From Streptomyces griseus subsp. griseus (GTDB lineage: Bacteria; Actinomycetota; Actinomycetes; Streptomycetales; Streptomycetaceae), in NCBI RefSeq assembly GCF_000720255.1, contig NZ_JOJE01000032.1, positions 58,658 to 122,657 on the forward strand: a DNA stretch of 64,000 nucleotides. Reading direction: 5' to 3'. Within the stretch, counting starts at the first letter, position 1; every line of letters begins with the position of its first letter. Made by a program: the position numbers and the translations under genes. The notes under the pieces are model-generated. The model ran no database searches. It saw only the letters and a program-made list of their open reading frames with translations, and was not told the DNA's origin. Shown here piece by piece: positions 1 through 64,000 of the stretch.

Positions 1-97
1 CCCGCTCCTCCCCCCGCCCACGCCGTAAACCACTGGCCCACGGCCGCCCGGCGTTCCTAGGCTGATCAGGTACGAGCCGCCACGGGGGACGTTCACG

Positions 98-1759
98 ATG
101 CGTACGCACTATCCGCGGACCCGGCACCTGCCCTGGTCCCCCGGCGCCACCGCCGATGACCTCAGGATCACCGACCTGTCCGGCCTGCGCGGCCGCGAGG
201 TCGTCGTCACCGAGAAGCTCGACGGCGAGAACACCACGCTGTACGCCGACGGCCTGCACGCCCGCTCGCTCGACTCGGCCCACCACCCCTCCCGCACCTG
301 GGTCAAGGCCCTCCAGGCGCGCGTCGGCCACGCCATCCCCGTGGGCTGGCGGGTGTGCGGGGAGAACATGTTCGCCCGGCACTCCATCGCGTACGACGAC
401 CTGGAGAGCTGGTTCTACGGCTTCTCGGTGTGGGACACGGACGGCCGCTGCCTGGGCTGGGACCGGACGGTGGCCTTTCTGCGCGGGCTCGGTGTTCCCG
501 TACCGCGGGTCCTGTGGCGAGGCGTGTTCGACGAGCGGGCGCTGCGCGCGCTGCGGCTGGATCTCGGGCGGCAGGAGGGGTACGTCGTCCGGGTCGTGGA
601 CGGGTTCGGCGCTCATGAGTTCGGGGGGCGGGTGGCCAAGTGGGTGCGGGCCGGGCACGTGCGGACGGACACGCACTGGATGCACGCGGCCGTCGTCGAG
701 AACGGTCTCGGCCCGGGGGCCGCGTTGTGGGCGGTGCGTTCGGGGGTGGCCGTCGACGCGGCGGCGCTGGAGGAGGCCGTGGGCCTGCCCGGCGAGGGGG
801 ACCCGCGAGCCGTCGCCCTGTTCGATGCGGCGGGGCGGTCCGGGGACGACCGGCTCGTCGGCGTGCTGGCCACGCTGCTGCACTCGGGCAGGCGGGCACG
901 GCTCGCGGCACGGCTCGCAGGGGTGGTGGGCATGCCGCTCGCGCGCCGGGTCGCGGATCTGGTGGGACTGCACCCGGCGCTGCATCGGCCGTATCCGGAC
1001 GAGGACCGGCGGGCCGGCCTGGTGCGGCTGTCCCACGCCGCCGACCTCGGCCTGCTGCACGCGGTCGCCCGGGTCACGGCGGCCACGGACGAGGCGCGCG
1101 AGCAGGTGGAGTGGTCGGCACTGCACGCCGAGGACGTGGCGGGCCTGGACGAGCAGGCGCTGCGGGAGGCGTTCGCCGAGCTGCCGGCCGACGCGGCCGT
1201 CCGGTGCCGGGCCGAGGCCCGGGAGGCGTACGCGCGGGGCCGGATCGGCGGGGTCGAAGAGGCGGTGGCGGCGACCTGGCGCTGGCGCTCCGGCGCCTTC
1301 CCGAAACTGATCCAGACGGTCGGGCCGGCGGGCAGCGGCAAGAGCACCTTCGCCCGCGGACTCCCGGGCGTGAACGCGTACGTCTCCCTGGACGATCTGC
1401 GCGAGGCGCGCGGCTCGCGCGCCGACCAGCGGGCCAACGAGGCCGTCCTGCGCGAGGGGCTCGACCGGCTGGACAAGGCCCTGGCCGGCGGAGGGACCGT
1501 GGTGTGGGACGCCACGTCCCTGAACAAGCAGCAGCGCTCGCTCGTGCACGCGATCGCCCACCGTCGTGACGCCCTGATCACGCACGCCGTGGTCCTGGTC
1601 GACGAGGACGAGCTGATACGGCGCAACGCCCACCGCGAGCACCCGGTGCCCCCGGAGGTGCTCGCCGCCCAGCTGCGCCGCTTCGGCCCGCCGTACCCGG
1701 GAGACGCACATCGCACCTGGTACATCGGGGCGGGCGGAACCGTAGAGGAAGAGATCTGA
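98..1759 (+). CDS. RNA ligase-polynucleotide kinase fusion (RNA repair)
   Basis: Predicted 553-aa two-domain RNA repair enzyme. The N-terminal half has the nucleotidyltransferase motif I EKLDGENT with K40 as the expected AMP-accepting lysine, followed by CGENMFA and a late EGYVVR motif, as in Rnl2-like ATP-dependent RNA ligases. The C-terminal part has a Walker A motif GPAGSGKST (K415) and a VWDATSLN stretch typical of 5'-OH polynucleotide kinases of the AAA/P-loop type. The middle (about 230-390) is helical and not recognised. The start is an ATG preceded by GGGGGA. The downstream gene starts 50 bp later on the same strand and carries complementary repair domains, so the two probably form an operon that heals and seals cleaved RNA (tRNA is a reasonable guess). 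The ligase and kinase family calls are strong; the substrate is inferred. Confidence 0.85.
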   Translation: MRTHYPRTRHLPWSPGATADDLRITDLSGLRGREVVVTEKLDGENTTLYADGLHARSLDSAHHPSRTWVKALQARVGHAIPVGWRVCGENMFARHSIAYDDLESWFYGFSVWDTDGRCLGWDRTVAFLRGLGVPVPRVLWRGVFDERALRALRLDLGRQEGYVVRVVDGFGAHEFGGRVAKWVRAGHVRTDTHWMHAAVVENGLGPGAALWAVRSGVAVDAAALEEAVGLPGEGDPRAVALFDAAGRSGDDRLVGVLATLLHSGRRARLAARLAGVVGMPLARRVADLVGLHPALHRPYPDEDRRAGLVRLSHAADLGLLHAVARVTAATDEAREQVEWSALHAEDVAGLDEQALREAFAELPADAAVRCRAEAREAYARGRIGGVEEAVAATWRWRSGAFPKLIQTVGPAGSGKSTFARGLPGVNAYVSLDDLREARGSRADQRANEAVLREGLDRLDKALAGGGTVVWDATSLNKQQRSLVHAIAHRRDALITHAVVLVDEDELIRRNAHREHPVPPEVLAAQLRRFGPPYPGDAHRTWYIGAGGTVEEEI

Positions 1760-1809
1760 CGGGCCCTGGGGGCCTGAGAGATCCGAGAGAGGGCTGAGAG
1801 GGCTGACCG

Positions 1810-4593
1810 TTGCGTACCAGCGAGGAGATCTATCACCGGGTGCGCTGGGACGCGCGCTTCGACCCGGCCCGCTTCGTGCTGGGCGTCCTGCAGCGCGGGG
1901 CCGCGCCCAAGCGTGTTCCGCTGCCCGCCTTCGTGCCCGGCGGCGAGATCCCGTGGCACCGGGTGCTGTTCTTCGAGGCCGACGGCGAGGTGGTGTGGGA
2001 CCGGGGCACGGGTGTGGACCGGATCGACGCGACGGGGGCCGGGCGGGTGCGGGAGGCTCGGCTGCTCCGGGCGCCGTTCTTCACGGCCCGTACGCCGTAT
2101 GCGTGGGACGGGGAGGACTGGGTGCCGGCGCGCTCACCGGCCGGCGCCGCTTCCGGCCCTGATGGTGTGCGGGTGCTGACCTGGAACACCCTCTGGGACC
2201 GGTACGACGCCGACCGCATCGACAGCGCCCGGCGCAGGCCCGAGCTGCTGCGGGCCCTGCGCGACGCCGACGTCGACGTGATCGCGTTGCAGGAGGTCGA
2301 GGCGGAACTCCTCGTCCCGCTGCTGCGGGAGCCGTGGGTGCGGGCGGGGTGGACGCTGGGGACGGATCCGCGGGAGCGGGACGTGGACGAGTGCGGTCTG
2401 CTGCTCCTGAGCCGGTTGCCCGTGCGGGAGGCCGCGTTCCACGCGCTGGGCCCGCACAAGGCGGTGACCGCCCTCGTCGTGGAGACGGGCACGCGTCCCC
2501 TGGTCGTCGCGGCGACGCACCTGAGCAGCGACCACTCCGAGAACGGTGCGGTCCGGCGCGACGCCGAGCTGACGCGCGTCGCCGAAGGTCTGGCGGGTCT
2601 GGAAGCCGAACTGGTCCTCATGGGCGACTTCAACGACGGCGGTGACACACCGCAGCTGACGTTGGGGATGCGGGACGCGTGGAGCGAGGTGCACGGCGCC
2701 GGCGACCCGACCCCCACCTTCGACCCGGGCACCAACCCGCTGGCCGCGATCTCGTCCCTGACCGGCCGGGCCTCCCGGCTGGACCGGGTGCTGCTGCGCG
2801 GGGAGGGCCTGCGGGTACGGCGGGCCGAGCTGTACGGCGACGTTCCCGCGGCGGAGGGGCTGTACATCTCCGATCACTTCGGTGTGCGGGCGGAGGTGAC
2901 GTCGGGTGCCCCGGACGGTCCGGAGGCGGATATCGACCGCGTTGACACACGGCCGACGCCCCGTACGGCACTGGCGTGGATCCCTCCCGAGGAACTGTGG
3001 CCGCCGCTGCAGGACATCCGCCGCGACCACGACCCGCAGATCCGCCGTTGGCCTCCCCATGTGAACCTGCTCTTCGGATTCGTGCCGGAACACGCCTTCG
3101 AGCAGGCGGCATCGGTCCTCGCGACAGCTGCCACGGCTCCCTTCGACGCCCGGCTGGAGGGCGTGCACTGGTTCGGCCACCGGGACGACGCCACCGTCTG
3201 GCTCGACCCCGCGGCCGCAGGCGAGGAGCCGTGGACCGAGCTGCACCGCACCCTCCTGCGCCACTTCCCCGGCTGCCGCGGCCGCCGCGCGGGCTTCACC
3301 CCTCACCTGAGCCTGGGCCGCACCACCGACCCGAACGCCCTGGCCGCCACCTGCGAGGCCCGGCTCACTGCGACACCGGTCAGGGTCGGCGAGCTGGCAC
3401 TGCTGTCGCGGCGCGGGGACGAGCCGATGAGGGTGCGGGGGACGGTGACGCTGGGGACGGGAGAGGTCAGCTGGAGGGAGGAGGCGGGGCGGTACGAGGG
3501 CGAGGCCACGGACGCTGCTGTCGCCGACCTGATCACGGCCCGCGTCACGGACGTGCTCGGGGACGGTCTCGTGCACGTCGTCGGCTCCCGGCGCATGGGC
3601 TGCGCGCTGCCCGGTGCGGACCTGGACCTGGTGGCGGCACTGCCCGGGTCTGTCGAAGTCGCCGCGGTACAGACACGGTTGACCACAGCTCTCTCTGAGG
3701 CGACCGATGTGCGCGAGGTGGTCGGGGCCCGCGTGCCCGGTCTGCGGTTGCGGATCGACGGGCTGGACGTGGACCTGGTCGTCGTCGCCACCGGCTCGCT
3801 GGACCCCGCCCAGGCGGTGGCTCGCCGAGCCGAGCTGGGAGAGGCGGCGGCGATCGCGCTCAGCGCGGTGAGCGACGCCGACGCGGTGCTCGCCTCGGTG
3901 GGCGCACACGGTCCGGCCTTCGCCCGGCTGGCCAGGCAGGTCAAGGCATGGGCGAAGGCACGGGGTCTGGACTCGGCACCGTTCGGGGGCCTGCCGGGCC
4001 TCGCCTGGTCCGTCCTGGCGGCCCGCACGGCGAGCAAGTCCGGCGACCTGCCCCCGGCGGATCTGCTACGCCACTTCTTCGCGACCTGGGCGGCATGGGA
4101 CTGGCGAGAGCCGGTAGGACCGCAGGACGTCGGGCCCGCCCCCCTCACCATCACGACACCCTCCGCCCCCGTACGCCCCTGCACGGACCAGGTCACGCCG
4201 GGCATGCGAGACCTCATCACCCAAGAGCTGTTCCGCGCCTGGGAGTTGCTGGACGCGACGCCGGCCCCGCCTCCCTGGGCCGAACTCCTCGCCCCTCCCC
4301 CGCTCCACCGCCGCCACGCGGCCTGGGCGGTCGTGACGGTGGACTCGGCGGCGGACGAGGGCCGGGTACGAGGCAGGATGCGGGCCCTCATCACCGACCT
4401 CGCGGCCACGGCCCCGGACTGTCACGCCTGGCCCCGCCCCTTCACCGCCGGCCCCATCCGCTACGCCATCGGCCTGGGCTCCACCCCACCGACCACCGAC
4501 CACCTCACGAAGATCGCGGAACAGCGACTGCGCGGCCTGCCGGGAGTCACGCTGACGAGGGCTGAGGGGGGCGCGATCCCGACCCTCCGCTGA
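1810..4593 (+). CDS. MJ1316-EEP-2H-poly(A) polymerase multidomain RNA repair protein
   Basis: A 927-aa protein with a TTG start. Residues about 1-80 (IYHRVRWD, then [14 protein letters not shown] and VVWDR) match the MJ1316/DUF504 RNA-end recognition domain. Residues about 118-362 form an endonuclease/exonuclease/phosphatase fold ([28 protein letters not shown]). A 2H phosphoesterase (LigT/CPDase-like) follows, with HVN at H417 and HLS at H499. Residues about 575-927 are a nucleotidyltransferase with [18 protein letters not shown] (D604, D606) and GLDVDLV (D655), then blocks resembling eukaryotic poly(A) polymerase: [39 protein letters not shown] and a C-terminal RNA-binding-like region ending in YAIGLG. 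Expected roles are end cleaning, opening of 2',3'-cyclic phosphate and 3' nucleotide addition, working with the ligase-kinase upstream. Domain calls come from remembered family motifs; the biochemical role is inferred. Confidence 0.82.
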
Positions 4594-4615
4594 TCATCGG
4601 GGCGCCGCCACACCC

Positions 4616-5128
4616 TTACAGCTTGCCGAGGAGGAGCCCCCGCCAGGTCCAGCCGGCGTCGAGCACGGCGTTCCGCAGGGGATCGCGCAGGTCGGCGCCG
4701 TCGAAGCGGAAGGTCTCCGTCGCCTGGAGGCGGCCACTGCTTCCGCGTTCGATCGTCCAGGTGCGTGTGACGGTCCTGTCCGGCCCGCGTGAGTACTGCC
4801 TCGACACCGCCAGCCTCGGCGGATTTCCGACGCGGGTGACTTCCCACTGCTCCTCGACGGCGCGCACCTCATGGTCCGCCTGGACCAGACGCATCCGAAT
4901 CCGCAGAGCACGGCTCAACTGGGACTGAACGAAGAAGTGCTGCCAGGTGGGCTCCGCCAACCGCCACTCCGCCACCAGGTCGGCGCCATCCCCGCCACCG
5001 TCACGGATGACGTACGGAACATCCGGGCTGTTCAGGCTGAGCAGGGCTGCGCGTACCTCCTCGGCAGCAGCTGGCACAACACCGTCTGCGGGGTGCCGAG
5101 TTCCTGTCAACTTGTCGAAGAGGCCCAT
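4616..5128 (-). CDS. Conserved hypothetical protein of the T7SS-like minus wing
   Basis: A protein of about 170 aa that I do not recognise. No signal peptide or membrane segment is visible. It has mixed alpha/beta character with a basic amphipathic stretch (SQLSRALRIRMRLVQ) around residues 70-85. The start is ambiguous: GTG at 5131 or ATG at 5128. Both overlap the TGA of the upstream lipoprotein gene (5130-5128), so translational coupling is very likely. It is the last gene of a minus-strand set with a WXG100-like protein, a large helical protein and a lipoprotein, and it ends head-to-head about 20 bp from the RNA repair operon. It could be a partner or immunity-type protein of that set, but nothing in the sequence proves it. 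Confidence 0.7.
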   Translation of the reverse strand: MGLFDKLTGTRHPADGVVPAAAEEVRAALLSLNSPDVPYVIRDGGGDGADLVAEWRLAEPTWQHFFVQSQLSRALRIRMRLVQADHEVRAVEEQWEVTRVGNPPRLAVSRQYSRGPDRTVTRTWTIERGSSGRLQATETFRFDGADLRDPLRNAVLDAGWTWRGLLLGKL

Positions 5129-5811
5129 CACACCTCGGGGGGCATTGTGAAGGTGGCCGGCAAGCCGGCGTTGGACTTGCAGTTGAGCAGGCCCGAAAGG
5201 ATGCGACTCGATTCGTACACGACACGAAGGGTGTCCTGTCGCGCCGCATCCTCGCGTTCCGACGGTTCAAGCGTGGCACGAAATTCTCCACGAATCAGCA
5301 CCGTCGCTCCGGCCCCCAAAGAGAATTTCTTGCTGGAGCATTCAAAATAGAGCACACTGACTTTGACGCCAGCAAGGGCAGTCTTCGCCATGCGGTATTC
5401 CTTGAAGATCGAGGCAACCTTGCCTTCTTCAGGAGCTTCTTTCGTAATAGAGAACCTCACCCTTGCCGAGGATAGTCCCGCCGACCCTCTATGCACTCCA
5501 CAGAATTGTTCGAAATTTCCCTCACGCGCCGTTGCTGCATCGTACTGCGCAACCAGGCCATCAGCCGCTCCCTTCGGATTTCCGAGATACGTGGCCCTTG
5601 CGGAGTCCGGGATATCAGCAATTCGCTTCATGGCCGCTTTGGCCTGAGCACTGAGGACGCTGTCACAGGATGTCTCGGCAGGGCTTGGGCTCACTGTGCC
5701 CCCTCCCTTCGACTCGCCACTTTGGCAGCCGGTCACCATGAGGACCGCAGCAATCGAGACCGAGGCCATCAGCCTAAGCCTTGGGAAGTACACCACGCTG
5801 GTCCTCTCCAT
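5128..5811 (-). CDS. Secreted lipoprotein downstream of the large T7SS-like protein
   Basis: A 227-aa lipoprotein. From the chosen ATG at 5811 the N-terminus has arginines (RLR), a hydrophobic stretch and the lipobox MVTGC with C29, followed by a Gly/Ser/Lys-rich linker. An ATG at 5826 is also in frame, but the one at 5811 has a GGGG Shine-Dalgarno block about 5 nt upstream. The 5' end overlaps the 3' end of the large upstream gene and the stop overlaps the start of the next gene, so the genes are tightly coupled. Base composition is clearly less GC-rich than in its surroundings, as is the end of the upstream gene, which suggests a cassette acquired or exchanged together. The function is unknown; an immunity or anchoring role for the upstream protein is a hypothesis. 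Confidence 0.75.
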   Translation of the reverse strand: MERTSVVYFPRLRLMASVSIAAVLMVTGCQSGESKGGGTVSPSPAETSCDSVLSAQAKAAMKRIADIPDSARATYLGNPKGAADGLVAQYDAATAREGNFEQFCGVHRGSAGLSSARVRFSITKEAPEEGKVASIFKEYRMAKTALAGVKVSVLYFECSSKKFSLGAGATVLIRGEFRATLEPSEREDAARQDTLRVVYESSRILSGLLNCKSNAGLPATFTMPPEV

Positions 5812-8041
5812 TGGTCCCCTTCGCATACCCGATCCCTAGCGCCTCTTCCAAGTCCTGGCCGAAACCTTCATCATGGTCGATATGATGTTTCGCCAAAAAT
5901 TGATCCACCGGAGATGCAGCGGCTATACGACCTGCATCATAAATAACATTACGCTGCTCCTGAATCGTGCTGGAGCTGTCCATTTGGCCAGTCTCCGCAC
6001 TGCTGCCGATCACGGCACCGATCTGCTGGTTAAGAGCTCCCTGCCCGGCATCCATGAAGACAGGAATGAGCGTGCCCGCGACACCGACCGCGGCCACAGG
6101 GGGCAGAAACGCTGCTCCTCCTGCGACCGCCACACCAGCGCCGAACTTGATCCAGTCGGTCTTCTCCTGCAGGCTCTTGTTGTACGCCGCGTCCTTCGCA
6201 AGCCCCTCGGCCCGAACCTGATCTGCTCTTGACTGGTCGAGGATTCCCTGGATCTCCGCGCCGGTCCGCACGATTTCGCGGGCGTGCGGCTGATTGATCT
6301 GATCGCCGTGAACCTGCGCTTCCAGCCCGCTCGTCCCATAGATCTGCTGAGCCACGGAGACTTCGGAGTACGCGTCCGGATGCTGCCCGATCGAGCTCAG
6401 GAACTTGATCGCGTTGCTCGATCCGAACTGTGCGTGCCCGTCAGGGTTCTTCGGGGCGAACAAGCTGTCGTCCCTGTTCTCGTTCAGCCCCCAGTTCAGA
6501 TCGTCGATGTAGCCGGCCCCCATGCGGCCGAGGCTGTCCGAGATGGGCTCCTTGACGTTCTCGGGGTCGCCGTAGGTCTGCACGACCTTTTCCATGATCG
6601 CGGCTGAGGTCGCGTCCCGGGCCAGGGTGGGCGTCGAGTCGTCGTACGCGTACCCCAGCGTCGCCGCTTCCAGGGCGTGCCCGAGGGCGTCAGGACCGCC
6701 GTCACGCGCGTGTGCGGCCTCGTCACTGCCGGGGTGGACGAGGCTGTCCCCCGGCCAGTTGAAGTCCTTCTTCGTCAGCTCGTCGTAGTAGTTGTAGTCG
6801 AGGGTGGCGCCCTTCTTCACGGTGCCGTCCTCGTTGTACACCGTCGGCGTCATGTCGTCCGAGAAGAACTTCTTCGCCGCCTCGGGGCTGTGCCCGAGCC
6901 CCTCCAGAACGCTGGTGAGCGGGTCGTATCCGGCGCCGACCTTCCCCGAGGGGTTGTATCCCAGGTCGAGGTCGACTCCCGACGGCTTGTTGCGCATGAA
7001 GAAATCGGGGTCCTTGTGGTGCAGTTGGACCACATGCTCGGCGATGGGGTTGATGAACCTCGCATCGTAGTTCCCGTACCTCAGCAGCCCGCCGAGGATC
7101 TGGTATCCGTAGGGCGAGTTCGGCGCTCCCAACTGGAGGTCGATCGGCTGAGTTCCCAGCTTCCTGAATTCGGTACCCCAGCTGGCGGGCAAGTGAGGCT
7201 TGTTGTCCGGGTCGGTCGCCGAGGCGAGCGCTGTTCCCATGTTGCGCTGGAGCTGCCTGGTCAGGGCCAGCCGCTCCTTGTCGTCCCCTTCCGTACCGTC
7301 GAGGGACATACGGCCGTAGAACTCGAGGGTCTTCTCGGGACCTCCGAGGGACTTGTAGAAGCCGGTGCTGAAGTCGGCGTCCTTGGCGTTCCACTTCATG
7401 ATCGAGTTGAGCTCGGTGAGCTGCTTGTCGGTCATCTTCGGACCGAGCTTGGCCAACTCGGCAGCGCGCTCGACCTGGGCCTCGTCGAGGGATTCGTACG
7501 AGCTGTGCCCGGCGTTGTGCGGATCGCTGCCGTGGCTCTTGCGCAGCGCGCGGGCCACTGACGCGTCGATCTCCGAGGCGTGGGACAGAATCCTGGTGAT
7601 GCGACCCTCCAGTTCGTCCCTGGCCTCGTTCTCCTCCTTGGTGTGTACGTCGACGTCGCCCCTGATGTGTGGGTACACGCAGCGAACCGTGCCGTCACCG
7701 TAGTCCTGGACGCTGATTCCCCACTTCTGGACTTCGGCGTGCGCGGCCCTGATCTGCTTCTGGAGCGAGGCCAGTTCCGTGTGGGCGTCTTCGAGGACCT
7801 GGTAGATGCTGTTCGCCTCGGTGTGGAGGTCGGCGACCTCCTTCGCCGTCTTGGTGACGAAACCGCGCGTCACCGTGGCGTTCACCCCCGCCCACCGGGC
7901 CTTGTCCGACTTGGCCTGCATGCCGTCGCGGGCGTTCTCCGCAGCGGTCTTGAGCTTGTCGACGGCGGTCTTCCAGTCCGAGACAGCCGTGCCCAGCTTG
8001 CCGAGATCCACCTCGACGAGATCCGTGTACTTGACGGCCAC
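5774..8041 (-). CDS. Large WXG100/T7SS-associated helical protein (DUF6571-like)
   Basis: A 755-aa protein with no classical signal peptide. Residues 1-150 are a long helical coiled-coil-rich region (LGKLGTAVSDWKTAVDKL and following) resembling the N-termini of LXG/WXG100-type secreted proteins. The long middle part is acidic to neutral and resembles what I remember as DUF6571 in streptomycetes. Residues about 630-664 form a Gly/Ala/Val-rich hydrophobic hairpin (FGAGVAVAGGAAFLPPVAAV). The GTG start at 8041 is chosen because it lies 10 nt after the previous stop and has GGAG upstream; a longer reading frame continues into the previous gene and is not used. It probably uses a type VII-like route or a membrane target, but no toxin catalytic motif is visible. 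GC content falls towards its C-terminus and into the following lipoprotein gene. Confidence 0.75.
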   Translation of the reverse strand: MAVKYTDLVEVDLGKLGTAVSDWKTAVDKLKTAAENARDGMQAKSDKARWAGVNATVTRGFVTKTAKEVADLHTEANSIYQVLEDAHTELASLQKQIRAAHAEVQKWGISVQDYGDGTVRCVYPHIRGDVDVHTKEENEARDELEGRITRILSHASEIDASVARALRKSHGSDPHNAGHSSYESLDEAQVERAAELAKLGPKMTDKQLTELNSIMKWNAKDADFSTGFYKSLGGPEKTLEFYGRMSLDGTEGDDKERLALTRQLQRNMGTALASATDPDNKPHLPASWGTEFRKLGTQPIDLQLGAPNSPYGYQILGGLLRYGNYDARFINPIAEHVVQLHHKDPDFFMRNKPSGVDLDLGYNPSGKVGAGYDPLTSVLEGLGHSPEAAKKFFSDDMTPTVYNEDGTVKKGATLDYNYYDELTKKDFNWPGDSLVHPGSDEAAHARDGGPDALGHALEAATLGYAYDDSTPTLARDATSAAIMEKVVQTYGDPENVKEPISDSLGRMGAGYIDDLNWGLNENRDDSLFAPKNPDGHAQFGSSNAIKFLSSIGQHPDAYSEVSVAQQIYGTSGLEAQVHGDQINQPHAREIVRTGAEIQGILDQSRADQVRAEGLAKDAAYNKSLQEKTDWIKFGAGVAVAGGAAFLPPVAAVGVAGTLIPVFMDAGQGALNQQIGAVIGSSAETGQMDSSSTIQEQRNVIYDAGRIAAASPVDQFLAKHHIDHDEGFGQDLEEALGIGYAKGTNGEDQRGVLPKA

Positions 8042-8051
8042 CGCGCTACTC

Positions 8052-8522
8052 CTACTTGAAGTACTTGCTGATCTCGGACGCGGACACGGCTGAGCCGTCC
8101 CTGCTGCGCAGCACAGCCGAGATCTTTGCGTCGTCCTCGGAGTGCAGCTTCTTGCTGAAGTCGAGGTGGTTGGAAATGTGCGCACACGCCTGGAGGACTG
8201 TTTTCGCCTGGGACGTCCAGACCTCGACCGTCAGCTCCAGTGCGCCACCCATCGCGAAGCCGTGCGACGTGAGCGAGGCGGCGGCCTGCATCGTGGATCC
8301 GGCGCCGTCCTTGTTCATCCCCGCGCCGGCGATGTCCGTCCCGGTGTGCAGATCCTCGTACAGGGTGAACGCGTCATGACCGACGGCCCCCAGGTCGTCC
8401 TGGTTCACCACCAGCTCGCCCTCGCCCCCGCCGCCCTCCGCGGCGAGCTGGTTGAGCCGCATCCCTGTCGAGCCGCTCTCCGCCGCGTCGGCCTTCAGCT
8501 GCTCCCACTCGTCCCAGGCCAT
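8052..8522 (-). CDS. Small WXG100-like helical protein
   Basis: A 156-aa mostly helical protein without signal peptide or membrane segment, first gene of the minus wing. It begins MAWDEWEQLKADAAE. Its C-terminal half (VEVWTSQAKTVLQACAHISNHLDF) has the amphipathic helix pattern of Esx-like proteins, though the exact WxG turn is not obvious. The ATG at 8522 is chosen because a GGGGAGGG block sits directly upstream; an in-frame ATG at 8576 has none. The next gene starts 10 nt after its TAG, so the two are probably co-transcribed and the proteins may pair. The divergent WXG100 gene at 8792 mirrors it across the intergenic region. Confidence 0.7.
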   Translation of the reverse strand: MAWDEWEQLKADAAESGSTGMRLNQLAAEGGGGEGELVVNQDDLGAVGHDAFTLYEDLHTGTDIAGAGMNKDGAGSTMQAAASLTSHGFAMGGALELTVEVWTSQAKTVLQACAHISNHLDFSKKLHSEDDAKISAVLRSRDGSAVSASEISKYFK

Positions 8523-8791
8523 GCCCCACGCCCTCCCCCGCCCCCGTGTCGCGTCCAGCCGATCGTGGCCGATCACCTGAAGCTTCTTACCCTTTCTTAC
8601 CGTTGCTTCACAACCGCTCGCGCCGAGTCATGAACGTCTATGTGTGACAGGGGGGTTCGCCGTGCGGGGTTCCCTCCCGCGTGGAGAGGCCGGGGAGCTT
8701 CCGTGACTACCTGGGGCCGACGGGCCGCGTTTCGCTTTTGTCGCTTTGAGTGCATGCAATGATCACGCTGATCAGCGTGCATGACGGGGGC
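8523..8791. promoter_or_regulatory. Divergent promoter region between the two T7SS-like wings
   Basis: A non-coding stretch of about 270 bp separates two divergent WXG100-like genes. It contains two direct copies of TTCTTACC-like sequence near 8585-8600 and a perfect 16-bp palindrome at 8764-8779 just upstream of the plus-strand start. No confident -35/-10 pair was assigned. Confidence 0.5.
8764..8779. promoter_or_regulatory. Perfect 16-bp palindrome, candidate operator
   Basis: CACGCTGATCAGCGTG reads identically on both strands. It lies 12 bp upstream of the preferred ATG (8792) of the WXG100-like gene, between the likely promoter and the ribosome binding site, a position suited to a repressor. 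A 16-bp perfect palindrome is unlikely by chance at one given position, but no regulator gene adjoins it. Confidence 0.5.
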
Positions 8792-9127
8792 ATGGCAGGG
8801 ATGACCGGTTACTACAAGGTCGAGTTCGAGGCGATGGCCCGGCTCGTCGTCGATCTCGCCGAGTGCGCGGACACCATGCGGTCCGCGATGAGACAGCTGA
8901 AGGACATCGGGCCCAAGGGCGCCGGCTCCGGTGAGCTGGAGGAGGCGTGCGACGACTTCCAGGAGAAGTGGGGCTACGGCATCGAGCTGATCGCCGACGC
9001 CACGGGCGGCATCACCGAGAAGGTCGCGCAGTCGGGCCGTGTCTACCAGGGGCTGGAAGAGGAGGTCACGGCACTCGTGCGGGCCGTGAAGCTCGCCGAC
9101 AAGTCCTTGAGGGCGGAGGGTCAGTGA
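8792..9127 (+). CDS. WXG100-family protein
   Basis: A small 111-aa helical protein with the motif FQEKWGYG (W60, G61) at the turn between two long helices, as in WXG100/Esx proteins exported by type VII systems. The ATG at 8792 is preceded by GGGGG; the longer frame from 8750 would run through a palindromic operator-like site and is disfavoured. The stop TGA overlaps the start region of the next gene, indicating coupling. It heads the plus wing, opposite to a similar small helical protein gene on the minus strand. It is probably a secreted or chaperone-like partner for the downstream T7SS-signal protein. Whether a full ESX machine lies nearby cannot be seen; no EccC or EccD gene is in the window. 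Confidence 0.75.
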   Translation: MAGMTGYYKVEFEAMARLVVDLAECADTMRSAMRQLKDIGPKGAGSGELEEACDDFQEKWGYGIELIADATGGITEKVAQSGRVYQGLEEEVTALVRAVKLADKSLRAEGQ

Positions 9128-9861
9128 TGCCCGGCTCCGCCGAGACGCCCGCGTTCCGCTTCCAGGTGCCGTCGGAGTTCCACGCCGTACCGCTGGGCCT
9201 GGGTGACGACGAGGACGCCTTCGACGCACGCGTACGGCAGTTCGCGCGGGACTACTGGGGCGAGCGCGAGGACCTGGAGCCACTGCGCAAGGTGACCACC
9301 GCCATGTACGCGGCCAACGCGCAGAACCTCGTCGAGGGCGGCACCGTCTACAACGCGCTCGGCATCTTCCCCGTCGGCGGCAGCGCGGACGGTTCCGAGC
9401 CTCCCGAGCGCGTCAGCCGCGCCACGCTCACCATCAGCGTGCGCGACCTGGACAACCCCGACCCGCACTTCACCGCCTCGGGCATCGCCGAGGCGCTGGA
9501 CAAGGCGGGCCAGGGCGGCGAGGTCCAGCTCGTCTCCCTTCCCGTGGGACCGGCCGTCGTCCACATCGCCGGGTCCCGCGCCGTGTGGGAGCTGCCGGAG
9601 GAGGAAGGGCCGGGGCAGCAGGAACGGTTCTTCGTGCGCATCGAGGTCTGGGTGCCCTTCCCTGACGAGAACCGCCTGCTGCTGCTCTGTCTCAGCACGG
9701 CCGACGTCCAGGACCTCTTCCACTACCAGTCCGTCCTCGCGGACATCGCCGACACCGTCGCCTTCGGCGAGGACGATGACGAGGACGAGGACGATGACGA
9801 GGCGCCCCTGAACGCGGTCACGAAGGAAGCCGCTCCGCTCTCCCCCTTCGGCTCCTACTGA
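9127..9861 (+). CDS. Conserved hypothetical protein in the T7SS-like plus wing
   Basis: A 244-aa soluble protein without signal peptide or membrane segment. It has an acidic tail (runs of D and E at about 217-227) before the C-terminus LSPFGSY. I do not recognise the family. The ATG at 9127 shares a base with the stop of the upstream WXG100 gene (GTGATGA arrangement), with GGAGGG upstream; a GTG at 9124 is an alternative. It lies between a WXG100 gene and a T7SS-signal gene and is probably co-translated. By position it could be a cytosolic chaperone of EspG type, but that rests on position only. Confidence 0.7.
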   Translation: MPGSAETPAFRFQVPSEFHAVPLGLGDDEDAFDARVRQFARDYWGEREDLEPLRKVTTAMYAANAQNLVEGGTVYNALGIFPVGGSADGSEPPERVSRATLTISVRDLDNPDPHFTASGIAEALDKAGQGGEVQLVSLPVGPAVVHIAGSRAVWELPEEEGPGQQERFFVRIEVWVPFPDENRLLLLCLSTADVQDLFHYQSVLADIADTVAFGEDDDEDEDDDEAPLNAVTKEAAPLSPFGSY

Positions 9862-9881
9862 CCGCGCCCAGGAGGCCGCCC

Positions 9882-11423
9882 ATGAATCCTCAGACAGCAC
9901 CGACGACACAGTCCTACGACGCGCTCGGCTTCGACCCCGCCCCCGGCGTGCCCGCCTCCGTGCACCAGCTCGTCACCTCCCTCAACAGCGCGGGCAAGCA
10001 ACTGCACGACGCGCACGCGACCCTGACCAAGCTGGGGAAGGCGGACGGGGCGTGGGTGGGCGAAGCGGCCGCCGCCTTCGCCGAGAAGACCGGTGTGCTG
10101 CCGAAGTACCTGGACGACGGACGCGACTCACTGATCGACGCCGCGCACGCGCTGCGCACCTGGGAGTCTCAGCTGGCGGACTTCCAGACGAAGGCACGCC
10201 ACTACGAGCACGAGGCCACGGCGGCCAGGCGGACGCTGGCGGACGCGCGCGGCAACCCGGATCTGCAGCTCGCGGGCCGGACGTTCGACACGGACGCGGA
10301 GCTGCACGACGCACAGCGGCGCCTGAACCACGCGACGAAGCGGGTGACCGAGGCGAGCGACGAGCTGGACGCGATCATCAAGAGGGCGCGGGAGCTCCAG
10401 CACGACCACCAGGTGGCGGCGCACATCGCCGCCGATCTGATCCGCAAGGCGGCCGAGGACGCCCCGGTCGAGTCCCTACTGGACATGATCGTCGACGCGG
10501 TCAAGGGCCTGGGCGAACGCATCAAGGACCTCGCGGGCGACCTCTGGGAGTGGATCAAGAAGCACGCGGACACGATCTACGAGATCGGGGACTGGCTCGG
10601 CTACGCCAGCGCGGCCTGTGACGTCCTCGCGGTCGTCTTCTCCGAGACCATCATCGGCGCCGTCGTCTTCGAGGGCATCGGCATGGTGCTCAACGCGGGC
10701 GCGCTCCTCTTCCACGGCGTCGGCTGGGCGGCCGGGTCGAAGAAGGGCAACTGGCTGGACATCGGCCTGGACGTGGTGGGCTTCGTCCCGTTCGGCGACC
10801 TGCTGAGGCTGGGGAAGGTCGGCAAGGGGATGTTCAAGGGCGTCAAGATCCCGATGAACGTGCTGGACTTCGGGGCGAAGGCCTCCGACGCCTGGAAGCG
10901 CGCGGACGACATCATCGAGCACGTCGGCGGGACCGCGAAGCTGGGCGACGACGCCGAGCAGTGGGTGATGCGCAACGTCAGCGCCCTCGGCAGCAAGGCC
11001 CACGCGATCCACATCACCGCGGACACCCTGGCCGACCGCTTCAAGGTGGCCGTGGCCAAGGAGTTCGGCGACTACAACCTCTACAAGGCCGGTGCCGGCA
11101 TCACCGACATGGCCTTCCAGAAGGTGGTGCCCCAGCTGATCGAGAACACCCCGCTGGGCCGTATCCCCGCACTCGCGGACTCGGTCAGGCCGGTCATCGA
11201 CAACGCCGGCGAGACCGTCGGACGCTACATCGACCCCCGCTCCTGGACGGCACGCGGTTACGAGGCGGCGCTCGGCGCGAAGAACCTCTACAAGGAGGGC
11301 GTGCGGATCGCCACCGATCCCGTCGAGTACGGCTCGGAGAAGATCCACGAGGGGATCGACCGGGCCCGCGACACAGCAGGCGACGTCCTCGGCCGCCTGG
11401 CCGACGCCAACCCGTTTGGATGA
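9882..11423 (+). CDS. Putative T7SS-secreted protein with WXG-like signal domain
   Basis: A 513-aa protein. Residues about 10-190 match the actinobacterial T7SS signal domain: YDALGFDPAPG near the start, then W58-V-G-E-A-A-A-A-F and a long coiled coil (100-190). Residues about 225-300 hold two hydrophobic Gly/Ala-rich segments (VLAVVFSETIIGAVVFEG and ALLFHGVGWAAG), a pattern common in large secreted helical proteins and some pore-formers. The C-terminal part is helical with no recognised catalytic motif. The ATG follows AGGAGG at about -10. The 3' end abuts the next gene within 4 nt. Export is inferred from the signal domain; a toxic role is possible but not shown. Confidence 0.75.
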   Translation: MNPQTAPTTQSYDALGFDPAPGVPASVHQLVTSLNSAGKQLHDAHATLTKLGKADGAWVGEAAAAFAEKTGVLPKYLDDGRDSLIDAAHALRTWESQLADFQTKARHYEHEATAARRTLADARGNPDLQLAGRTFDTDAELHDAQRRLNHATKRVTEASDELDAIIKRARELQHDHQVAAHIAADLIRKAAEDAPVESLLDMIVDAVKGLGERIKDLAGDLWEWIKKHADTIYEIGDWLGYASAACDVLAVVFSETIIGAVVFEGIGMVLNAGALLFHGVGWAAGSKKGNWLDIGLDVVGFVPFGDLLRLGKVGKGMFKGVKIPMNVLDFGAKASDAWKRADDIIEHVGGTAKLGDDAEQWVMRNVSALGSKAHAIHITADTLADRFKVAVAKEFGDYNLYKAGAGITDMAFQKVVPQLIENTPLGRIPALADSVRPVIDNAGETVGRYIDPRSWTARGYEAALGAKNLYKEGVRIATDPVEYGSEKIHEGIDRARDTAGDVLGRLADANPFG

Positions 11424-11427
11424 CCCC

Positions 11428-12102
11428 GTGGACAACAGCCCGTACACGTTCCTGGTCTCCGGGAACAACCCCGTTCCGGTGTCCGATCCGCGGTCACTGG
11501 GACTGCCGCCCGACGCCGACACGCGCGCGACGATCCGGTCGACGACCGCCCGCCGCCCGGAGGACACCCCGCTGGCCCGGGTCGTCGCGCCGCGCTCCGC
11601 GGAGCGGTGGAGCCGCAAGGCGCCCTCGCCGTTCTGGATCCACGACGGACCGGGTGGCAGCCCCTGGTGTTCCGTCCACCCGGCCGCACCCGACGCCTAC
11701 GACGTCCGTGCCGCCGACGGCACTCCCCTGGCCAGGATCACCCGCCGTCCCGGCAGGCTCCTGCCCTGGCCCCGCCGCGTCCGCTGGTCCGCGCAGCTCA
11801 CCGGCGCCCCGCGGCCGGTCACGGGCAGGCAGGGCACCTCGTACGCCTGGTTCCTCTACGTGGTGACGTCGCCCGTCTGGTTCCTCTTCGCGCTCTGCGC
11901 GCTGCTGTACGCGTTCTTCGACGGCACCACCGACGACTGGACCTTCGGCAGACCGATCCGCACCCGGTGGCGCGTCCCCGGCACCGGCACGGCCCTGGAC
12001 TACCGGGGCGTCAACAAGGTCTACCGCTTCGACCCGCGGCGTCTGGACCCCCGGGTCGCCTACGCCCTGGCGGTCCTCCAGACGTGGCAGCGCGGGAGCT
12101 GA
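11428..12102 (+). CDS. Hypothetical membrane protein (T7SS-like wing)
   Basis: A 224-aa protein with one clear hydrophobic region, WFLYVVTSPVWFLFALCALLY, about residues 140-165, and an Arg/Pro-rich N-terminal part. The GTG at 11428 is 4 nt after the previous stop; a TTG at 11416 would overlap that gene. No strong Shine-Dalgarno sequence is seen, so translation is probably coupled. It is the last gene of the plus wing and could be a membrane-bound partner or immunity protein of the preceding T7SS-signal protein; this is inferred from position. Its last codons coincide with the start of the 44-bp direct repeat that also occurs at the end of the epimerase gene. Confidence 0.65.
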   Translation: MDNSPYTFLVSGNNPVPVSDPRSLGLPPDADTRATIRSTTARRPEDTPLARVVAPRSAERWSRKAPSPFWIHDGPGGSPWCSVHPAAPDAYDVRAADGTPLARITRRPGRLLPWPRRVRWSAQLTGAPRPVTGRQGTSYAWFLYVVTSPVWFLFALCALLYAFFDGTTDDWTFGRPIRTRWRVPGTGTALDYRGVNKVYRFDPRRLDPRVAYALAVLQTWQRGS

Positions 12103-12139
12103 GCCGGCCGGCGCTCGTCAGCGCGCCCGCGATCGGTAC
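12096..12139. repeat. Left copy of direct repeat flanking the oxidase block
   Basis: About 44 bp closely resembling 15780-15822, for example TCAGCGCGCCCGCGATCGGT here and TCAGCGCACCCGCGATCGGT there. Read on the minus strand it encodes YRSRAR followed by a stop, the relic of an epimerase C-terminus (the intact gene ends YRSRVR), sitting just downstream of the multicopper oxidase stop. About 38 of 43 positions match by eye. Confidence 0.7.
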
Positions 12140-12144
12140 AGAGG

Positions 12145-13818
12145 TCAGATGATGTCGAGGTTGGCCATCATCCCCATGTCCTCGTGCTCGGCGTTGTGGC
12201 AGTGGAAGAGGTAGCGGCCGCGGTAGCCGTCGAAGCGGGTGATGATCTCCGCCGCTTCCCCCGGGCGGAGCGAGACGGTGTCCTTGAGGCCCGCGTCGTG
12301 AGGGAGCGCCTTCCTTCCTCTGCGCGACAGCACCCGGAACCCGACCAGGTGGAGATGGACGGGGTGGTGCACGTCCGCGATCAGCCGCCACACCTCGACG
12401 TCGCCGAGCCGGGTGGTGACGTCGGAGCGGGCCGGGTCGAACGGGACTCCGCCGATCAACCAGCCGTGGCCGCCGTGCATGCGTCCGGCGCGGAAGGAGA
12501 AGTCGCGTGTCCGTGTGGCGTCCGCCCGGCGCCAGTTCGGCAGGTCGTGGGAGAGGAGGCGGGGGATGCGGCTGTGGTCGGCGGCCTTGCGTGCGACCCG
12601 GAAGGCCAGGACGTCGCGTGTGCGGCCGGAGCCCAGCCGGTTGACGATTCTGACACGGCCGCCGACCTGGACCTTCGTGAAGTCGACCACCACGTCGTAG
12701 CGTTCGGCCGGGGCGATCGGCAGGGTGCGGTGGGTGACCGGTGCGGCGAGCAGTCCCTGGTCGGCGCCGACCTGGACGAGGTCGAGACGGTGTCCGTCGT
12801 CGGTGACCGCTTCGAGGTCGTAGTGGCGGGCGTTGGAGGCGTTCAGGACGCGCAGCCGGTAGCGGGCCGCGTCGACCTCGTGCACCGGCCACGGGGCGCC
12901 GTTGACCAGGATCACGTCGCCGAGGACTCCGGCGTGGAAGGCCTCCTCGACACCTGGCTGGTCGCGCAGGGTGGGATCGAGGGACGGGTAGTGCAGGTTG
13001 CCGTTGTCGTCGAACGCCCGGTCGGCGATCATGAGCGGCAGCTCCCGCGGCCCTGAGGGCAGGCCGAGCGAGTCCTCGGCGTCGTCGCGGATGATGTGCA
13101 GCCCGGCGAGGCCGCGCCAGATCGCGGGGGCGGTGAAGTCCATCCGGTGGTCGTGGTACCAGAGCAGCGTCGGCCGCTGGTCCATCGGGAACGTGTAGTC
13201 CCGCGTCAGCCTGGTCACCACGGCCTTCGGGTCCTGCATGCCCTGCATGCCCTGCATGCCCTGCATGCCGTCCATGCCGTCCATGCCGTCCATGTGGTCC
13301 ATGCCGCTCATGTCATGCGCGCCGTGCATGCCGTGCACGATGGGGGATGCGGGCTCCCGCCAGTTCTTCGGCAGGACGAGGTCGGTCGGGTAGCCGTCCG
13401 AAGCGGCCGGCGTCCGTCCGCCATGCAGGTGCACGACCGTCGGCACGGGCAGCCCGTTGTGATGCGTCACGGTGACCGGGCGGCCGCGGCGCGCCTCGAT
13501 CGTCGGACCTGGGAACGTTCCGCCGTAGGTCCACATCGGCGTCTTGACGCCGGGCAGGACCTCCAGGGTCGCCTCGCGCTGGGTGATTTCGTAGCGGTCG
13601 ACGCCGCCCGAGGTGCTGACCGGCTTCAGGACGGACGGCAGCGGCAACGGCACCTGGAACGCGGGCGGCAGCGGCACACCGCTGCGTAACTGGTCGCCGG
13701 TGGAGGCCGGATGGCGCGCCAAGCCCGCCGCGGCCGTCAGCCCGGTGACCGCCGTCAGCCCGAGCGCCCCGCCGATGCCGAGGAACTGGCGCCTGCCGAT
13801 TCCACGGGTTTCAGCCAC
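12145..13818 (-). CDS. Tat-exported three-domain multicopper oxidase with Met-rich insert
   Basis: A 557-aa laccase/CotA/bilirubin-oxidase-like protein. A Tat signal (GRRQFLG, then hydrophobic) directs folded, copper-loaded export. The copper ligand motifs are in order: HLHGG (domain 1), WYHDHRMD, HHPVHLHLVGF and HCHNAEHEDMGMM (T1/T2/T3 sites, C-terminal axial Met). Residues about 160-195 form an insert of Met, His, Asp and Gly (MDGMDGMDGMQGMQ), encoded by 9-bp tandem repeats, probably a copper-binding loop like the Met-rich regions of CueO. It overlaps the upstream 4-TM gene by 8 nt, so the two are translated together. Likely roles are oxidation of Cu(I), Mn(II) or phenolics outside the cell. 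The family is certain, the natural substrate unknown. Confidence 0.9.
   Translation of the reverse strand: MAETRGIGRRQFLGIGGALGLTAVTGLTAAAGLARHPASTGDQLRSGVPLPPAFQVPLPLPSVLKPVSTSGGVDRYEITQREATLEVLPGVKTPMWTYGGTFPGPTIEARRGRPVTVTHHNGLPVPTVVHLHGGRTPAASDGYPTDLVLPKNWREPASPIVHGMHGAHDMSGMDHMDGMDGMDGMQGMQGMQGMQDPKAVVTRLTRDYTFPMDQRPTLLWYHDHRMDFTAPAIWRGLAGLHIIRDDAEDSLGLPSGPRELPLMIADRAFDDNGNLHYPSLDPTLRDQPGVEEAFHAGVLGDVILVNGAPWPVHEVDAARYRLRVLNASNARHYDLEAVTDDGHRLDLVQVGADQGLLAAPVTHRTLPIAPAERYDVVVDFTKVQVGGRVRIVNRLGSGRTRDVLAFRVARKAADHSRIPRLLSHDLPNWRRADATRTRDFSFRAGRMHGGHGWLIGGVPFDPARSDVTTRLGDVEVWRLIADVHHPVHLHLVGFRVLSRRGRKALPHDAGLKDTVSLRPGEAAEIITRFDGYRGRYLFHCHNAEHEDMGMMANLDII
13239..13310 (-). repeat. 9-bp tandem repeats encoding the Met-rich loop
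   Basis: About seven tandem 9-bp units, CATGCCCTG followed by CATGCCGTC on the plus strand, inside the oxidase gene. Read on the coding strand they give MQG and MDG tripeptides. Multiples of 9 bp keep the frame, so slippage would only lengthen or shorten the loop. Confidence 0.8.
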
Positions 13819-14284
13819 TGGCTTCCTCCTCGCGCGGGGCCCATGCCGTGCGCGGAGCCGGCCGCAGGACAGGCTGCCGCCATACGGCGATGAACATCAC
13901 GGTGAGCGCGACGACGGTCAGCACGCCCAGGGGAAGGTGCAGCCAGAGCGCGCCGTCCATCCCGGCGAAGTACTGCACCGTCTCCGCCGCCACCAGCGCC
14001 AGCGTGGCGACGAACGGCCAAGCCTGACGCAGCCGGACCCAGACCACGATCGCCGCGATCAACTGCACGTAGCCGAGGGAGGTGACCGTGTTGGCGCCGG
14101 CCAGGTGCCAGCGCAGTCCGTCGTAGTCGCCGCTCAGATAGACGCCTGCGAACACGGGCTGACCGAAGATCGCAACCGCGTGCGCGCTGACGACCGCCCG
14201 TAATGCCCAGCCACAGGACCACTTCCGATGGCCGGCGTCGGATCGGGCCGGCACGGCCCGACGGAATCTGTCGATCGTGACCAT
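13811..14284 (-). CDS. Four-TM membrane protein of the oxidase operon
   Basis: A 157-aa integral membrane protein with four predicted helices (about residues 28-48, 66-84, 90-108, 117-136). Histidines lie close to the membrane (SAHAV, RWHLAG, WLHLPLG), which could bind haem or metal, but the family is not recognised. The ATG at 14284 follows GAGAAGAG. It starts 12 nt after the stop of the SnoaL-like gene and overlaps the oxidase start by 8 nt, so the three genes form one operon. It may serve as electron or metal partner of the oxidase; that is inferred from context. Confidence 0.75.
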   Translation of the reverse strand: MVTIDRFRRAVPARSDAGHRKWSCGWALRAVVSAHAVAIFGQPVFAGVYLSGDYDGLRWHLAGANTVTSLGYVQLIAAIVVWVRLRQAWPFVATLALVAAETVQYFAGMDGALWLHLPLGVLTVVALTVMFIAVWRQPVLRPAPRTAWAPREEEASG

Positions 14285-14296
14285 GAGTCGCTCTTC

Positions 14297-14737
14297 TCAG
14301 GGCTCGAGGTCGACCACTCCGGTGCCGCTCAGGATGTCGAGCGGCACGGAGACCTGGTCGTGCGCGATCAACCAGGTGCCGTCGATCTTCCGGAGGCAGT
14401 ACGTCACCCTGACCCACATCCCGCTTACCGCCGTCCCGTCCTTGAGCGTGCCGCCGAGACGAGCGAAGGCGTGCCCGAACGCCACGTCGTCGCCCACCGT
14501 GAGCGTCAGGTCGCGAACCTCATAGGTGACGGTCTCGAAGGACGTGAAGACGGGGGCCCAGTTCTTGAGTTTGGCCTCGATCCCCACGTGCTGGAGCGGC
14601 GGCTGAACGTCGAAGGACACGATGTCCGTTGCGTAGAGCCGCCCCAGGCCATCGAGATCCTTGCTCTGAAGTCCTTCGACGAGCTTGTGGATGTGCCGGC
14701 GGATCTCGGCCTCATCCCTTTCGTGCTGCGTTGTCAT
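14297..14737 (-). CDS. SnoaL/NTF2-like domain protein
   Basis: A protein of 146 aa of the SnoaL/DUF4440 (NTF2-like) fold: an N-terminal helix with IRRHIHKLVEGLQSKDLDG, the LYATDIVSFDVQPPL strand-loop, and WLIAHDQVSVPLD at the end, the usual signature of nuclear-transport-factor-2-like small enzymes or carriers. The ATG at 14737 is preferred (MTTQHERDE); an ATG at 14743 is also possible, with GGTGGG just upstream. It is the first gene of the minus-strand oxidase operon and divergent from the LysR gene. The ligand or reaction cannot be told from sequence. Confidence 0.8.
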   Translation of the reverse strand: MTTQHERDEAEIRRHIHKLVEGLQSKDLDGLGRLYATDIVSFDVQPPLQHVGIEAKLKNWAPVFTSFETVTYEVRDLTLTVGDDVAFGHAFARLGGTLKDGTAVSGMWVRVTYCLRKIDGTWLIAHDQVSVPLDILSGTGVVDLEP

Positions 14738-14794
14738 CGCCATCCCACCCCGTCCGTTCGCGCTGGAATCCTGGCTCCTCACGAACTCGACTCT

Positions 14795-14810
14795 ATGACT
14801 CGGGAGTTAT
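14795..14810. promoter_or_regulatory. Candidate LysR-type operator
   Basis: ATGACTCGGGAGTTAT is an imperfect inverted repeat (ATGACTC - GG - GAGTTAT) in the space between the divergent SnoaL-like and LysR genes. LysR regulators usually bind such dyads next to their own gene. No experimental support. Confidence 0.5.
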
Positions 14811-14854
14811 CGCGTCTAAGATGAATATTGCTATGGCGTTATGTATTCGGGGGC

Positions 14855-15754
14855 ATGATGGAGTTGCACTCGCTCAGACAGTTCCTGGTGGTGGCCCGGC
14901 TGGAGCACCTCAGCCGGGCCGCCGAAGAGCTGCACATCGCCCAGCCGTCCCTGAGCCGGACCATCGCCCGACTGGAGAGCGAACTGGGCGCACCGCTGTT
15001 CGATCGGGGCGGCCGGCTCCGGCTGAACGACAGCGGCAGACTCTTCCGCGATCACATCGAACGGGCACTGGGCGAACTCGACGCGGGACGGCGCGCTGTC
15101 GCCGAGTCCACCAGCGAGGGCCTGGGCGCCGTGAGACTGGCGTCGGAAACCTTTCTCACCCTCACCGGGCCGCTGGCGGCCTACAAGCAGGCGTATCCCG
15201 CCGCCGAGATCGAGCTCCACTGGTCGCCGCCCGAGGACATGGCCCGCCGCCTGCGCGCCCAGGAGGTCGATCTGTGCGTCGCCTCGCAGCCGATCCACAC
15301 CGAGGGCCTGGAGTCCGTGCAGCTCTTCGACGAGGCGGTGGGAGTGGGTACGCCACTCGACCACCCCCTGGCGGGCCGCACCTCCGTGACCATCGACGAA
15401 CTCGCCGACCAGCCCATCGTCACCGCCCGCCAGGGGCACTGGCTACGCCGACTGCTCGAACGGCTCTTCGCCGCACGAGACCTGACCCCGAAGGTCGTCT
15501 GCCAAAGCGACGAAGCCAGCGCCATCGCCGACCTGATCAGCGCGGGGCTGGGCATCGGTCTCGTCCCCGCCTTCGCCCGCCGCAGCATCACGCAAGCCCC
15601 TGTTGCCTGGGTCCCCGTCGACAACCCCGACTGCCGTCGCACGGTCACCCTCTACTGGGGCGCCGACAACCGTTCGTCATCCGCCGCACGGTTGATGCGC
15701 ACCGCGATCACTGACTGGGACTGGAGCACAGGGGAGCCGCAGGCCCGACGCTGA
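14855..15754 (+). CDS. LysR-family transcriptional regulator
   Basis: A 299-aa LTTR. Residues 1-60 are the winged HTH (LRQFLVVARLEHLSRAAEEL, then QPSLSRTIARLESELG and LFDRGG), followed by the linker helix. Residues about 90-295 are the periplasmic-binding-protein-like effector domain. The ATG at 14855 is preceded by GGGGG; an upstream in-frame TTG at 14828 has no ribosome site. It is transcribed divergently from the SnoaL-like/4-TM/oxidase operon with an inverted repeat between them, so it most likely controls that operon and itself. The effector is unknown. Confidence 0.9.
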   Translation: MMELHSLRQFLVVARLEHLSRAAEELHIAQPSLSRTIARLESELGAPLFDRGGRLRLNDSGRLFRDHIERALGELDAGRRAVAESTSEGLGAVRLASETFLTLTGPLAAYKQAYPAAEIELHWSPPEDMARRLRAQEVDLCVASQPIHTEGLESVQLFDEAVGVGTPLDHPLAGRTSVTIDELADQPIVTARQGHWLRRLLERLFAARDLTPKVVCQSDEASAIADLISAGLGIGLVPAFARRSITQAPVAWVPVDNPDCRRTVTLYWGADNRSSSAARLMRTAITDWDWSTGEPQARR

Positions 15755-15779
15755 CGATCGGATCACCGGTCGTTTTCAG

Positions 15780-15822
15780 GAGCTGCGCGGCCGACGCTGG
15801 TCAGCGCACCCGCGATCGGTAC
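15780..15822. repeat. Right copy of direct repeat flanking the oxidase block
   Basis: Second copy of the sequence at 12096-12139, in the same orientation. It includes the last codons of the epimerase gene (YRSRVR stop on the minus strand) and about 20 bp beyond. The pair brackets the oxidase operon and its LysR gene. No integrase or transposase lies between the copies. Confidence 0.7.
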
Positions 15823-16748
15823 CACTCGGCAGCCCCGGTCAGTCGGTGCAGGGGCCCCGGGCCGGGCGCGCAGCCGGCCGACCGCCAGACTTCCTCGCTC
15901 GCGTACCAGTGGTCGAGGGCGACGAGGGAGAGCTGCCGTTCACCGGCCCGGCCCTCGGTCCCGTGCAACGCCTCCACGCAGCGCTCCCAGGGCCATGACT
16001 CGGTCACCCGGGGCAGGACGTCCAGATCGGCGAGGGTCCGCAGCAGGGCTCCGGTGGTGACGGGTTCGGGGTGGCTGGCGTGGTGGATGCCGGGCTCGAC
16101 CTCGTTCCCGTCCAGGGCGAGGGCGACGATGAGGCGCGCGAGGTCCTCGACGGCGACCGCGGAGATTCGGGCCCTTCCCCCGTCCCAGACGGCCGGCACA
16201 CGCCGGACCAGCTCGGCCAGCCCGGGCACCACCCAACGGTCGCCCTCCCCCAGCACCAGCCCCGGCCGCAGTACGACGGCCCCCGCGGCCAGCGCGAACG
16301 CCTCCGCCTCCAGCCGGGACGCGCTGGCGGCGGAGACGGGGGCAGGTGCCACCTCGTCGACGTCGATGCCGCGGTGCGGGCCGCGCCCGTAGACAGCGGC
16401 GGTGGAGAGGTGGACCGTCCGTCCGACGCCCGCGGCCCGTGCCTCCTCCATGAGCGCGGCGGTGCCCAGCACGTTCACGGTGTGGCAGTGCTCCGGGGTC
16501 GGCCCCAAAACCCCGCCGAGGTGCAGCAGTACGTCGGCGTCGTCGCAGACCCCGCGCAGTGAGCCGGCGTCGGCCAGGTCGGCGTACCGCCAGTCGTCGG
16601 CGTGCGCGCGCGTCCCGTGGGTGGTCCGGCGGCCGAGGGCCGTGACGTACAGCGCGTCCGTCGCCCGCCGTCCCGCCAGCTCCCGCAGGACGGCGGAGCC
16701 GATGAATCCGGTCGGTCCGGTCAGGACGATCCGTACGGGGGGACTCAA
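15801..16748 (-). CDS. NAD-dependent epimerase/dehydratase (extended SDR)
   Basis: A 315-aa Rossmann-fold protein with the N-terminal nucleotide motif TGPTGFIGS (residues 10-18), an acidic patch DADVLLHLGG and STAAVYG as in extended short-chain dehydrogenases. The place where the catalytic Tyr-x3-Lys should be reads SAASASRLEAEAF, without the Tyr and with Arg for Lys, so the usual chemistry may be altered or lost. The TTG start at 16748 has GGAGGG about 7-12 nt upstream. It is convergent with the LysR gene, and its 3' end belongs to a direct repeat. A sugar-nucleotide or reductase role is a guess from the family. Confidence 0.85.
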   Translation of the reverse strand: MSPPVRIVLTGPTGFIGSAVLRELAGRRATDALYVTALGRRTTHGTRAHADDWRYADLADAGSLRGVCDDADVLLHLGGVLGPTPEHCHTVNVLGTAALMEEARAAGVGRTVHLSTAAVYGRGPHRGIDVDEVAPAPVSAASASRLEAEAFALAAGAVVLRPGLVLGEGDRWVVPGLAELVRRVPAVWDGGRARISAVAVEDLARLIVALALDGNEVEPGIHHASHPEPVTTGALLRTLADLDVLPRVTESWPWERCVEALHGTEGRAGERQLSLVALDHWYASEEVWRSAGCAPGPGPLHRLTGAAEWYRSRVR

Positions 16749-16888
16749 CTCCCGGCCCTCCTAACCCTCTTCCTACCCAAAGGGTAGGGCTGTCCTCAGC
16801 CCCGAACCACCGGTTGGCCGGATGGTCCGCACGCGCCTCCCTCCGTCACGGTGAGGGGCGAACCAAGTCCACAGAGGAGAACAAGACC

Positions 16889-18289
16889 GTGCGCATCGCC
16901 GCCACCACCGCCACCGCCGCAGCCGTCGCCCTGACCCTCGCCGCCGGAGTCGCGCCGGACGCCAGTGCAGCCGGAGGCGCCAGTGCCTCCGGGGCCGCCA
17001 CCATCGACGGCCTGTGGCGCATGGACGGCTACGGCACCGTCCTCGACCTCCGTCGCGGCGCGTACCAGGAGTACCAGACCACCGCCGTGAGCTGCCTCAA
17101 GGGCGATTCCGCACAGCGGACCGGCCCCGGCACTTACACCGTGGACGGGGTCGTCCTGACCGTACGCCCCGGCCCGGGCCCCGACCGCGCGACTCTCGGT
17201 GCGGACGAATCCGTGAGCCACCGCGCCCTGCGGCGCATTCCCGCACTGCCCGACGCCTGCACGCGTCCGATGCCGAAGGACCCCCTGACCGCGTTCGACG
17301 CCTTCTGGCAGTCCTTCGAGGAGAACTACCCGTTCTTCGCCGCCAAGGGCGTCGACTGGCACGCCGTGCGGGACCGCTACCGGCCGCTGGTGCACACGGG
17401 CACCCCCCGGGACGAGCTCTACGACCTCTTCAACCGCATGGTGGAGCCGTTGTACGACGCCCATGTCGTCGTACAGGACGGCGACCGCTTCAAGGGGCAG
17501 GTCCGCCCCGGCACGACCGCGCCGAGCGAGGAGCTCGACACCAGGGTCAAGAACTTCGTCGTAGAGCGTGACCTGGCCGACGCCACGCACCGCCAGGACT
17601 TCGCGAGCGGCCGGATCACCTATGCCGACCTTCCCGGCGGCCGGGGCTATCTGCGTCTCTCCGCCTTCTCCGGGTACGACACCACGGACCGGTCGTACGC
17701 CGCCCAACTCGCCGAACTCGACCGCGCGCTGAACTCGGTCTTCACCTCTGCCCGCGTCCAGCGCCTGCACGGCCTGATCATCGACCTGCGCGTCAACGGC
17801 GGCGGCTCCGACGCCCTCGGCATCCACCTCGCCGGACGCCTCACCGACATGCCCTACGTCGCCTATGCCAAGCGCGCCCGCAACGACCCCGCCGACCCGA
17901 CCCGGCACACCCGCCCCGAGCCGATCCGCGTCACCCCGGCCGCCCACACCTCCCGCTACACCGGCCCTGTGGCGATCCTCACCGGCGGCTCCACGGTGAG
18001 CGCCGGCGAGACCTTCACGCAGGCCCTCATCGACCGCCCCGGCCGCACGGTACGCATCGGGCAGCCCACCCAGGGTGTCTTCTCCGACGTCATGTCCCGC
18101 GACCTCCCCAATGGCATGACCGCCTGGCTGCCCAACGAGGAGTTCCTGACCCGCACCGGTCGCACCTTCGACGGCACCGGCATCCCCCCGCACCTGACGG
18201 AACCGGTCTTCACGGAGGAGGAGTTCGCCGAACACCGCGACTCGGCGTTCGACCGCGCGGTCCGTGTGCTGAGCCGCTTGGAGGGCTGA
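16889..18289 (+). CDS. Secreted S41-family peptidase
   Basis: A 466-aa exported protease of the C-terminal-processing/tricorn-core type. A Sec signal peptide (VRIAATTATAAAVALTL, cleavage after DASA) starts at the GTG at 16889, which has AGGAGA about 10 nt upstream; the longer frame from 16814 would precede this signal and is rejected. Residues about 100-180 are the helical substrate region. The catalytic core has GRGYLRLSAFSGY, IIDLRVNGGGS and GGSTVSAGE with the nucleophile S371. No PDZ domain is evident between them. Downstream, a strong hairpin ends the transcript. It probably degrades or processes proteins outside the cell or at the membrane. Confidence 0.9.
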   Translation: MRIAATTATAAAVALTLAAGVAPDASAAGGASASGAATIDGLWRMDGYGTVLDLRRGAYQEYQTTAVSCLKGDSAQRTGPGTYTVDGVVLTVRPGPGPDRATLGADESVSHRALRRIPALPDACTRPMPKDPLTAFDAFWQSFEENYPFFAAKGVDWHAVRDRYRPLVHTGTPRDELYDLFNRMVEPLYDAHVVVQDGDRFKGQVRPGTTAPSEELDTRVKNFVVERDLADATHRQDFASGRITYADLPGGRGYLRLSAFSGYDTTDRSYAAQLAELDRALNSVFTSARVQRLHGLIIDLRVNGGGSDALGIHLAGRLTDMPYVAYAKRARNDPADPTRHTRPEPIRVTPAAHTSRYTGPVAILTGGSTVSAGETFTQALIDRPGRTVRIGQPTQGVFSDVMSRDLPNGMTAWLPNEEFLTRTGRTFDGTGIPPHLTEPVFTEEEFAEHRDSAFDRAVRVLSRLEG

Positions 18290-18292
18290 CCG

Positions 18293-18329
18293 AGGGGCCT
18301 GTCCGACGGATCTCGCCGGACAGGCCCCT
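18293..18329. terminator. Bidirectional terminator
   Basis: A perfect 13-bp stem (AGGGGCCTGTCCG / CGGACAGGCCCCT) with an 11-nt loop lies between the convergent S41 peptidase and DUF1062 genes. No long T-tract, as is usual in this genus. Confidence 0.8.
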
Positions 18330-18344
18330 GGGCTCATGGAGTGC

Positions 18345-18893
18345 TCAGCGCTTGAGCGTGAAGGTGAAGCCGTCGGACAGCTTGCCGCTCAGGCGGACTC
18401 CCGAGACGAGGTTCCCCTCCCTGATCAGTCTCTCGACCTCCGCCCGTGAAAGACCGCACCCTTCAGCGATCAGTCGTACCGGCCGGACGGGAATCCGCGC
18501 CGCGAACCGGACCGCGATGTCGATCACCTCGCGGTCCAGGTGATCCGAGCCGCCGGTGTCGAGACGCCAGGCGCCCGCCCAGTCGAGGGCGATGCGATTA
18601 CGGCGCCGAACGACCGGGTCCTGGAGCAGCTCAGCTGCCAGACCGAGGTCGTTGTCGTGCAGCCGGTCCAGCAGCTCGGGTCGTACGCAGCGCACGTTCA
18701 TTCGCTCGAAGACCGTGAGCTTCGCGGTTTCCCCGCACCCGGTGCAGAGCACGAGGAGCCAGGCGTCGATGAGCTTGTGGTTCGCGTTGACGCGGAATTT
18801 TCCGTTGGCCCGGAAACGCTCGGACGCGCACGTGTGGCAACGGCGGAGGACAAGCGGAAGGCAGGTGGGCATGACAACCCAGGTGTTGAGCAC
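18345..18893 (-). CDS. DUF1062 family protein
   Basis: A 182-aa cytoplasmic protein with an N-terminal zinc-ribbon-like pattern (CHTC and, further on, CTGC, about residues 19-55) around FRANGKFRVNANHKLIDAW, the hallmark of DUF1062. Its C-terminal region (about 135-175, GLSRAEVERLIREGNLVSG) resembles an S4 RNA-binding motif. It starts at a GTG at 18893. It stands alone, convergent with the S41 peptidase and divergent from the next gene. A nucleic-acid-related role is plausible from the zinc and S4-like parts but is not established. Confidence 0.85.
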   Translation of the reverse strand: MLNTWVVMPTCLPLVLRRCHTCASERFRANGKFRVNANHKLIDAWLLVLCTGCGETAKLTVFERMNVRCVRPELLDRLHDNDLGLAAELLQDPVVRRRNRIALDWAGAWRLDTGGSDHLDREVIDIAVRFAARIPVRPVRLIAEGCGLSRAEVERLIREGNLVSGVRLSGKLSDGFTFTLKR

Positions 18894-19093
18894 AGAAGTA
18901 CACCGGTTTCAGTGTGAGAAGACCGCAGCAGAAAGGAGCGCGGCGCACATGCGCGACGCGCGACAGATCAGCGTTCGAGGGGTCTCACACGGTGTACAAC
19001 GGCACGTCCTTGCCTGGGCGACTGAGGTCGGCAGCACGGTAGTGACGCGCAGTGGCGCTGATCAACTGTTTTTCGGCCCCGTACTCTCACGCC

Positions 19094-20080
19094 ATGACCC
19101 GCACCACGCCACCGCGCCCCGTCGACATCGCGGCCCACTTCCCCGAGCTGGCACCACTCGCCCGGACCACCGTTCGTCTGCACCCCCGGGCCGGGAACCC
19201 CACGGCCGCGGACAGTTCCATCGGCGGTCCGCTGCTGTGGCCGGCGGACGAGCCGTGGCCGACCTGCCCGGAGCACGACGGGCCGTGGTACGTCGGGTAC
19301 GCACCGGACGACGTCCATGTGAGCCGCCGCGTCCTGGCGGCTGCCTGGGCCCGGCCCCGTGCGCAGGGCGAGGACCTGCTGACCCCCGAGGAGCGGGCCG
19401 TGGTCGACCGCGCGAGTGAACGGCGAATACCCCAGGACGGCCCGGTCCCCATGATCCCGGTGGCCCAGCTCTACGCGTCCGACGTCCCGGACCTCCCCCG
19501 CCCGGCCGGCACGGACCTTCTCCAACTGCTGTGGTGCGCGTACGACCACGAAGAGGACTACCTGCCCCGCACGGAGCTCCGCTGGCGCACGTCCACCGAC
19601 GTCACCGCCCCCCTTCTCACCCCGCCCCGCCCGGCCGTCATCGGCGACGACTGCTACCTGCCCGAGCCGTGCGTCCTGCACCCGGAGCCGGTCACGGAGT
19701 ACCCGGCCCCGCACGAACTCCCGCGCGAGCTGGTCGAGCGGATCCACGAGGAGTTGGCGGACGCGGTGGAGTACCAGTACGACCTCGGCGTCGCCCCCGG
19801 CTGCAAGGTCGGCGGCTACGGCCCGTGGAGCTTCTCCGACCCGTTCCCCATGTCCTGCGCCGAGTGCGGCTCAGCCGTACGCCCGCTCCTCACCCTCGAC
19901 GGCTGCGAATGGGACGGCGGCAGCGGCAGCTGGCGCCCCCTTGAGGACGCCGACTACACCGGCTACCACTCCGACGGCCCCGCCTGCGCGACCAAGCTCA
20001 ACATCGGCCGGAGCTATGCCATGCAGCTCTACGTCTGCACGACGTCAGTCACCCACCCGCACATCCAGAACATGCAGTGA
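19094..20080 (+). CDS. DUF1963-like (YwqG-type) protein
   Basis: A soluble protein of 328 aa. The N-terminal part with SSIGGPLLWPADEPWPTC (about 40-57) and the C-terminal cysteines in CAECGSAVRPLLTLDG resemble DUF1963/YwqG-like proteins. The ATG at 19094 is chosen because the similarity begins there (MTRTTPPRP); an upstream ATG at 19052 adds a sequence unlike the family. The last 36 bp overlap the end of the convergent DUF397 gene. The role of this family is unknown. Confidence 0.75.
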   Translation: MTRTTPPRPVDIAAHFPELAPLARTTVRLHPRAGNPTAADSSIGGPLLWPADEPWPTCPEHDGPWYVGYAPDDVHVSRRVLAAAWARPRAQGEDLLTPEERAVVDRASERRIPQDGPVPMIPVAQLYASDVPDLPRPAGTDLLQLLWCAYDHEEDYLPRTELRWRTSTDVTAPLLTPPRPAVIGDDCYLPEPCVLHPEPVTEYPAPHELPRELVERIHEELADAVEYQYDLGVAPGCKVGGYGPWSFSDPFPMSCAECGSAVRPLLTLDGCEWDGGSGSWRPLEDADYTGYHSDGPACATKLNIGRSYAMQLYVCTTSVTHPHIQNMQ

Positions 20081-20272
20081 GGACACGAAGCCGGCCCAGC
20101 TGGAGGGGGCAAGGGCCAGTCGGGGGCCGGTGAGGTGCTTGGAGTCTCGGACGTGGATGGTGGTGGGGGTAGTGGCGACTTCTACGCAGGAGTCGCCGTC
20201 GGGGCCGTCGCTGTAACTGCTCTTGAACCACGCCAGCGCGGATGCGTCTCCGGCGGGGGCATTGCGGATCAT
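20045..20272 (-). CDS. DUF397 domain protein (whiJ-type partner)
   Basis: A 75-aa protein with the DUF397 core: WFKSSYSDGPDGDSCVEVA, then IHVRDSK, and WAGFV near the end. Its ATG overlaps the stop of the upstream XRE gene by 4 nt, so the two are coupled. In streptomycetes DUF397 proteins pair with XRE/DUF5753 regulators (whiJ-like loci) and probably modulate them in development or antibiotic production; the target is not visible here. Its 3' end overlaps the convergent DUF1963-like gene. Confidence 0.92.
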   Translation of the reverse strand: MIRNAPAGDASALAWFKSSYSDGPDGDSCVEVATTPTTIHVRDSKHLTGPRLALAPSSWAGFVSSLHVLDVRVGD

Positions 20273-21147
20273 GTTTCTCCCAGCAGTTGCTCGATGAAGG
20301 CCAGCGACTCCCGAGGCGTGAGAGCCTGCGCCCGGATGGTGCCATACCGCAGCTCAAGGATCCGCAGCTGCTTCGGATCGGAGATCGGTCGGCCGTTGTA
20401 GGCACCGTCGGAACGGCCCACGGCCGTGCCGTCCGGAAACTTCAGCACCTCGATCCTCCCGCTCAGCCCGGGGTGAGCCTCAGCGTTCGTCGGCATCACC
20501 TGAAGCGTGACGTTGCGCAACTGCGCTACTTCCAGCAGATGTTCGAGCTGCTGACGCCAGACCATTGTGCCTCCGACCGGCCGACGCAGCGTCGCCTCTT
20601 CCTGGACGAAGCTGAGCGCTGGCGCAGGTGACCTTTCGAAGATCGACTTGCGGGCGATACGGGCTGCCACGCGCCGCTCCGACTCCTCTGGCGAATACGC
20701 GGGCTGCCATGCGTCGAACAGCGCCCGCGCGTGCTCCGGCGTCTGCAACAAGCCGTGCAGACTGAGCCCGACGTACACCCCGAGCTCAACCGCATTCGCC
20801 TCCAGCTTGGCGATCTCCCGCACCTGCTTCGGATACCGAACCTTCTTCACGTCCTCCTTCATGGCGGAAAGCAAGCCCCCCGCCCCCAACACCTCGTCCG
20901 CCCTGTCCAGGTACTCGGGCCGGGGAATCCGCTTCCCACCCTCGATCTTGTAGACCATGTCCTCGCCGTACCCGACCGCCTCCCCGAACTCGGCGGCCCG
21001 CATCCCGACCGCCTCGCGGCGCAGCTTCAGCTGACGCCCGACCGTGGCCACGACCGCCACTCCCCACTCGTCGTCAGGATCCACCTCCCAACCCGGTTCG
21101 TCCGCCTCACTCTTGAGCCGCGTCGCCTCACCGTCGACCTGAAGCAC
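20269..21147 (-). CDS. XRE-family regulator with DUF5753 (whiJ-type)
   Basis: A 292-aa regulator. An HTH at about residues 35-90 (LKLRREAVGMRAAEFGEAVG, then EGGKRIPRP) is followed by the DUF5753 domain (about 115-290, with LLQTPEHARAL and a C-terminal RESLAFIEQLLGE). The GTG at 21147 is chosen for the excellent GGAGGGG ribosome site just upstream; the longer frame to 21222 would run over the predicted promoter. Partners are the DUF397 gene downstream and the divergent HATPase gene. Likely a repressor of developmental or secondary-metabolic genes, released by its partner. Confidence 0.92.
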   Translation of the reverse strand: MLQVDGEATRLKSEADEPGWEVDPDDEWGVAVVATVGRQLKLRREAVGMRAAEFGEAVGYGEDMVYKIEGGKRIPRPEYLDRADEVLGAGGLLSAMKEDVKKVRYPKQVREIAKLEANAVELGVYVGLSLHGLLQTPEHARALFDAWQPAYSPEESERRVAARIARKSIFERSPAPALSFVQEEATLRRPVGGTMVWRQQLEHLLEVAQLRNVTLQVMPTNAEAHPGLSGRIEVLKFPDGTAVGRSDGAYNGRPISDPKQLRILELRYGTIRAQALTPRESLAFIEQLLGET

Positions 21148-21199
21148 TGCTCCCCCCTCCTGACAGGCCCGGACACCAGTGGACAGCACCGGGACAGTA

Positions 21200-21228
21200 A
21201 CCGTACGTATCGACCTAGTCACTGTTCA
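21200..21228 (-). promoter_or_regulatory. Predicted promoter of the XRE-DUF397 pair
   Basis: On the minus strand TGAACA, a 17-bp spacer and TACGGT fit a housekeeping (HrdB) type -35/-10 pair, about 50 bp upstream of the GTG start. Not tested. Confidence 0.55.
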
Positions 21229-21258
21229 CGGTAGCTATGCGACGCCACGCTGAGTGAC

Positions 21259-21735
21259 GTGAAGCAGCAAATCCACCCTCCCCACACCCCCATCCGCAAC
21301 TTCGGCGTCCAGCTGTCGCCGACCCCGCGCGGAGCCCGCCTCGCCCGCCTGCTCGTCACGGAGCAACTCCGTTCGTGGGGTCTGCCATCGGACCCGGCGG
21401 CACACGTCGTTGCAGAGCTCGCGGCGAACGCGGTGACCCACGGCCGCGTACCGGGACGCGACTTCCGGCTCCTGGTCTACGTCGTCGGCGACACCCTCCG
21501 CATCGAGGTCACGGACACCCGAGGTGACCGCCGACCGCAGCCGCGACGACTCCCGTCCGCCGACGCTGAAACCGGCCGAGGACTGGTCCTGGTGGAGGCG
21601 CTGGCGGATCGCTGGGGGGTGCTGGAGGGCCCTTCGCCCCGCAAGACGGTGTGGGCCGAACTCGACCTGCGACCGAAGCCCGAAAACTCACGCTTCGGTG
21701 CGACGGGCTGCCTCCCTCAAGGACCACAAGGTTGA
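21259..21735 (+). CDS. HATPase_c (anti-sigma-like) ATP-binding protein
   Basis: A 158-aa GHKL-type protein of the RsbW/SpoIIAB-like class. The N box is VAELAANAVTHG, and DTRGD and TGRGLVLVEALADRWGV follow as the G boxes. It starts with GTG at 21259 and is divergent from the XRE/DUF397 pair, the standard third member of whiJ-type loci. No sigma factor gene adjoins it. It may bind or phosphorylate a partner; no kinase activity can be told from sequence. Confidence 0.9.
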   Translation: MKQQIHPPHTPIRNFGVQLSPTPRGARLARLLVTEQLRSWGLPSDPAAHVVAELAANAVTHGRVPGRDFRLLVYVVGDTLRIEVTDTRGDRRPQPRRLPSADAETGRGLVLVEALADRWGVLEGPSPRKTVWAELDLRPKPENSRFGATGCLPQGPQG

Positions 21736-21933
21736 AAGAACCCGCACCAAGCCCCACCCCTCCTCCCGCCGGCGGCTCCGCTCACCCGCCCGGGTGAACA
21801 TCGGCAACTGAGCTGGATTTCGGACCGGTTGCCTGCCCTACGCTCAGCGCAACAACCGCAGACATTCGACGGCCCTCGCCGGGACTGCCATCCCAGTGCG
21901 AGGGCCTGACCACCGAGGAAGTCGACTCTTCCT

Positions 21934-22356
21934 GATGGATACGCAAAACCCTAGCGCGCCCTCGCGCACCCAGTCCCGGCATGCCGCCAAGAACCACCCG
22001 AGCCATCACGCTCGCCCCGGCGGCCTGATCCACGACCACACCCGCCACAGCACCCGCTTCACGGTGATCGGCAATCACCTCGCCCAGCACCAGGAGCTGT
22101 CGCTGCTGGCCATCGGCCTGGCCGTGCACATCCAGCCGCTCCCCAGCGGCGCCCGCGTGGACATCAAGAGCCTCGCCGCCCGCTTCCCGGAAGGCACGAC
22201 CCGTATCGCGGCGGCCCTGCGCGAGCTGGAGGCGCACGGCACCTGGCCCCCGGCGTCGCCGCCTGGCTGGAACACGAGGATCCAGCCACCGCGCAGGAAG
22301 CCCTGCGGGAATTGAGCGCTGTCCTGCACGCAGCAGTGCAGGCAGTGCGCGAGTGA
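21934..22356 (+). pseudogene. Decayed helix-turn-helix protein gene (deletion + frameshift)
   Basis: The first frame from ATG 21934 encodes a typical streptomycete HTH protein start: TRFTVIGNHLAQHQELS, then LAARFPEGTTRIAAALRELE. After EAHGT it runs on as Pro/Arg-rich nonsense to 22315. From about 22240 the +1 frame encodes LAPGVAAWLEHEDPATAQ and continues to a TGA at 22354-22356, the expected C-terminal end of the same family. The middle (roughly 60-100 residues by family size, from memory) is missing. A deletion with a frameshift is the simplest reading. The neighbouring whiJ-type trio is the usual context for such genes. Confidence 0.75.
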
Positions 22357-22454
22357 GCCGGTCAGGGCAGCCGAGCCGCCCACCTTCCCGGGGGCCGCCT
22401 AGCATGAAGGTGACGACCCTTGCCCCCGGGCACAGACGACGAGGAGCGAGCGCC

Positions 22455-23042
22455 ATGACCATCGCCCCGGACGACGCGCAGCACGGCGCCTCCCACGTCT
22501 ACCAGGCCATGCGGGACTTCGTTCAGTCGATGGACGACACCCTCCCCGGCAAGTTCGAGATCACCAAGGAAGGGATCGTCCACGACATGATGTCGCCAGG
22601 AGGACCGCATGAGGTCACGGCAGCCCACATCAGCCGCAGGCTGGAGAAGGTCATGCCGGACGAGCTGCTGGCCCACAACGGCACCCCCGACGTGGAGGAC
22701 AAGCCCGAGGGCATCATGCGCCACCCTGACGTAATGGTGATCGCTTGGGACGATCTCAGCGCCGAAGGCTCCATCGACCCGCGCACCCTGATCGCCGCCA
22801 TCGAGGTCGTCTCCCGCTCCAACCCCGACAACGACTGGGTCGGAAAGTCGCGTGATTACCCTCTGATCGGCATCCCCGTCTACGCCATCTTCGACCCCCG
22901 CACCGGCACGGGCGCCGTCCTCACGGACATCCACCCCACCCCCGACGGCCCCCGCTACGCCACCCGCAAGGACTTCGTCTACGGCGAGGACGTCACCATC
23001 GCCGACTGGACGATCTCCACCCACGGCCTGCCGCGCTACTAA
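22455..23042 (+). CDS. Uma2-family (DUF820) endonuclease-like protein
   Basis: A 195-aa protein of the Uma2/DUF820 group, a PD-(D/E)XK-like fold common in streptomycetes: FEITKEGIVHDMMSPGGPH near the front, HPDVMVIAW (D), IEVVSRSN and the conserved Lys in DWVGKSRDYPLIGIPVYAIFD. The ATG at 22455 has GAGGAG 8 nt upstream. It follows the decayed HTH gene and precedes a MITE-like element. Function unknown; the nuclease label follows the fold, no activity is implied. Confidence 0.85.
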   Translation: MTIAPDDAQHGASHVYQAMRDFVQSMDDTLPGKFEITKEGIVHDMMSPGGPHEVTAAHISRRLEKVMPDELLAHNGTPDVEDKPEGIMRHPDVMVIAWDDLSAEGSIDPRTLIAAIEVVSRSNPDNDWVGKSRDYPLIGIPVYAIFDPRTGTGAVLTDIHPTPDGPRYATRKDFVYGEDVTIADWTISTHGLPRY

Positions 23043-23069
23043 CCCGCGAAGTACGGAACTAGTGCTGAA

Positions 23070-23297
23070 CTAGTGCCGCGGCAGGCAACGTTTGCCCGTT
23101 GAGCGGCGGCGTCCGGTGCGTGCTCTGGGGGTCCCCCCGGCCGAAGGCTGGGGGGAGTGCCGGCCGGAAGCCCTCGTACTGGATGTACTTGGGCTTTCGG
23201 CCGGTGCGGCGAGTGGGGGCACCTCCCACGCCCTTGAGGCAGTGGGGGAGCGTGCCGAGCGTCGCGACGGGGCGAACGTTGCCTGTCGCGGCACTAG
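23070..23297. mobile_element. MITE-like element with 28-bp terminal inverted repeats
   Basis: The ends CTAGTGCCGCGGCAGGCAAC (23070 onward) and the reverse complement of the right end (up to 23297, CTAGTGCCGCGACAGGCAAC) match at about 26 of 28 positions. The 228-bp body has internal hairpins (for example GGGGGTCCCCCC near 23128 and a CCGGCCGG-type dyad) and no transposase-sized gene. It sits between the Uma2-like gene and the tuf terminator. A second ACTAGTGC occurs just outside the left end. A non-autonomous transposon mobilised by an IS elsewhere is the best explanation. Confidence 0.75.
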
Positions 23298-23320
23298 CGT
23301 CTGCAATTCGTGACACGCGA

Positions 23321-23356
23321 AAGGGGCCCCTACGACCGAAGTCGTACGGGCCCCTT
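23321..23356 (-). terminator. tuf terminator
   Basis: A 16-bp stem with one mismatch and a four-base loop (AAGGGGCCCCTACGAC - CGAA - GTCGTACGGGCCCCTT), 42 bp downstream of the tuf stop on the minus strand. On the transcript the loop reads UUCG, an extra-stable tetraloop. Confidence 0.85.
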
Positions 23357-23397
23357 CAGGAGCTCAGCTCAGGCTGTGCTACCAGTCAGGCTCAAGA

Positions 23398-24591
<1,194 letters not shown>

Positions 24592-24746
24592 TGGGGTCCT
24601 CCTGTGGAGTGGTTCTGTACGCCTTACTTGGACGGCGCCAGGTGATCTTTGCTGTTAAAGCCCGGGCCCGGGGGCATTCTCCACAAATGCGGGTGAATAC
24701 CCCTGGAGGCTCCGGAGTCAAGCCTACGGCGTGTAAACGGAGAGTG

Positions 24747-26873
24747 TTACTCGCCCTTGGCCTTCGCGATGATCTCCTCGGCGACGTTCCGCGGAACCTC
24801 GGCGTAGGAGTCGAACTGCATCGAGTAGCTTGCGCGACCCGACGTCTTGCTGCGGAGGTCGCCGACGTAGCCGAACATCTCCGACAGGGGCACGAGACCC
24901 TTGACGACGCGGGCACCGGCCCGCTCCTCCATGGCCTGGATCTGACCACGGCGGGAGTTGATGTCGCCGATGACCTCACCCATGTAGTCCTCGGGCGTGG
25001 TGACCTCGACGGCCATCATCGGCTCGAGCAGCACGGGGCTGGCCTTGCGCGCGGCCTCCTTGAAGGCCTGCGAACCGGCGATCTTGAAGGCGAGCTCGGA
25101 GGAGTCGACCTCGTGGTAGCCACCGTCGATGAGCGTGACGCGGACGCCCGTCATCTCGTAGCCGGCCAGGATGCCGAACTGCATGGCCTCCTGCGCACCG
25201 GCGTCCACCGAAGGGATGTACTCCTTCGGGATACGGCCACCGGTGACCTTGTTCACGAACTCGTACGACGCGTCGCCGCCCTCGATCGGCTCGATCGCGA
25301 TCTGCACCTTGGCGAACTGGCCGGTACCACCAGTCTGCTTCTTGTGCGTGTAGTCGACGCGCTCGACGGCCTTGCGGATCGTCTCGCGGTAGGCGACCTG
25401 CGGCTTGCCGACGTTGGCCTCGACCCTGAACTCACGGCGCATACGGTCGACCAGCACCTCGAGGTGCAGCTCGCCCATACCACCGATGATGGTCTGGCCG
25501 GTCTCCTCGTCCGAGTGGACCTGGAAGGACGGGTCCTCCTCGGCCAGGCGCTGGATGGCGACACCCAGCTTCTCCTGGTCGCCCTTGGACTTGGGCTCGA
25601 TGGCGACCTGGATGACCGGCGCCGGGAAGTCCATGGACTCCAGGATCACCGGGTTCTTGTCGTCGGACAGCGTCTCACCGGTGGTGGTCTGCTTCAGGCC
25701 CATGACGGCGACGATGTCACCGGCGCCCACCGACTCGATCTCCTCACGCTTGTTCGCGTGCATGCGGTAGATCTTGCCGATGCGCTCCTTCTTGCCCTTG
25801 ACGGAGTTCAGCACGGCGGTGCCGGACTCCAGGCGGCCCGAGTAGACCCGGACGAAGGTGAGCTTGCCGAGGTGCGGGTCGCTCATGATCTTGAACGCGA
25901 GGGCGGACAGCGGCTCGTCCTCGGACGGCTTGCGCCTGACCACGACCTCGGGGTCCTTCACGTCGTGGCCCTCGATGGCCTCGACGTCGAGCGGGGTCGG
26001 GAGGTAGCGCACGACCGCGTCGAGCAGGGGCTGGACGCCCTTGTTCTTGAACGCGGTGCCACAGAACACCGGGGTGACCGTGGTGTCGCTGGACTTGCCG
26101 GACGCGATGGTGATGCGACGGATCGCGGCGTACAGCTGCTCCTCGGTGGGCTCCTCGCCCTCCAGGAACAGCTCCATGATCTCTTCGTCGTTCTCCGCGA
26201 CGGCCTCGACGAGCTTGTTGTGCCACTCCTCGGCGGCCTCGGTGTGCGTGGCCGGGATGTCGACGACGTCGTACATCTCGCCCTTCGCGGCCTCGGCGGA
26301 CCACACGAGCGCCTTCATGCGGACCAGGTCCACGACGCCCTTGAAGTCGGCCTCGGCACCGATCGGCAGCTGCATGACGAGCGGCTGGGCGCCCAGGCGG
26401 TCCGAGATCATGTCCACGCAGCGGTGGAACTCGGCGCCGGTACGGTCCAGCTTGTTGACGAAGCAGATGCGGGGCACGCCGTAACGGTCGGCCTGACGCC
26501 ACACCGTCTCGGACTGCGGCTCGACACCGGCGACACCGTCGAACACCGTCACAGCACCGTCGAGCACACGCAGGGAACGCTCCACCTCGACGGTGAAGTC
26601 GACGTGACCCGGGGTGTCGATGATGTTGATGGTGTAGTCGTTGTCCTCGAGCGGCCAGTGACAGGTGGTCGCAGCAGACGTGATCGTGATGCCACGCTCC
26701 TGCTCCTGCTCCATCCAGTCCATCGTGGCGGCGCCGTCGTGGACCTCACCGATCTTGTACGAAACGCCGGTGTAGAACAGGATCCGCTCGGTGGTGGTCG
26801 TCTTGCCCGCGTCGATGTGGGCCATGATCCCGATGTTGCGGACCTTGGCCAGGTCAAGTGAAGTGGTAGCCAT
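24747..26873 (-). CDS. fusA: Translation elongation factor G
   Basis: A 708-aa translocase GTPase. The P-loop is [12 protein letters not shown]3 DTPGHVDF and G4 NKLDRTGA; domains II-V are complete, with the EF-G C-terminal signature [18 protein letters not shown]. Length is normal. The ATG start is 39 bp after rpsG, with the upstream genes clearly in the same transcript. Confidence 0.98.
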
Positions 26874-26912
26874 AAGGCTTCAGTCTTCTCTCGGTCTCGA
26901 TGTGGGTAGCGA

Positions 26913-27383
26913 CTACCAGCGGTAGTGCGCGAAGGCCTTGTTGGACTCGGCCATCTTGTGCGTGTCCTCGCGCTTCTTCACAGCGGCACCAAGGCCGTTG
27001 GAGGCGTCGAGAAGCTCGTTGAGCAGACGCTCGGTCATGGTCTTCTCGCGACGGGCGCGGGAGTAACCGACGAGCCAGCGCAGCGCGAGCGTGTTGGCGC
27101 GACCGGGCTTGACCTCGATCGGAACCTGGTACGTCGCACCACCGACACGGCGGGACTTGACCTCGAGGGTCGGCTTGATGTTCTCCAGCGCGCGCTTCAG
27201 CGTGATGACCGGGTCGTTGCTGGTCTTCTCGCGCAGGCCCTCCATGGCGCCGTACACGATGCGCTCGGCGGTGGAGCGCTTGCCGTTCAGCAGCACCTTG
27301 TTGATCAGGGAGGTCACCAGAGGAGAACCGTAGACCGGGTCGATGATGACCGGGCGCTTCGGGGCGGGGCCCTTACGAGGCAT
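26913..27383 (-). CDS. rpsG: 30S ribosomal protein S7
   Basis: A 156-aa primary 16S rRNA-binding protein of the small subunit head. It begins [11 protein letters not shown] and has the usual S7 blocks ([37 protein letters not shown]). The ATG is two bases after the rpsL stop, so the genes are translationally coupled. Confidence 0.98.
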
Positions 27384-27385
27384 TT

Positions 27386-27757
27386 CTACTTCTCCTTCTT
27401 GGCGCCGTAGCGGCTGCGGGCCTGCTTGCGGTTCTTGACACCCTGGGTGTCGAGCGAACCGCGGATGATCTTGTAGCGAACACCGGGCAGGTCCTTCACA
27501 CGGCCGCCGCGCACGAGCACGATGGAGTGCTCCTGCAGGTTGTGTCCCTCACCCGGAATGTAAGCGGTGACCTCGATCCCGCTGGTCAGACGCACACGCG
27601 CGACCTTACGCAGGGCCGAGTTCGGCTTCTTCGGGGTGGTCGTGAACACACGCGTGCAGACGCCGCGACGCTGAGGGGAACCCTCGAGTGCGGGCGTCTT
27701 GTTCTTCTCGACCTTGTCCTGCCGGCCCTTACGGACCAGCTGCTGGATCGTAGGCAC
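27386..27757 (-). CDS. rpsL: 30S ribosomal protein S12
   Basis: A 123-aa decoding-centre protein. The GTG at 27757 is the start ([12 protein letters not shown]) with GGAGAA just upstream; a longer frame reaching 28012 covers the promoter and leader and is not used. K43 (in [11 protein letters not shown]) and K88 (in GGRVKDLPG) are wild type, so no streptomycin-resistance change is present. First gene of the rpsL-rpsG-fusA-tuf operon. Confidence 0.98.
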
Positions 27758-27950
27758 TACTTCTCCGGTTTCTGTGTGCCGAATGGTGAAGCTAACCTGG
27801 AACATCTCCGACCCACGCGGTCGGGTGTGTCGAATCCCGCAGCATCCCGCCGCTAGGCGAAAGGGCGCAGATTGCGGTGGCCGCTCACGGCTCCCGTCGC
27901 GGTCTGAAGGCACGCACGAGAGCCAGGGCACACCCCAGGCACAAGGTCTG

Positions 27951-27979
27951 AGCGTACCTACCTCATTCGCTGTGGTCAA
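27951..27979 (-). promoter_or_regulatory. Predicted rpsL promoter
   Basis: On the minus strand TTGACC, a 17-bp spacer and TACGCT match the HrdB consensus well. The leader to the GTG start would be about 190 nt. The -35 box lies about 15 bp from the hairpin that ends the tail-cluster side. Confidence 0.75.
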
Positions 27980-27993
27980 AACAAATGGGCGAG

Positions 27994-28039
27994 CCCGGCA
28001 GAGCCATAGCAATCATCTCAAATCGCTTGCCCTGCCGGG
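27994..28039 (-). terminator. Terminator-like hairpin between tail cluster and rpsL
   Basis: CCCGGCAGAGC (27994-28004) pairs with GCCCTGCCGGG (28029-28039), one mismatch, and the minus strand continues into a T-rich stretch (ATTTGTTTTG). It probably ends transcripts from the minus-strand genes at 28072-29096 before the rpsL promoter. Confidence 0.6.
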
Positions 28040-28071
28040 TGCCCGCATCGGAGGGTCTCAGTCCCCCGTTC

Positions 28072-28317
28072 TCACTCTTCGGTTTTCGTTCCGTCCCGCC
28101 TCTGCGTGCGCCGGGTGGCGCGCTCCGCGGCGAAGACGTCCTCCAGGCGGAACAGCAGCGCCCGGCCGGCCCGGCCCGCGGCGGTGAGGCGGCCCAGCTG
28201 GACCCACTTGCGGATAGTGGCGGGGGCCACACCGACCTCGCGGGCGGCGAGCTCACCGGGGATGAGAGCGGGGGCGCCGCCCTGACGGTCGTGCGGCCGG
28301 TCGCGCGGCGCGGTCAT
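28072..28317 (-). CDS. Small HTH (excisionase/MerR-like) DNA-binding protein
   Basis: An 81-aa protein with one HTH of the excisionase/BldC-like type: IPGELAAREVGVAPATIRKW, then QLGRLTAAGRAGRALLF. Its start overlaps the stop of the upstream gene by 4 nt (ATGA). Position at the edge of the phage-tail cluster suggests control of that cluster. No integrase is present, so a role in excision is unlikely. Confidence 0.8.
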   Translation of the reverse strand: MTAPRDRPHDRQGGAPALIPGELAAREVGVAPATIRKWVQLGRLTAAGRAGRALLFRLEDVFAAERATRRTQRRDGTKTEE

Positions 28318-29096
28318 CGGGCGGCCTTCCGGTCGGTCCGCGCGGCCGGGGTGATACGACGCTCGGCGGTGGCGGGGCGCGCGGCGGTGCTACGGCGTGC
28401 GGCGGTGGTACGGCGCTCCCACTCCCCCTCGGTCCAAGTGTGGCGGTAGGCGGGGTCGTCGCGGCAGCCGCAGTGCGGGTCCGCGCAGCGGCAGGCCGGA
28501 TTGACGCAGAGGACGGCAGCGCGGTCGGGAAAGGCCCGCAGCGACACGGAGTCGCACCAGGGACAGCGGCCGGACATCCGTACGACGGTCTCGGTGTCAC
28601 CCAGCGCGCGGGCGCAGCGGCGGGCCATCCGGCGGGCCTCGTCGCGGACGTGGGCGGCGAGGACGGGGTCGACGGCGATGTCGTCCAGGAGTGCGGCGAT
28701 CCGGCGCAGCCGCTCGGGGACGGTGACGCGACGCGGGCGCGGCAGGCCGAGACGGTCGCGCACCGCCTCCTCCAGCTCCACCACACCGTCCGTGATGTCG
28801 CGGATGGTGTCGGAGATGTGCAGCCGCAGCGGGGCCGCGCTGTGACCCGGGGCCGTGAGGCCGTGGCGCTGCTGGAGGAGGAGTGCCTCCTCGCGTTCCT
28901 GGCGCAGCCGGGCACCGAGGCCGGGCGGCGGCGGGACCGCCGGGCGGGCCGTCGCCGAGGTGCGGCCCGGGACGAGTTCGGTGGCGAGTTCGGGGAACTG
29001 CTGGGCGAGCTGACCGATCCAGAGGGCAGCTTGCGCGGTCGGCTGTTCCTGGCGGTCCGACGGAGCGGACTGGCCACATGGGTCGGTGATCGGCAT
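28314..29096 (-). CDS. Cysteine-rich protein of the tail cluster, unknown function
   Basis: A 260-aa protein not recognised by name. Residues about 55-120 form a helical region; residues about 175-225 carry a zinc-binding-like run of cysteines (CPWC, later CVNPACRC and CGCRDD), and the tail is Arg/Ala rich. The ATG at 29096 follows AGGGGGA, a strong ribosome site; a longer frame to 29219 has none. It is coupled to the small HTH gene downstream and divergent from the HTH regulator at 29307; the shared upstream region holds palindromic sites. A regulatory, DNA- or RNA-binding role is inferred from the zinc motif and context. Confidence 0.7.
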   Translation of the reverse strand: MPITDPCGQSAPSDRQEQPTAQAALWIGQLAQQFPELATELVPGRTSATARPAVPPPPGLGARLRQEREEALLLQQRHGLTAPGHSAAPLRLHISDTIRDITDGVVELEEAVRDRLGLPRPRRVTVPERLRRIAALLDDIAVDPVLAAHVRDEARRMARRCARALGDTETVVRMSGRCPWCDSVSLRAFPDRAAVLCVNPACRCADPHCGCRDDPAYRHTWTEGEWERRTTAARRSTAARPATAERRITPAARTDRKAAR

Positions 29097-29157
29097 GAGG
29101 TCCCCCTGCTGGTACGGGCCGAGCCCGGATGGAACGAACGCCGTCAACCCTGCCAGA

Positions 29158-29177
29158 TTGCGTGCGCGCTCGCAACG
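29158..29177. promoter_or_regulatory. Palindromic operator candidate, site 1
   Basis: TTGCGTGCGCGCTCGCAA is an 18-bp near-perfect palindrome (a single symmetric pair mismatched). The same word TTGCGTGCGCGC recurs at 30000, and a related TTGCGCGCGCGG lies on the minus strand at 29257-29268. The site is 60 bp upstream of the minus-strand gene and 130 bp upstream of the HTH gene. Confidence 0.55.
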
Positions 29178-29231
29178 TACCGCGATCATCCACCTCTCTG
29201 AAACCTCCTCATGTTGCACTTATTTTCCTTA

Positions 29232-29268
29232 GTGCTTGCCCGCGAGCACGTAATTCCGCGCGCGCAAG
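29232..29268. promoter_or_regulatory. Palindromic operator candidates, site 2
   Basis: GTGCTTGCCCGCGAGCAC (29232-29249) is an inverted repeat, followed by the minus-strand word TTGCGCGCGCGG at 29257-29268. Both lie 40-75 bp upstream of the HTH regulator start, where an autoregulator would bind. Confidence 0.5.
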
Positions 29269-29306
29269 CAAGCTAAACTTGCCTCCTCCTAGGGAAGCGA
29301 GCAGAG

Positions 29307-29825
29307 ATGACCAGCCAGGATCTGGACGCGTTCGCGGCATGGGTCGAGGACCTCATGCGGGAGCGCGGCTACGACATCGACAGCCCTCGCGGCGGGGGGA
29401 AGTCCCGGATCGCGGACGAGGCCGGCGTACACCGCGCCGCCGTCACCCGCCTGCTCCAGCGGCAGAGCATGCCGGACCTCGAGACCACACGCCGGCTCGC
29501 GCGCGTACTGGGCGTTCCCGTGCGTGACATGCTCATCCGCTCCGGCCGGCTCACGGCCGAGGAACTGGCCGACCCCCAGGCGTACCTGGCCTCTCCGCAT
29601 CCACCGGGCGGGGACATCGGCCGCCGCCCCACCCTTGAGGAGGTGGCCGATCTGCTGGGCGTGCCCGCCGACCGGCGCGACATGTTCGTGAGAGTGGTGG
29701 AGCAGTTCCTGCCGACCGACACGGAGTCGGTGCCGGTGCCGGTGCCGGTGCCCCAGGGACTCGCGCACTCTCCTTCTTCCGCTTCTTCCGCCTCTTCCGT
29801 TTCTTCCACTTCCTCCGCCGACTGA
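29307..29825 (+). CDS. XRE-type HTH regulator of the tail cluster
   Basis: A 172-aa regulator. The HTH spans about residues 12-70 (GGGKSRIADEAGVHRAAVTR, then MPDLETTRRLARVLGVPVRD). The end, after residue 140, is low-complexity: VPVPVPVP followed by a Ser/Ala-rich stretch ([14 protein letters not shown]) coded by TTCCNC-type repeats. The ATG has GGAAG about 10 nt upstream. It is the first plus-strand gene before the tail genes and is divergent from the Cys-rich protein. Palindromic sites lie on both sides, so it probably represses or activates the cluster. No LexA- or RecA-linked cleavage motif is visible. Confidence 0.85.
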   Translation: MTSQDLDAFAAWVEDLMRERGYDIDSPRGGGKSRIADEAGVHRAAVTRLLQRQSMPDLETTRRLARVLGVPVRDMLIRSGRLTAEELADPQAYLASPHPPGGDIGRRPTLEEVADLLGVPADRRDMFVRVVEQFLPTDTESVPVPVPVPQGLAHSPSSASSASSVSSTSSAD

Positions 29826-30189
29826 TCCACGCGCACGACTCACGACGTACGGCTCACTCCGCCGCACGGCCGCCGAGGCAGTGGCATTCGTCCACTGACG
29901 GGGAAGGCGGCCAGCGTGGCATCAGGCGCCTGACCAGCACCTCCACCTTCTTCCCACCCTCTTCCGCACCGCTCCCGGGAAATCCGTCCACCCAATAAGT
30001 TGCGTGCGCGCACGATATCTGTCACAGTTGCTGCAGCGGCGGAGCTGTGCCCGCGAGCCGGGCGGCGCCCGCCCTTCCCACGCGTACCGCGTCTGTCCGT
30101 ACGCCGGTACCGGGGCGCCTTCCCTCACGCACTCGCGCCCTCTTCCGTACTCCGCGCCCCGCGCGCCCAGCAGCCCGAGGTGACCCGGC
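29826..30189. promoter_or_regulatory. Intergenic region before the tail genes
   Basis: A 364-bp stretch without a gene. It holds site 3 of the palindromic family at 30000-30018 (TTGCGTGCGCGCACGATAT, with the perfect core CGTGCGCGCACG at 30003-30014), probably the control point of the tail operon. No convincing -35/-10 pair was found. The last bases carry GAGGTG, the ribosome site of the next gene. Confidence 0.55.
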
Positions 30190-30603
30190 ATGACCACGCC
30201 CACCCCACCGAGCGCCTTCCCCGATGTCGAGGCCCTGGTCGTCGACATCCTGGAGGCCGACTCCGCACTCTCCACAGCCCTCGTCCGCGTCGACGCGCCG
30301 GACGGATTCGACGGCAGGACCGCCGCCGTCCTCGTCAACCGGCGCGGCGGCGCCTGGATCGGCGAACTCCACGTCGACCAGCCGCTCATCGAGCTGGAGG
30401 TGTACGGCCCCACCAAGGAGGCCGCGCACACCCTGGCGAACGCGGCCCGCCGCGCACTGCTCGCCGCGGCCGGCAACCGCTACGGCAGGAACCAGATCAC
30501 CGAGGTCGAGGAACAGGACGGCCCGCGCTGGCTGCCCGACTACCTCTACGCCGCGGCCAACCGCTACGTGTGCGTGCTCAAGGTGTTCCTGAACGTCTAC
30601 TGA
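30190..30603 (+). CDS. Phage tail terminator-like protein
   Basis: A 137-aa protein matching the small tail terminator/minor tail component of siphophages (gpU-like role: caps the tail tube). Features are the DVEALVVDILEAD start, WIGELHVDQPLIELEVYG in the middle and a final VCVLKVFLNVY. It lies just upstream of the major tail protein gene, the standard position. GAGGTG is 7 nt upstream of the ATG. The family call rests on position and size as much as on sequence. Confidence 0.7.
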   Translation: MTTPTPPSAFPDVEALVVDILEADSALSTALVRVDAPDGFDGRTAAVLVNRRGGAWIGELHVDQPLIELEVYGPTKEAAHTLANAARRALLAAAGNRYGRNQITEVEEQDGPRWLPDYLYAAANRYVCVLKVFLNVY

Positions 30604-30638
30604 GCACCCCGTGGCGCACTCGCGCCGCCCCACAGACC

Positions 30639-30666
30639 GAAGGCCCCGTCATCCGGCGGGGCCTTC
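30639..30666 (+). terminator. Hairpin between terminator gene and tail tube gene
   Basis: GAAGGCCCCG and CGGGGCCTTC pair perfectly around an 8-nt loop. It may act as a partial terminator or as a processing or stability element 5' of the highly expressed tube gene. Confidence 0.6.
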
Positions 30667-30752
30667 GTCGTACCCGGAGCACCGCTCCGGGTGCGCCCCT
30701 CGAAGGCGCGCGCATCCGCGCGCTGCCCGTTCACACAAGGAGAACCCCAACC

Positions 30753-31352
30753 ATGGCAGGCACCAACTCCTCCGAGATCCGCATCGCCGGCGTCGGCCGC
30801 CTCTTCGTCGCGAAGGCCGACACCAAGGTCCCGACGGCCTTCTCCGGCAACTCCGCCACCGACTGGGGCGCCGACTGGACGGACCTCGGCTACACCTCCG
30901 GCGACGGCGTCACCTTCAGCAAGAAGGACAAGCTGGAGCCGGTCGACGTGTGGCAGGCCGTCAGCCCGGTGCACTTCGTCTACTCCGACCGGGACCTGAC
31001 CCTGAAGTTCTCGCTGCTCCAGTTCAACGAGGACACGCTGCCGTTCTTCATGGGCGGCGGCAAGGTCAGCCCGGTGGCCGGCGCCACGGACGTGTTCCAG
31101 TACGACATCGCGGACCGTCCGTACGCCGACGTCCGCGCGCTCGGCCTGGAGTTCACCGACGTCCAGGCGAGCGACGGCTCGGCCGTCACCTACCGCTTCG
31201 GGATCCCGCGCGGCCAGGTCACGGCGGCGGACGACATCAAGCTGGCCCGCAAGTCCGCGACCCAGCTCGGCATCACCTTCACGGCCATGGCAGGCGCCGA
31301 TGGTTCGGCACTGGCGAGCTTCGTCATGAAGGACGACTCGTACGCCGCCTGA
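30753..31352 (+). CDS. Major tail (tube) protein
   Basis: A 199-aa protein with the features of an actinophage major tail protein: IRIAGVGRLFVAKADTKVP, then FVYSDRDLTLKFSLLQFNED, and a C-terminal ASFVMKDDSYAA. It forms the stacked hexameric rings of a non-contractile tail. AGGAGA is 9 nt upstream. It is flanked by strong hairpins at 30639 and 31359, which would isolate an abundant mRNA. No sheath gene is seen, so the tail is not contractile. Confidence 0.85.
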   Translation: MAGTNSSEIRIAGVGRLFVAKADTKVPTAFSGNSATDWGADWTDLGYTSGDGVTFSKKDKLEPVDVWQAVSPVHFVYSDRDLTLKFSLLQFNEDTLPFFMGGGKVSPVAGATDVFQYDIADRPYADVRALGLEFTDVQASDGSAVTYRFGIPRGQVTAADDIKLARKSATQLGITFTAMAGADGSALASFVMKDDSYAA

Positions 31353-31358
31353 TCCACC

Positions 31359-31392
31359 GGGCGGGGCGGGTTCGTCCGCCCCGCCCGCTCTT
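31359..31392 (+). terminator. Terminator after the tail tube gene
   Basis: GGGCGGGGCGG and CCGCCCCGCCC form an 11-bp perfect stem with a 6-nt loop, followed by GCTCTTTC. It probably makes the tube mRNA the main product, with read-through for the downstream genes. Confidence 0.75.
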
Positions 31393-31398
31393 TCACTG

Positions 31399-31456
31399 CT
31401 TCGGCAACGCCTTCGGCAACCCCCTCGACAAGCCTTCGACAACCCTTCGACAACCC
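31399..31456 (+). repeat. Degenerate 11-bp tandem repeats
   Basis: Five units of the type CTTCGGCAACG/CTTCGACAACC in a row, ending just before the Shine-Dalgarno of the chaperone gene. Could be a spacer or regulatory array; no coding sense was found. Confidence 0.6.
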
Positions 31457-31474
31457 TGAGGAGTACGTATCCCC

Positions 31475-31765
31475 ATGGCCCGTTTCGACGTCAACGCCGC
31501 CCGCGCCCAGCGCCTCGAAGCCCTCGGCCGCACCTGGTCGTTCGAGCTCGACGGTGATTCCTTCACGCTGCCCACCGAGCTGACCCGGGCCACCGCCCGT
31601 GCCCTGCGGGACCTCGACGACAACGACGTCGACGGGCTGCTCGGGCTGCTCATGGGTGAGGAGCAGTTCGCCCGCTTCGAGCGGCACGAGGTCACCATGC
31701 AGGACATCGCCGCCATCCTGGAGGCCTACGGCAAGGAGACCGGGCTCGGCCTGGGGGAAGGCTGA
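31475..31765 (+). CDS. Tail assembly chaperone, short product (gpG-like)
   Basis: A 96-aa protein. Between tube and tape measure genes siphophages place a chaperone pair made by programmed frameshifting. This one begins MARFDVNAARAQRLEALGRT, and its C-terminus carries the slippery stretch CTG GGG GAA GGC TGA. It has GAGGAG upstream. See the extended product below. Confidence 0.85.
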   Translation: MARFDVNAARAQRLEALGRTWSFELDGDSFTLPTELTRATARALRDLDDNDVDGLLGLLMGEEQFARFERHEVTMQDIAAILEAYGKETGLGLGEG

Positions 31766-32184
31766 GCCTCGTCGGGTTCGTCGACGAACACGCCGAGGCA
31801 CTCGAAGCGGATCTGCTCCGCTACTACGGCATCGACCTGCTCGACTGGCACCGTGACCGCCTCTCGGCCCGGCGGCTCTCGGTGCTCATCAAGCACCTGC
31901 CGCGTGACAGTGCGGTCAACCGGGATCTGTACGGGGAGGCCGCGGAGTGGTCGGTGACCGACCATCTGCTGGCCGCGGCGGTGGACCAGCTGGCGGCCGC
32001 CAACTGGATGTTCGCCACGGTCAACACGGCCGAGGACGGCGAGGGCCCGGAACCCCCGGTACCCGTACCGCGCCCGGGCGACCCAGTGGAGGAGGAGCGG
32101 GACGTTCCCGTTGGCGACACCCGATCGCCGACCCGGGACGATTCCACCCCGACCCCGGTCCAACTCGCCCGCTTCTTCGGCTGA
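31475..32184 (+). CDS. Tail assembly chaperone, -1 frameshift product (gpGT-like)
   Basis: At about 31753-31759 (G GGG GAA) a -1 slip leads from the short frame into one that stays open to the TGA at 32182. The continuation reads through SLVGFVDEHAEALEADLLRY, GIDLLDWHRDRLSARRLSVL and HLPRDSAVNRDLYGEAAEW, a typical actinophage T-part, with no start codon and ribosome site of its own in the right place. The total is about 236 aa. P-site GGG re-pairs perfectly; the A-site GAA to GGA is imperfect. An independent start inside the second frame (ATG-less, or GTG) is the alternative. Confidence 0.7.
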
Positions 32185-32443
32185 GAAGCGGGGCTGGAGA
32201 GGGGGGCCTGTCCTTGGCCGCAGGGCCCGCGAACCCGTCTGACGGGTGGGTGGGCCCCCAACGGGCCGCATTCGGGGCCTCAACGGGGGCGCCTGGTCCC
32301 CGGCCTCGGATCGCGCTTGTCCGCGCGGTCCTGCGGGGCGTGTTTCCCACATCCGTCGCGGCGGTCGGAGCGGTCACGATCCCCGCGTCCGTCCGGCCGG
32401 TCATGCTCACCACGCCCATTCGGCCGGTCACGCTCACCGGGGC

Positions 32444-33415
32444 CTATGGGCCGGTCCTGGTTGTCGTCCTGGTCGCGGTGTCGGCCCTTCGCTCTGCCTT
32501 CCCCAGTTCTTCGGCGAGGGCCCGGGCCTTGTCGGAGAGCCGGGGGCGGTCCTCGGGGCCGGGGCCGGGAGTTCCGGGCGGCTCCTGGTGCTCTTCCGGT
32601 GCGTCCGGGCGGCGGCCCTTCTCCCGTCCGGCGGGGGTGTCACCCGGCCTGGTCAGCGGAGGGACACTGGGCCGTCCGTTGCGCCGGACCACCCGGCGCC
32701 GGTCTGAGGGTGCCGAACGCTCGCGCACCTGGCGGGCGGAGAGCAGTATGTCGCCCCCGCCCCTGTCGTCGTCCGGGCCGCCGTCCGAGCCGCCGTCCGG
32801 CACATGCTCCTCAGCGGGCACATCCTCGTCCGAAGGCGTCGGCGTCGGCGTCGGCGCACCGTCCGCCACCGACCGCTCCCGTTCGCCGCGCTCCTCCACT
32901 CGCGTCACCTCCGGCGGAGGCCGCAGGAGTTGGAGGTGGGGCAGGGGGATGACCTCGGCGCCCTGTTCGCCCTCGGGGCTGCGGGCCCGGAGGGGGCGCC
33001 GACCGGTGCGGGCGTCCTCCTGGCCCCTGAGGTACGCGGCGGTGATCCGCTCCTCATAAGCGCGCCGGACGGCGGGCAGTTGCTCGGCGACGACGTCGGC
33101 CCAGCCGGCGCTGTAGGCGGCCAGTTCACGCCGTTCGAGCTCGGCGCGGGGCAGGACGAGGAGGTCTTCGGGGGCATGTCCGAGCCGGTGGACCAGCTCG
33201 GACAGGCGGGCGATGAGGTGCGGCAGATCAGGGAATTGTTCAAGCCAGTCGATCGCCCGGTCGTCCCGCGTGTTGCTCGCGTCGCCGTCCACCCCAGGCA
33301 CCCCGTAGGCCTTGCTCTCGTCCGCTGCTCCTTCGCGCGCCCCCGCGCGAGGACGGCTGCCCGCCGTCCACCGTCGCACACCCCGTCCTCCATGTCCCTC
33401 CGGGGGCCCAGCCAT
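32444..33415 (-). CDS. Unknown protein on the opposite strand inside the tail cluster
   Basis: A minus-strand frame of up to 323 aa. Residues about 55-150 are probably folded, with WLEQFPDLPHLIARLSELVH and ELAAYSAGWADVVAEQLPAV. The C-terminal half is Pro/Arg/Glu-rich and looks disordered. The start is uncertain; GTGs at 33301 and 33292 are alternatives to 33415. A Y-x-AGW-x-D motif is shared with the small plus-strand protein at 33653. It breaks the tail gene order between chaperone and tape measure, so it is probably a moron gene. No function known. Confidence 0.55.
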   Translation of the reverse strand: MAGPPEGHGGRGVRRWTAGSRPRAGAREGAADESKAYGVPGVDGDASNTRDDRAIDWLEQFPDLPHLIARLSELVHRLGHAPEDLLVLPRAELERRELAAYSAGWADVVAEQLPAVRRAYEERITAAYLRGQEDARTGRRPLRARSPEGEQGAEVIPLPHLQLLRPPPEVTRVEERGERERSVADGAPTPTPTPSDEDVPAEEHVPDGGSDGGPDDDRGGGDILLSARQVRERSAPSDRRRVVRRNGRPSVPPLTRPGDTPAGREKGRRPDAPEEHQEPPGTPGPGPEDRPRLSDKARALAEELGKAERRADTATRTTTRTGP

Positions 33416-33652
33416 TCACATGTCGTTCACCGACGGGAGGACGGCCGGATCCCGACCCCAAGAACCTGACGCACCGTCCATTGCGCCCCCTGCATCACCG
33501 CAGGTCCGCACGCGGATGAGGAGGAGCTGCCGAGGCAAACACCGCCCGAACCACAGGATTACTCGTACACTAGTTCGAACACGCGTCTCGAACGCCTCCG
33601 TAGGCGCCACGTGTACCACCAGCCCAACGGACACAAGGGAAAGCAGGCCGAC

Positions 33653-33847
33653 ATGGCGACTGGCACGAGCAACCACCCGCAGCAGCCGATCGACACCTAC
33701 ACCCGTCTCGCCCGCCTCCTGCGCACCCCCGCCGCCAGCCGCGAGGCCCTGCTCGACCAGGTGTACGAAGAGCTGTTGGACCGGGAGTCACGCGCCTACG
33801 CCGCCGGCTGGTCCGACGCCCTGACGGAGGCCCGCCGGACCCGCTGA
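33653..33847 (+). CDS. Small unknown protein with Y-x-AGW-x-D motif
   Basis: A 64-aa helical protein (TRLARLLRTPAASREALLDQ, then SRAYAAGWSDALTEARR). The ATG at 33653 is preferred, with AAGGGAAAG upstream; an earlier ATG at 33611 is possible. The motif AYAAGWSD matches AYSAGWAD in the opposite-strand protein next to it, hinting at related domains. It follows a region with the palindrome GTTCGAAC (33573-33580). No function known. Confidence 0.6.
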   Translation: MATGTSNHPQQPIDTYTRLARLLRTPAASREALLDQVYEELLDRESRAYAAGWSDALTEARRTR

Positions 33848-33928
33848 CACCGCGGGCGACCCCCCGGCCGACACAGCCGCTTGTATGCTGCGGCACTCTC
33901 GCATCGCGGCCACCAAGGGGGAGCACAC

Positions 33929-34351
33929 TTGTCCACAACGCTCGCGAGCGCAACGAACTACGGCATCCCATTCATGATCATTTCGGTACCCTTCGGCCTC
34001 GTCTCACTGCTTTTCATCCCCAAACAACTGCGTGAGCGGCGGCTCAAGAGGACGGGTGTCGAAACCGTCGCGGTCTGCCAGGAGCGCATACGCCGCGGCG
34101 GCACAGCGGTGGAACTTCTGAACTGTTCCTTCCGCACGGCCGACGGCGACGAGACCTGGGCGCTCGTCAGTGCTCCGAAGCCGGCGCCGCACGTCGGTCA
34201 GGAGTTCCCGGTCGTCTTCGACGCGCGGAAGCCCTCGGTGGTCGAAAGCAGCTACTACCTCTCATCGCGAGGCACATGGGTCGGCTACGTGATCCAGTCG
34301 CTCTTCGGCCTGCTGCTCGTGACAGGCGTCGTGATCGGCGCCATCTCCTGA
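33929..34351 (+). CDS. DUF3592-like membrane protein
   Basis: A 140-aa protein with a TM helix at each end (about residues 12-30, IISVPFGLVSLLF; and 116-138, VIQSLFGLLLVTGVVIGAI) and a soluble beta-rich part between them (VAVCQERIRRGGTAVELLNC, then VGQEFPVVFDA). This is the layout of DUF3592 proteins. TTG start with GGGGGAG 6 nt upstream. Inside the tail cluster but not a tail protein by type; possibly a moron. Confidence 0.65.
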   Translation: MSTTLASATNYGIPFMIISVPFGLVSLLFIPKQLRERRLKRTGVETVAVCQERIRRGGTAVELLNCSFRTADGDETWALVSAPKPAPHVGQEFPVVFDARKPSVVESSYYLSSRGTWVGYVIQSLFGLLLVTGVVIGAIS

Positions 34352-34452
34352 CCCTGGCGCCACCCGCGCCCCACACCCTCCGATGCCCTCTTCCGCCCTT
34401 GCGGGAGGGGGCATCGCCATGTCCGGACCACGCGCCGCACGAGAGGACACAC

Positions 34453-35064
34453 ATGACCGAGTACGTCAGCCAAGAGGAAATGGGCCAGACGCGAACCGCC
34501 ATTTCCAAAGAGATCAAGAGTGCGATAACCGCGTACGACAACGGGAAGGCGGCCGAGGATCACGCGTGGGTCGCCGACTGGAAGACCCGGCTTCCCACGG
34601 AGCTGAACGGCATCAAGTCGGAGTTCACCGTCTTCAAGGCGGAGTGGGTTCCGATTCTCGCCACCCTGCCGGGGCTCTGGAGCTTCGAGGAACTGATCAA
34701 GAAGCAGTTCCGCCTGGACTACAACCAGTACGGCTTTCTCACCCGGCAGTCCGCCGAGGCCGCAGGAGGCGGAGGGGGCGCTCCAGGCCCGCGGGGTGAA
34801 CCGGGGCCTCCCGGACCGCGCGGACCCGAGGGCCCGCAGGGCCGCGAGGGCCGACGCGGACAGCGCGGCGCGCCCGGGCGCCGAGGCCGACCGGGCCCGC
34901 GCGGTGACCAGGGCCGCCAGGGACGGCCGGGCCCGGCCGGTCCCCCGCCATCGACCGAGGCGTTGCGCAACGCCACTCAGGACGCCCGCGGCGCGGAGCA
35001 GGCACTCCGCGGCGTGGTGGACCGGGCGGAACAGCTGCGCACGACCATCGACGGCGGCCAGTGA
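34453..35064 (+). CDS. Collagen-like protein (Gly-X-Y repeats)
   Basis: A 203-aa protein. Residues 1-105 are helical, with no signal peptide. Residues 109-165 are 19 uninterrupted Gly-X-Y triplets, Pro- and Arg-rich (GAPGPRGEPGPPGPRGPEG and so on), which would form a collagen triple helix. A short helical C-terminal segment (about 170-203) could act as a trimerisation or capping domain. The ATG has AGAGGA upstream. Collagen-like stretches occur in phage tail fibres and structural proteins, and this gene lies directly upstream of the tape measure gene, so a fibre or whisker role is reasonable. Stability without hydroxyproline is unknown. Confidence 0.8.
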   Translation: MTEYVSQEEMGQTRTAISKEIKSAITAYDNGKAAEDHAWVADWKTRLPTELNGIKSEFTVFKAEWVPILATLPGLWSFEELIKKQFRLDYNQYGFLTRQSAEAAGGGGGAPGPRGEPGPPGPRGPEGPQGREGRRGQRGAPGRRGRPGPRGDQGRQGRPGPAGPPPSTEALRNATQDARGAEQALRGVVDRAEQLRTTIDGGQ

Positions 35065-35130
35065 GCTGCCGCGAACCGACCGTCTCGCGAACCGTCGAGG
35101 CAGGTCCCCGGTGACACATCTGGAGTGTGA

Positions 35131-36327
35131 ATGTCTCTCGTACGATCACTTGGCCGAGCCTCCGGCGCACTGCAGGACTTCAAGACGAAGGCCTCCGGTG
35201 CGGGGGCCGCGGCCCAGGGCATGGGAAGCGCGGGCCAGAAGGGCGCGAACCAGCTCAAGACGCTGAAGTCGGCCGCCCAGGGCGCCGAGAAGGAACTGAA
35301 GGACCTGAGGACCGCCTCCGACCAGGCCGAGAAGTCGATCGGCAGGGCCGGCCGGACCGGTTCCTCCGCGGGCAAGAACCTCGGCAAGTACCGGACCGGG
35401 GCCGAGAAGGCGGCCAAGGGTCAGGACAAGATGAACAAGTCGATGAAGGGCAACTTCTTCGGCATGCTCATGAGCCTGCTCCAGCCGCTGATCGAGAAGG
35501 TCGTCGACATGGCGACCAGGTCGAAGACCATGCAGAAGGTCATGAAGGCGGCCTTCGAGGTCATCAAGTCGGTGATCAGCAAGGTCATGAAGGCCATCGG
35601 GCCGATCATGAAGAACGCCGCGAAGCTGATCAAGTCGGTCTGGAACGGCATCAAGAAGGCCGTCTCGACCGTCGTCAAGGCGATCGCCACGGTCATCAAG
35701 ACCTACGTCACCATCTGGAAGAAGGTCATCAGCACCGCGCTGAACGCGATCAAGACGGTCGTCAGCAGCGTCTGGAAGGGCATCAAGGCCGTCGTCTCAC
35801 CCGTCGTCAGCTGGATCAAGTCGGCGATCCCGAACGCCTTCCGGGCCGTCAAGGACAAGCTGTCCAGCATCTGGGGCGGCCTGAAGGGCATCGCGAGCCG
35901 CGCCTTCGACGGCATCAAGGGCGCGGTGAAGGGCCCGATCAACGCGGTCATCGGCATCATCAACTCCGCGATCGGCAGGCTCAACGGCATCAAGGTGTCG
36001 ATTCCGGGCTGGGTGCCGAAGGTCGGCGGCAAGTCGTTCGGCGTCAGCCTGCCGAGAATCCCCGCGCTCGCCACCGGCGGTGTCGTCATGCCCCGCTCGG
36101 GCGGTGTCCCGGCGCTGCTCGCCGAGGCCGGTGAGGCGGAGGCCGTGCTGCCGCTGAGCAAGCTCGACCGGCTGCTGAAGCGGGCGGCCGCACAGGGGCC
36201 GGCGTACGCCGGTGCGTCCGGGGCGGCGGGCGGCGCGCTGCACATCGAGCACTACTACGCGGCCGAGACGAGCAGCCCGCAGCGGACCGCGGACGCCCTG
36301 ATGTTCCTGGCGAAGGCACGCGGATGA
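35131..36327 (+). CDS. Tape measure protein 1
   Basis: A 398-aa protein with helical, Lys/Ala-rich repeats (KSVWNGIKKAVSTVVKAIA, SSVWKGIKAVVSPVVSWIK) and hydrophobic segments, typical of siphophage tape measure proteins that set tail length. The C-terminus has the family's usual end: SLPRIPALATGGVVMPRSGG followed by AEAGEAEAVLPLSKL. If length is about 1.5 angstrom per residue, the tail would be near 60 nm, which is short. It overlaps the next gene by 4 nt (ATGA). Confidence 0.85.
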   Translation: MSLVRSLGRASGALQDFKTKASGAGAAAQGMGSAGQKGANQLKTLKSAAQGAEKELKDLRTASDQAEKSIGRAGRTGSSAGKNLGKYRTGAEKAAKGQDKMNKSMKGNFFGMLMSLLQPLIEKVVDMATRSKTMQKVMKAAFEVIKSVISKVMKAIGPIMKNAAKLIKSVWNGIKKAVSTVVKAIATVIKTYVTIWKKVISTALNAIKTVVSSVWKGIKAVVSPVVSWIKSAIPNAFRAVKDKLSSIWGGLKGIASRAFDGIKGAVKGPINAVIGIINSAIGRLNGIKVSIPGWVPKVGGKSFGVSLPRIPALATGGVVMPRSGGVPALLAEAGEAEAVLPLSKLDRLLKRAAAQGPAYAGASGAAGGALHIEHYYAAETSSPQRTADALMFLAKARG

Positions 36328-37616
36328 GTGCCGTCGCGCGAACAGCCGGCGGCTGGACCGCCGACCCGCTCGTCGGTGTCGGGCCCGCCCTGCGCACCTT
36401 CCGCTCGCGGATCGAACAGGGCGGCAGCACGCTGCGTTCGGTCACCGGCCGGATCAAGAGTGCCGCCGCCGCCACCGATCGCGTCCGTTCCTCCGTCGCC
36501 CAGGCCGGCACCGCCGTACGGCAGACCAAGGCCAGGGCCGAGACGGCCGCCCGCTCGATCGCCAGGACAGGGCGGAGCGCCATCACCGCCGGGTCCGGCC
36601 TGAGGTCCGTGCGCGACCAGGGCAAGGGCTCCACCAAGCGGCTCGGGACACTCATGTCCGGGCTCGGCGGCGTCGGGGCGCTGGTCGCCGGCCTGCTGAG
36701 TGCCTCCGGCGTCCTCGGCGACCTCATGGGCACCTTCGGCACCGCCATGACCATCGGTTCCGGCGTCATGCTGGTCATCAACGCCCTGACCCGTGCCAAC
36801 CCCATCGGCTTCGTCACCGGCCTGCTCCTCCCGGTCGCCGGCTGGCTGATCGACCTGGCGATGAACTCCGAGACCGGGCAGCGGTTCATGGAGCAGCTGG
36901 CCACGCTCGTACTGAAGTACGTCGAGCTGTACGTGACGATCATCAGCCCCCTGATGAAGGCGATCGGATCGGCGGTGAGCACCTACGTCACCGGCTACCT
37001 CACCGTCGTCAGGGGCGCCGTCACCGGCATCGCCACCCTCATCGGCACCGGCTTCGCCGTCCTCAAGGCCCTCACCACCGGCGACACCCGCGCGCTCAGC
37101 GGCCGGGTGTCCGCGGTGTGGCGGGGGTTCAAGGACGCGGTCAGGCCGGCGCTGAAGTGGATCAGTCAGGACATCCCCCGGATGTTCACCCGGATCAAGG
37201 CGGCCCTGTCCGGGACGATGCGCGGGCTCGGGCAGTTCGTGGAGACCGGCGCGCAGACCGTCGCGGGTGTGATCAAGGGGCCGGTCAACGGCCTGATCGC
37301 GTTCGCCAACTGGATCGTCGACGGGCTCAACAGCCTCAGCTTCAGCCTGTTCGGCAAGAAGTTCGGCGTCGACCTGGACAAGATCCCGATGCTCGCCGAG
37401 GGCGGTGTCGCGGTCCCGGGCGCCACCCGTCGGGCGGGCAGGGTCCTGCCGCTCACCGCCCTGCGCCGCCAGCAGGCGCTCGCCCTGCGCAACCACCACC
37501 GGCCCGGGCCCCCGCACCGGATCACGGAGTTCCACGAGAGCCGGGGCGCCGGTGCCCACGGCACGGCGGAGGACCTGCTCTTCCTCGCGGCGGCCCACGC
37601 ACGCACCCCAGCCTGA
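36324..37616 (+). CDS. Tape measure protein 2 (paralogue)
   Basis: A 430-aa protein of the same kind as the one before it: coiled N-terminus (IKSAAAATDRVRSSVAQAG), hydrophobic centre (LVAGLLSASGVLGDLMGTF), and the same C-terminal block (DKIPMLAEGGVAVPGATRR, VLPLTALRR). The start overlaps the previous stop by 4 nt. Two consecutive tape measure-like genes are unusual. They may act together as a composite tape, or one may be a plug or membrane-insertion protein. Confidence 0.8.
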   Translation: MSAVARTAGGWTADPLVGVGPALRTFRSRIEQGGSTLRSVTGRIKSAAAATDRVRSSVAQAGTAVRQTKARAETAARSIARTGRSAITAGSGLRSVRDQGKGSTKRLGTLMSGLGGVGALVAGLLSASGVLGDLMGTFGTAMTIGSGVMLVINALTRANPIGFVTGLLLPVAGWLIDLAMNSETGQRFMEQLATLVLKYVELYVTIISPLMKAIGSAVSTYVTGYLTVVRGAVTGIATLIGTGFAVLKALTTGDTRALSGRVSAVWRGFKDAVRPALKWISQDIPRMFTRIKAALSGTMRGLGQFVETGAQTVAGVIKGPVNGLIAFANWIVDGLNSLSFSLFGKKFGVDLDKIPMLAEGGVAVPGATRRAGRVLPLTALRRQQALALRNHHRPGPPHRITEFHESRGAGAHGTAEDLLFLAAAHARTPA

Positions 37617-37635
37617 GAAGTGAGGTGACGGCCCC

Positions 37636-38556
37636 ATGGCCGAGACGACCACAACCGCATACACCGAGGACACCGCACCCGGCTCACTCATCACCCGCGA
37701 TGGGCAGATGCAGTGGGCCGGACTTCTGCTGGGCCCCGGCACGCCCTACGAGATCGACCGCGGCGGACTGAGCGGCTGGGAGGACCTGCCCGAGTACGAC
37801 GCCTCGGACGCCGACCACCCCACCGCGCACGGCGCCTGGCCGGGCGCCCGCTACGCCCGGCCCCGCAAGATCGGCGGCACGGTGTGGACCGTACCGTCGG
37901 AGGACAGCACCGAGTCCTCGCTGTCCGCGATGCGCGCCCTGCGCCAGGCCCTGCTGCTCGGTGACGCGGAGCGCTGGCTGGCGGTGCGGCTGCACGGCGA
38001 GACGCTGGCCGTGCGGGCCCGGGTCAGCCAGCGCGTGCTGGCCGCCGACCGGACGTACACCACGCAGGGCGTGGCCCGGGCGTCCGTGCAGTGGTACGCC
38101 ACCGACCCGCGCCGCTACTCGGTCACCGAGCAGAGCGCGGTCACCGGCGCCCCGCAGCCGGAGAGCGGACTGACCTGGCCGCTGACCTGGCCGCTGTACT
38201 GGGGGCAGTCGGCCTCCACCGGAGACGTGCTCGCCGCCAACTCCGGCTCGGCGCCGACGCATCCGATGATCACCTTCACGGGCCCGTGCTCCAACCCGAC
38301 GGTGACCGACCGCACCTCCGGCCGCCGGCTGCGCTACGAGATCACGCTCGCCGAGGGCGACGAGCTCGTGATCGACACCGCCGCCGGCACCGTCACCCTC
38401 AACGGCACCGCCTCCCGCCGTGACACGGCCGCGCCGGACAGCAGCCCCGAGGAACTGTTCGCCTTCGAACCGGGCCGCGCCCAGCTGGCGTTCCGGCCCG
38501 ACACCGACGGGGCGGGCGCCCGGATGACGGTCCGCTGGCGCGACGCGGAGTGGTGA
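37636..38556 (+). CDS. Distal tail protein (Dit-like)
   Basis: A 306-aa protein with the usual siphophage Dit pattern: IDRGGLSGWEDLPEYDAS near the front, then the beta-rich part IGGTVWTVPSEDSTESSLSA, SVQWYATDPRRYSVTE, and a C-terminal galectin-like half (about 200-306). It forms the ring connecting tail tube and baseplate. It directly follows the tape measure genes, as in phage genomes. TGAGGTG is 9 nt upstream. Confidence 0.8.
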   Translation: MAETTTTAYTEDTAPGSLITRDGQMQWAGLLLGPGTPYEIDRGGLSGWEDLPEYDASDADHPTAHGAWPGARYARPRKIGGTVWTVPSEDSTESSLSAMRALRQALLLGDAERWLAVRLHGETLAVRARVSQRVLAADRTYTTQGVARASVQWYATDPRRYSVTEQSAVTGAPQPESGLTWPLTWPLYWGQSASTGDVLAANSGSAPTHPMITFTGPCSNPTVTDRTSGRRLRYEITLAEGDELVIDTAAGTVTLNGTASRRDTAAPDSSPEELFAFEPGRAQLAFRPDTDGAGARMTVRWRDAEW

Positions 38557-38560
38557 GCCC

Positions 38561-38587
38561 ATGACCGTACGAGCCGCCTGGCTCTGA
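38561..38587 (+). pseudogene. Relic of a fourth receptor-binding gene (5' end only)
   Basis: ATG followed by codons for TVRAAWL and TGA. The three adjacent receptor-binding proteins begin MNLRSSWL, MNARSAWL and MPVRSGWL, so this is the same N-terminus cut off after 8 codons. The DNA (ACCGTACGAGCCGCCTGGCT) is close to the third paralogue. It lies directly after the distal tail gene, in place of the first fibre gene. Probably left by recombination between paralogues. Confidence 0.65.
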
Positions 38588-38637
38588 CCGCCCCTTCGCC
38601 TCCCCCGTACCTTCCGGAGATCACAGGAGACCAGCAG

Positions 38638-39855
38638 ATGAACCTGCGCAGCTCATGGCTGGCCGAGACCGGCCAGACCCGCGAGGACACCCGCCTCACC
38701 CAGCTGGGCGCGACCACCCCGACCAACCCCCTGGAGGTCCGCTCCGGCATCCTCCCCGGCTCCTACGACGGCCAGTACCGCCTCTCGGGCTTCTGGATGC
38801 AGGGCCGCGCGGGCACCATGTCGGTCACCGTCCACGAGGGCCGGGCCGTCGTCCAGGCCGACGCCAACCAGGGCGCCTACCCCGTCACGCTCTCCGAACC
38901 GCAGTCCCTCACCTTCACCGACGGCGAGGCCAACGACCGCGTCGACCTCGTCGTCCTGAAGGTCTCCGACAAGCTCTACGACGGCTCGGCGCAGTCCACG
39001 GTCTCCCTGGAGATCATCAAGGGCGAGGCGGACACCAACCCGACCCCGCCGCCGCTCCCGGACGTCGCGCTGCCGATCTACCGGGTCACCGTCCGGGCCG
39101 GGATCAGCGCCGGCAAGGGCGGCATCAACTGGAACAACGACGTGACGGACCTGCGCTCCAGCACCGTCGCGATCGGCGGCATCCTCCCGGCCTACGGCGA
39201 GACCGGCAACGGCGCCTACCCGGGCCAGTACCGCGACTCCGGCGGCGCCCTCCAGCGCTGGGACGGCTCCGCGTGGGTGTCGTACCCGAGCGCCCTGGGC
39301 GGCATCGCCCCGGCCGGCACCGTCACCACGGCCAGCTACACCGGCCAGTACCGCGACAGCTCCTCCGGAGTGCTGCAGCGCTGGAACGGCTCGACCTGGG
39401 CGTCGTACCAGCCGGTCGCCAACTGGACCGACTACACGCCGGTCTGGCGCAGCACGAACGGCGCCGCGCCCGCCATCGGCAACGGCACGCTGGCCGGCTC
39501 GTACGTGAAGACGGGCAACGTCGTCCAGCTGCGGATCTATCTCAAGATCGGCTCGACGACCAACCTGAGCGCCCAGGACGCCAACGCCGACTGGACCTTC
39601 TCCCTGCCGGTCGCGCCGGTGTCCACCGCCTGGAAGCTGGACGGACGGTTCATGACCGCCGAGGCGCACGACGTCTCGGCGCTCCTGACGTACCAGGGCG
39701 CCGGTCAGCTGTCGACGGCGAACGGCGGCACGATCCACCAGGTCCGCGACGCCCTCAAGACCAACGGGACCGTGTGGGACAAGTCCGCGCCCTTCACCTG
39801 GGCCGCGGGCGACGTACTGACCCTCCACGGCAGCTACGAGGCCGCCTCCTCCTGA
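38638..39855 (+). CDS. Receptor-binding/minor tail protein 1
   Basis: A 405-aa protein. Residues 1-180 are a conserved N-terminal module (MNLRSSWLAETGQTREDTRL, RSGILPGSYDGQYRLSGF). Residues about 190-258 hold two copies of a Y-x-GQYRD-x(3-5)-LQRW-x-G-x-x-W repeat. Residues 260-405 form a variable, beta-rich C-terminal domain of the receptor-binding type (NWTDYTPVWRST onward). AGGAGA lies 8 nt upstream. It is the first of three tandem paralogues with divergent C-termini, between distal tail and hub-like genes. Confidence 0.8.
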   Translation: MNLRSSWLAETGQTREDTRLTQLGATTPTNPLEVRSGILPGSYDGQYRLSGFWMQGRAGTMSVTVHEGRAVVQADANQGAYPVTLSEPQSLTFTDGEANDRVDLVVLKVSDKLYDGSAQSTVSLEIIKGEADTNPTPPPLPDVALPIYRVTVRAGISAGKGGINWNNDVTDLRSSTVAIGGILPAYGETGNGAYPGQYRDSGGALQRWDGSAWVSYPSALGGIAPAGTVTTASYTGQYRDSSSGVLQRWNGSTWASYQPVANWTDYTPVWRSTNGAAPAIGNGTLAGSYVKTGNVVQLRIYLKIGSTTNLSAQDANADWTFSLPVAPVSTAWKLDGRFMTAEAHDVSALLTYQGAGQLSTANGGTIHQVRDALKTNGTVWDKSAPFTWAAGDVLTLHGSYEAASS

Positions 39856-39878
39856 GCGGCCACCGGGAAGGACTCGCC

Positions 39879-41069
39879 ATGAACGCACGTTCCGCCTGGC
39901 TGTCCACGGACGGCCAGACCCGTGAGGACACCCGGGTCGCCGCCCTGGGTGCCCTCACCCCCACCTCGCCGATCGGCACCCGCTCCGGCATTCTGCCCGG
40001 CTCCTACGGCGGGGAACACCGCGTCTCCGGCTTCTGGCTCGCGGGCGCCACCGGCACCATGACCGCCACCGTGAGCTCCGGCCGGGCCGTCGTCCAGGCG
40101 GCCGAGTCCCGCGGCGCCTACCCGGTGGCGGTCACCGACGGCGTCCCGCTCACCTTCGAGGACGGCGACGCCCTGTACGGCCGGATCGACCTGGTCGTCC
40201 TGCGGATCCACGACCCCGCCTACGACGGCGGCGAGCGCACCGAGGCCGCCGTCGAGATCGTCAAGGGCAAACCGGAGGCCACCCCGACCGCGCCCGCGGC
40301 ACCGGGCCTGTCCCTGCCGCTGTTCGAGGTCGTGGTCCCCAAGGGCCGCAGCGCCGGGACCGGAGGCATCGACTGGGGCACGGCGCTGACCGACCTGCGC
40401 CCCACCACCGTCGCCGTCGGCGGGATCCTGCCGACCGTCCCCGACGACATGGCCATCGGCGCCTATCCGGGGCAGTACCGCGATGTCAACAGCGCGCTGC
40501 AGCGCTGGAACGGCACCGCGTGGGTGCCGTACCCGAGGGACGTGGGCGGCATCGTCCCGGCCGGCGCGCTCACCAACGGCGGTCACCCCGGCCAGTACCG
40601 CGACTCCGCCGCCGGGCAGCTCCAGCGCTGGAACGGCACGGCGTGGCTGCCGGCCGTGCCCGGACCGGCGTTCGCCAACACCCTGGACGCCGGGTCGACG
40701 ACGTCGACCACGTACACCGCGACACTCGCCGACGCGTCGGCCACCCCGCTGACGCTCACCTTCACGGCCCCGCCGTCCGGCTCGGTCCTCATCGGCCTGG
40801 GCGCCCGCATGCTCACCCGGTCCAGCGAGACCGTGTCCGCCTACATGTCCCCGCAGGTCACCCAGGGCTCCACCGTCATCTGGGCGGCCGACGACGAGCG
40901 CACCGCGACGAGCTCGGGGGACATCGGCAAGTCGGTGTCGACCCAGCTGCGGATGAACGGCCTGGCCGTCGGCACCACCTACACGGTCACCGCCATGTAC
41001 CGGTCGACCAGCGCCACGGTCACCTGCTGGTTCGACGCCCGCTATCTGCGCGTCGACCCGATCGCCTGA
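39879..41069 (+). CDS. Receptor-binding/minor tail protein 2
   Basis: A 396-aa paralogue with the same N-terminal module (MNARSAWLSTDGQTREDTRV, RSGILPGSYGGEHRVSGF), two GQYRD...LQRW repeats (about 185-250) and an unrelated C-terminal domain (about 255-396, FANTLDAGSTTSTTYTATL onward, rich in Thr and Ser). The ATG at 39879 follows GGAAGGA; longer readings upstream overlap paralogue 1 and are not used. Confidence 0.8.
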   Translation: MNARSAWLSTDGQTREDTRVAALGALTPTSPIGTRSGILPGSYGGEHRVSGFWLAGATGTMTATVSSGRAVVQAAESRGAYPVAVTDGVPLTFEDGDALYGRIDLVVLRIHDPAYDGGERTEAAVEIVKGKPEATPTAPAAPGLSLPLFEVVVPKGRSAGTGGIDWGTALTDLRPTTVAVGGILPTVPDDMAIGAYPGQYRDVNSALQRWNGTAWVPYPRDVGGIVPAGALTNGGHPGQYRDSAAGQLQRWNGTAWLPAVPGPAFANTLDAGSTTSTTYTATLADASATPLTLTFTAPPSGSVLIGLGARMLTRSSETVSAYMSPQVTQGSTVIWAADDERTATSSGDIGKSVSTQLRMNGLAVGTTYTVTAMYRSTSATVTCWFDARYLRVDPIA

Positions 41070-41097
41070 ACTCCCACCTCCCAGAAAGGAGTCGACC

Positions 41098-42120
41098 ATG
41101 CCCGTACGCTCCGGCTGGCTCTCCCCCGACGCCCAGTCCCTCGAGGACACCAGGGTCGTCCCGCTCGGCACGCTCACCCCGACCTCGCCCGTCGCCACCC
41201 GCTCCGGCATCCTGCCGGGCTCCGCCGACGGCCAGTCCCGCATCTCCGGGTTCACCCTGACTGGCACCGCGGGCACCATGACCGCCACGGTCAGCCCCGG
41301 CCGGGCCGTCGTCCAGGGCGCGGACGCCCGCGGCGCCTATCCGGTCGCGCTCACCGAGTACCTGCCCCTCACCTTCGAGGACGGCGACGCCCAGTACGGC
41401 CGCATCGACCTCGTCGTGCTGAGGATCTACGACGACACCTACGACGGCTCCGGCCGCACCGAGGCCGCCGTCGAGATCGTCAAGGGCACCCCGGCCGCGA
41501 CCCCGGCCGTACCGGCCACGCCCCCTCTCGCCCTGCCGCTCTACGAGGTCGCGGTACCGAAGGGGGCGAGCGCCGGCGCCAACGGCATCCCCTGGGGCAC
41601 GGCCCTCACCGGCCGCCGTACCGCCACGGTCTCCGTCGGCGGCATCCTGCCCGTCACCACGGACACGGCCACCGGCGCCTACCCCGGCCAGTACCGCGAC
41701 AACAATGGCGTCCTGCAGCGCTGGACCGGCACCGCCTGGGCCGACCACCAGCCGCCGATCGCCGTGGAGACCAACACCACCGGCGTCACCGCGTCCGGCA
41801 ACTGGTCGGTGAGCTCGTACAACGCCCGCCGCACGCGCGGTGTCTGCTCCTTCAGCGTCTCGCTCGTCCGGACCACCAGCGCCCTCACCGCGACGGCCGC
41901 CGGGAGCACCAACCCGGGCAACGTCAACGACGAGCTGATCTGCACCCTGCCCGCCGGCTGGCGGCCCGCCCACGACACGTACGCCTCCGCCACCGACGGG
42001 TACGCCGACGGCGGCATCCGCATCAACCCCGACGGCACGGTGTACCTGCTCACCTGGTCGACCAGCGGTGTCATCCAGGTCGGCAACACCCTGCGGCTCT
42101 CCGCCTGCTTCGTGCAGTGA
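41098..42120 (+). CDS. Receptor-binding/minor tail protein 3
   Basis: A 340-aa paralogue. N-terminal module MPVRSGWLSPDAQSLEDTRV and RSGILPGSADGQSRISGF, one GQYRD...LQRW repeat, and a third, different C-terminal domain (about 215-340, with TGVTASGNWSVSSYN and ending LRLSACFVQ). AAGGAG is 6 nt upstream. Confidence 0.8.
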   Translation: MPVRSGWLSPDAQSLEDTRVVPLGTLTPTSPVATRSGILPGSADGQSRISGFTLTGTAGTMTATVSPGRAVVQGADARGAYPVALTEYLPLTFEDGDAQYGRIDLVVLRIYDDTYDGSGRTEAAVEIVKGTPAATPAVPATPPLALPLYEVAVPKGASAGANGIPWGTALTGRRTATVSVGGILPVTTDTATGAYPGQYRDNNGVLQRWTGTAWADHQPPIAVETNTTGVTASGNWSVSSYNARRTRGVCSFSVSLVRTTSALTATAAGSTNPGNVNDELICTLPAGWRPAHDTYASATDGYADGGIRINPDGTVYLLTWSTSGVIQVGNTLRLSACFVQ

Positions 42121-42149
42121 CCACCGCCTCACCAGGAGCTGACCGCCGC

Positions 42150-43253
42150 ATGACCACCAACACCCCGTACCGCGCGATCTTCTGCGATCTGCGCGAGGAC
42201 ACCACCATCGACATCCTGCCCCTGCGGGACGTCACCGTCGACGACTACATCGGCAAACCCGGATCGCTCTCCGGCACCGTCCCCGTACCCGACGCGGCGA
42301 TGGCCGCCCGCGTCCGCCGCATCGAGGAGGGCCGCACCGCGGTCTACCTCCAGCGCGGCAACGACCTGTGGTGGGGCGGCATCGTCTGGACCAGCACCCT
42401 CCAGAGCGACGACCGGGGCGTGCTGACCCTCGGCATCCAGGCCGCCACCTTCGAGTCGTACGCGGCCCGCCGCCGCATCCGCGCCAACCTGTACTACAAG
42501 GACGCCGACCCGCTGGCCGTCGCCCGTGGGCTGTGGATCAACCTGCAGAAGATGCTGCCCGGCAGCGACATCGGCGTCACGACCGGGGACGAAACCTCCG
42601 GCGAGCTCCGCTCGGGCACCTGGCGCAACGGGGACGAGACGATCTACCTGGAGGCGATCGACGCGCTCGCCGCCGTGGACCCCGTCTTCGAGCACCACAT
42701 CGCCGTCTACCGCGACCCGTCCACCGGTGAGCGGGTGCGCCGGCTGCGGCTGGGCAGCCCGAAGATCAACACCGGGACCACCGACCTGGTCATGGACCGG
42801 CCGGGCAACATCCTGGCGTACACCTTCCCGCGCGACGCCACCCGCGGCGGCACCACCGCCAGGGCGCGCGGGGCCACGGACAACTCCAACCAGGCCGCCG
42901 AGTCCCGCCCGCTGTACGCCGACGCGCCCGAGGCCACGGAGTTGATCAACGCGGGCTATCCGCGCATCGACCTGTCCTCGGACCACAACGAGGTCTCCGA
43001 CACCGCCACCCTGCTGTCCCTGGCCAAGGCCGAACTGGCCGAGGCCACGGGGGCGGTGGTGATCCCCGAGATCACCGTCCGCCTCGACGACCTGGTGCCG
43101 CCCGCCCTGCTCGGCCGGACCGTCCGCATCCGCGTCACCGACGAGTGGTTCACCGAGGGACTGAACAACCGCTACCGGATCATCGGCGTCAAGGTCAGTC
43201 CCTCGCAGCGCGGCCGCCCCGACACCGCCGAGCTCTACCTGGAGGAGGTCTGA
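42150..43253 (+). CDS. Tail hub/tip protein (Gp37-like minor tail protein)
   Basis: A 367-aa protein with features of an actinophage minor tail or baseplate hub protein: IFCDLREDTTIDILPLRDVT, WWGGIVWTSTLQSDDRG and FESYAARRRIRANLYY, and a C-terminal VKVSPSQRGRPDTAELYLEE. The ATG at 42150 follows GGAG 11 nt upstream; a GTG at 42117 overlaps the previous stop and is less likely. It probably forms the tail tip beneath the distal ring. In most siphophages this class directly follows Dit; here three fibre genes intervene. Confidence 0.75.
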   Translation: MTTNTPYRAIFCDLREDTTIDILPLRDVTVDDYIGKPGSLSGTVPVPDAAMAARVRRIEEGRTAVYLQRGNDLWWGGIVWTSTLQSDDRGVLTLGIQAATFESYAARRRIRANLYYKDADPLAVARGLWINLQKMLPGSDIGVTTGDETSGELRSGTWRNGDETIYLEAIDALAAVDPVFEHHIAVYRDPSTGERVRRLRLGSPKINTGTTDLVMDRPGNILAYTFPRDATRGGTTARARGATDNSNQAAESRPLYADAPEATELINAGYPRIDLSSDHNEVSDTATLLSLAKAELAEATGAVVIPEITVRLDDLVPPALLGRTVRIRVTDEWFTEGLNNRYRIIGVKVSPSQRGRPDTAELYLEEV

Positions 43254-43975
43254 TGGCCCAGCTGCCCGAGGACATCATCGACCGGCTGACCGCGATGGAA
43301 CGCCGGATCCAGCAGCTGTCCACCGCCGTCAACACCCGGCCCGCCCTCAACAGGGTCTCCCAGGGCGGAGTGGAGATCAGCGACGGCGGCTACCTTGCCG
43401 TACTGCCGCCGGAGGGCGGGCCGGCCGTGTTCGCGGTCGGCGCCTGGTCCGGCAAGGAGTACGGCCTCGCCATCCGCCGCCAGACCGGCTCCATGGCCCT
43501 GAGCCTGCACAACGGCGACGGCACCTCGACCTCGCAGCAGCCGCTGAGGATCTACGACCGCAACGGCAGGGAGATCTTCGCCGACGACGTCGACACCGGC
43601 GGCCTGGCCCGCCCGTGGCTGTCGATGACGATGCCGACCGACACGGCCCTGGAACGCTGGCCGCGCACCACGTCAGGCAGTTGGTCGACCGTCGCCCGGT
43701 CCTGGAACCCGCTGTGGCAGCCGAAGATGCGGATGTACATCTCGACCTCGGTGTCCGCCGGCGCCACCGGCGAGGTCCGGGTCATGGTCAACGACACCCC
43801 GTGGGGCGGCACCGTCACGGCTCCCGCGGCGTTCGACTACACCGACTTCGTCGTCAACAACTTCAACGCCTCCTTCGGCAACCTGCTCAAGTTCGAGATC
43901 CAGGCCCGCATCGCCTCGGGCACCGGCACGGTGTACGCCCAGCCGCGGATCATGTACGGCCTCCAGACCACCTAG
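43253..43975 (+). CDS. Tail fibre-like protein
   Basis: A 240-aa protein. Residues about 1-35 form a coiled coil (IIDRLTAMERRIQQLSTAVN), then a beta-rich body with a C-terminal jelly-roll-like segment (WGGTVTAPAAFDYTDFVVNN). Its ATG overlaps the stop of the previous gene by one base, with GGAGGAGG upstream. A trimeric fibre or side protein of the tail tip is likely. Confidence 0.7.
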   Translation: MAQLPEDIIDRLTAMERRIQQLSTAVNTRPALNRVSQGGVEISDGGYLAVLPPEGGPAVFAVGAWSGKEYGLAIRRQTGSMALSLHNGDGTSTSQQPLRIYDRNGREIFADDVDTGGLARPWLSMTMPTDTALERWPRTTSGSWSTVARSWNPLWQPKMRMYISTSVSAGATGEVRVMVNDTPWGGTVTAPAAFDYTDFVVNNFNASFGNLLKFEIQARIASGTGTVYAQPRIMYGLQTT

Positions 43976-44002
43976 CCACCGACCTCAGCAGCGGAGGAAC
44001 CC

Positions 44003-44416
44003 ATGGACATCGACCCCACCCAGCCCTGGGGCATCGCCATCGACTACGCCGGCCGCGCCACCCTCACCGAGGAGGGCCACACCGTCTACATCAACGTCAC
44101 CGACACCAGCCTCAGCAGCATCATCACGCCCGACCCGCTCACCGGCCAGTACTCCCCCGTCAGCGTCACCGCCCAGTTCACCGAGACCGGCATCAACGGC
44201 GCCGTGCTGCGCGGCTACGGCCGGATCGGCGTCGAGCCCGTCGGCACGGACCCGGTCGCCCCGGACCCGACGGCCGTGCCGCGCGCCGTCGCCGCGGCGG
44301 TCTCCGACTTCCAGGCCAACACGGAGGCGTACGTCAACCTGTGCGCCCGGTGGACACCGGAGGGCGAGCCGGAACCGGAGCCCGAGCCGGACGACGGCAC
44401 CGAACCCGCCGTCTGA
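44003..44416 (+). CDS. Small tail-associated hypothetical protein
   Basis: A 137-aa protein with WGIAIDYAGRATLTEEGHTV at the start, helices in the middle (AAAVSDFQANTEAYVNLCAR) and a Glu/Pro-rich end (EGEPEPEPEPDDG). No signal peptide. Unrecognised; GGAGG is 6 nt upstream. Position between tail tip and lysis genes suggests a minor tail component. Confidence 0.65.
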   Translation: MDIDPTQPWGIAIDYAGRATLTEEGHTVYINVTDTSLSSIITPDPLTGQYSPVSVTAQFTETGINGAVLRGYGRIGVEPVGTDPVAPDPTAVPRAVAAAVSDFQANTEAYVNLCARWTPEGEPEPEPEPDDGTEPAV

Positions 44417-44499
44417 CCCTCTCCCTTCGCACCCTCACCCACCCGCACCCCGAGCCGCCCGACCGGCCGGGGCTTTCTCATGCCCGGGAGGCACCGCCC

Positions 44500-45381
44500 A
44501 TGGCCAGACCCCTGTCCGCCGACGCCCTCGTGTCCGCCCTGCGGGCCGAGGGCGTCACCGTCGTCGAACACGCCGGATGGCGCACCCACAACCGCAACCA
44601 CAAGGGAAGTTGGGGCCCGCTCAACGGCGTGATCATCCATCACACCGTCACCTCCGGCACCGCGTCCAGCGTCAGCCTCTGCTTCAACGGCCACTCCGCC
44701 CTGCCCGGCCCGCTCTGCCACGGCGTGATCTCCAAGGACGGCACGGTCCACCTCGTCGGCAACGGCCGCGCCAACCACGCCGGCGTCGGCGACCCCGAGG
44801 TCCTCGCCGCCGTCACCGCCGAACGCGCGACGCTGCCCGCCCCCCGCCACAGCACCACGGACGGCAACGCCCACTTCTACGGCTTCGAGTGCGTCAACCT
44901 CGGCGACGGCAGGGATCCCTGGCCCCAGGTCCAGCTCGACGCCATCGAGCGGGCCGCCGCCGCCCTGTGCCGGGCGCACGGCTGGAGCGCCAACTCGGTG
45001 ATCGGCCACAAGGAGTGGACCAGCACCAAGATCGACCCGCGCGGCTTCGCCATGGCCGACCTGCGCGCCCGCGTCGCCACGCGTCTGGCGAGGAAGCCGG
45101 CCGGCTCGGCCCCCGGCTCCACGGCGCCGCAGTACCAGCCGTTCCCAGGCGCCGAGTGGTTCCGCAAGAACCCCAGGTCCGCGATCGTCACGGCGATGGG
45201 CAGGCGCCTGGTCGCCGTCGGCTGCTCCGACTACGCCTCGGGCCCCGGCCCGCAGTGGACCGAGGCCGACCGCCGCTCCTACGCCAAGTGGCAGCGCAAG
45301 CTCGGCTACACCGGTGCCGCCGCCGACGGCTGGCCCGGCGCCAAGTCCTGGGCGGCGCTGAAGGTCCCGTACAGCTCCTGA
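44500..45381 (+). CDS. N-acetylmuramoyl-L-alanine amidase (endolysin)
   Basis: A 293-aa lysin. Residues about 10-190 are the amidase_2 zinc fold: VIIHHTVTSGTASSVSLC, NHAGVGDPEVLAAV and GHKEWTSTKIDP, cutting the bond between muramic acid and L-Ala. Residues about 200-293 form a C-terminal wall-binding part (SYAKWQRKLGYTGAAADGW and WAALKVP). The ATG at 44500 has CGGGAGG upstream. It precedes two holin-like genes, so it probably releases particles by host lysis, as in phages. Confidence 0.92.
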   Translation: MARPLSADALVSALRAEGVTVVEHAGWRTHNRNHKGSWGPLNGVIIHHTVTSGTASSVSLCFNGHSALPGPLCHGVISKDGTVHLVGNGRANHAGVGDPEVLAAVTAERATLPAPRHSTTDGNAHFYGFECVNLGDGRDPWPQVQLDAIERAAAALCRAHGWSANSVIGHKEWTSTKIDPRGFAMADLRARVATRLARKPAGSAPGSTAPQYQPFPGAEWFRKNPRSAIVTAMGRRLVAVGCSDYASGPGPQWTEADRRSYAKWQRKLGYTGAAADGWPGAKSWAALKVPYSS

Positions 45382-45396
45382 GAAACGAGGTCCACC

Positions 45397-45642
45397 GTGT
45401 CAGAGGCCGCCAAGCGAACCCTCCGTACCGTTGTCCAGACCGCTGTCGGCCTGTGCGTCCTGCTGCCGGCGGTCGTGGGCGCCGTCGGCGTCCCCGAGAC
45501 CCTCCCCTGGGTGGCCGGCGCCCTGGCCGTCGCCGCGGGCGTGACCCGCGCCATGGCCCTGCCCGCCGTACAGGCCGCGCTTCCGTCCTGGCTGCGCACG
45601 AGCACGCCGGCCGAAGAGCGCCGAGAGGAGGACAAGGCGTGA
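45397..45642 (+). CDS. Holin-like small membrane protein
   Basis: An 81-aa protein with two TM segments (about residues 8-30, VVQTAVGLCVLLPAVVGAV; and 36-56, LPWVAGALAVAAGVTRAM) and a charged C-terminus (EERREEDK), the class of small phage holins. It starts with GTG, 13 bp after the amidase stop. Confidence 0.75.
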   Translation: MSEAAKRTLRTVVQTAVGLCVLLPAVVGAVGVPETLPWVAGALAVAAGVTRAMALPAVQAALPSWLRTSTPAEERREEDKA

Positions 45643-45902
45643 CCGACTCCTCCGCCTCCGACCGGGCCGTCGTCGCCGTCGAGCTCGAACGGCTGCGCGG
45701 CACCGTCGAGGCCGGCTTCGCGCGGGCCGACGGGCAGCTCGCCCTGCTGGTGCAGCGCAGCGACCAGACCGACAAGCAACTGGCCGACCACGAGCAGCGG
45801 CTGGACGCGCTGGAACGCTCCCGCTGGCCCATCGCCAGCATCGGCGCCCTGGCCGCCGTGGCGACGACGGCCGTCGCGGTCTGGGAACTGACCGGCCGCT
45901 GA
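45639..45902 (+). CDS. Second holin-like protein (coiled coil plus one TM)
   Basis: An 87-aa protein: an N-terminal helix/coiled coil (VELERLRGTVEAGFARADGQ, DKQLADHEQRLDALE), then a single C-terminal TM (WPIASIGALAAVATTAVAVW). Its GTG overlaps the previous stop by 4 nt, with GGAGGA upstream. Pairing of a two-TM and a one-TM protein is common in lysis cassettes, where one may act as antiholin or anchor. Confidence 0.75.
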   Translation: MTDSSASDRAVVAVELERLRGTVEAGFARADGQLALLVQRSDQTDKQLADHEQRLDALERSRWPIASIGALAAVATTAVAVWELTGR

Positions 45903-45909
45903 ACACGCC

Positions 45910-45943
45910 GAAGGGCGGCCACCCCGTGGGGTGACCGCCCTTC
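45910..45943. terminator. Bidirectional terminator between tail cluster and rpoC
   Basis: GAAGGGCGG (45910-45918) pairs with CCGCCCTTC (45935-45943), with an inner dyad (CCACCCCGTGGGG). It lies between the convergent tail cluster and rpoC and serves both strands. Confidence 0.8.
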
Positions 45944-45957
45944 AAGCGGACGCTCGC

Positions 45958-49857
<3,900 letters not shown>

Positions 49858-49955
49858 TATGCGTCAATCCCTCTCAGGGTTGTAAGTCTTGGGGTCTGAA
49901 ACGGGGGTCCCGGGGCCGGCCGGGGCTTCATTGCTGAGCCCCGGCCGAACTCCCG

Positions 49956-52900
49956 TCAGACCTCTTCGACGCTGCTCGGCTCGCGCCGGGACAGGTCGAT
50001 GCCGAGCTCCTCCGCAGCGCGGAAGACGTCCTCGTCGGTGTCGCGCATCTCGATGGACATACCGTCGCTGGACAGCACCTCCACGTTCAGGCACAGGGAC
50101 TGCATCTCCTTGATGAGCACCTTGAAGGACTCGGGGATGCCGGGTTCGGGGATGTTCTCGCCCTTGACGATGGCCTCGTAGACCTTCACGCGGCCGGTGA
50201 CGTCGTCGGACTTGATGGTCAGCAGCTCCTGGAGGGCGTACGCGGCGCCGTAAGCCTCCAGCGCCCACACCTCCATCTCGCCGAACCGCTGGCCACCGAA
50301 CTGGGCCTTACCACCCAGCGGCTGCTGGGTGATCATCGAGTACGGACCGGTCGAGCGGGCGTGCAGCTTGTCGTCGACCAGGTGGTGCAGCTTGAGGATG
50401 TACATGTACCCGATGGAGATCGGGTCCGGGAACGGCTCACCGGAGCGGCCGTCGAACAGCCTCGCCTTACCGGTCGGCTGCACCATGCGCTCGCCGTCGC
50501 GGTTCGGGATGGTGTGGTTCAGCAGACCCGCGAGCTCGTCCTCACGCGCACCGTCGAACACCGGGGTGGCGACGTTGGTGCCCGGGGCGACCTGGTCGGC
50601 GCCGATGACCTGGAGGCGCTGCGCCCAGTCCTCGGCGAGACCCGAGACGTCCCAGCCGCGGCTGGCGAGCCAGCCGAGGTGGATCTCCAGGACCTGTCCC
50701 GGGTTCATTCGGGACGGCACACCCAGCGGGTTGAGGATGATGTCGACCGGGGTCCCGTCCTCGAGGAACGGCATGTCCTCGATGGGCAGGATCTTGGAGA
50801 TGACACCCTTGTTGCCGTGACGGCCGGCGAGCTTGTCACCATCGGTGATCTTGCGCTTCTGCGCCACGTACACGCGCACCAGCTGGTTCACACCGGGCGG
50901 AAGCTCGTCGCCCTCCTCGCGGTCGAAGACGCGCACACCGATGACCTTGCCGGTCTCGCCGTGCGGCACCTTCAGCGAGGTGTCACGGACCTCACGGGCC
51001 TTCTCACCGAAGATCGCGCGCAGCAGACGCTCCTCGGGGGTCAGCTCGGTCTCACCCTTGGGCGTGACCTTGCCGACGAGGATGTCACCGGCGATGACCT
51101 CGGCACCGATACGGATGATGCCGCGCTCGTCGAGGTCGGCGAGGACCTCCTCGGAGACGTTCGGGATGTCCCGGGTGATCTCCTCCGGGCCGAGCTTGGT
51201 GTCACGGGCGTCGACCTCGTGCTCCTCGATGTGGATCGAGGAGAGGACGTCGTCCTGCACGAGGCGCTGCGACAGGATGATCGCGTCCTCGTAGTTGTGA
51301 CCCTCCCACGGCATGAACGCCACGAGCAGGTTCTTGCCGAGCGCCATCTCGCCGTTCTGGGTGGCCGGACCGTCGGCGAGGACCTGGCCCTCGATGATCC
51401 GGTCGCCCTCGTTGACGATGACCTTCTGGTTGACCGAGGTGCCCTGGTTGGAGCGGGCGAACTTGGCCAGGCGGTACGTGATGTACGTGCCGTCGTCGTT
51501 GGCGGTGGTGATGTAGTCCGCGGAGACCTCCTGGACCACACCCGCCTTCTCGGCCTTGACCACGTCGCCGGCGTCGACGGCGGAGCGGTACTCCATGCCG
51601 GTGCCGACGAGCGGGGACTCGCTCTTGATCAGCGGCACGGCCTGACGCATCATGTTCGCGCCCATGAGGGCACGGTTGGCGTCGTCGTGCTCGAGGAACG
51701 GGATCATGGCGGTCGCGACCGACACCATCTGGCGCGGCGAGACGTCCATGTAGTCCACGTCGTCACCGGCGACGTAGTCGACCTCGCCGCCACGGCGGCG
51801 GACCAGGACGCGGTTCTCGGCGAAGCGCATGTCGTCGTCGAGCGTGGCGTTGGCCTGCGCGATGACGAAGCGGTCCTCCTCGTCGGCCGTCAGGTAGTCG
51901 ACCTCGTCGGTGACAATGCCGTCCGTGACCCGGCGGTACGGCGTCTCCACGAAACCGAACGCGTTGACGCGGCCGTAGGAGGCGAGCGAACCGATCAGAC
52001 CGATGTTGGGGCCTTCGGGCGTCTCGATCGGGCACATGCGGCCGTAGTGGGACGGGTGCACGTCACGGACCTCGAAGCCGGCCCGCTCACGGGAGAGACC
52101 ACCCGGACCAAGAGCCGACAGACGGCGCTTGTGGGTGAGACCCGACAGCGGGTTGTTCTGGTCCATGAACTGCGACAGCTGGCTGGTGCCGAAGAACTCC
52201 TTGATGGAGGCGACGACCGGCCGGATGTTGATCAGGGTCTGCGGCGTGATCGCCTCGACGTCCTGGGTCGTCATGCGCTCGCGGACGACACGCTCCATAC
52301 GCGCCAGACCCGTACGGACCTGGTTCTGGATGAGCTCGCCGACGCTGCGCAGACGACGGTTGCCGAAGTGGTCGATGTCGTCGGTCTCGACGACGATCGT
52401 CTGACCGCTGTCGGCGGTCGTCTCGGTCTCACCCGCGTGCAGCTTCACCAGGTACTTGATCGTCGAGATGACGTCCTCGACGGTCAGGATGCCCGCGTCG
52501 AGCGGAGCGTCCGCACCCAGCTTCTTGTTGACCTTGTAGCGGCCGACCTTGGCCAGGTCGTAACGCTTGGGGTTGAAGTACAGGTTCTCGAGCAGCGTCT
52601 GCGCGGCCTCACGCGTGGGGGGCTCGCCCGGACGCAGCTTGCGGTAGATGTCGAGCAGCGCGTCGTCCTGGCCCTGGGTGTGGTCCTTCTCCAGGGTGGC
52701 GCGCATGGACTCGTACTCGCCGAACTCCTCGAGGATCTGCTCGGTGGTCCAGCCGAGCGCCTTGAGCAGGACGGTGACGGACTGCTTGCGCTTGCGGTCG
52801 ATACGGACACCGACCATGTCGCGCTTGTCGATCTCCAGCTCCAGCCAGGCACCCCGGGACGGGATGACCTTGGCGGAGAAGATGTCCTTGTCGGACGTCT

Positions 52901-53441
52901 TGTCGATGCTGGAGTCGAAGTACACACCCGGCGAACGGACAAGCTGCGACACCACGACACGCTCGGTGCCGTTGATGACGAACGTGCCCTTGTTCGTCAT
53001 GAGCGGGAAGTCGCCCATGAAGACGGTCTGGGACTTGATCTCGCCGGTCTCGTTGTTGGTGAACTCGGCCGTGACGAAGAGCGGCGCGGCGTACGTGAAG
53101 TCGCGCTCCTTGCACTCGTCGATCGAGTTCTTCGGCGGCTCGAAACGGTGGTCACGGAACGTCAGCGACATCGACCCGGAGAAGTCCTCGATCGGGGAGA
53201 TCTCCTCGAAGATCTCCTCCAGGCCGGACTTGGTGGGGACGTCCTGACCGGACTCCAGAGCCTCCTCGACCCGACTCTGCCAAGCGGTGTTTCCGAGCAG
53301 CCAGTCGAAGCTCTCGGTCTGCAGCGCGAGCAGGTTCGGAACCTCGAGAGGCTCCTTGATCTTTGCAAAGGAAATGCGCAGCGGGGCGGTGCTGGCGCCG
53401 TTGTTCGTATTCGCGGTCGAGGCGTTGCGCGAGGCGGCCAA
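49956..53441 (-). CDS. rpoB: DNA-directed RNA polymerase subunit beta
   Basis: A 1161-aa protein. The TTG at 53441 is the start ([16 protein letters not shown]), with GGAAGGA about 12 nt upstream; the longer frame to 53501 is not used because the length then exceeds the genus norm. The rifampicin region [20 protein letters not shown] is wild type (D, H, R, S as in sensitive strains). The C-terminal switch and clamp regions are intact ([20 protein letters not shown]). A single copy is seen. Confidence 0.98.
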
Positions 53442-53605
53442 GAGGGGGTCCTTCCGAGGGCTCGGACTCACTACGCGCGTACCGGCCCCTCTCCCATGCA
53501 CAGAGACGGAGATCCCAGGTAAGGGATCATGTAGTCGTCGGTGCTAAGGCGAGGGCATGCCCCTGGTGACGGGCAGGGGACAGCTAACAGGCAGCGCAAA
53601 GGGTC

Positions 53606-53634
53606 AGTGTAGCCACTTGGCACACTGATGTCCA
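53606..53634 (-). promoter_or_regulatory. Predicted rpoB promoter
   Basis: On the minus strand TGGACA, a 17-bp spacer and TACACT fit a HrdB-type promoter. It lies about 165 bp upstream of the TTG start of rpoB, so rpoBC can be expressed independently of rplJL. Confidence 0.65.
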
Positions 53635-53894
53635 GTGCGGGTTTCTCGAGACCCTCGTAGTTCTCAACGCCCTCGGTCTGTCTGCCCTCAACGCACGGTC
53701 ATACTGCCCTCTTCGTCGTCGATCCATGCCTCGGAACCCGGATCGTTGTGACGACGCGTCCTGAGAATTGCGCGCTGCGTGCGGTTCGTCAAGGCCCCCT
53801 GGCCCGAAGCCTCAGGCCCCCGGAGACACGATGAAGATCACCATACCCCTCGTCAACCGAGGTGCAAGGCAACCGTGGCCGGCCCCCGGAAACG

Positions 53895-53932
53895 CCGAAG
53901 AGCGACCACCCGGATGGATGATCGCTCTTCGG
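53895..53932 (-). terminator. Terminator/attenuator after rplL
   Basis: CCGAAGAGCGA pairs with TCGCTCTTCGG (11 bp) with a 16-nt loop, 50 bp after the rplL stop. No strong T-tract follows, so partial termination between rplJL and rpoBC is likely, as known for this operon in other bacteria. Confidence 0.7.
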
Positions 53933-53981
53933 TGCGTGAGCGTTACAGCCCTAGCGGACTGTTTCGGCCTTCGCGAAGGTC

Positions 53982-54365
53982 TTACTTGACCTCGACGGAG
54001 GCGCCGGCGCCCTTGAGGGACTCGGCGGCCTTCTCGGCGGCGTCCTTGGCGACCTTCTCGAGAACGGGCTTCGGGGCGCCGTCCACGAGGTCCTTGGCCT
54101 CCTTCAGGCCCAGGGAGGTCAGCTCGCGCACGACCTTGATGACCTGGATCTTCTTGTCACCGGCGCCGGTGAGGATGACGTCGAACTCGTCCTTCTCCTC
54201 CTCGGCCTCAGCGGTGGCGGCCGGGCCGGCCGGGCCGGCGACGGCGACCGCGGCGGCGGCGGTGACGTCGAACTTCTCCTCGAACGCCTTCACGAACTCG
54301 GAGAGCTCGATGAGGGTCATCTCCTCGAACTGCGCGAGCAGGTCTTCCTGGCTGAGCTTCGCCAT
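53982..54365 (-). CDS. rplL: 50S ribosomal protein L7/L12
   Basis: A 127-aa stalk protein. N-terminal dimerisation part ([20 protein letters not shown]), Ala/Gly/Pro-rich hinge and C-terminal factor-binding domain ([20 protein letters not shown]). ATG at 54365 with GGAAGGA upstream; a start at 54383 is possible but atypical. Confidence 0.98.
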
Positions 54366-54489
54366 GATGGGCGATCCTTCCACTAATTCGGCTGGTGCCG
54401 GATGTACATGTCTGGCGGGCGTACGTTGGCCCGCTACGACCGCTGCCTCAGGCGGGCTGCCTCACGCGGCGGTCATTTCGCGAGCCGAA

Positions 54490-55020
54490 TTACTCGGCAC
54501 CGCCCTGCTCGGCCTGCTTGGCACGAAGAGCGTCCACGGTGCGGACGAGCTTCGAGGGGAGCGCCTGGAAGACCTGAGCAGCCTGGGTCTGCTTGCCCTT
54601 GAAGGCACCCGCCAGCTTGGCGAGCAGAACCTCGCGGGACTCGAGGTCCGCGAGCTTCTTGATCTCGTCGGCGGACAGCGCCTTGCCGTCAAGGACACCG
54701 CCCTTGATGACGAGGTTCGGGTTGTCCTTGGCAAAGTCACGAAGACCCTTCGCCGACTCCACCGGGTCACCGGTGACGAAGGCGACCGCCGTCGGACCGT
54801 TGAACAGGTCGTCGAGCGTCGAGATCCCGGCCTCGTTGGCCGCAATCTTGGTCAGCGTGTTCTTCACCACGGCGTACTGGGCGTTCTCACCGAGCGAACG
54901 ACGCAGCGTCTTGAGCTGCGCCACGGTGAGACCCCGGTACTCGGTCAGCACGGCGGCGTTCGAGCTGCGGAACTGCTCCGCGAGCTCGGCTACCGCGGCA
55001 GCCTTGTCGGGCCTTGCCAT
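54490..55020 (-). CDS. rplJ: 50S ribosomal protein L10
   Basis: A 176-aa stalk base protein that binds 23S rRNA and L7/L12 dimers. It begins [20 protein letters not shown], with the typical [12 protein letters not shown] and C-terminal helix. ATG at 55020 with GGAAGGAGG; the longer frame covers the leader. L10-L12 probably represses its own mRNA through the leader hairpin region. Confidence 0.98.
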
Positions 55021-55230
55021 GAGCGTCGGCCTCCTTCCGGGTGATGACGACCGCTCGGAAGGGGCTGGAGTAAACGAAACGCCCCGGCGCAGGCGCACGG
55101 GGCGTAGCTCGACCGGGTGTCGCACGCACGAGGGCGGCGATCTCCGGGAGCGCTTCCACAGTCACCTGCGCGGGTCGTCCGCAGTTCAGCGGATCCTTCG
55201 GCCACCGGCACCCTCGCGAGCACACGGCAA
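55021..55230 (-). ncRNA. L10 leader with attenuator hairpin
   Basis: The untranslated region before rplJ has the layout of an L10 leader: a structured stretch (GAACTGCGGACGACCCG and GCAGGTGACTGTGG on the minus strand, about 55160-55200) followed by a terminator-like hairpin (ACGCCCCG 55079-55086, CGGGGCGT 55098-55105) with a T-rich tail (GTTTCGTTT) before the ribosome site. L10(L12)4 binding probably decides between read-through and stop. Confidence 0.65.
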
Positions 55231-55305
55231 CGACCAGCGGTCTTTGGCTTCTTTAGGAGAGTACGTGAACCGGTCCCCGTCGAGCAAATCCGCCCGTACG
55301 GGGGC

Positions 55306-56160
55306 TCAGGCCTTGTCGAGGCCCTTCATCATCTCGGCCAGGTCCACGGTGTCCTTCGCGGGCGGTGCCGTGATGGTCACCGGCTTGTTGAAGTCGACGA
55401 AGGTCAGGGTCAGGTCGAGCTTGCCCTTGTCGGCGTCGCCGCGCATGCGGAACCGCTTGGTGTGGTCGTCGCCGTCCACCCACATGTCCATGACGAGGCT
55501 GTCGACGCCCATCTTCTCGTACTGCTTGATGCTCTTCTCGCGCCGCTCACGGGTGGCCTTGTCCTTGCCCTTGAAGCTGGCGCGCAGGTCATCGAGGGTG
55601 GCGGTGCCCTTGTAGTGGGTGGTCTTCACCCCGTCGATCGTCTCGGTGCCGACCTTCTCGATGTCCTTGGCGCCGGTGAGAAAGGCGGACTCCGAGGTCG
55701 GATTGCGGTTGGCCTGGGCGAGTCCCTTGGAGTCGGAGCTCATGCCGTTGTCGGCACCGCCCCGCTTGTCCGTGCCGAGCTTCATCCAGCTCTTGCCGTC
55801 CATCTCGCCGGCCATCGCGTCCCCACCGATGTACAGCGCCTTGCCGACCACACGTATCTCGACCGCGCCCTTGACCTCGGGGTCGTCGGGCGTGCTGACC
55901 TTCATGCTCATGGCCAGGGGCTTCTGGCGCATCGCCGCCTCGGCCTCGACGTGACCCTCCTCCGGCGTCACACCGGTCATCTTCCAGCGCAGCGAACTGA
56001 TCGACTCCGTCTTCTTCGCCGCCTTGGCGACGGCCGCCACGGGCGACATCTCGGGCGACTTCTCCGTGCCGCAACCGGTCGCGCCGGCGGCGAGCAACAG
56101 AGCGGCGAGCCCGGCACCCGCCACCCGGCGGTGCGTGGCGCCACGTACGGCAGTCTTCAT
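55306..56160 (-). CDS. Lipoprotein (LppX/LprG-like fold) 1
   Basis: A 284-aa lipoprotein. A twin-basic N-terminus ([16 protein letters not shown]) leads to the lipobox ATGC, then a beta-rich domain ([54 protein letters not shown]) of the LppX/outer-membrane lipoprotein-sorting-like fold that binds lipids or hydrophobic ligands. ATG at 56160 with GGGGGA upstream. It lies between rplA and rplJ, a place where streptomycetes keep a pair of such lipoproteins; the functional reason is unknown. Confidence 0.8.
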
Positions 56161-56260
56161 CGATTCCCCCAGGAAACACACGGCTGACACACAGAATCGC
56201 GAGCGTATCCCAGGAGGTTCGAACAATCCTCCGATTTCTCCTCGGGGCCTGAAAGAGCCC

Positions 56261-57172
56261 TCAGGACGTGGTTCCGCCCTGCTTCCCGAGCAGTGCCTTG
56301 AAGTCCTCCGTGTCGTCCGCCGGAGGCGCCTGTGTGGAGACCTTCACGCCGTAGTCGCTGTAGTACGCGGTCTGGGTCAGCTCCCCGGTCGCCATCTCGC
56401 CCTTCTCGACCTTCTTGACCAGCAGGTCCTGGTCGTCGACCCAGATGTCGATCGTCTCGGTGGTGACACCGGCCTGCTCCAGCTGCCGGTGCAGGGCGGC
56501 GAGCTGGCCGGCGCTGAGGCTGGAGTTCTTGGTGGCGAGGTCGGCGACCTCCACCGTGCCCGCGTAGTGCGTGGCGCGGACACCGCGCACCGTCTCCTCG
56601 CCGACCTTCTTCACGTCCCCGGAGGCCAGCAGCAGCTTGACCGACTGGTTGGGCGTGGTGTTCCGCATCTGGTCCCCGAGGAACGCGCCGGAGCTGCCCG
56701 CGAGCTTCTCCAGGTCGTCGTAGGCGTACCGGATCCAGTGCTTGCCGCCCGCCTGCGCCGCGAACTTGTCGCCCATCTTGGCGTAGTAGGCGTCGGACAG
56801 GTACCGGGCCTGCATCGACGTGGTCCCCAGCTGCGTGCGCATCATCTCGGACGCGGTGCCGCCGGTGTAGGTGAGGGTGAGACTGCCGTTCAGGCCGTCG
56901 CTCCAGGCGAGGGTGCCCTTCGACTTCAGGGACATCGTCGAGCCCATGACGGTCGTGGCCTCGACTCTGGCCGAGTCGGCCTTGTCCGTGGACTTCTCGG
57001 CCGAGCGCAGGGCGGCTATCGGGCTGACGCGGGCCGTCCCCTTGCCGGCCGCCCTGCCGTCGTCCTTGCCGCCCCCGTCCGAGCCGCCGGAGGACGAACA
57101 GGCGGCCACCCCCGTCAGCGTCATCGCCACCACGACCGACAGCGCCACCCGACGCGCACTCGTGCTCTTCAT
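56261..57172 (-). CDS. Lipoprotein (LppX/LprG-like fold) 2
   Basis: A 303-aa lipoprotein related to its downstream neighbour. Signal ([20 protein letters not shown]), lipobox VAAC, a Gly/Ser/Asp-rich linker and a beta-rich domain ([37 protein letters not shown]). The motif of the form G-V-x-x-T-H-Y-x-G-T is shared with lipoprotein 1 ([10 protein letters not shown]), so they are paralogues. ATG at 57172 with GGTGGG upstream. Confidence 0.8.
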
Positions 57173-57237
57173 TTCCGTCCCACCCCTAAACGATCGCTGC
57201 GTCCGCATGCGAAGTGAGATCCGCACGCAAAGAAAGA

Positions 57238-57274
57238 GACGGGCCCCGCACCTCGAGAGGTTGCGGGGCCCGTC
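57238..57274 (-). terminator. rplA terminator
   Basis: GACGGGCCCCGCA and TGCGGGGCCCGTC form a perfect 13-bp stem with an 11-nt loop; the minus strand then reads TCTTTCTTTG. It separates rplKA from the lipoprotein genes. Confidence 0.85.
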
Positions 57275-57319
57275 CTTTATGGCGCGTTCCGAACGCGGCT
57301 ACCGGGGTGAGCGGGAGGC

Positions 57320-58045
57320 TCAGACGGCGGCCGGGTCCTCCTCGACGAGGAGGTTACGGGTGCGGTTCGGGTCGACCGGGATGCCGGGGCCCATCGTGGT
57401 GCTGATGGCGGCCTTCTTGATGTAGCGACCCTTCGCGGCGGACGGCTTGAGACGGGTGATCTCCTCGAGCGCCGCGGCGTAGTTCTCCACCAGCTTGGTG
57501 TCCTCGAAGGACGTCTTGCCGATGATGAAGTGCAGGTTCGAGTGCTTGTCGACGCGGAACTCGATCTTGCCGCCCTTGATCTCGGTGACGGCCTTGGCCA
57601 CGTCGGGGGTGACGGTGCCGGTCTTCGGGTTCGGCATCAGGCCACGCGGACCGAGCACACGGCCGAGGCGGCCGACCTTGCCCATGAGGTCCGGGGTGGC
57701 GACGACGGCGTCGAAGTCCAGACGGCCCTTCGAGACCTCGTCGATCAGTTCGTCGGAGCCGACGATGTCGGCGCCCGCGGCCTCCGCGGCCGCAGCACGG
57801 TCACCGGTCGCGAAGACCAGGACCCGGGCAGTCTTGCCGGTGCCGTGCGGCAGGTTCACGGTGCCACGGACCATCTGGTCGGCCTTGCGCGGGTCGACGC
57901 CCAGACGGAAGGCGACCTCGACGGTGCCGTCGAACTTGGTCGTGGAGGTGTCCTTGGCGAGACGGACGGCCTCGAGCGGGGCGTAGAGCTTTTCCCGGTC
58001 GACCTTGGCGTCCGCAGCGCGGAGAGACTTGCTGCGCTTGCTCAC
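57320..58045 (-). CDS. rplA: 50S ribosomal protein L1
   Basis: A 241-aa L1-stalk protein that binds 23S rRNA and its own mRNA. Start [20 protein letters not shown], with [18 protein letters not shown] as the family signature. GTG start with AGGAG upstream. Coupled to rplK, 94 bp upstream. Confidence 0.98.
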
Positions 58046-58139
58046 TACTGCTCCTGAGTGTTCTGAAGGAGTCGTGGTACGGGCCGAGCAGGCCCTGCCA
58101 CGCGCGGCCGAAGCCGCATGTCTGCAACGAAAGTGGGGG

Positions 58140-58574
58140 TCAGCCCTCGACCGTGACGCCCATGGAACGCGCGGTACCGGCGATGATCTTCGCGGCGGCG
58201 TCCAGGTCGTTGGCGTTGAGGTCGGGCAGCTTGGTCTGGGCGATCTCGCGGACCTGCGCCTCGGTGATCTTGGCGACCTTGGTCTTGTGCGGCTCGCCGG
58301 AGCCCTTCTCGATGCCCGCGGCCTTGAGGATCATCTTGGCGGCCGGAGGCGTCTTGGTGATGAAGGTGAAGGAACGGTCCTCGTAGACCGTGATCTCCAC
58401 CGGGATGACCCAGCCACGCTGCGACTCGGTCGCGGCGTTGTAGGCCTTGCAGAACTCCATGATGTTCACGCCGTGCTGACCCAGCGCGGGGCCGACCGGC
58501 GGAGCCGGGTTGGCGGCACCGGCCTGGATCTGGAGCTTGATGAGCCCCGTGACCTTCTTCTTCTTGGGAGGCAT
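58140..58574 (-). CDS. rplK: 50S ribosomal protein L11
   Basis: A 144-aa protein of the GTPase-associated centre. Start [20 protein letters not shown] with [20 protein letters not shown]. The ATG at 58574 with GGAGAGC is used; the longer frame has no ribosome site. In this genus L11 is linked to the stringent response and thiostrepton sensitivity. Confidence 0.98.
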
Positions 58575-58671
58575 TGCTCTCCGGGTCCTTTCGGTTCGGG
58601 TCCTGCCTGCACCCGGGGACCACCCGAACGCAGGCATACCGCACAACGATAACGGGTATAGATGCGCGGCC

Positions 58672-58716
58672 AAAAACCGAGCAGGTCAGGCAATCGTGCG
58701 AGCGATCGCCTGACCT
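58672..58716 (-). terminator. nusG terminator
   Basis: AGGTCAGGCAATCG and CGATCGCCTGACCT form a 14-bp stem with one mismatch and a 6-nt loop; the minus strand continues with GCTCGGTTTTT. It separates secE-nusG from rplKA. Confidence 0.88.
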
Positions 58717-58742
58717 GGTCGGAAGCTCTTCCGGGAAGAAGC

Positions 58743-58790
58743 CAGTTCTTCTGGATCTAGCTCTTCCGGATCTAGTTCTTCTGGATCTGG
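58743..58790 (-). repeat. Threefold 15-bp repeat at the end of nusG
   Basis: On the minus strand the last codons and stop of nusG (ATCCAGAAGAACTAG) are followed by ATCCGGAAGAGCTAG and ATCCAGAAGAACTGG. Two extra copies of the gene end lie after the real stop. Confidence 0.8.
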
Positions 58791-59638
58791 TCGAAGGAGA
58801 GCTCGACCGGCGTCTCGCGGCCGAAGATCTCGACGAGGCCCTTGACCTTCTTCGAGTCGGGGTTGATCTCGTTGATGGTCGCCTGGAGCGTGGCGAACGG
58901 GCCGTCGGTGACGGTGACCGAGTCGCCCACCTCGAAGTCCAGCACCTGGACCTCGACCTTGCGCTGCGGAGCCGGCTTGCCCTCGGCCTCGGCGGCCTCG
59001 CGGGCGGCCTTCTCCTCGGCCTCCGGGGCGAGCATCTTGACGATCTCGTCCAGCGTCAGCGGGTACGGGTCGTAGGCGTTGCCCACGAAGCCGGTGACAC
59101 CGGGGGTGTTGCGGACGACACCCCAGGACTCGTTGGTCAGGTCCATGCGCACCAGGACGTAGCCGGGAAGCTTGTTCTGGCGGATGGTCTTGCGGTCGCC
59201 GTTCTTGATCTGGACGACCTCTTCCTGCGGCACCTCGGCCTGGAAGATGTAGTCCTCGACGTTCAGCGAGACGGCACGCTGCTCGAGGTTGGTCTTCACG
59301 CGGTTCTCGTAACCGGCGTAGGTGTGGATGACGTACCACTCGCCGGGGAGGGTGCGCAGCTCCTCACGCAGGGCCTGGATGGGGTCGACGGGCTCGGCCT
59401 CTTCCTCGGCGACCTCGTCCTCGACGGTCTCCTCGGCGGTCTCGTCGTCGGCGTCCTCGTCCGCGTCGTCCGCGTCGTCCTCGTCCACGACGGTCAGAGC
59501 GGCCTCCTCGGCCGGCTCCCCCGCTTCGGCCTCGGCAGCCTCGAACTCGTCCTGCTCGTCCGCGCCCTCGACGATGTCGAGCTCGTCATCGACCGACTCA
59601 TCGGGCTCGATGGCGTCGTTCAGGTTCGGGTCAGACAC
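58772..59638 (-). CDS. nusG: Transcription termination/antitermination protein NusG
   Basis: A 288-aa protein. Residues 1-110 are a long acidic extension ([19 protein letters not shown]), usual in streptomycetes. The NGN domain follows ([40 protein letters not shown]), then the KOW domain ([20 protein letters not shown]) to the end FDQIQKN. GTG start with AGGAAGAAG upstream. Its last codons are copied twice downstream. Confidence 0.97.
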
Positions 59639-59679
59639 GATGGCTGCTTCTTCCTGGATACATAGGGGTGGAACATGCG

Positions 59680-59707
59680 AAAAGGGGCGCCGGGTACCTC
59701 GGCGCCC
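59680..59707 (-). terminator. Hairpin between secE and nusG
   Basis: GGGCGCCG (59685-59692) and CGGCGCCC (59700-59707) pair; the minus strand continues with CTTTTCG. Partial termination between secE and nusG is possible. Confidence 0.7.
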
Positions 59708-59719
59708 TTCGCTCTAGGC

Positions 59720-60007
59720 TCAGCCGAAGACGTACTTGGCGGCGTGGCTGAGTCCATAGTCAATCACGGTCACAAGGCCGATCATGATGACGACGAAGAC
59801 GATCACAACGGTCGTGTACGTCGTCAGCTGATTACGCGTAGGCCAGACGACCTTGCGAAGTTCAGCGATGATCTGGCGATAGAAAAGCGCGAGGCGCTTC
59901 AGCGGGCCCTTCTTGGCGCGCTTGCCGCCCTTGCGAGCCTTCTTCTTGGACTCGGGCGCCTCGTCCTGGGCATCAGGCGTGTCGATGGAGCCCACGGCGT
60001 CCGCCAT
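59720..60007 (-). CDS. secE: Preprotein translocase subunit SecE
   Basis: A 95-aa subunit of the SecYEG channel. Lys-rich N-terminus (SKKKARKGGKRAKKG), the SecE motif ELRKVVWPTRNQLTTYT, and one TM (VVIVFVVIMIGLVTVIDYG). Downstream of tRNA-Trp and upstream of nusG, as in other actinomycetes. Confidence 0.98.
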   Translation of the reverse strand: MADAVGSIDTPDAQDEAPESKKKARKGGKRAKKGPLKRLALFYRQIIAELRKVVWPTRNQLTTYTTVVIVFVVIMIGLVTVIDYGLSHAAKYVFG

Positions 60008-60115
60008 TCGTCCTCACCTGTTCCCGGGTCGTGGCCGTGCCGCGCCCGGTCTGAGCCGCACGGCGGTGCATTTCTGTACGTACATGCGCACACATCCTGG
60101 CGAAGGTGTGTGTAG

Positions 60116-60188
60116 CAGGGCCGGAGGGACTTGAACCCCCAACCGCTGGTTTTGGAGACCAGTGCTCTACCAATTGAGCTACGACCCT
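60116..60188 (-). tRNA. tRNA-Trp (anticodon CCA)
   Basis: On the minus strand AGGGTCGTAGCTCAATTGGT begins a full cloverleaf of 73 nt: acceptor AGGGTCG/CGGCCCT, D arm GCTC/GAGC, anticodon stem CTGGT/ACCAG with loop CTCCAAA, T arm GGGGG-TTCAAGT-CCCTC, discriminator G. CCA is not encoded. Located upstream of secE. Confidence 0.95.
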
Positions 60189-60423
60189 TTGTGTGTCCCC
60201 AACGTACCGCATCCGACCGAGTGCTCGGTGTGCACCGGCTGGCACGGCTGCTGAAGGCCAACGAGGTGAGAGTGTACGTGTTCCTGGGCGCCTCGTCGAA
60301 CAGAAAGCGCCCGCCCGGGCCCCTCAGGCGGAAGATCGCCGGTCGGAAGCGCCAAGATCGCCCAGGCCACTGCACGGTTTCCGGACACTTGTTCAGGTCC
60401 TGGTCCGGTGCTGTTCAGTCTGT

Positions 60424-60448
60424 GAAACCCCCGTGCCGGGGGAGTTTC
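60424..60448 (+). other. Leader hairpin upstream of aspC
   Basis: GAAACCCCCG pairs with CGGGG and GTTTC around a 3-nt loop, with a 2-nt bulge, 20-25 bp before the start. It may influence translation initiation; function unknown. Confidence 0.5.
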
Positions 60449-60469
60449 CGGTCTGAAACGATGGGCTCC

Positions 60470-61696
60470 ATGAGCGCTGCAATCCCTCCCACCGAGCGCC
60501 GGGTCTCCGCCCGCATCGGCGCGATCTCCGAGTCTGCGACCCTTGCCGTGGACGCCAAGGCGAAGGCCCTCAAGGCCGCCGGGCGTCCGGTGATCGGCTT
60601 CGGCGCGGGTGAGCCCGACTTCCCGACGCCCGACTACATCGTCGAGGCCGCTGTCGAGGCCTGCAAGAACCCCAAGTACCACCGCTACACGCCGGCCGGC
60701 GGCCTGCCCGAGCTGAAGGCCGCGATCGCCGCGAAGACCCTGCGCGACTCCGGCTACGAGGTCGACGCCTCCCAGGTCCTGGTGACCAACGGCGGCAAGC
60801 AGGCCATCTACGAGGCGTTCGCCGCCATCCTGGACCCGGGCGACGAGGTCATCGTCCCGGCGCCGTACTGGACGACGTACCCGGAGTCGATCCGCCTCGC
60901 CGGCGGTGTCCCGGTCGAGGTCGTCGCCGACGAGACGACCGGGTACCGCGTCTCCGTGGAGCAGCTGGAGGCGGCCCGCACCGAGAACACCAAGGTGCTG
61001 CTGTTCGTCTCCCCCTCCAACCCGACCGGCGCGGTCTACACCCGCGCGCAGATCGAGGAGATCGGCCGCTGGGCCGCCGAGAAGGGCCTGTGGGTCCTCA
61101 CCGACGAGATCTACGAGCACCTCGTCTACGGCGACGCGGAGTTCCACTCCCTGCCGGTGGTCGTGCCCGAACTGGCCGACAAGACCATCGTGGTCAACGG
61201 TGTCGCCAAGACGTACGCCATGACGGGCTGGCGCGTGGGCTGGGTCATCGGCCCGAAGGACGTCATCAAGGCCGCGACGAACCTCCAGTCGCACGCCACG
61301 TCGAACGTCTCCAACGTGGCCCAGGTGGCCGCCCTGGCCGCCGTCTCCGGCGACCTGGACGCCGTGGCGACGATGCGGGAGGCCTTCGACAGGCGCCGCA
61401 AGACCATCGTGCGGATGCTCAACGAGATCGACGGCGTGCTCTGCCCGGAGCCCGAGGGCGCGTTCTACGCCTACCCCTCGGTGAAGGCGCTGCTGGGCAA
61501 GGAGATCCGCGGCAAGCGTCCCGCGGACACGGTCGAGCTGGCCGCGCTCATCCTGGAGGAGGCCGAGGTCGCGGTCGTCCCCGGTGAGGCGTTCGGCACA
61601 CCGGGCTATCTGCGGCTGTCGTACGCGCTGGGTGACGAGGAACTCGTCGAGGGCGTGAGCCGGGTCCAGAAGCTGCTGGCGGAGGCGCGGGACTGA
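60470..61696 (+). CDS. aspC: Aspartate aminotransferase (PLP class I)
   Basis: A 408-aa aminotransferase exchanging amino groups between aspartate and 2-oxoglutarate. Features are [45 protein letters not shown] and the PLP-lysine region [17 protein letters not shown] at 60470 is used; an ATG at 60461 (nine bases earlier) is also possible. On the plus strand, divergent from tRNA-Trp/secE. Substrate specificity is assigned by synteny and similarity. Confidence 0.93.
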
Positions 61697-61712
61697 CGTC
61701 CACCTCGCGTCG

Positions 61713-61748
61713 CGGGGGTCACTTCCGAATTTTCGGAGGTGGCCCCCG
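61713..61748 (+). terminator. aspC terminator
   Basis: CGGGGGTCACTTCCGAA pairs with TTCGGAGGTGGCCCCCG (with G-T pairs) around a short AT loop, 15 bp after the stop of aspC. Confidence 0.8.
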
Positions 61749-61822
61749 TTGCTGTGTGCGAGCAAGACCACGTTCGGGGAAAGAGCTACCGGCGCGGCGG
61801 TGACGTACGGCAGGATCTTTGG

Positions 61823-62860
61823 ATGGAGCGTGTACGTGATGTCTCTGAGCTGCCGAAGGCCCATCTGCACCTGCACTTCACCGGTTCGATGCGGCCCGGC
61901 ACCGTGCTGGAACTGGCCGACAAGCACGGCGTCCGCCTGCCCGACGCGCTGACGGAGGCGCTGACGAGCGGCGAGCCGCCGAAGTTGCGGGCGACGGACG
62001 AGCGGGGCTGGTTCCGCTTCCAGCGTCTGTACGACGCCGCCCGGTCGTGCCTGCGGGAGCCGGAGGACATCCAGCGCCTGGTCAGGGAGGCCGCCGAGGA
62101 GGACGTACGGGACGGCTCGGGCTGGTTGGAGATCCAGGTGGACCCGACGTCGTACGCGCCCCGTCTCGGCGGTCTGATCCCCGCTCTGGAGATCATCCTG
62201 GACGCCGTGGAGACGGCGTCGCGGGAGACGGGCCTCGGTATGCGGGTCCTGGTGGCCGCGAACCGTATGAAGCACCCGCTGGACGCCCGCACCCTGGCCC
62301 GCCTGGCCGTCCGCTACGCCGACCGGGGTGTGGTCGGGTTCGGGCTCTCCAACGACGAGCGGCGGGGCATGGCGAGGGACTTCGACCGTGCCTTCGCGAT
62401 CGCGCGGGAGGGCGGCCTGCTGTCCGCGCCGCACGGCGGCGAGCTGACCGGGCCGTCCTCGGTGCGCGACTGCCTGGACGACCTGCACGCGCAGCGCATC
62501 GGTCACGGGGTGCGGGCCGCGGAGGACCCGCGCGTGCTGACGCGGCTGGTGGAGCGGGGCATCACCTGCGAGGTGTGCCCGGCGTCGAACGTGGCGCTTG
62601 GCGTCTATGAGAAGCCGGAGGACGTTCCTCTGCGCACGCTCTTCGAGGCGGGCGTGCCGCTCGCTCTCGGCGCGGACGACCCCCTCCTGTTCGGCTCCCG
62701 GCTGGCCGCCCAGTACGACATCGCCCGCCGCCACCACGCCTTCACCGACGAGGAGCTGGCGGAACTGGCCCGGCAGTCGGTACGGGGGTCGGCGGCGCCG
62801 GCGGATGTGAAGGCGAAGCTGCTGGCGGGGGTGGACGACTGGCTGGCGCAGCCGGTGTGA
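61823..62860 (+). CDS. add: Adenosine deaminase family protein
   Basis: A 345-aa TIM-barrel deaminase. Zinc and catalytic motifs in order: HLHLHFTGS, SAPHGGELTG (HxGE), RIGHGVRA and LGADDPLLFG (canonical S/T-x-DDP). It probably converts adenosine to inosine in purine salvage. ATG at 61823; a longer frame starting at 61739 covers the aspC terminator and is not used. Confidence 0.88.
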   Translation: MERVRDVSELPKAHLHLHFTGSMRPGTVLELADKHGVRLPDALTEALTSGEPPKLRATDERGWFRFQRLYDAARSCLREPEDIQRLVREAAEEDVRDGSGWLEIQVDPTSYAPRLGGLIPALEIILDAVETASRETGLGMRVLVAANRMKHPLDARTLARLAVRYADRGVVGFGLSNDERRGMARDFDRAFAIAREGGLLSAPHGGELTGPSSVRDCLDDLHAQRIGHGVRAAEDPRVLTRLVERGITCEVCPASNVALGVYEKPEDVPLRTLFEAGVPLALGADDPLLFGSRLAAQYDIARRHHAFTDEELAELARQSVRGSAAPADVKAKLLAGVDDWLAQPV

Positions 62861-62879
62861 GGCCGGGTTTGGTCGGGTT

Positions 62880-63935
62880 TCAGAGGCTGACGCCGACCGT
62901 CACCGGTTCGTTGACCAGCGTGATCCCGAAGGCCTCTCGCACCCCGGCGACGACCTCGCGGGCCAGCGTCAGCAGGTCCTCGGTGGTCGCCTCGCCGCGG
63001 TTGGTGAGGGCGAGGGTGTGCTTGGTGGAGATGCGGGCGGGGCCGGTGCCGTACCCCTTGGTGAAGCCGGCCTTGTCGATCAGCCAGGCCGCGGAGGTCT
63101 TGGTGTGTCCCGCCCCCGCCGGGTAGGCGGGGGGCTCGACGCCCTCGCCCAGGCGCTCCTTCACGCGCGCGTGGAAGACGGCGAAGTCGGCGTCGGTGAG
63201 GATCGGATTCGTGAAGAAGGAACCGGCCGACCAGGTGTCGTGGTCCTCGGGGTCCAGCACCATGCCCTTGCCGGCGCGCAGCTTCAGCACGGTGTCGCGA
63301 GCGTCGGAGAGCGGCACGCGGTCGCCGGGCTCTACCCCGAGTGCGCGGGCCGTCTCGGCGTACTTGAGCGGTGCGGAGAGCCCTCCGGCGTCCTCCAGCT
63401 CGAAGCGGACGCGCAGGACGACGTAGCGCTCGGGGTCGGCCTTGAAGCGGCTGTGGCGGTAGGAGAAGGCGCAGTCGGCGTTTGTGAGGGCGACCGTCTC
63501 GCCGGCGCGACGGTCGTAGGCGATCACCTCGGTGATCGTGGAGGACACCTCCTGGCCGTACGCCCCCACGTTCTGGATCGGTGTCGCACCGGCCGACCCG
63601 GGGATCCCGGCGAGGCACTCGACCCCGGCCAGGCCCGCCTCCACGGTCCGGGCCACGGCGTCGGTCCACACCTCACCGGCGGCGAGCTCCAGCCGGGTGC
63701 CGACGAGCTCGTACCCCCGGGTGGCGATCCGCAGCGCGGTCCCCGCGAACCCCTTGTCCCCGATCACGAGATTCGACCCGCCGCCGACCACCAGCAACGG
63801 CGTCCCGGCGGCGTCGGCCTCCCGCACCGCGTCGATCACCTCGGCGTCGGTGGTCGCGGTCAACAGCCGAGTCGCGGGGCCGCCCAGCCTGAAGGTGGTC
63901 AGCGGGGCGAGGGGAGCGTCGTGGAGTTCCAGCAC
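62880..63935 (-). CDS. murB: UDP-N-acetylenolpyruvoylglucosamine reductase
   Basis: A 351-aa FAD enzyme reducing UDP-GlcNAc-enolpyruvate to UDP-MurNAc for peptidoglycan. FAD-binding features: TTFRLGGPATRLL, VVGGGSNLVIGD, AGIPGSAGATPIQNVGAYGQ; the substrate-binding part has YRHSRFK, SAGSFFTNP and the final EVVAGVREAFGITLVNEP. GTG start. Ends 19 bp from the adenosine deaminase stop, convergent with it. The region beyond 63936 is G-rich and non-coding to the window end. Confidence 0.97.
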   Translation of the reverse strand: MLELHDAPLAPLTTFRLGGPATRLLTATTDAEVIDAVREADAAGTPLLVVGGGSNLVIGDKGFAGTALRIATRGYELVGTRLELAAGEVWTDAVARTVEAGLAGVECLAGIPGSAGATPIQNVGAYGQEVSSTITEVIAYDRRAGETVALTNADCAFSYRHSRFKADPERYVVLRVRFELEDAGGLSAPLKYAETARALGVEPGDRVPLSDARDTVLKLRAGKGMVLDPEDHDTWSAGSFFTNPILTDADFAVFHARVKERLGEGVEPPAYPAGAGHTKTSAAWLIDKAGFTKGYGTGPARISTKHTLALTNRGEATTEDLLTLAREVVAGVREAFGITLVNEPVTVGVSL

Positions 63936-64000
63936 GCGCTCAAGAGTACGAGACCGTGGGGTGCGGGGGTGCGGGGTGTGCGGGGGGGGCGGGTGCGGGG

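Follow-up and report, generated by a model that had tools for sequence, protein, structure and literature searches.

The interval between rpsL and rpoC of Streptomyces griseus subsp. griseus contains an operon for a siphophage-type tail without a head, together with its regulators and lysis genes, located at positions 28072–45902 of the window (the whole stretch of DNA analysed, 64,000 nucleotides) and oriented against both rpsL and rpoC. We read it, with a probability of about 0.7, as a domesticated headless siphophage tail that is under selection, lies mostly in the rpoC-rpsL gap and would be assembled, released and used for killing as an F-type tailocin-like particle. Pfam and PHROGs family matches agree with the coordinates, gene order and orientation given in the original prediction (Table 1) and support its F-type tailocin-like profile, with a tail set and neither sheath nor head genes. 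Its gene list omitted the opposed gene revP and the variable collagen-like ORF before TMP1. The cluster is more than a chance arrangement because the identical gene order was found again in many genomes. A literature search found no published description of an rpoC-rpsL tail locus. Sigma-70 promoter and terminator scans of the locus gave nothing above chance.

Table 1. Features of the tail locus in window coordinates. Per-gene counts are out of 80 named loci, some of which are cut by contig ends.
Feature	Position	Strand	Evidence
hthA, small MerR/excisionase-like DNA-binding protein	28072..28317	-	phrog_2474 5e-15; in 61/80 loci
znfB, regulator-like, Cys-rich C-terminus	28314..29096	-	phrog_1568 DNA binding 2e-4; in 62/80 loci
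Palindrome TTGCGTGCGCGCTCGCAA, operator-like, in the znfB-xre gap	29158..29175		imperfect relatives at 29254 and 30000
xre, repressor-like regulator	29307..29825	+	PF01381 1e-7; phrog_3949 repressor 1e-14
Tail terminator	30190..30603	+	phrog_123 8e-20
Tail tube protein	30753..31352	+	PF25681 2e-58
G, tail chaperone	31475..31765	+	phrog_10551 3e-27
-1 frameshift slip site GGGGGAA, end of G	31753..31759	+	15-base G end, one base free to vary, kept in 72/74 G genes
T extension of G-T, via -1 frameshift	31759..32184	+	-1 frame open for at least 90 codons in 72/74 G genes
revP, opposed to operon	32444..33301	-	no Pfam/PHROGs family; in 56/80 loci
p78, small protein without assigned function	33611..33847	+	in 51/80 loci
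mem, candidate immunity gene; small protein whose two ends each carry a predicted membrane helix	33929..34351	+	hydropathy only
preTMP, hypervariable, directly 5' of TMP1; here collagen-like	34453..35064	+	PF01391 5e-8
TMP1, tape measure	35131..36327	+	phrog_3981 9e-29
TMP2, tandem tape-measure paralogue of TMP1	36324..37616	+	phrog_3981 3e-24; in 79/80 loci
Dit, distal tail protein	37636..38556	+	PF22768 7e-14; phrog_5577 2e-86
RBP1, receptor-binding-type tail-tip protein	38638..39855	+	phrog_3398 1e-60
RBP2, RBP1 paralogue	39879..41069	+	phrog_3398 9e-69
RBP3, RBP1 paralogue	41098..42120	+	phrog_3398 8e-70
Hub/minor tail protein	42150..43253	+	phrog_1885 1e-61, scanned from 42117
fib, tip protein	43253..43975	+	phrog_9849 1e-60; dN/dS near 1
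p137, without assigned function	44003..44416	+	in 44/80 loci
Amidase endolysin	44500..45381	+	PF01510 2e-23; phrog_880 3e-77
Holin-like small protein	45397..45642	+	phrog_4316, a family without assigned function
Small lysis-cassette protein, without assigned function	45639..45902	+	phrog_5225 4e-28

Pfam and PHROGs family matches identified a non-contractile tail set of terminator, tube, chaperone, tape measure and tip. No contractile sheath family was matched in 20 ORFs searched against Pfam and PHROGs or in the last two small ORFs searched against PHROGs, and a contractile injection system was rejected on this result and on the non-contractile gene content. G terminates in CTGGGGGAAGGCTGA, and the -1 frame continues to 32184. 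TMP1 is 397–403 aa long in each of 12 aligned copies. A short tail of fixed length would be assembled on induction, with G-T produced by -1 frameshifting at the slip site seen in the sequence. At roughly 0.15 nm per tape-measure residue, this tail would measure about 60 nm if its length depends on TMP1 only, and some twofold more if TMP1 and TMP2 act end to end.

The 22 ORFs read in the locus include no head, packaging, integrase or replication gene by Pfam and PHROGs matching, as was expected of a cluster predicted to be free of capsid, portal, terminase, integrase and replication genes. Searches of the organism's own genome, a 265-contig draft, gave 0 matches to portal (PF04860), HK97 capsid (PF05065) and TerL (phrog_9, PF03354) families; the same searches, as a positive control, matched in 3 or 4 of 14 control genomes. 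A search with the SV1 TerL, which had no positive control, also gave 0 matches. An unusual head could be missed, since few families were searched on a draft of 265 contigs. Two of seven more distant IMG/VR relatives were examined, and both carry terminase and portal genes upstream of their terminator-tube-G block, precisely the part absent here. On the draft-genome searches, it is highly improbable that the locus supplies tails to heads encoded elsewhere, as a split phage, satellite or gene transfer agent would. The terminator, which joins tail to head in phages, has been kept and would fit such a supplier, but headless tails too require a terminator to stop tube growth.

The Streptomyces phages SV1 and Alderaan (Picardvirus, Austintatiousvirus) carry Dit, RBP, hub, fib, amidase, holin-like and last small genes in like order, and the distal genes are 41–64% identical to theirs (fib, 33–42%). 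Unlike the Streptomyces cluster, both have heads and one 805-aa tape measure each, and SV1 also has an integrase. The terminator, tube and G had no match in SV1 or Alderaan in this comparison. Tubes of Gordonia, Propionibacterium PFR1 and Streptomyces Kromp phages are related at 24–32% identity (30 of 33 records listed), a likeness limited to the tube, and a search with G against 50,697 phage records gave no hit at 1e-5.

A phage origin is plain, with distal genes 41–52% identical to SV1, and the locus could be a cryptic prophage remnant, a leftover tail module with its deletion pending. Two copies, in G184 and G278, have only a fragmented TMP1, as such decay would predict. In contrast, core frames remain open across widely diverged loci and are under purifying selection, the slip site is conserved, the chromosomal site and operators recur, and the 22 ORFs include no integrase. 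Gene content and open frames led us to reject the remnant, which we consider very unlikely. Measured from the earliest start codon, and so as upper bounds, open frames ran to 85% or more of the length of the window's own gene in each copy of the terminator (71), G (73), TMP1 (81) and amidase (63); for the tube, TMP2, Dit and hub, a single copy each fell short. The short core frames are the tube, TMP2 and Dit of L091 and the hub of L052; those of L091, which was left out of the host-marker (rpsG) test, are perhaps due to an error-rich assembly. Neither broken genes nor integrase remnants were found among the 22 ORFs of the locus.

Purifying selection acts on the core genes, which are intact, and the tip proteins diverge. 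The dN/dS values were 0.22–0.51 for tube, G, TMP1 and Dit compared to 0.42–1.07 for the RBPs and fib; the terminator, TMP2, hub and amidase, at 0.30–0.64, were above the other core genes. Correlation with rpsG identity was lowest for preTMP (rho 0.13) and highest for amidase (0.68), with xre at 0.43 and TMP1, Dit, hub and tube at 0.28–0.39, which indicates descent that is partly vertical, least so for preTMP.

In the case of the tail tip, a single receptor-binding gene had been predicted; there are actually three phrog_3398 paralogues. PHROGs places this family under 'head and packaging: virion structural protein'. We read it as tail tip despite the head label because its homologue in SV1, gp18, is placed between Dit-like and hub-like tail proteins. 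Mean identity among RBPs is 0.54 at the N-terminus compared to 0.34 at the C-terminus (14,028 pairs), and this variability is consistent with tip proteins that would select the target. The RBP1 structure model is poor (mean pLDDT 62) and matched nothing in the PDB below E 1e-3 (best E 5.5e-3). Most of its top PDB matches are to fibre knobs of viruses and to receptor-binding or tail proteins of phages, a resemblance that is only suggestive.

The HTH regulators expected in the cluster are supported by the hthA (phrog_2474) and xre (PF01381, phrog_3949) matches. hthA weakly resembles terminase small subunits and excisionases in PHROGs, xre is 34% identical to the SV1 gp29 repressor, and the znfB start was placed by codon scoring, with a longer start at 29219 possible. 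Of 61 loci, 53 carry the word GCGCGCAAGC, the form seen at 29254, in their regulator gaps; the tube-hub control stretches of the same loci have it in 0 cases. Through operators that precede znfB/xre and the tail genes, xre may act with hthA and znfB to repress the operon.

The predicted lysis cassette is supported by the amidase (PF01510) and its holin-like neighbor, present in 68 and 60 of 80 named loci, respectively. Two holin-like genes had been proposed. The first is 60% identical over 62 residues to a protein annotated as holin in Alderaan; the second is unproved as a holin because it belongs to phrog_5225, a family without assigned function. The product of this second gene is 64% identical to SV1 and Alderaan proteins placed after their holin-like gene. 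Amidase and holin would release particles through lysis of the producer.

A survey of other streptomycetes, suggested with the original prediction, revealed a recurrent tail cluster and not a one-off insertion. The G gene is present in 87 of 392 sampled genomes of the genus, and S. griseus NCTC13033 (locus L113) is among the strains with the cluster. Among 55 genomes with a clear tape-measure match, 36 have the tail 7.2–13.3 kb from rpsL on the opposite strand, and both rpoC-rpsL flanks are seen in 35 of the 80 named loci. The gap was empty in all 12 tail-less genomes fetched. The description of the cluster as fixed inside this interval holds for most mapped copies, but 7 of the 55 lie more than 350 kb from rpsL, and L124, L128, L129 and L130 appear, from neighbors read by eye, to be at other sites. 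Two genomes carry a different tail tip within the interval.

Beyond the original prediction, from which preTMP, its membrane-protein neighbor and the tripled tip gene were absent, we found that preTMP is often beside a small two-helix membrane protein, mem, and that similar preTMPs tend to have similar partners. Three of five preTMP relatives tested weakly match tape measures and two do not; the best tape-measure match of the L110 preTMP is not N-terminal. DUF3592 matched six of ten tested mem copies below the Pfam cut-off (best 25.0 vs 25.3 bits) and did not match the other four, including the window's copy, so that none of the ten was above cut-off. Candidates were found in 32 of 86 preTMP-bearing loci, and 35 of 41 are on the strand opposite the tail genes (both counts from a set with duplicate assemblies, e.g. 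L031 = L067); the window's mem is on the tail strand. None was called in most L069-L090-type loci (S. gardneri, S. exfoliatus and others).

Pairs of loci with similar preTMP and distant TMP1 had similar mem in 9 of 16 instances compared to 7 of 362 other pairs, and 0 of 5000 permutations reached the observed mean. This final test replaced a version holding duplicate assemblies; five class-3 loci, as well as the mem copies of L055 and L059, were set by hand in it. A first test, with 18 loci, showed a weaker link: rho was 0.18, and 46 of 2000 permutations were as high. A second, with 20 loci, gave rho 0.18 (110 of 5000 as high), and its pair-mean statistic was reached in 0 of 5000. The 7 of 16 preTMP-similar pairs with unlike mem each involve L059, L118 or L108, and L108 and L122 have mem in common (0.51) with unlike preTMPs. 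A preTMP-mem pair is common to clusters at different sites (41% and 41% identity).

Because similar preTMPs occur with similar mem, even across clusters at different sites, the linkage suggests an ejected-protein/immunity pair, which would spare kin. A fast-changing pair beside the length-setting protein may tell friend from foe. We put forward only tentatively, as something rather doubtful, a tailocin with a full kin-recognition code, in which a hypervariable ejected tape-measure segment (preTMP) and a cognate membrane immunity protein form a cassette exchanged between sites and stacked in some strains. For the immunity part alone, the odds are even that the link is mere neighborhood, in which case mem would be a defence gene, or a membrane protein with no relation to preTMP, that inserted where the locus is hypervariable. 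Adjacency by itself gives co-inheritance, the concordant pairs stem from only four groups of loci, other genes enter the same stretch (e.g. a 257-aa-type HTH protein in four loci), DUF3592 has no assigned function, and mem was not found in many loci. However, mem is similarly placed, opposite in strand to the tail genes, in five second-class clusters with unlike tail tips, and L051 and L056 have related mem genes in tandem, which resemble stacked immunity genes. Superinfection-exclusion membrane proteins linked to tape measures are described in PMC10883804 for HK97 (gp15) and TP-J34 (Ltp), with the block escaped by altered or exchanged tape-measure genes; mem, a candidate only, differs in lying inside a tail locus, adjoining a variable tape-measure-adjacent gene and being highly polymorphic.

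Like F-pyocin, Listeria monocin and rhizoviticin, the locus encodes a headless non-contractile tail, here a predicted one. Monocin is outlined in PMC6872733 as three modules (regulation, tail and lysis) without excision or replication genes, and on that outline the Streptomyces locus has the same build and likewise lacks such genes. It differs from F-type tailocins in its host and its place between rpoC and rpsL, in having as many as four paralogues at the tip and two tape-measure paralogues, and in a hypervariable preTMP to which a membrane protein is linked. F-types are called rare in a statement of a 2024 paper that names F-pyocin, monocin and its own rhizoviticin (PMC10811719), and text in PMC8910223 calls their killing mode largely unknown. 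The same source describes the contractile SLP/CISSc systems as a phage-tail-derived locus widely kept in Streptomyces; the rpoC-rpsL cluster, in contrast, has no sheath family match.

The headless tail is probably a weapon released against other strains. By analogy with F-type tailocins and siphophages, its tape-measure proteins would be ejected and breach the target membrane. The tail might instead serve the producer itself, working within its hyphae or from one to another in development or cell death, in a role like that of the S. coelicolor contractile injection system. The host is multicellular and could keep a tail for this, and the Streptomyces contractile tail-like system is presented in PMC10066040 and PMC12237407 as a cytoplasmic one with links to cell death and the life cycle. 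However, the recurrent amidase and holin-like genes fit release by lysis, the variable tips and polymorphic pair fit strain recognition, and the 22 genes contain 0 TTA codons and thus show no sign of direct bldA control. We consider a hyphal device improbable.

As a weapon, the cluster would represent an F-type tailocin family in Streptomyces, where a literature search showed only contractile tail-like systems. Roughly one in ten of the 392 sampled genomes have it next to genes of the core transcription and translation machinery (36 mapped genomes, the window's genome and two others). The tape-measure paralogues, and a preTMP tied to a candidate immunity gene, offer a genetic handle on F-type killing and the sparing of the producer. 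If the kin-recognition code is true, killing would be decided twice, at the receptor and at membrane immunity.

Tail and lysis genes lie on the plus strand of an 18.2-kb block between rpsL and rpoC. Twenty ORFs were searched by profile in both Pfam and PHROGs, and the two small ORFs at the end in PHROGs. The matches comprise a terminator, a tube protein, the chaperone G, two tape measures (TMP1, matching C-terminal parts of the tape-measure profile, and TMP2), a distal tail protein (Dit) and a hub, as well as a further tip protein (fib) and an amidase. These searches, together with the coordinates, confirm the original prediction of an ordered tail set opposed to both flanking genes. The receptor-binding gene that it named is present, but as three paralogous tip proteins (RBP1-3). 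Two holin-like genes had also been proposed; the one after the amidase resembles a phage holin in sequence comparison, but the last small ORF falls into phrog_5225, a family without an assigned function. Upstream of the tail genes are two minus-strand regulator-like genes and one repressor-like gene (collectively hthA, znfB and xre). G terminates in CTGGGGGAAGGCTGA, and the -1 frame goes on for 141 codons. Among 74 G genes from related loci, 72 keep this end except for one base, and 72 have a -1 frame that stays open for 90 codons or more. This combination is the G-T frameshift typical of siphophage tails.

Features beside the tail cluster (window coordinates)
Feature	Position	Strand	Remark
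scr4677	21691-21934	plus	Rfam sRNA
rpsL	27386-27757	minus	flank of cluster
rpoC	45958-49857	minus	flank of cluster

In line with the original prediction, profile matches assign no portal, capsid, large-terminase, integrase or replication function to any of the 22 ORFs. Head genes were also sought elsewhere in the strain's own genome, a draft of 9.89 Mb in 265 contigs (99.8% complete by estimate). No match was obtained for the portal or HK97 capsid family, nor for two large-terminase models, including phrog_9 (described as terminase large subunit), while each of the four found matches in 3 or 4 of the 14 genomes used as controls. The terminase of phage SV1, a query without a positive control, likewise had 0 matches in this genome.

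According to the accessible text of the papers concerned, F-type tailocins are headless non-contractile tails (PMC12090994, PMC8910223), and tailocins are mostly R-type, the exceptions being F-pyocin, monocin and the rhizoviticin of the same 2024 paper (PMC10811719). Monocin, in the available part of its description, has regulatory, tail and lysis modules as in the cluster and is without excision genes (PMC6872733). The predicted working of the cluster strongly resembles that of an F-type tailocin, which makes it a candidate member of that class. Literature on Streptomyces and actinobacterial tails and tailocins, mostly titles and abstracts and with subscription papers and most preprints outside its scope, yielded no description of the locus.

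The palindrome TTGCG.GCGCGC.CGCAA is found at 29158 between znfB and xre, with imperfect copies at 29254 and 30000, the latter preceding the tail operon. Of 61 loci, 53 have the word GCGCGCAAGC in their regulator gaps, and no tube-hub control stretch contains it; for the remaining top words the counts are 36-58 of the 61 loci and 0-15 controls. A single switch likely governs both promoters. The hthA-znfB / xre block has two orientations, with the tail genes led by xre or, in many loci, by znfB-hthA, and both also occur among loci in the rpoC-rpsL gap (seen across L051-L130). Inverted repeats around the block are only partial in the window.

The distribution of the cluster was assessed in 392 evenly drawn genomes of Streptomyces, the genus to which nearly all named relatives belong. 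G matched in 87 at E <=1e-3, four matches being weak or partial. TMP1 and rpsL were mapped in 80 of these 87, leaving out the window's genome, two others and the four weak cases, and TMP1 matched at E <=1e-86 in 55. In 36 of the 55 it lay 7169-13255 bp from rpsL, always on the opposite strand; in 7 it shared a contig with rpsL at a distance above 350 kb, and in 12 it was on a different contig. The interval in which the prediction had the cluster fixed is therefore a recurring site but not a universal one. The set of named loci, made up of the best 80 of 96 matches, has both flanks in 35, one in 20 and none in 25; many of these 25 end at contig ends or at the 10-kb limit, but four (L124, L128, L129, L130) have other neighbours, read by eye from translations. 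In none of the 12 G-negative genomes fetched did the rpoC-rpsL interval contain a cluster gene; it spans 6249 bp in one of them and 334-1940 bp in the other 11.

Several arrangements were observed besides these. In genome G012 the cluster is split, with TMP1-TMP2-Dit at 8.52 Mb (L033) and terminator-tube-G at 8.69 Mb (L146) on opposite strands of one contig, through rearrangement or an assembly fault. Loci L140, L141, L142 and L143 form a second cluster lineage, with TMP1 at 42-43% and, over the 20 kb fetched, no match for TMP2 or amidase. Three of the four genomes have it at a great distance from rpsL, and the remaining one has it on a contig other than that of rpsL. Genome G004, which has an rpoC-rpsL cluster, also has a 37.8-kb contig (C3, locus L044), possibly a plasmid-like phage, whose tail and lysis genes are of phage type and akin to those in the window.

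Open frames, defined as at least 85% of the window's length, were counted in copies wholly inside a locus, the window included. They were found for terminator in 71/71, tube 71/72, G 73/73, TMP1 81/81, TMP2 78/79, Dit 75/76, hub 74/75 and amidase 63/63, and TMP1 measured 397-403 aa in 12/12. Nei-Gojobori dN/dS, from four or five comparisons per gene, spanned 0.22-0.51 in tube, G, TMP1 and Dit. The range was 0.30-0.64 in the group of terminator, TMP2, hub and amidase, 0.42-0.85 in the RBPs and 0.75-1.07 in fib. All of these ratios are probably inflated, since a strong codon bias would depress dS. Across 76 loci, RBP number was 3 in 35, 1 in 29, 2 in 7 and 4 in 5, and mean RBP identity was 0.54 over the first 205 residues and 0.34 beyond. 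A 463-511-aa protein family lies between fib and amidase in 22 named loci (L106-L117 type) and is absent from the window type; its L113 member, the one checked against PHROGs, is tail-fibre-type (phrog_14726).

In two genomes, G079 and G290, this interval holds regulators, terminator, tube, G and lysis genes shared with the window type, but no Dit or hub match was obtained there and the RBP matches are partial (86 residues at 38%, 151 at 43%). Sister clusters of this class lie far from rpsL in G160, G231, G343, G428, G313 and G287. G has no match among 50,697 phage records and the tube is 24-32% identical to known phages, whereas Dit, hub and RBP of SV1-type Streptomyces phages are 41-52% identical to the cluster's. 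Given these distances and the differing tips of G079 and G290, the backbone looks old and the tip exchangeable.

Directly before TMP1, a hypervariable ORF (preTMP) was called in 60 of 74 loci. Its mean normalised similarity is 0.09, compared with 0.71 for TMP1 over the same 496 pairs. By eye, these proteins (~150-380 aa) resemble coiled coils; one or two membrane helices are frequent, and many members carry a C-terminal helix like LR..V..L..ALG. Five were tested against PHROGs: three matched tape measures weakly (L078, phrog_167, residues 148-270 of 1555, E 2e-4; L067, phrog_1535, 121-243 of 1152, E 0.01; L110, best region 662-789 of 946, E 0.004) and two did not. preTMP and TMP could possibly be one long tape measure that has split, though the matches may be a mere coiled-coil effect.

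In 32 of 86 loci, a count including some duplicate assemblies, one or more small proteins with hydrophobic helices at both ends (mem) are encoded between T, the frameshift extension, and preTMP. The candidates oppose the tail strand in 35 of 41 cases; the window's mem is on the tail strand. Matches to DUF3592, all below cut-off, were obtained for 6 of 10 mem proteins, and two preTMPs and one mem used as queries had no relative among phage records. Five class-3 clusters (L133, L134, L136, L139, L148) have a mem-type gene in a like position, opposed to the tail genes. Related mem genes stand in tandem before preTMP, on the opposite strand, in L051 (7546-9018, two) and L056 (6451-8657, three); these are filter counts, and more are seen by eye. 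The arrays look like a stack of immunity genes.

Linkage of the two genes was tested in 28 loci without duplicate assemblies. Among pairs with similar preTMP (>0.15) and distant TMP1 (similarity <0.9), 9 of 16 had similar mem (>0.2), as against 7 of 362 other pairs; mean mem similarity was 0.244 versus 0.083, and 0 of 5000 label permutations reached the higher mean. The nine concordant pairs come from four groups (L051/L056/L067, window/L062/L094/L130, L098/L115, L112/L113/L134), and each of the seven discordant pairs includes L059, L118 or L108. L108 and L122 have mem in common, but not preTMP. The most clear-cut example is that of L134 and L113, which differ in cluster class and site: their preTMPs are 41% identical over 227 columns and their mem proteins 41% over 116, with the TMP1 match confined to two shorter blocks. 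At the level of sequence, this shows that preTMP and mem form a cassette; it does not show interaction, because genes lying side by side are exchanged jointly anyway.

HK97 gp15 and TP-J34 Ltp are described, in the accessible part of PMC10883804, as membrane-bound phage exclusion proteins overcome by tape-measure changes; by this analogy, immunity would be the natural reading of mem. PMC12090994 describes producers as immune to their own tailocin, and its accessible text names no dedicated immunity gene. Literature on tailocin, immunity protein and tape measure together, including the accessible text of PMC8910223, likewise yielded no such gene.

A scan of IMG/VR with G returned 8 relatives. 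Seven are distant (G 43-48%, tube 37-42%), and both of those examined, L167 and L171, have terminase and portal genes upstream of the terminator-tube-G block, L171 with a protease and major head protein in addition. The eighth, L165, is a 'viral' contig of 11.3 kb on which G matches at 73%; it holds regulators, tail and lysis genes in the same order as the cluster. Headless loci of this kind may thus get into virus collections.
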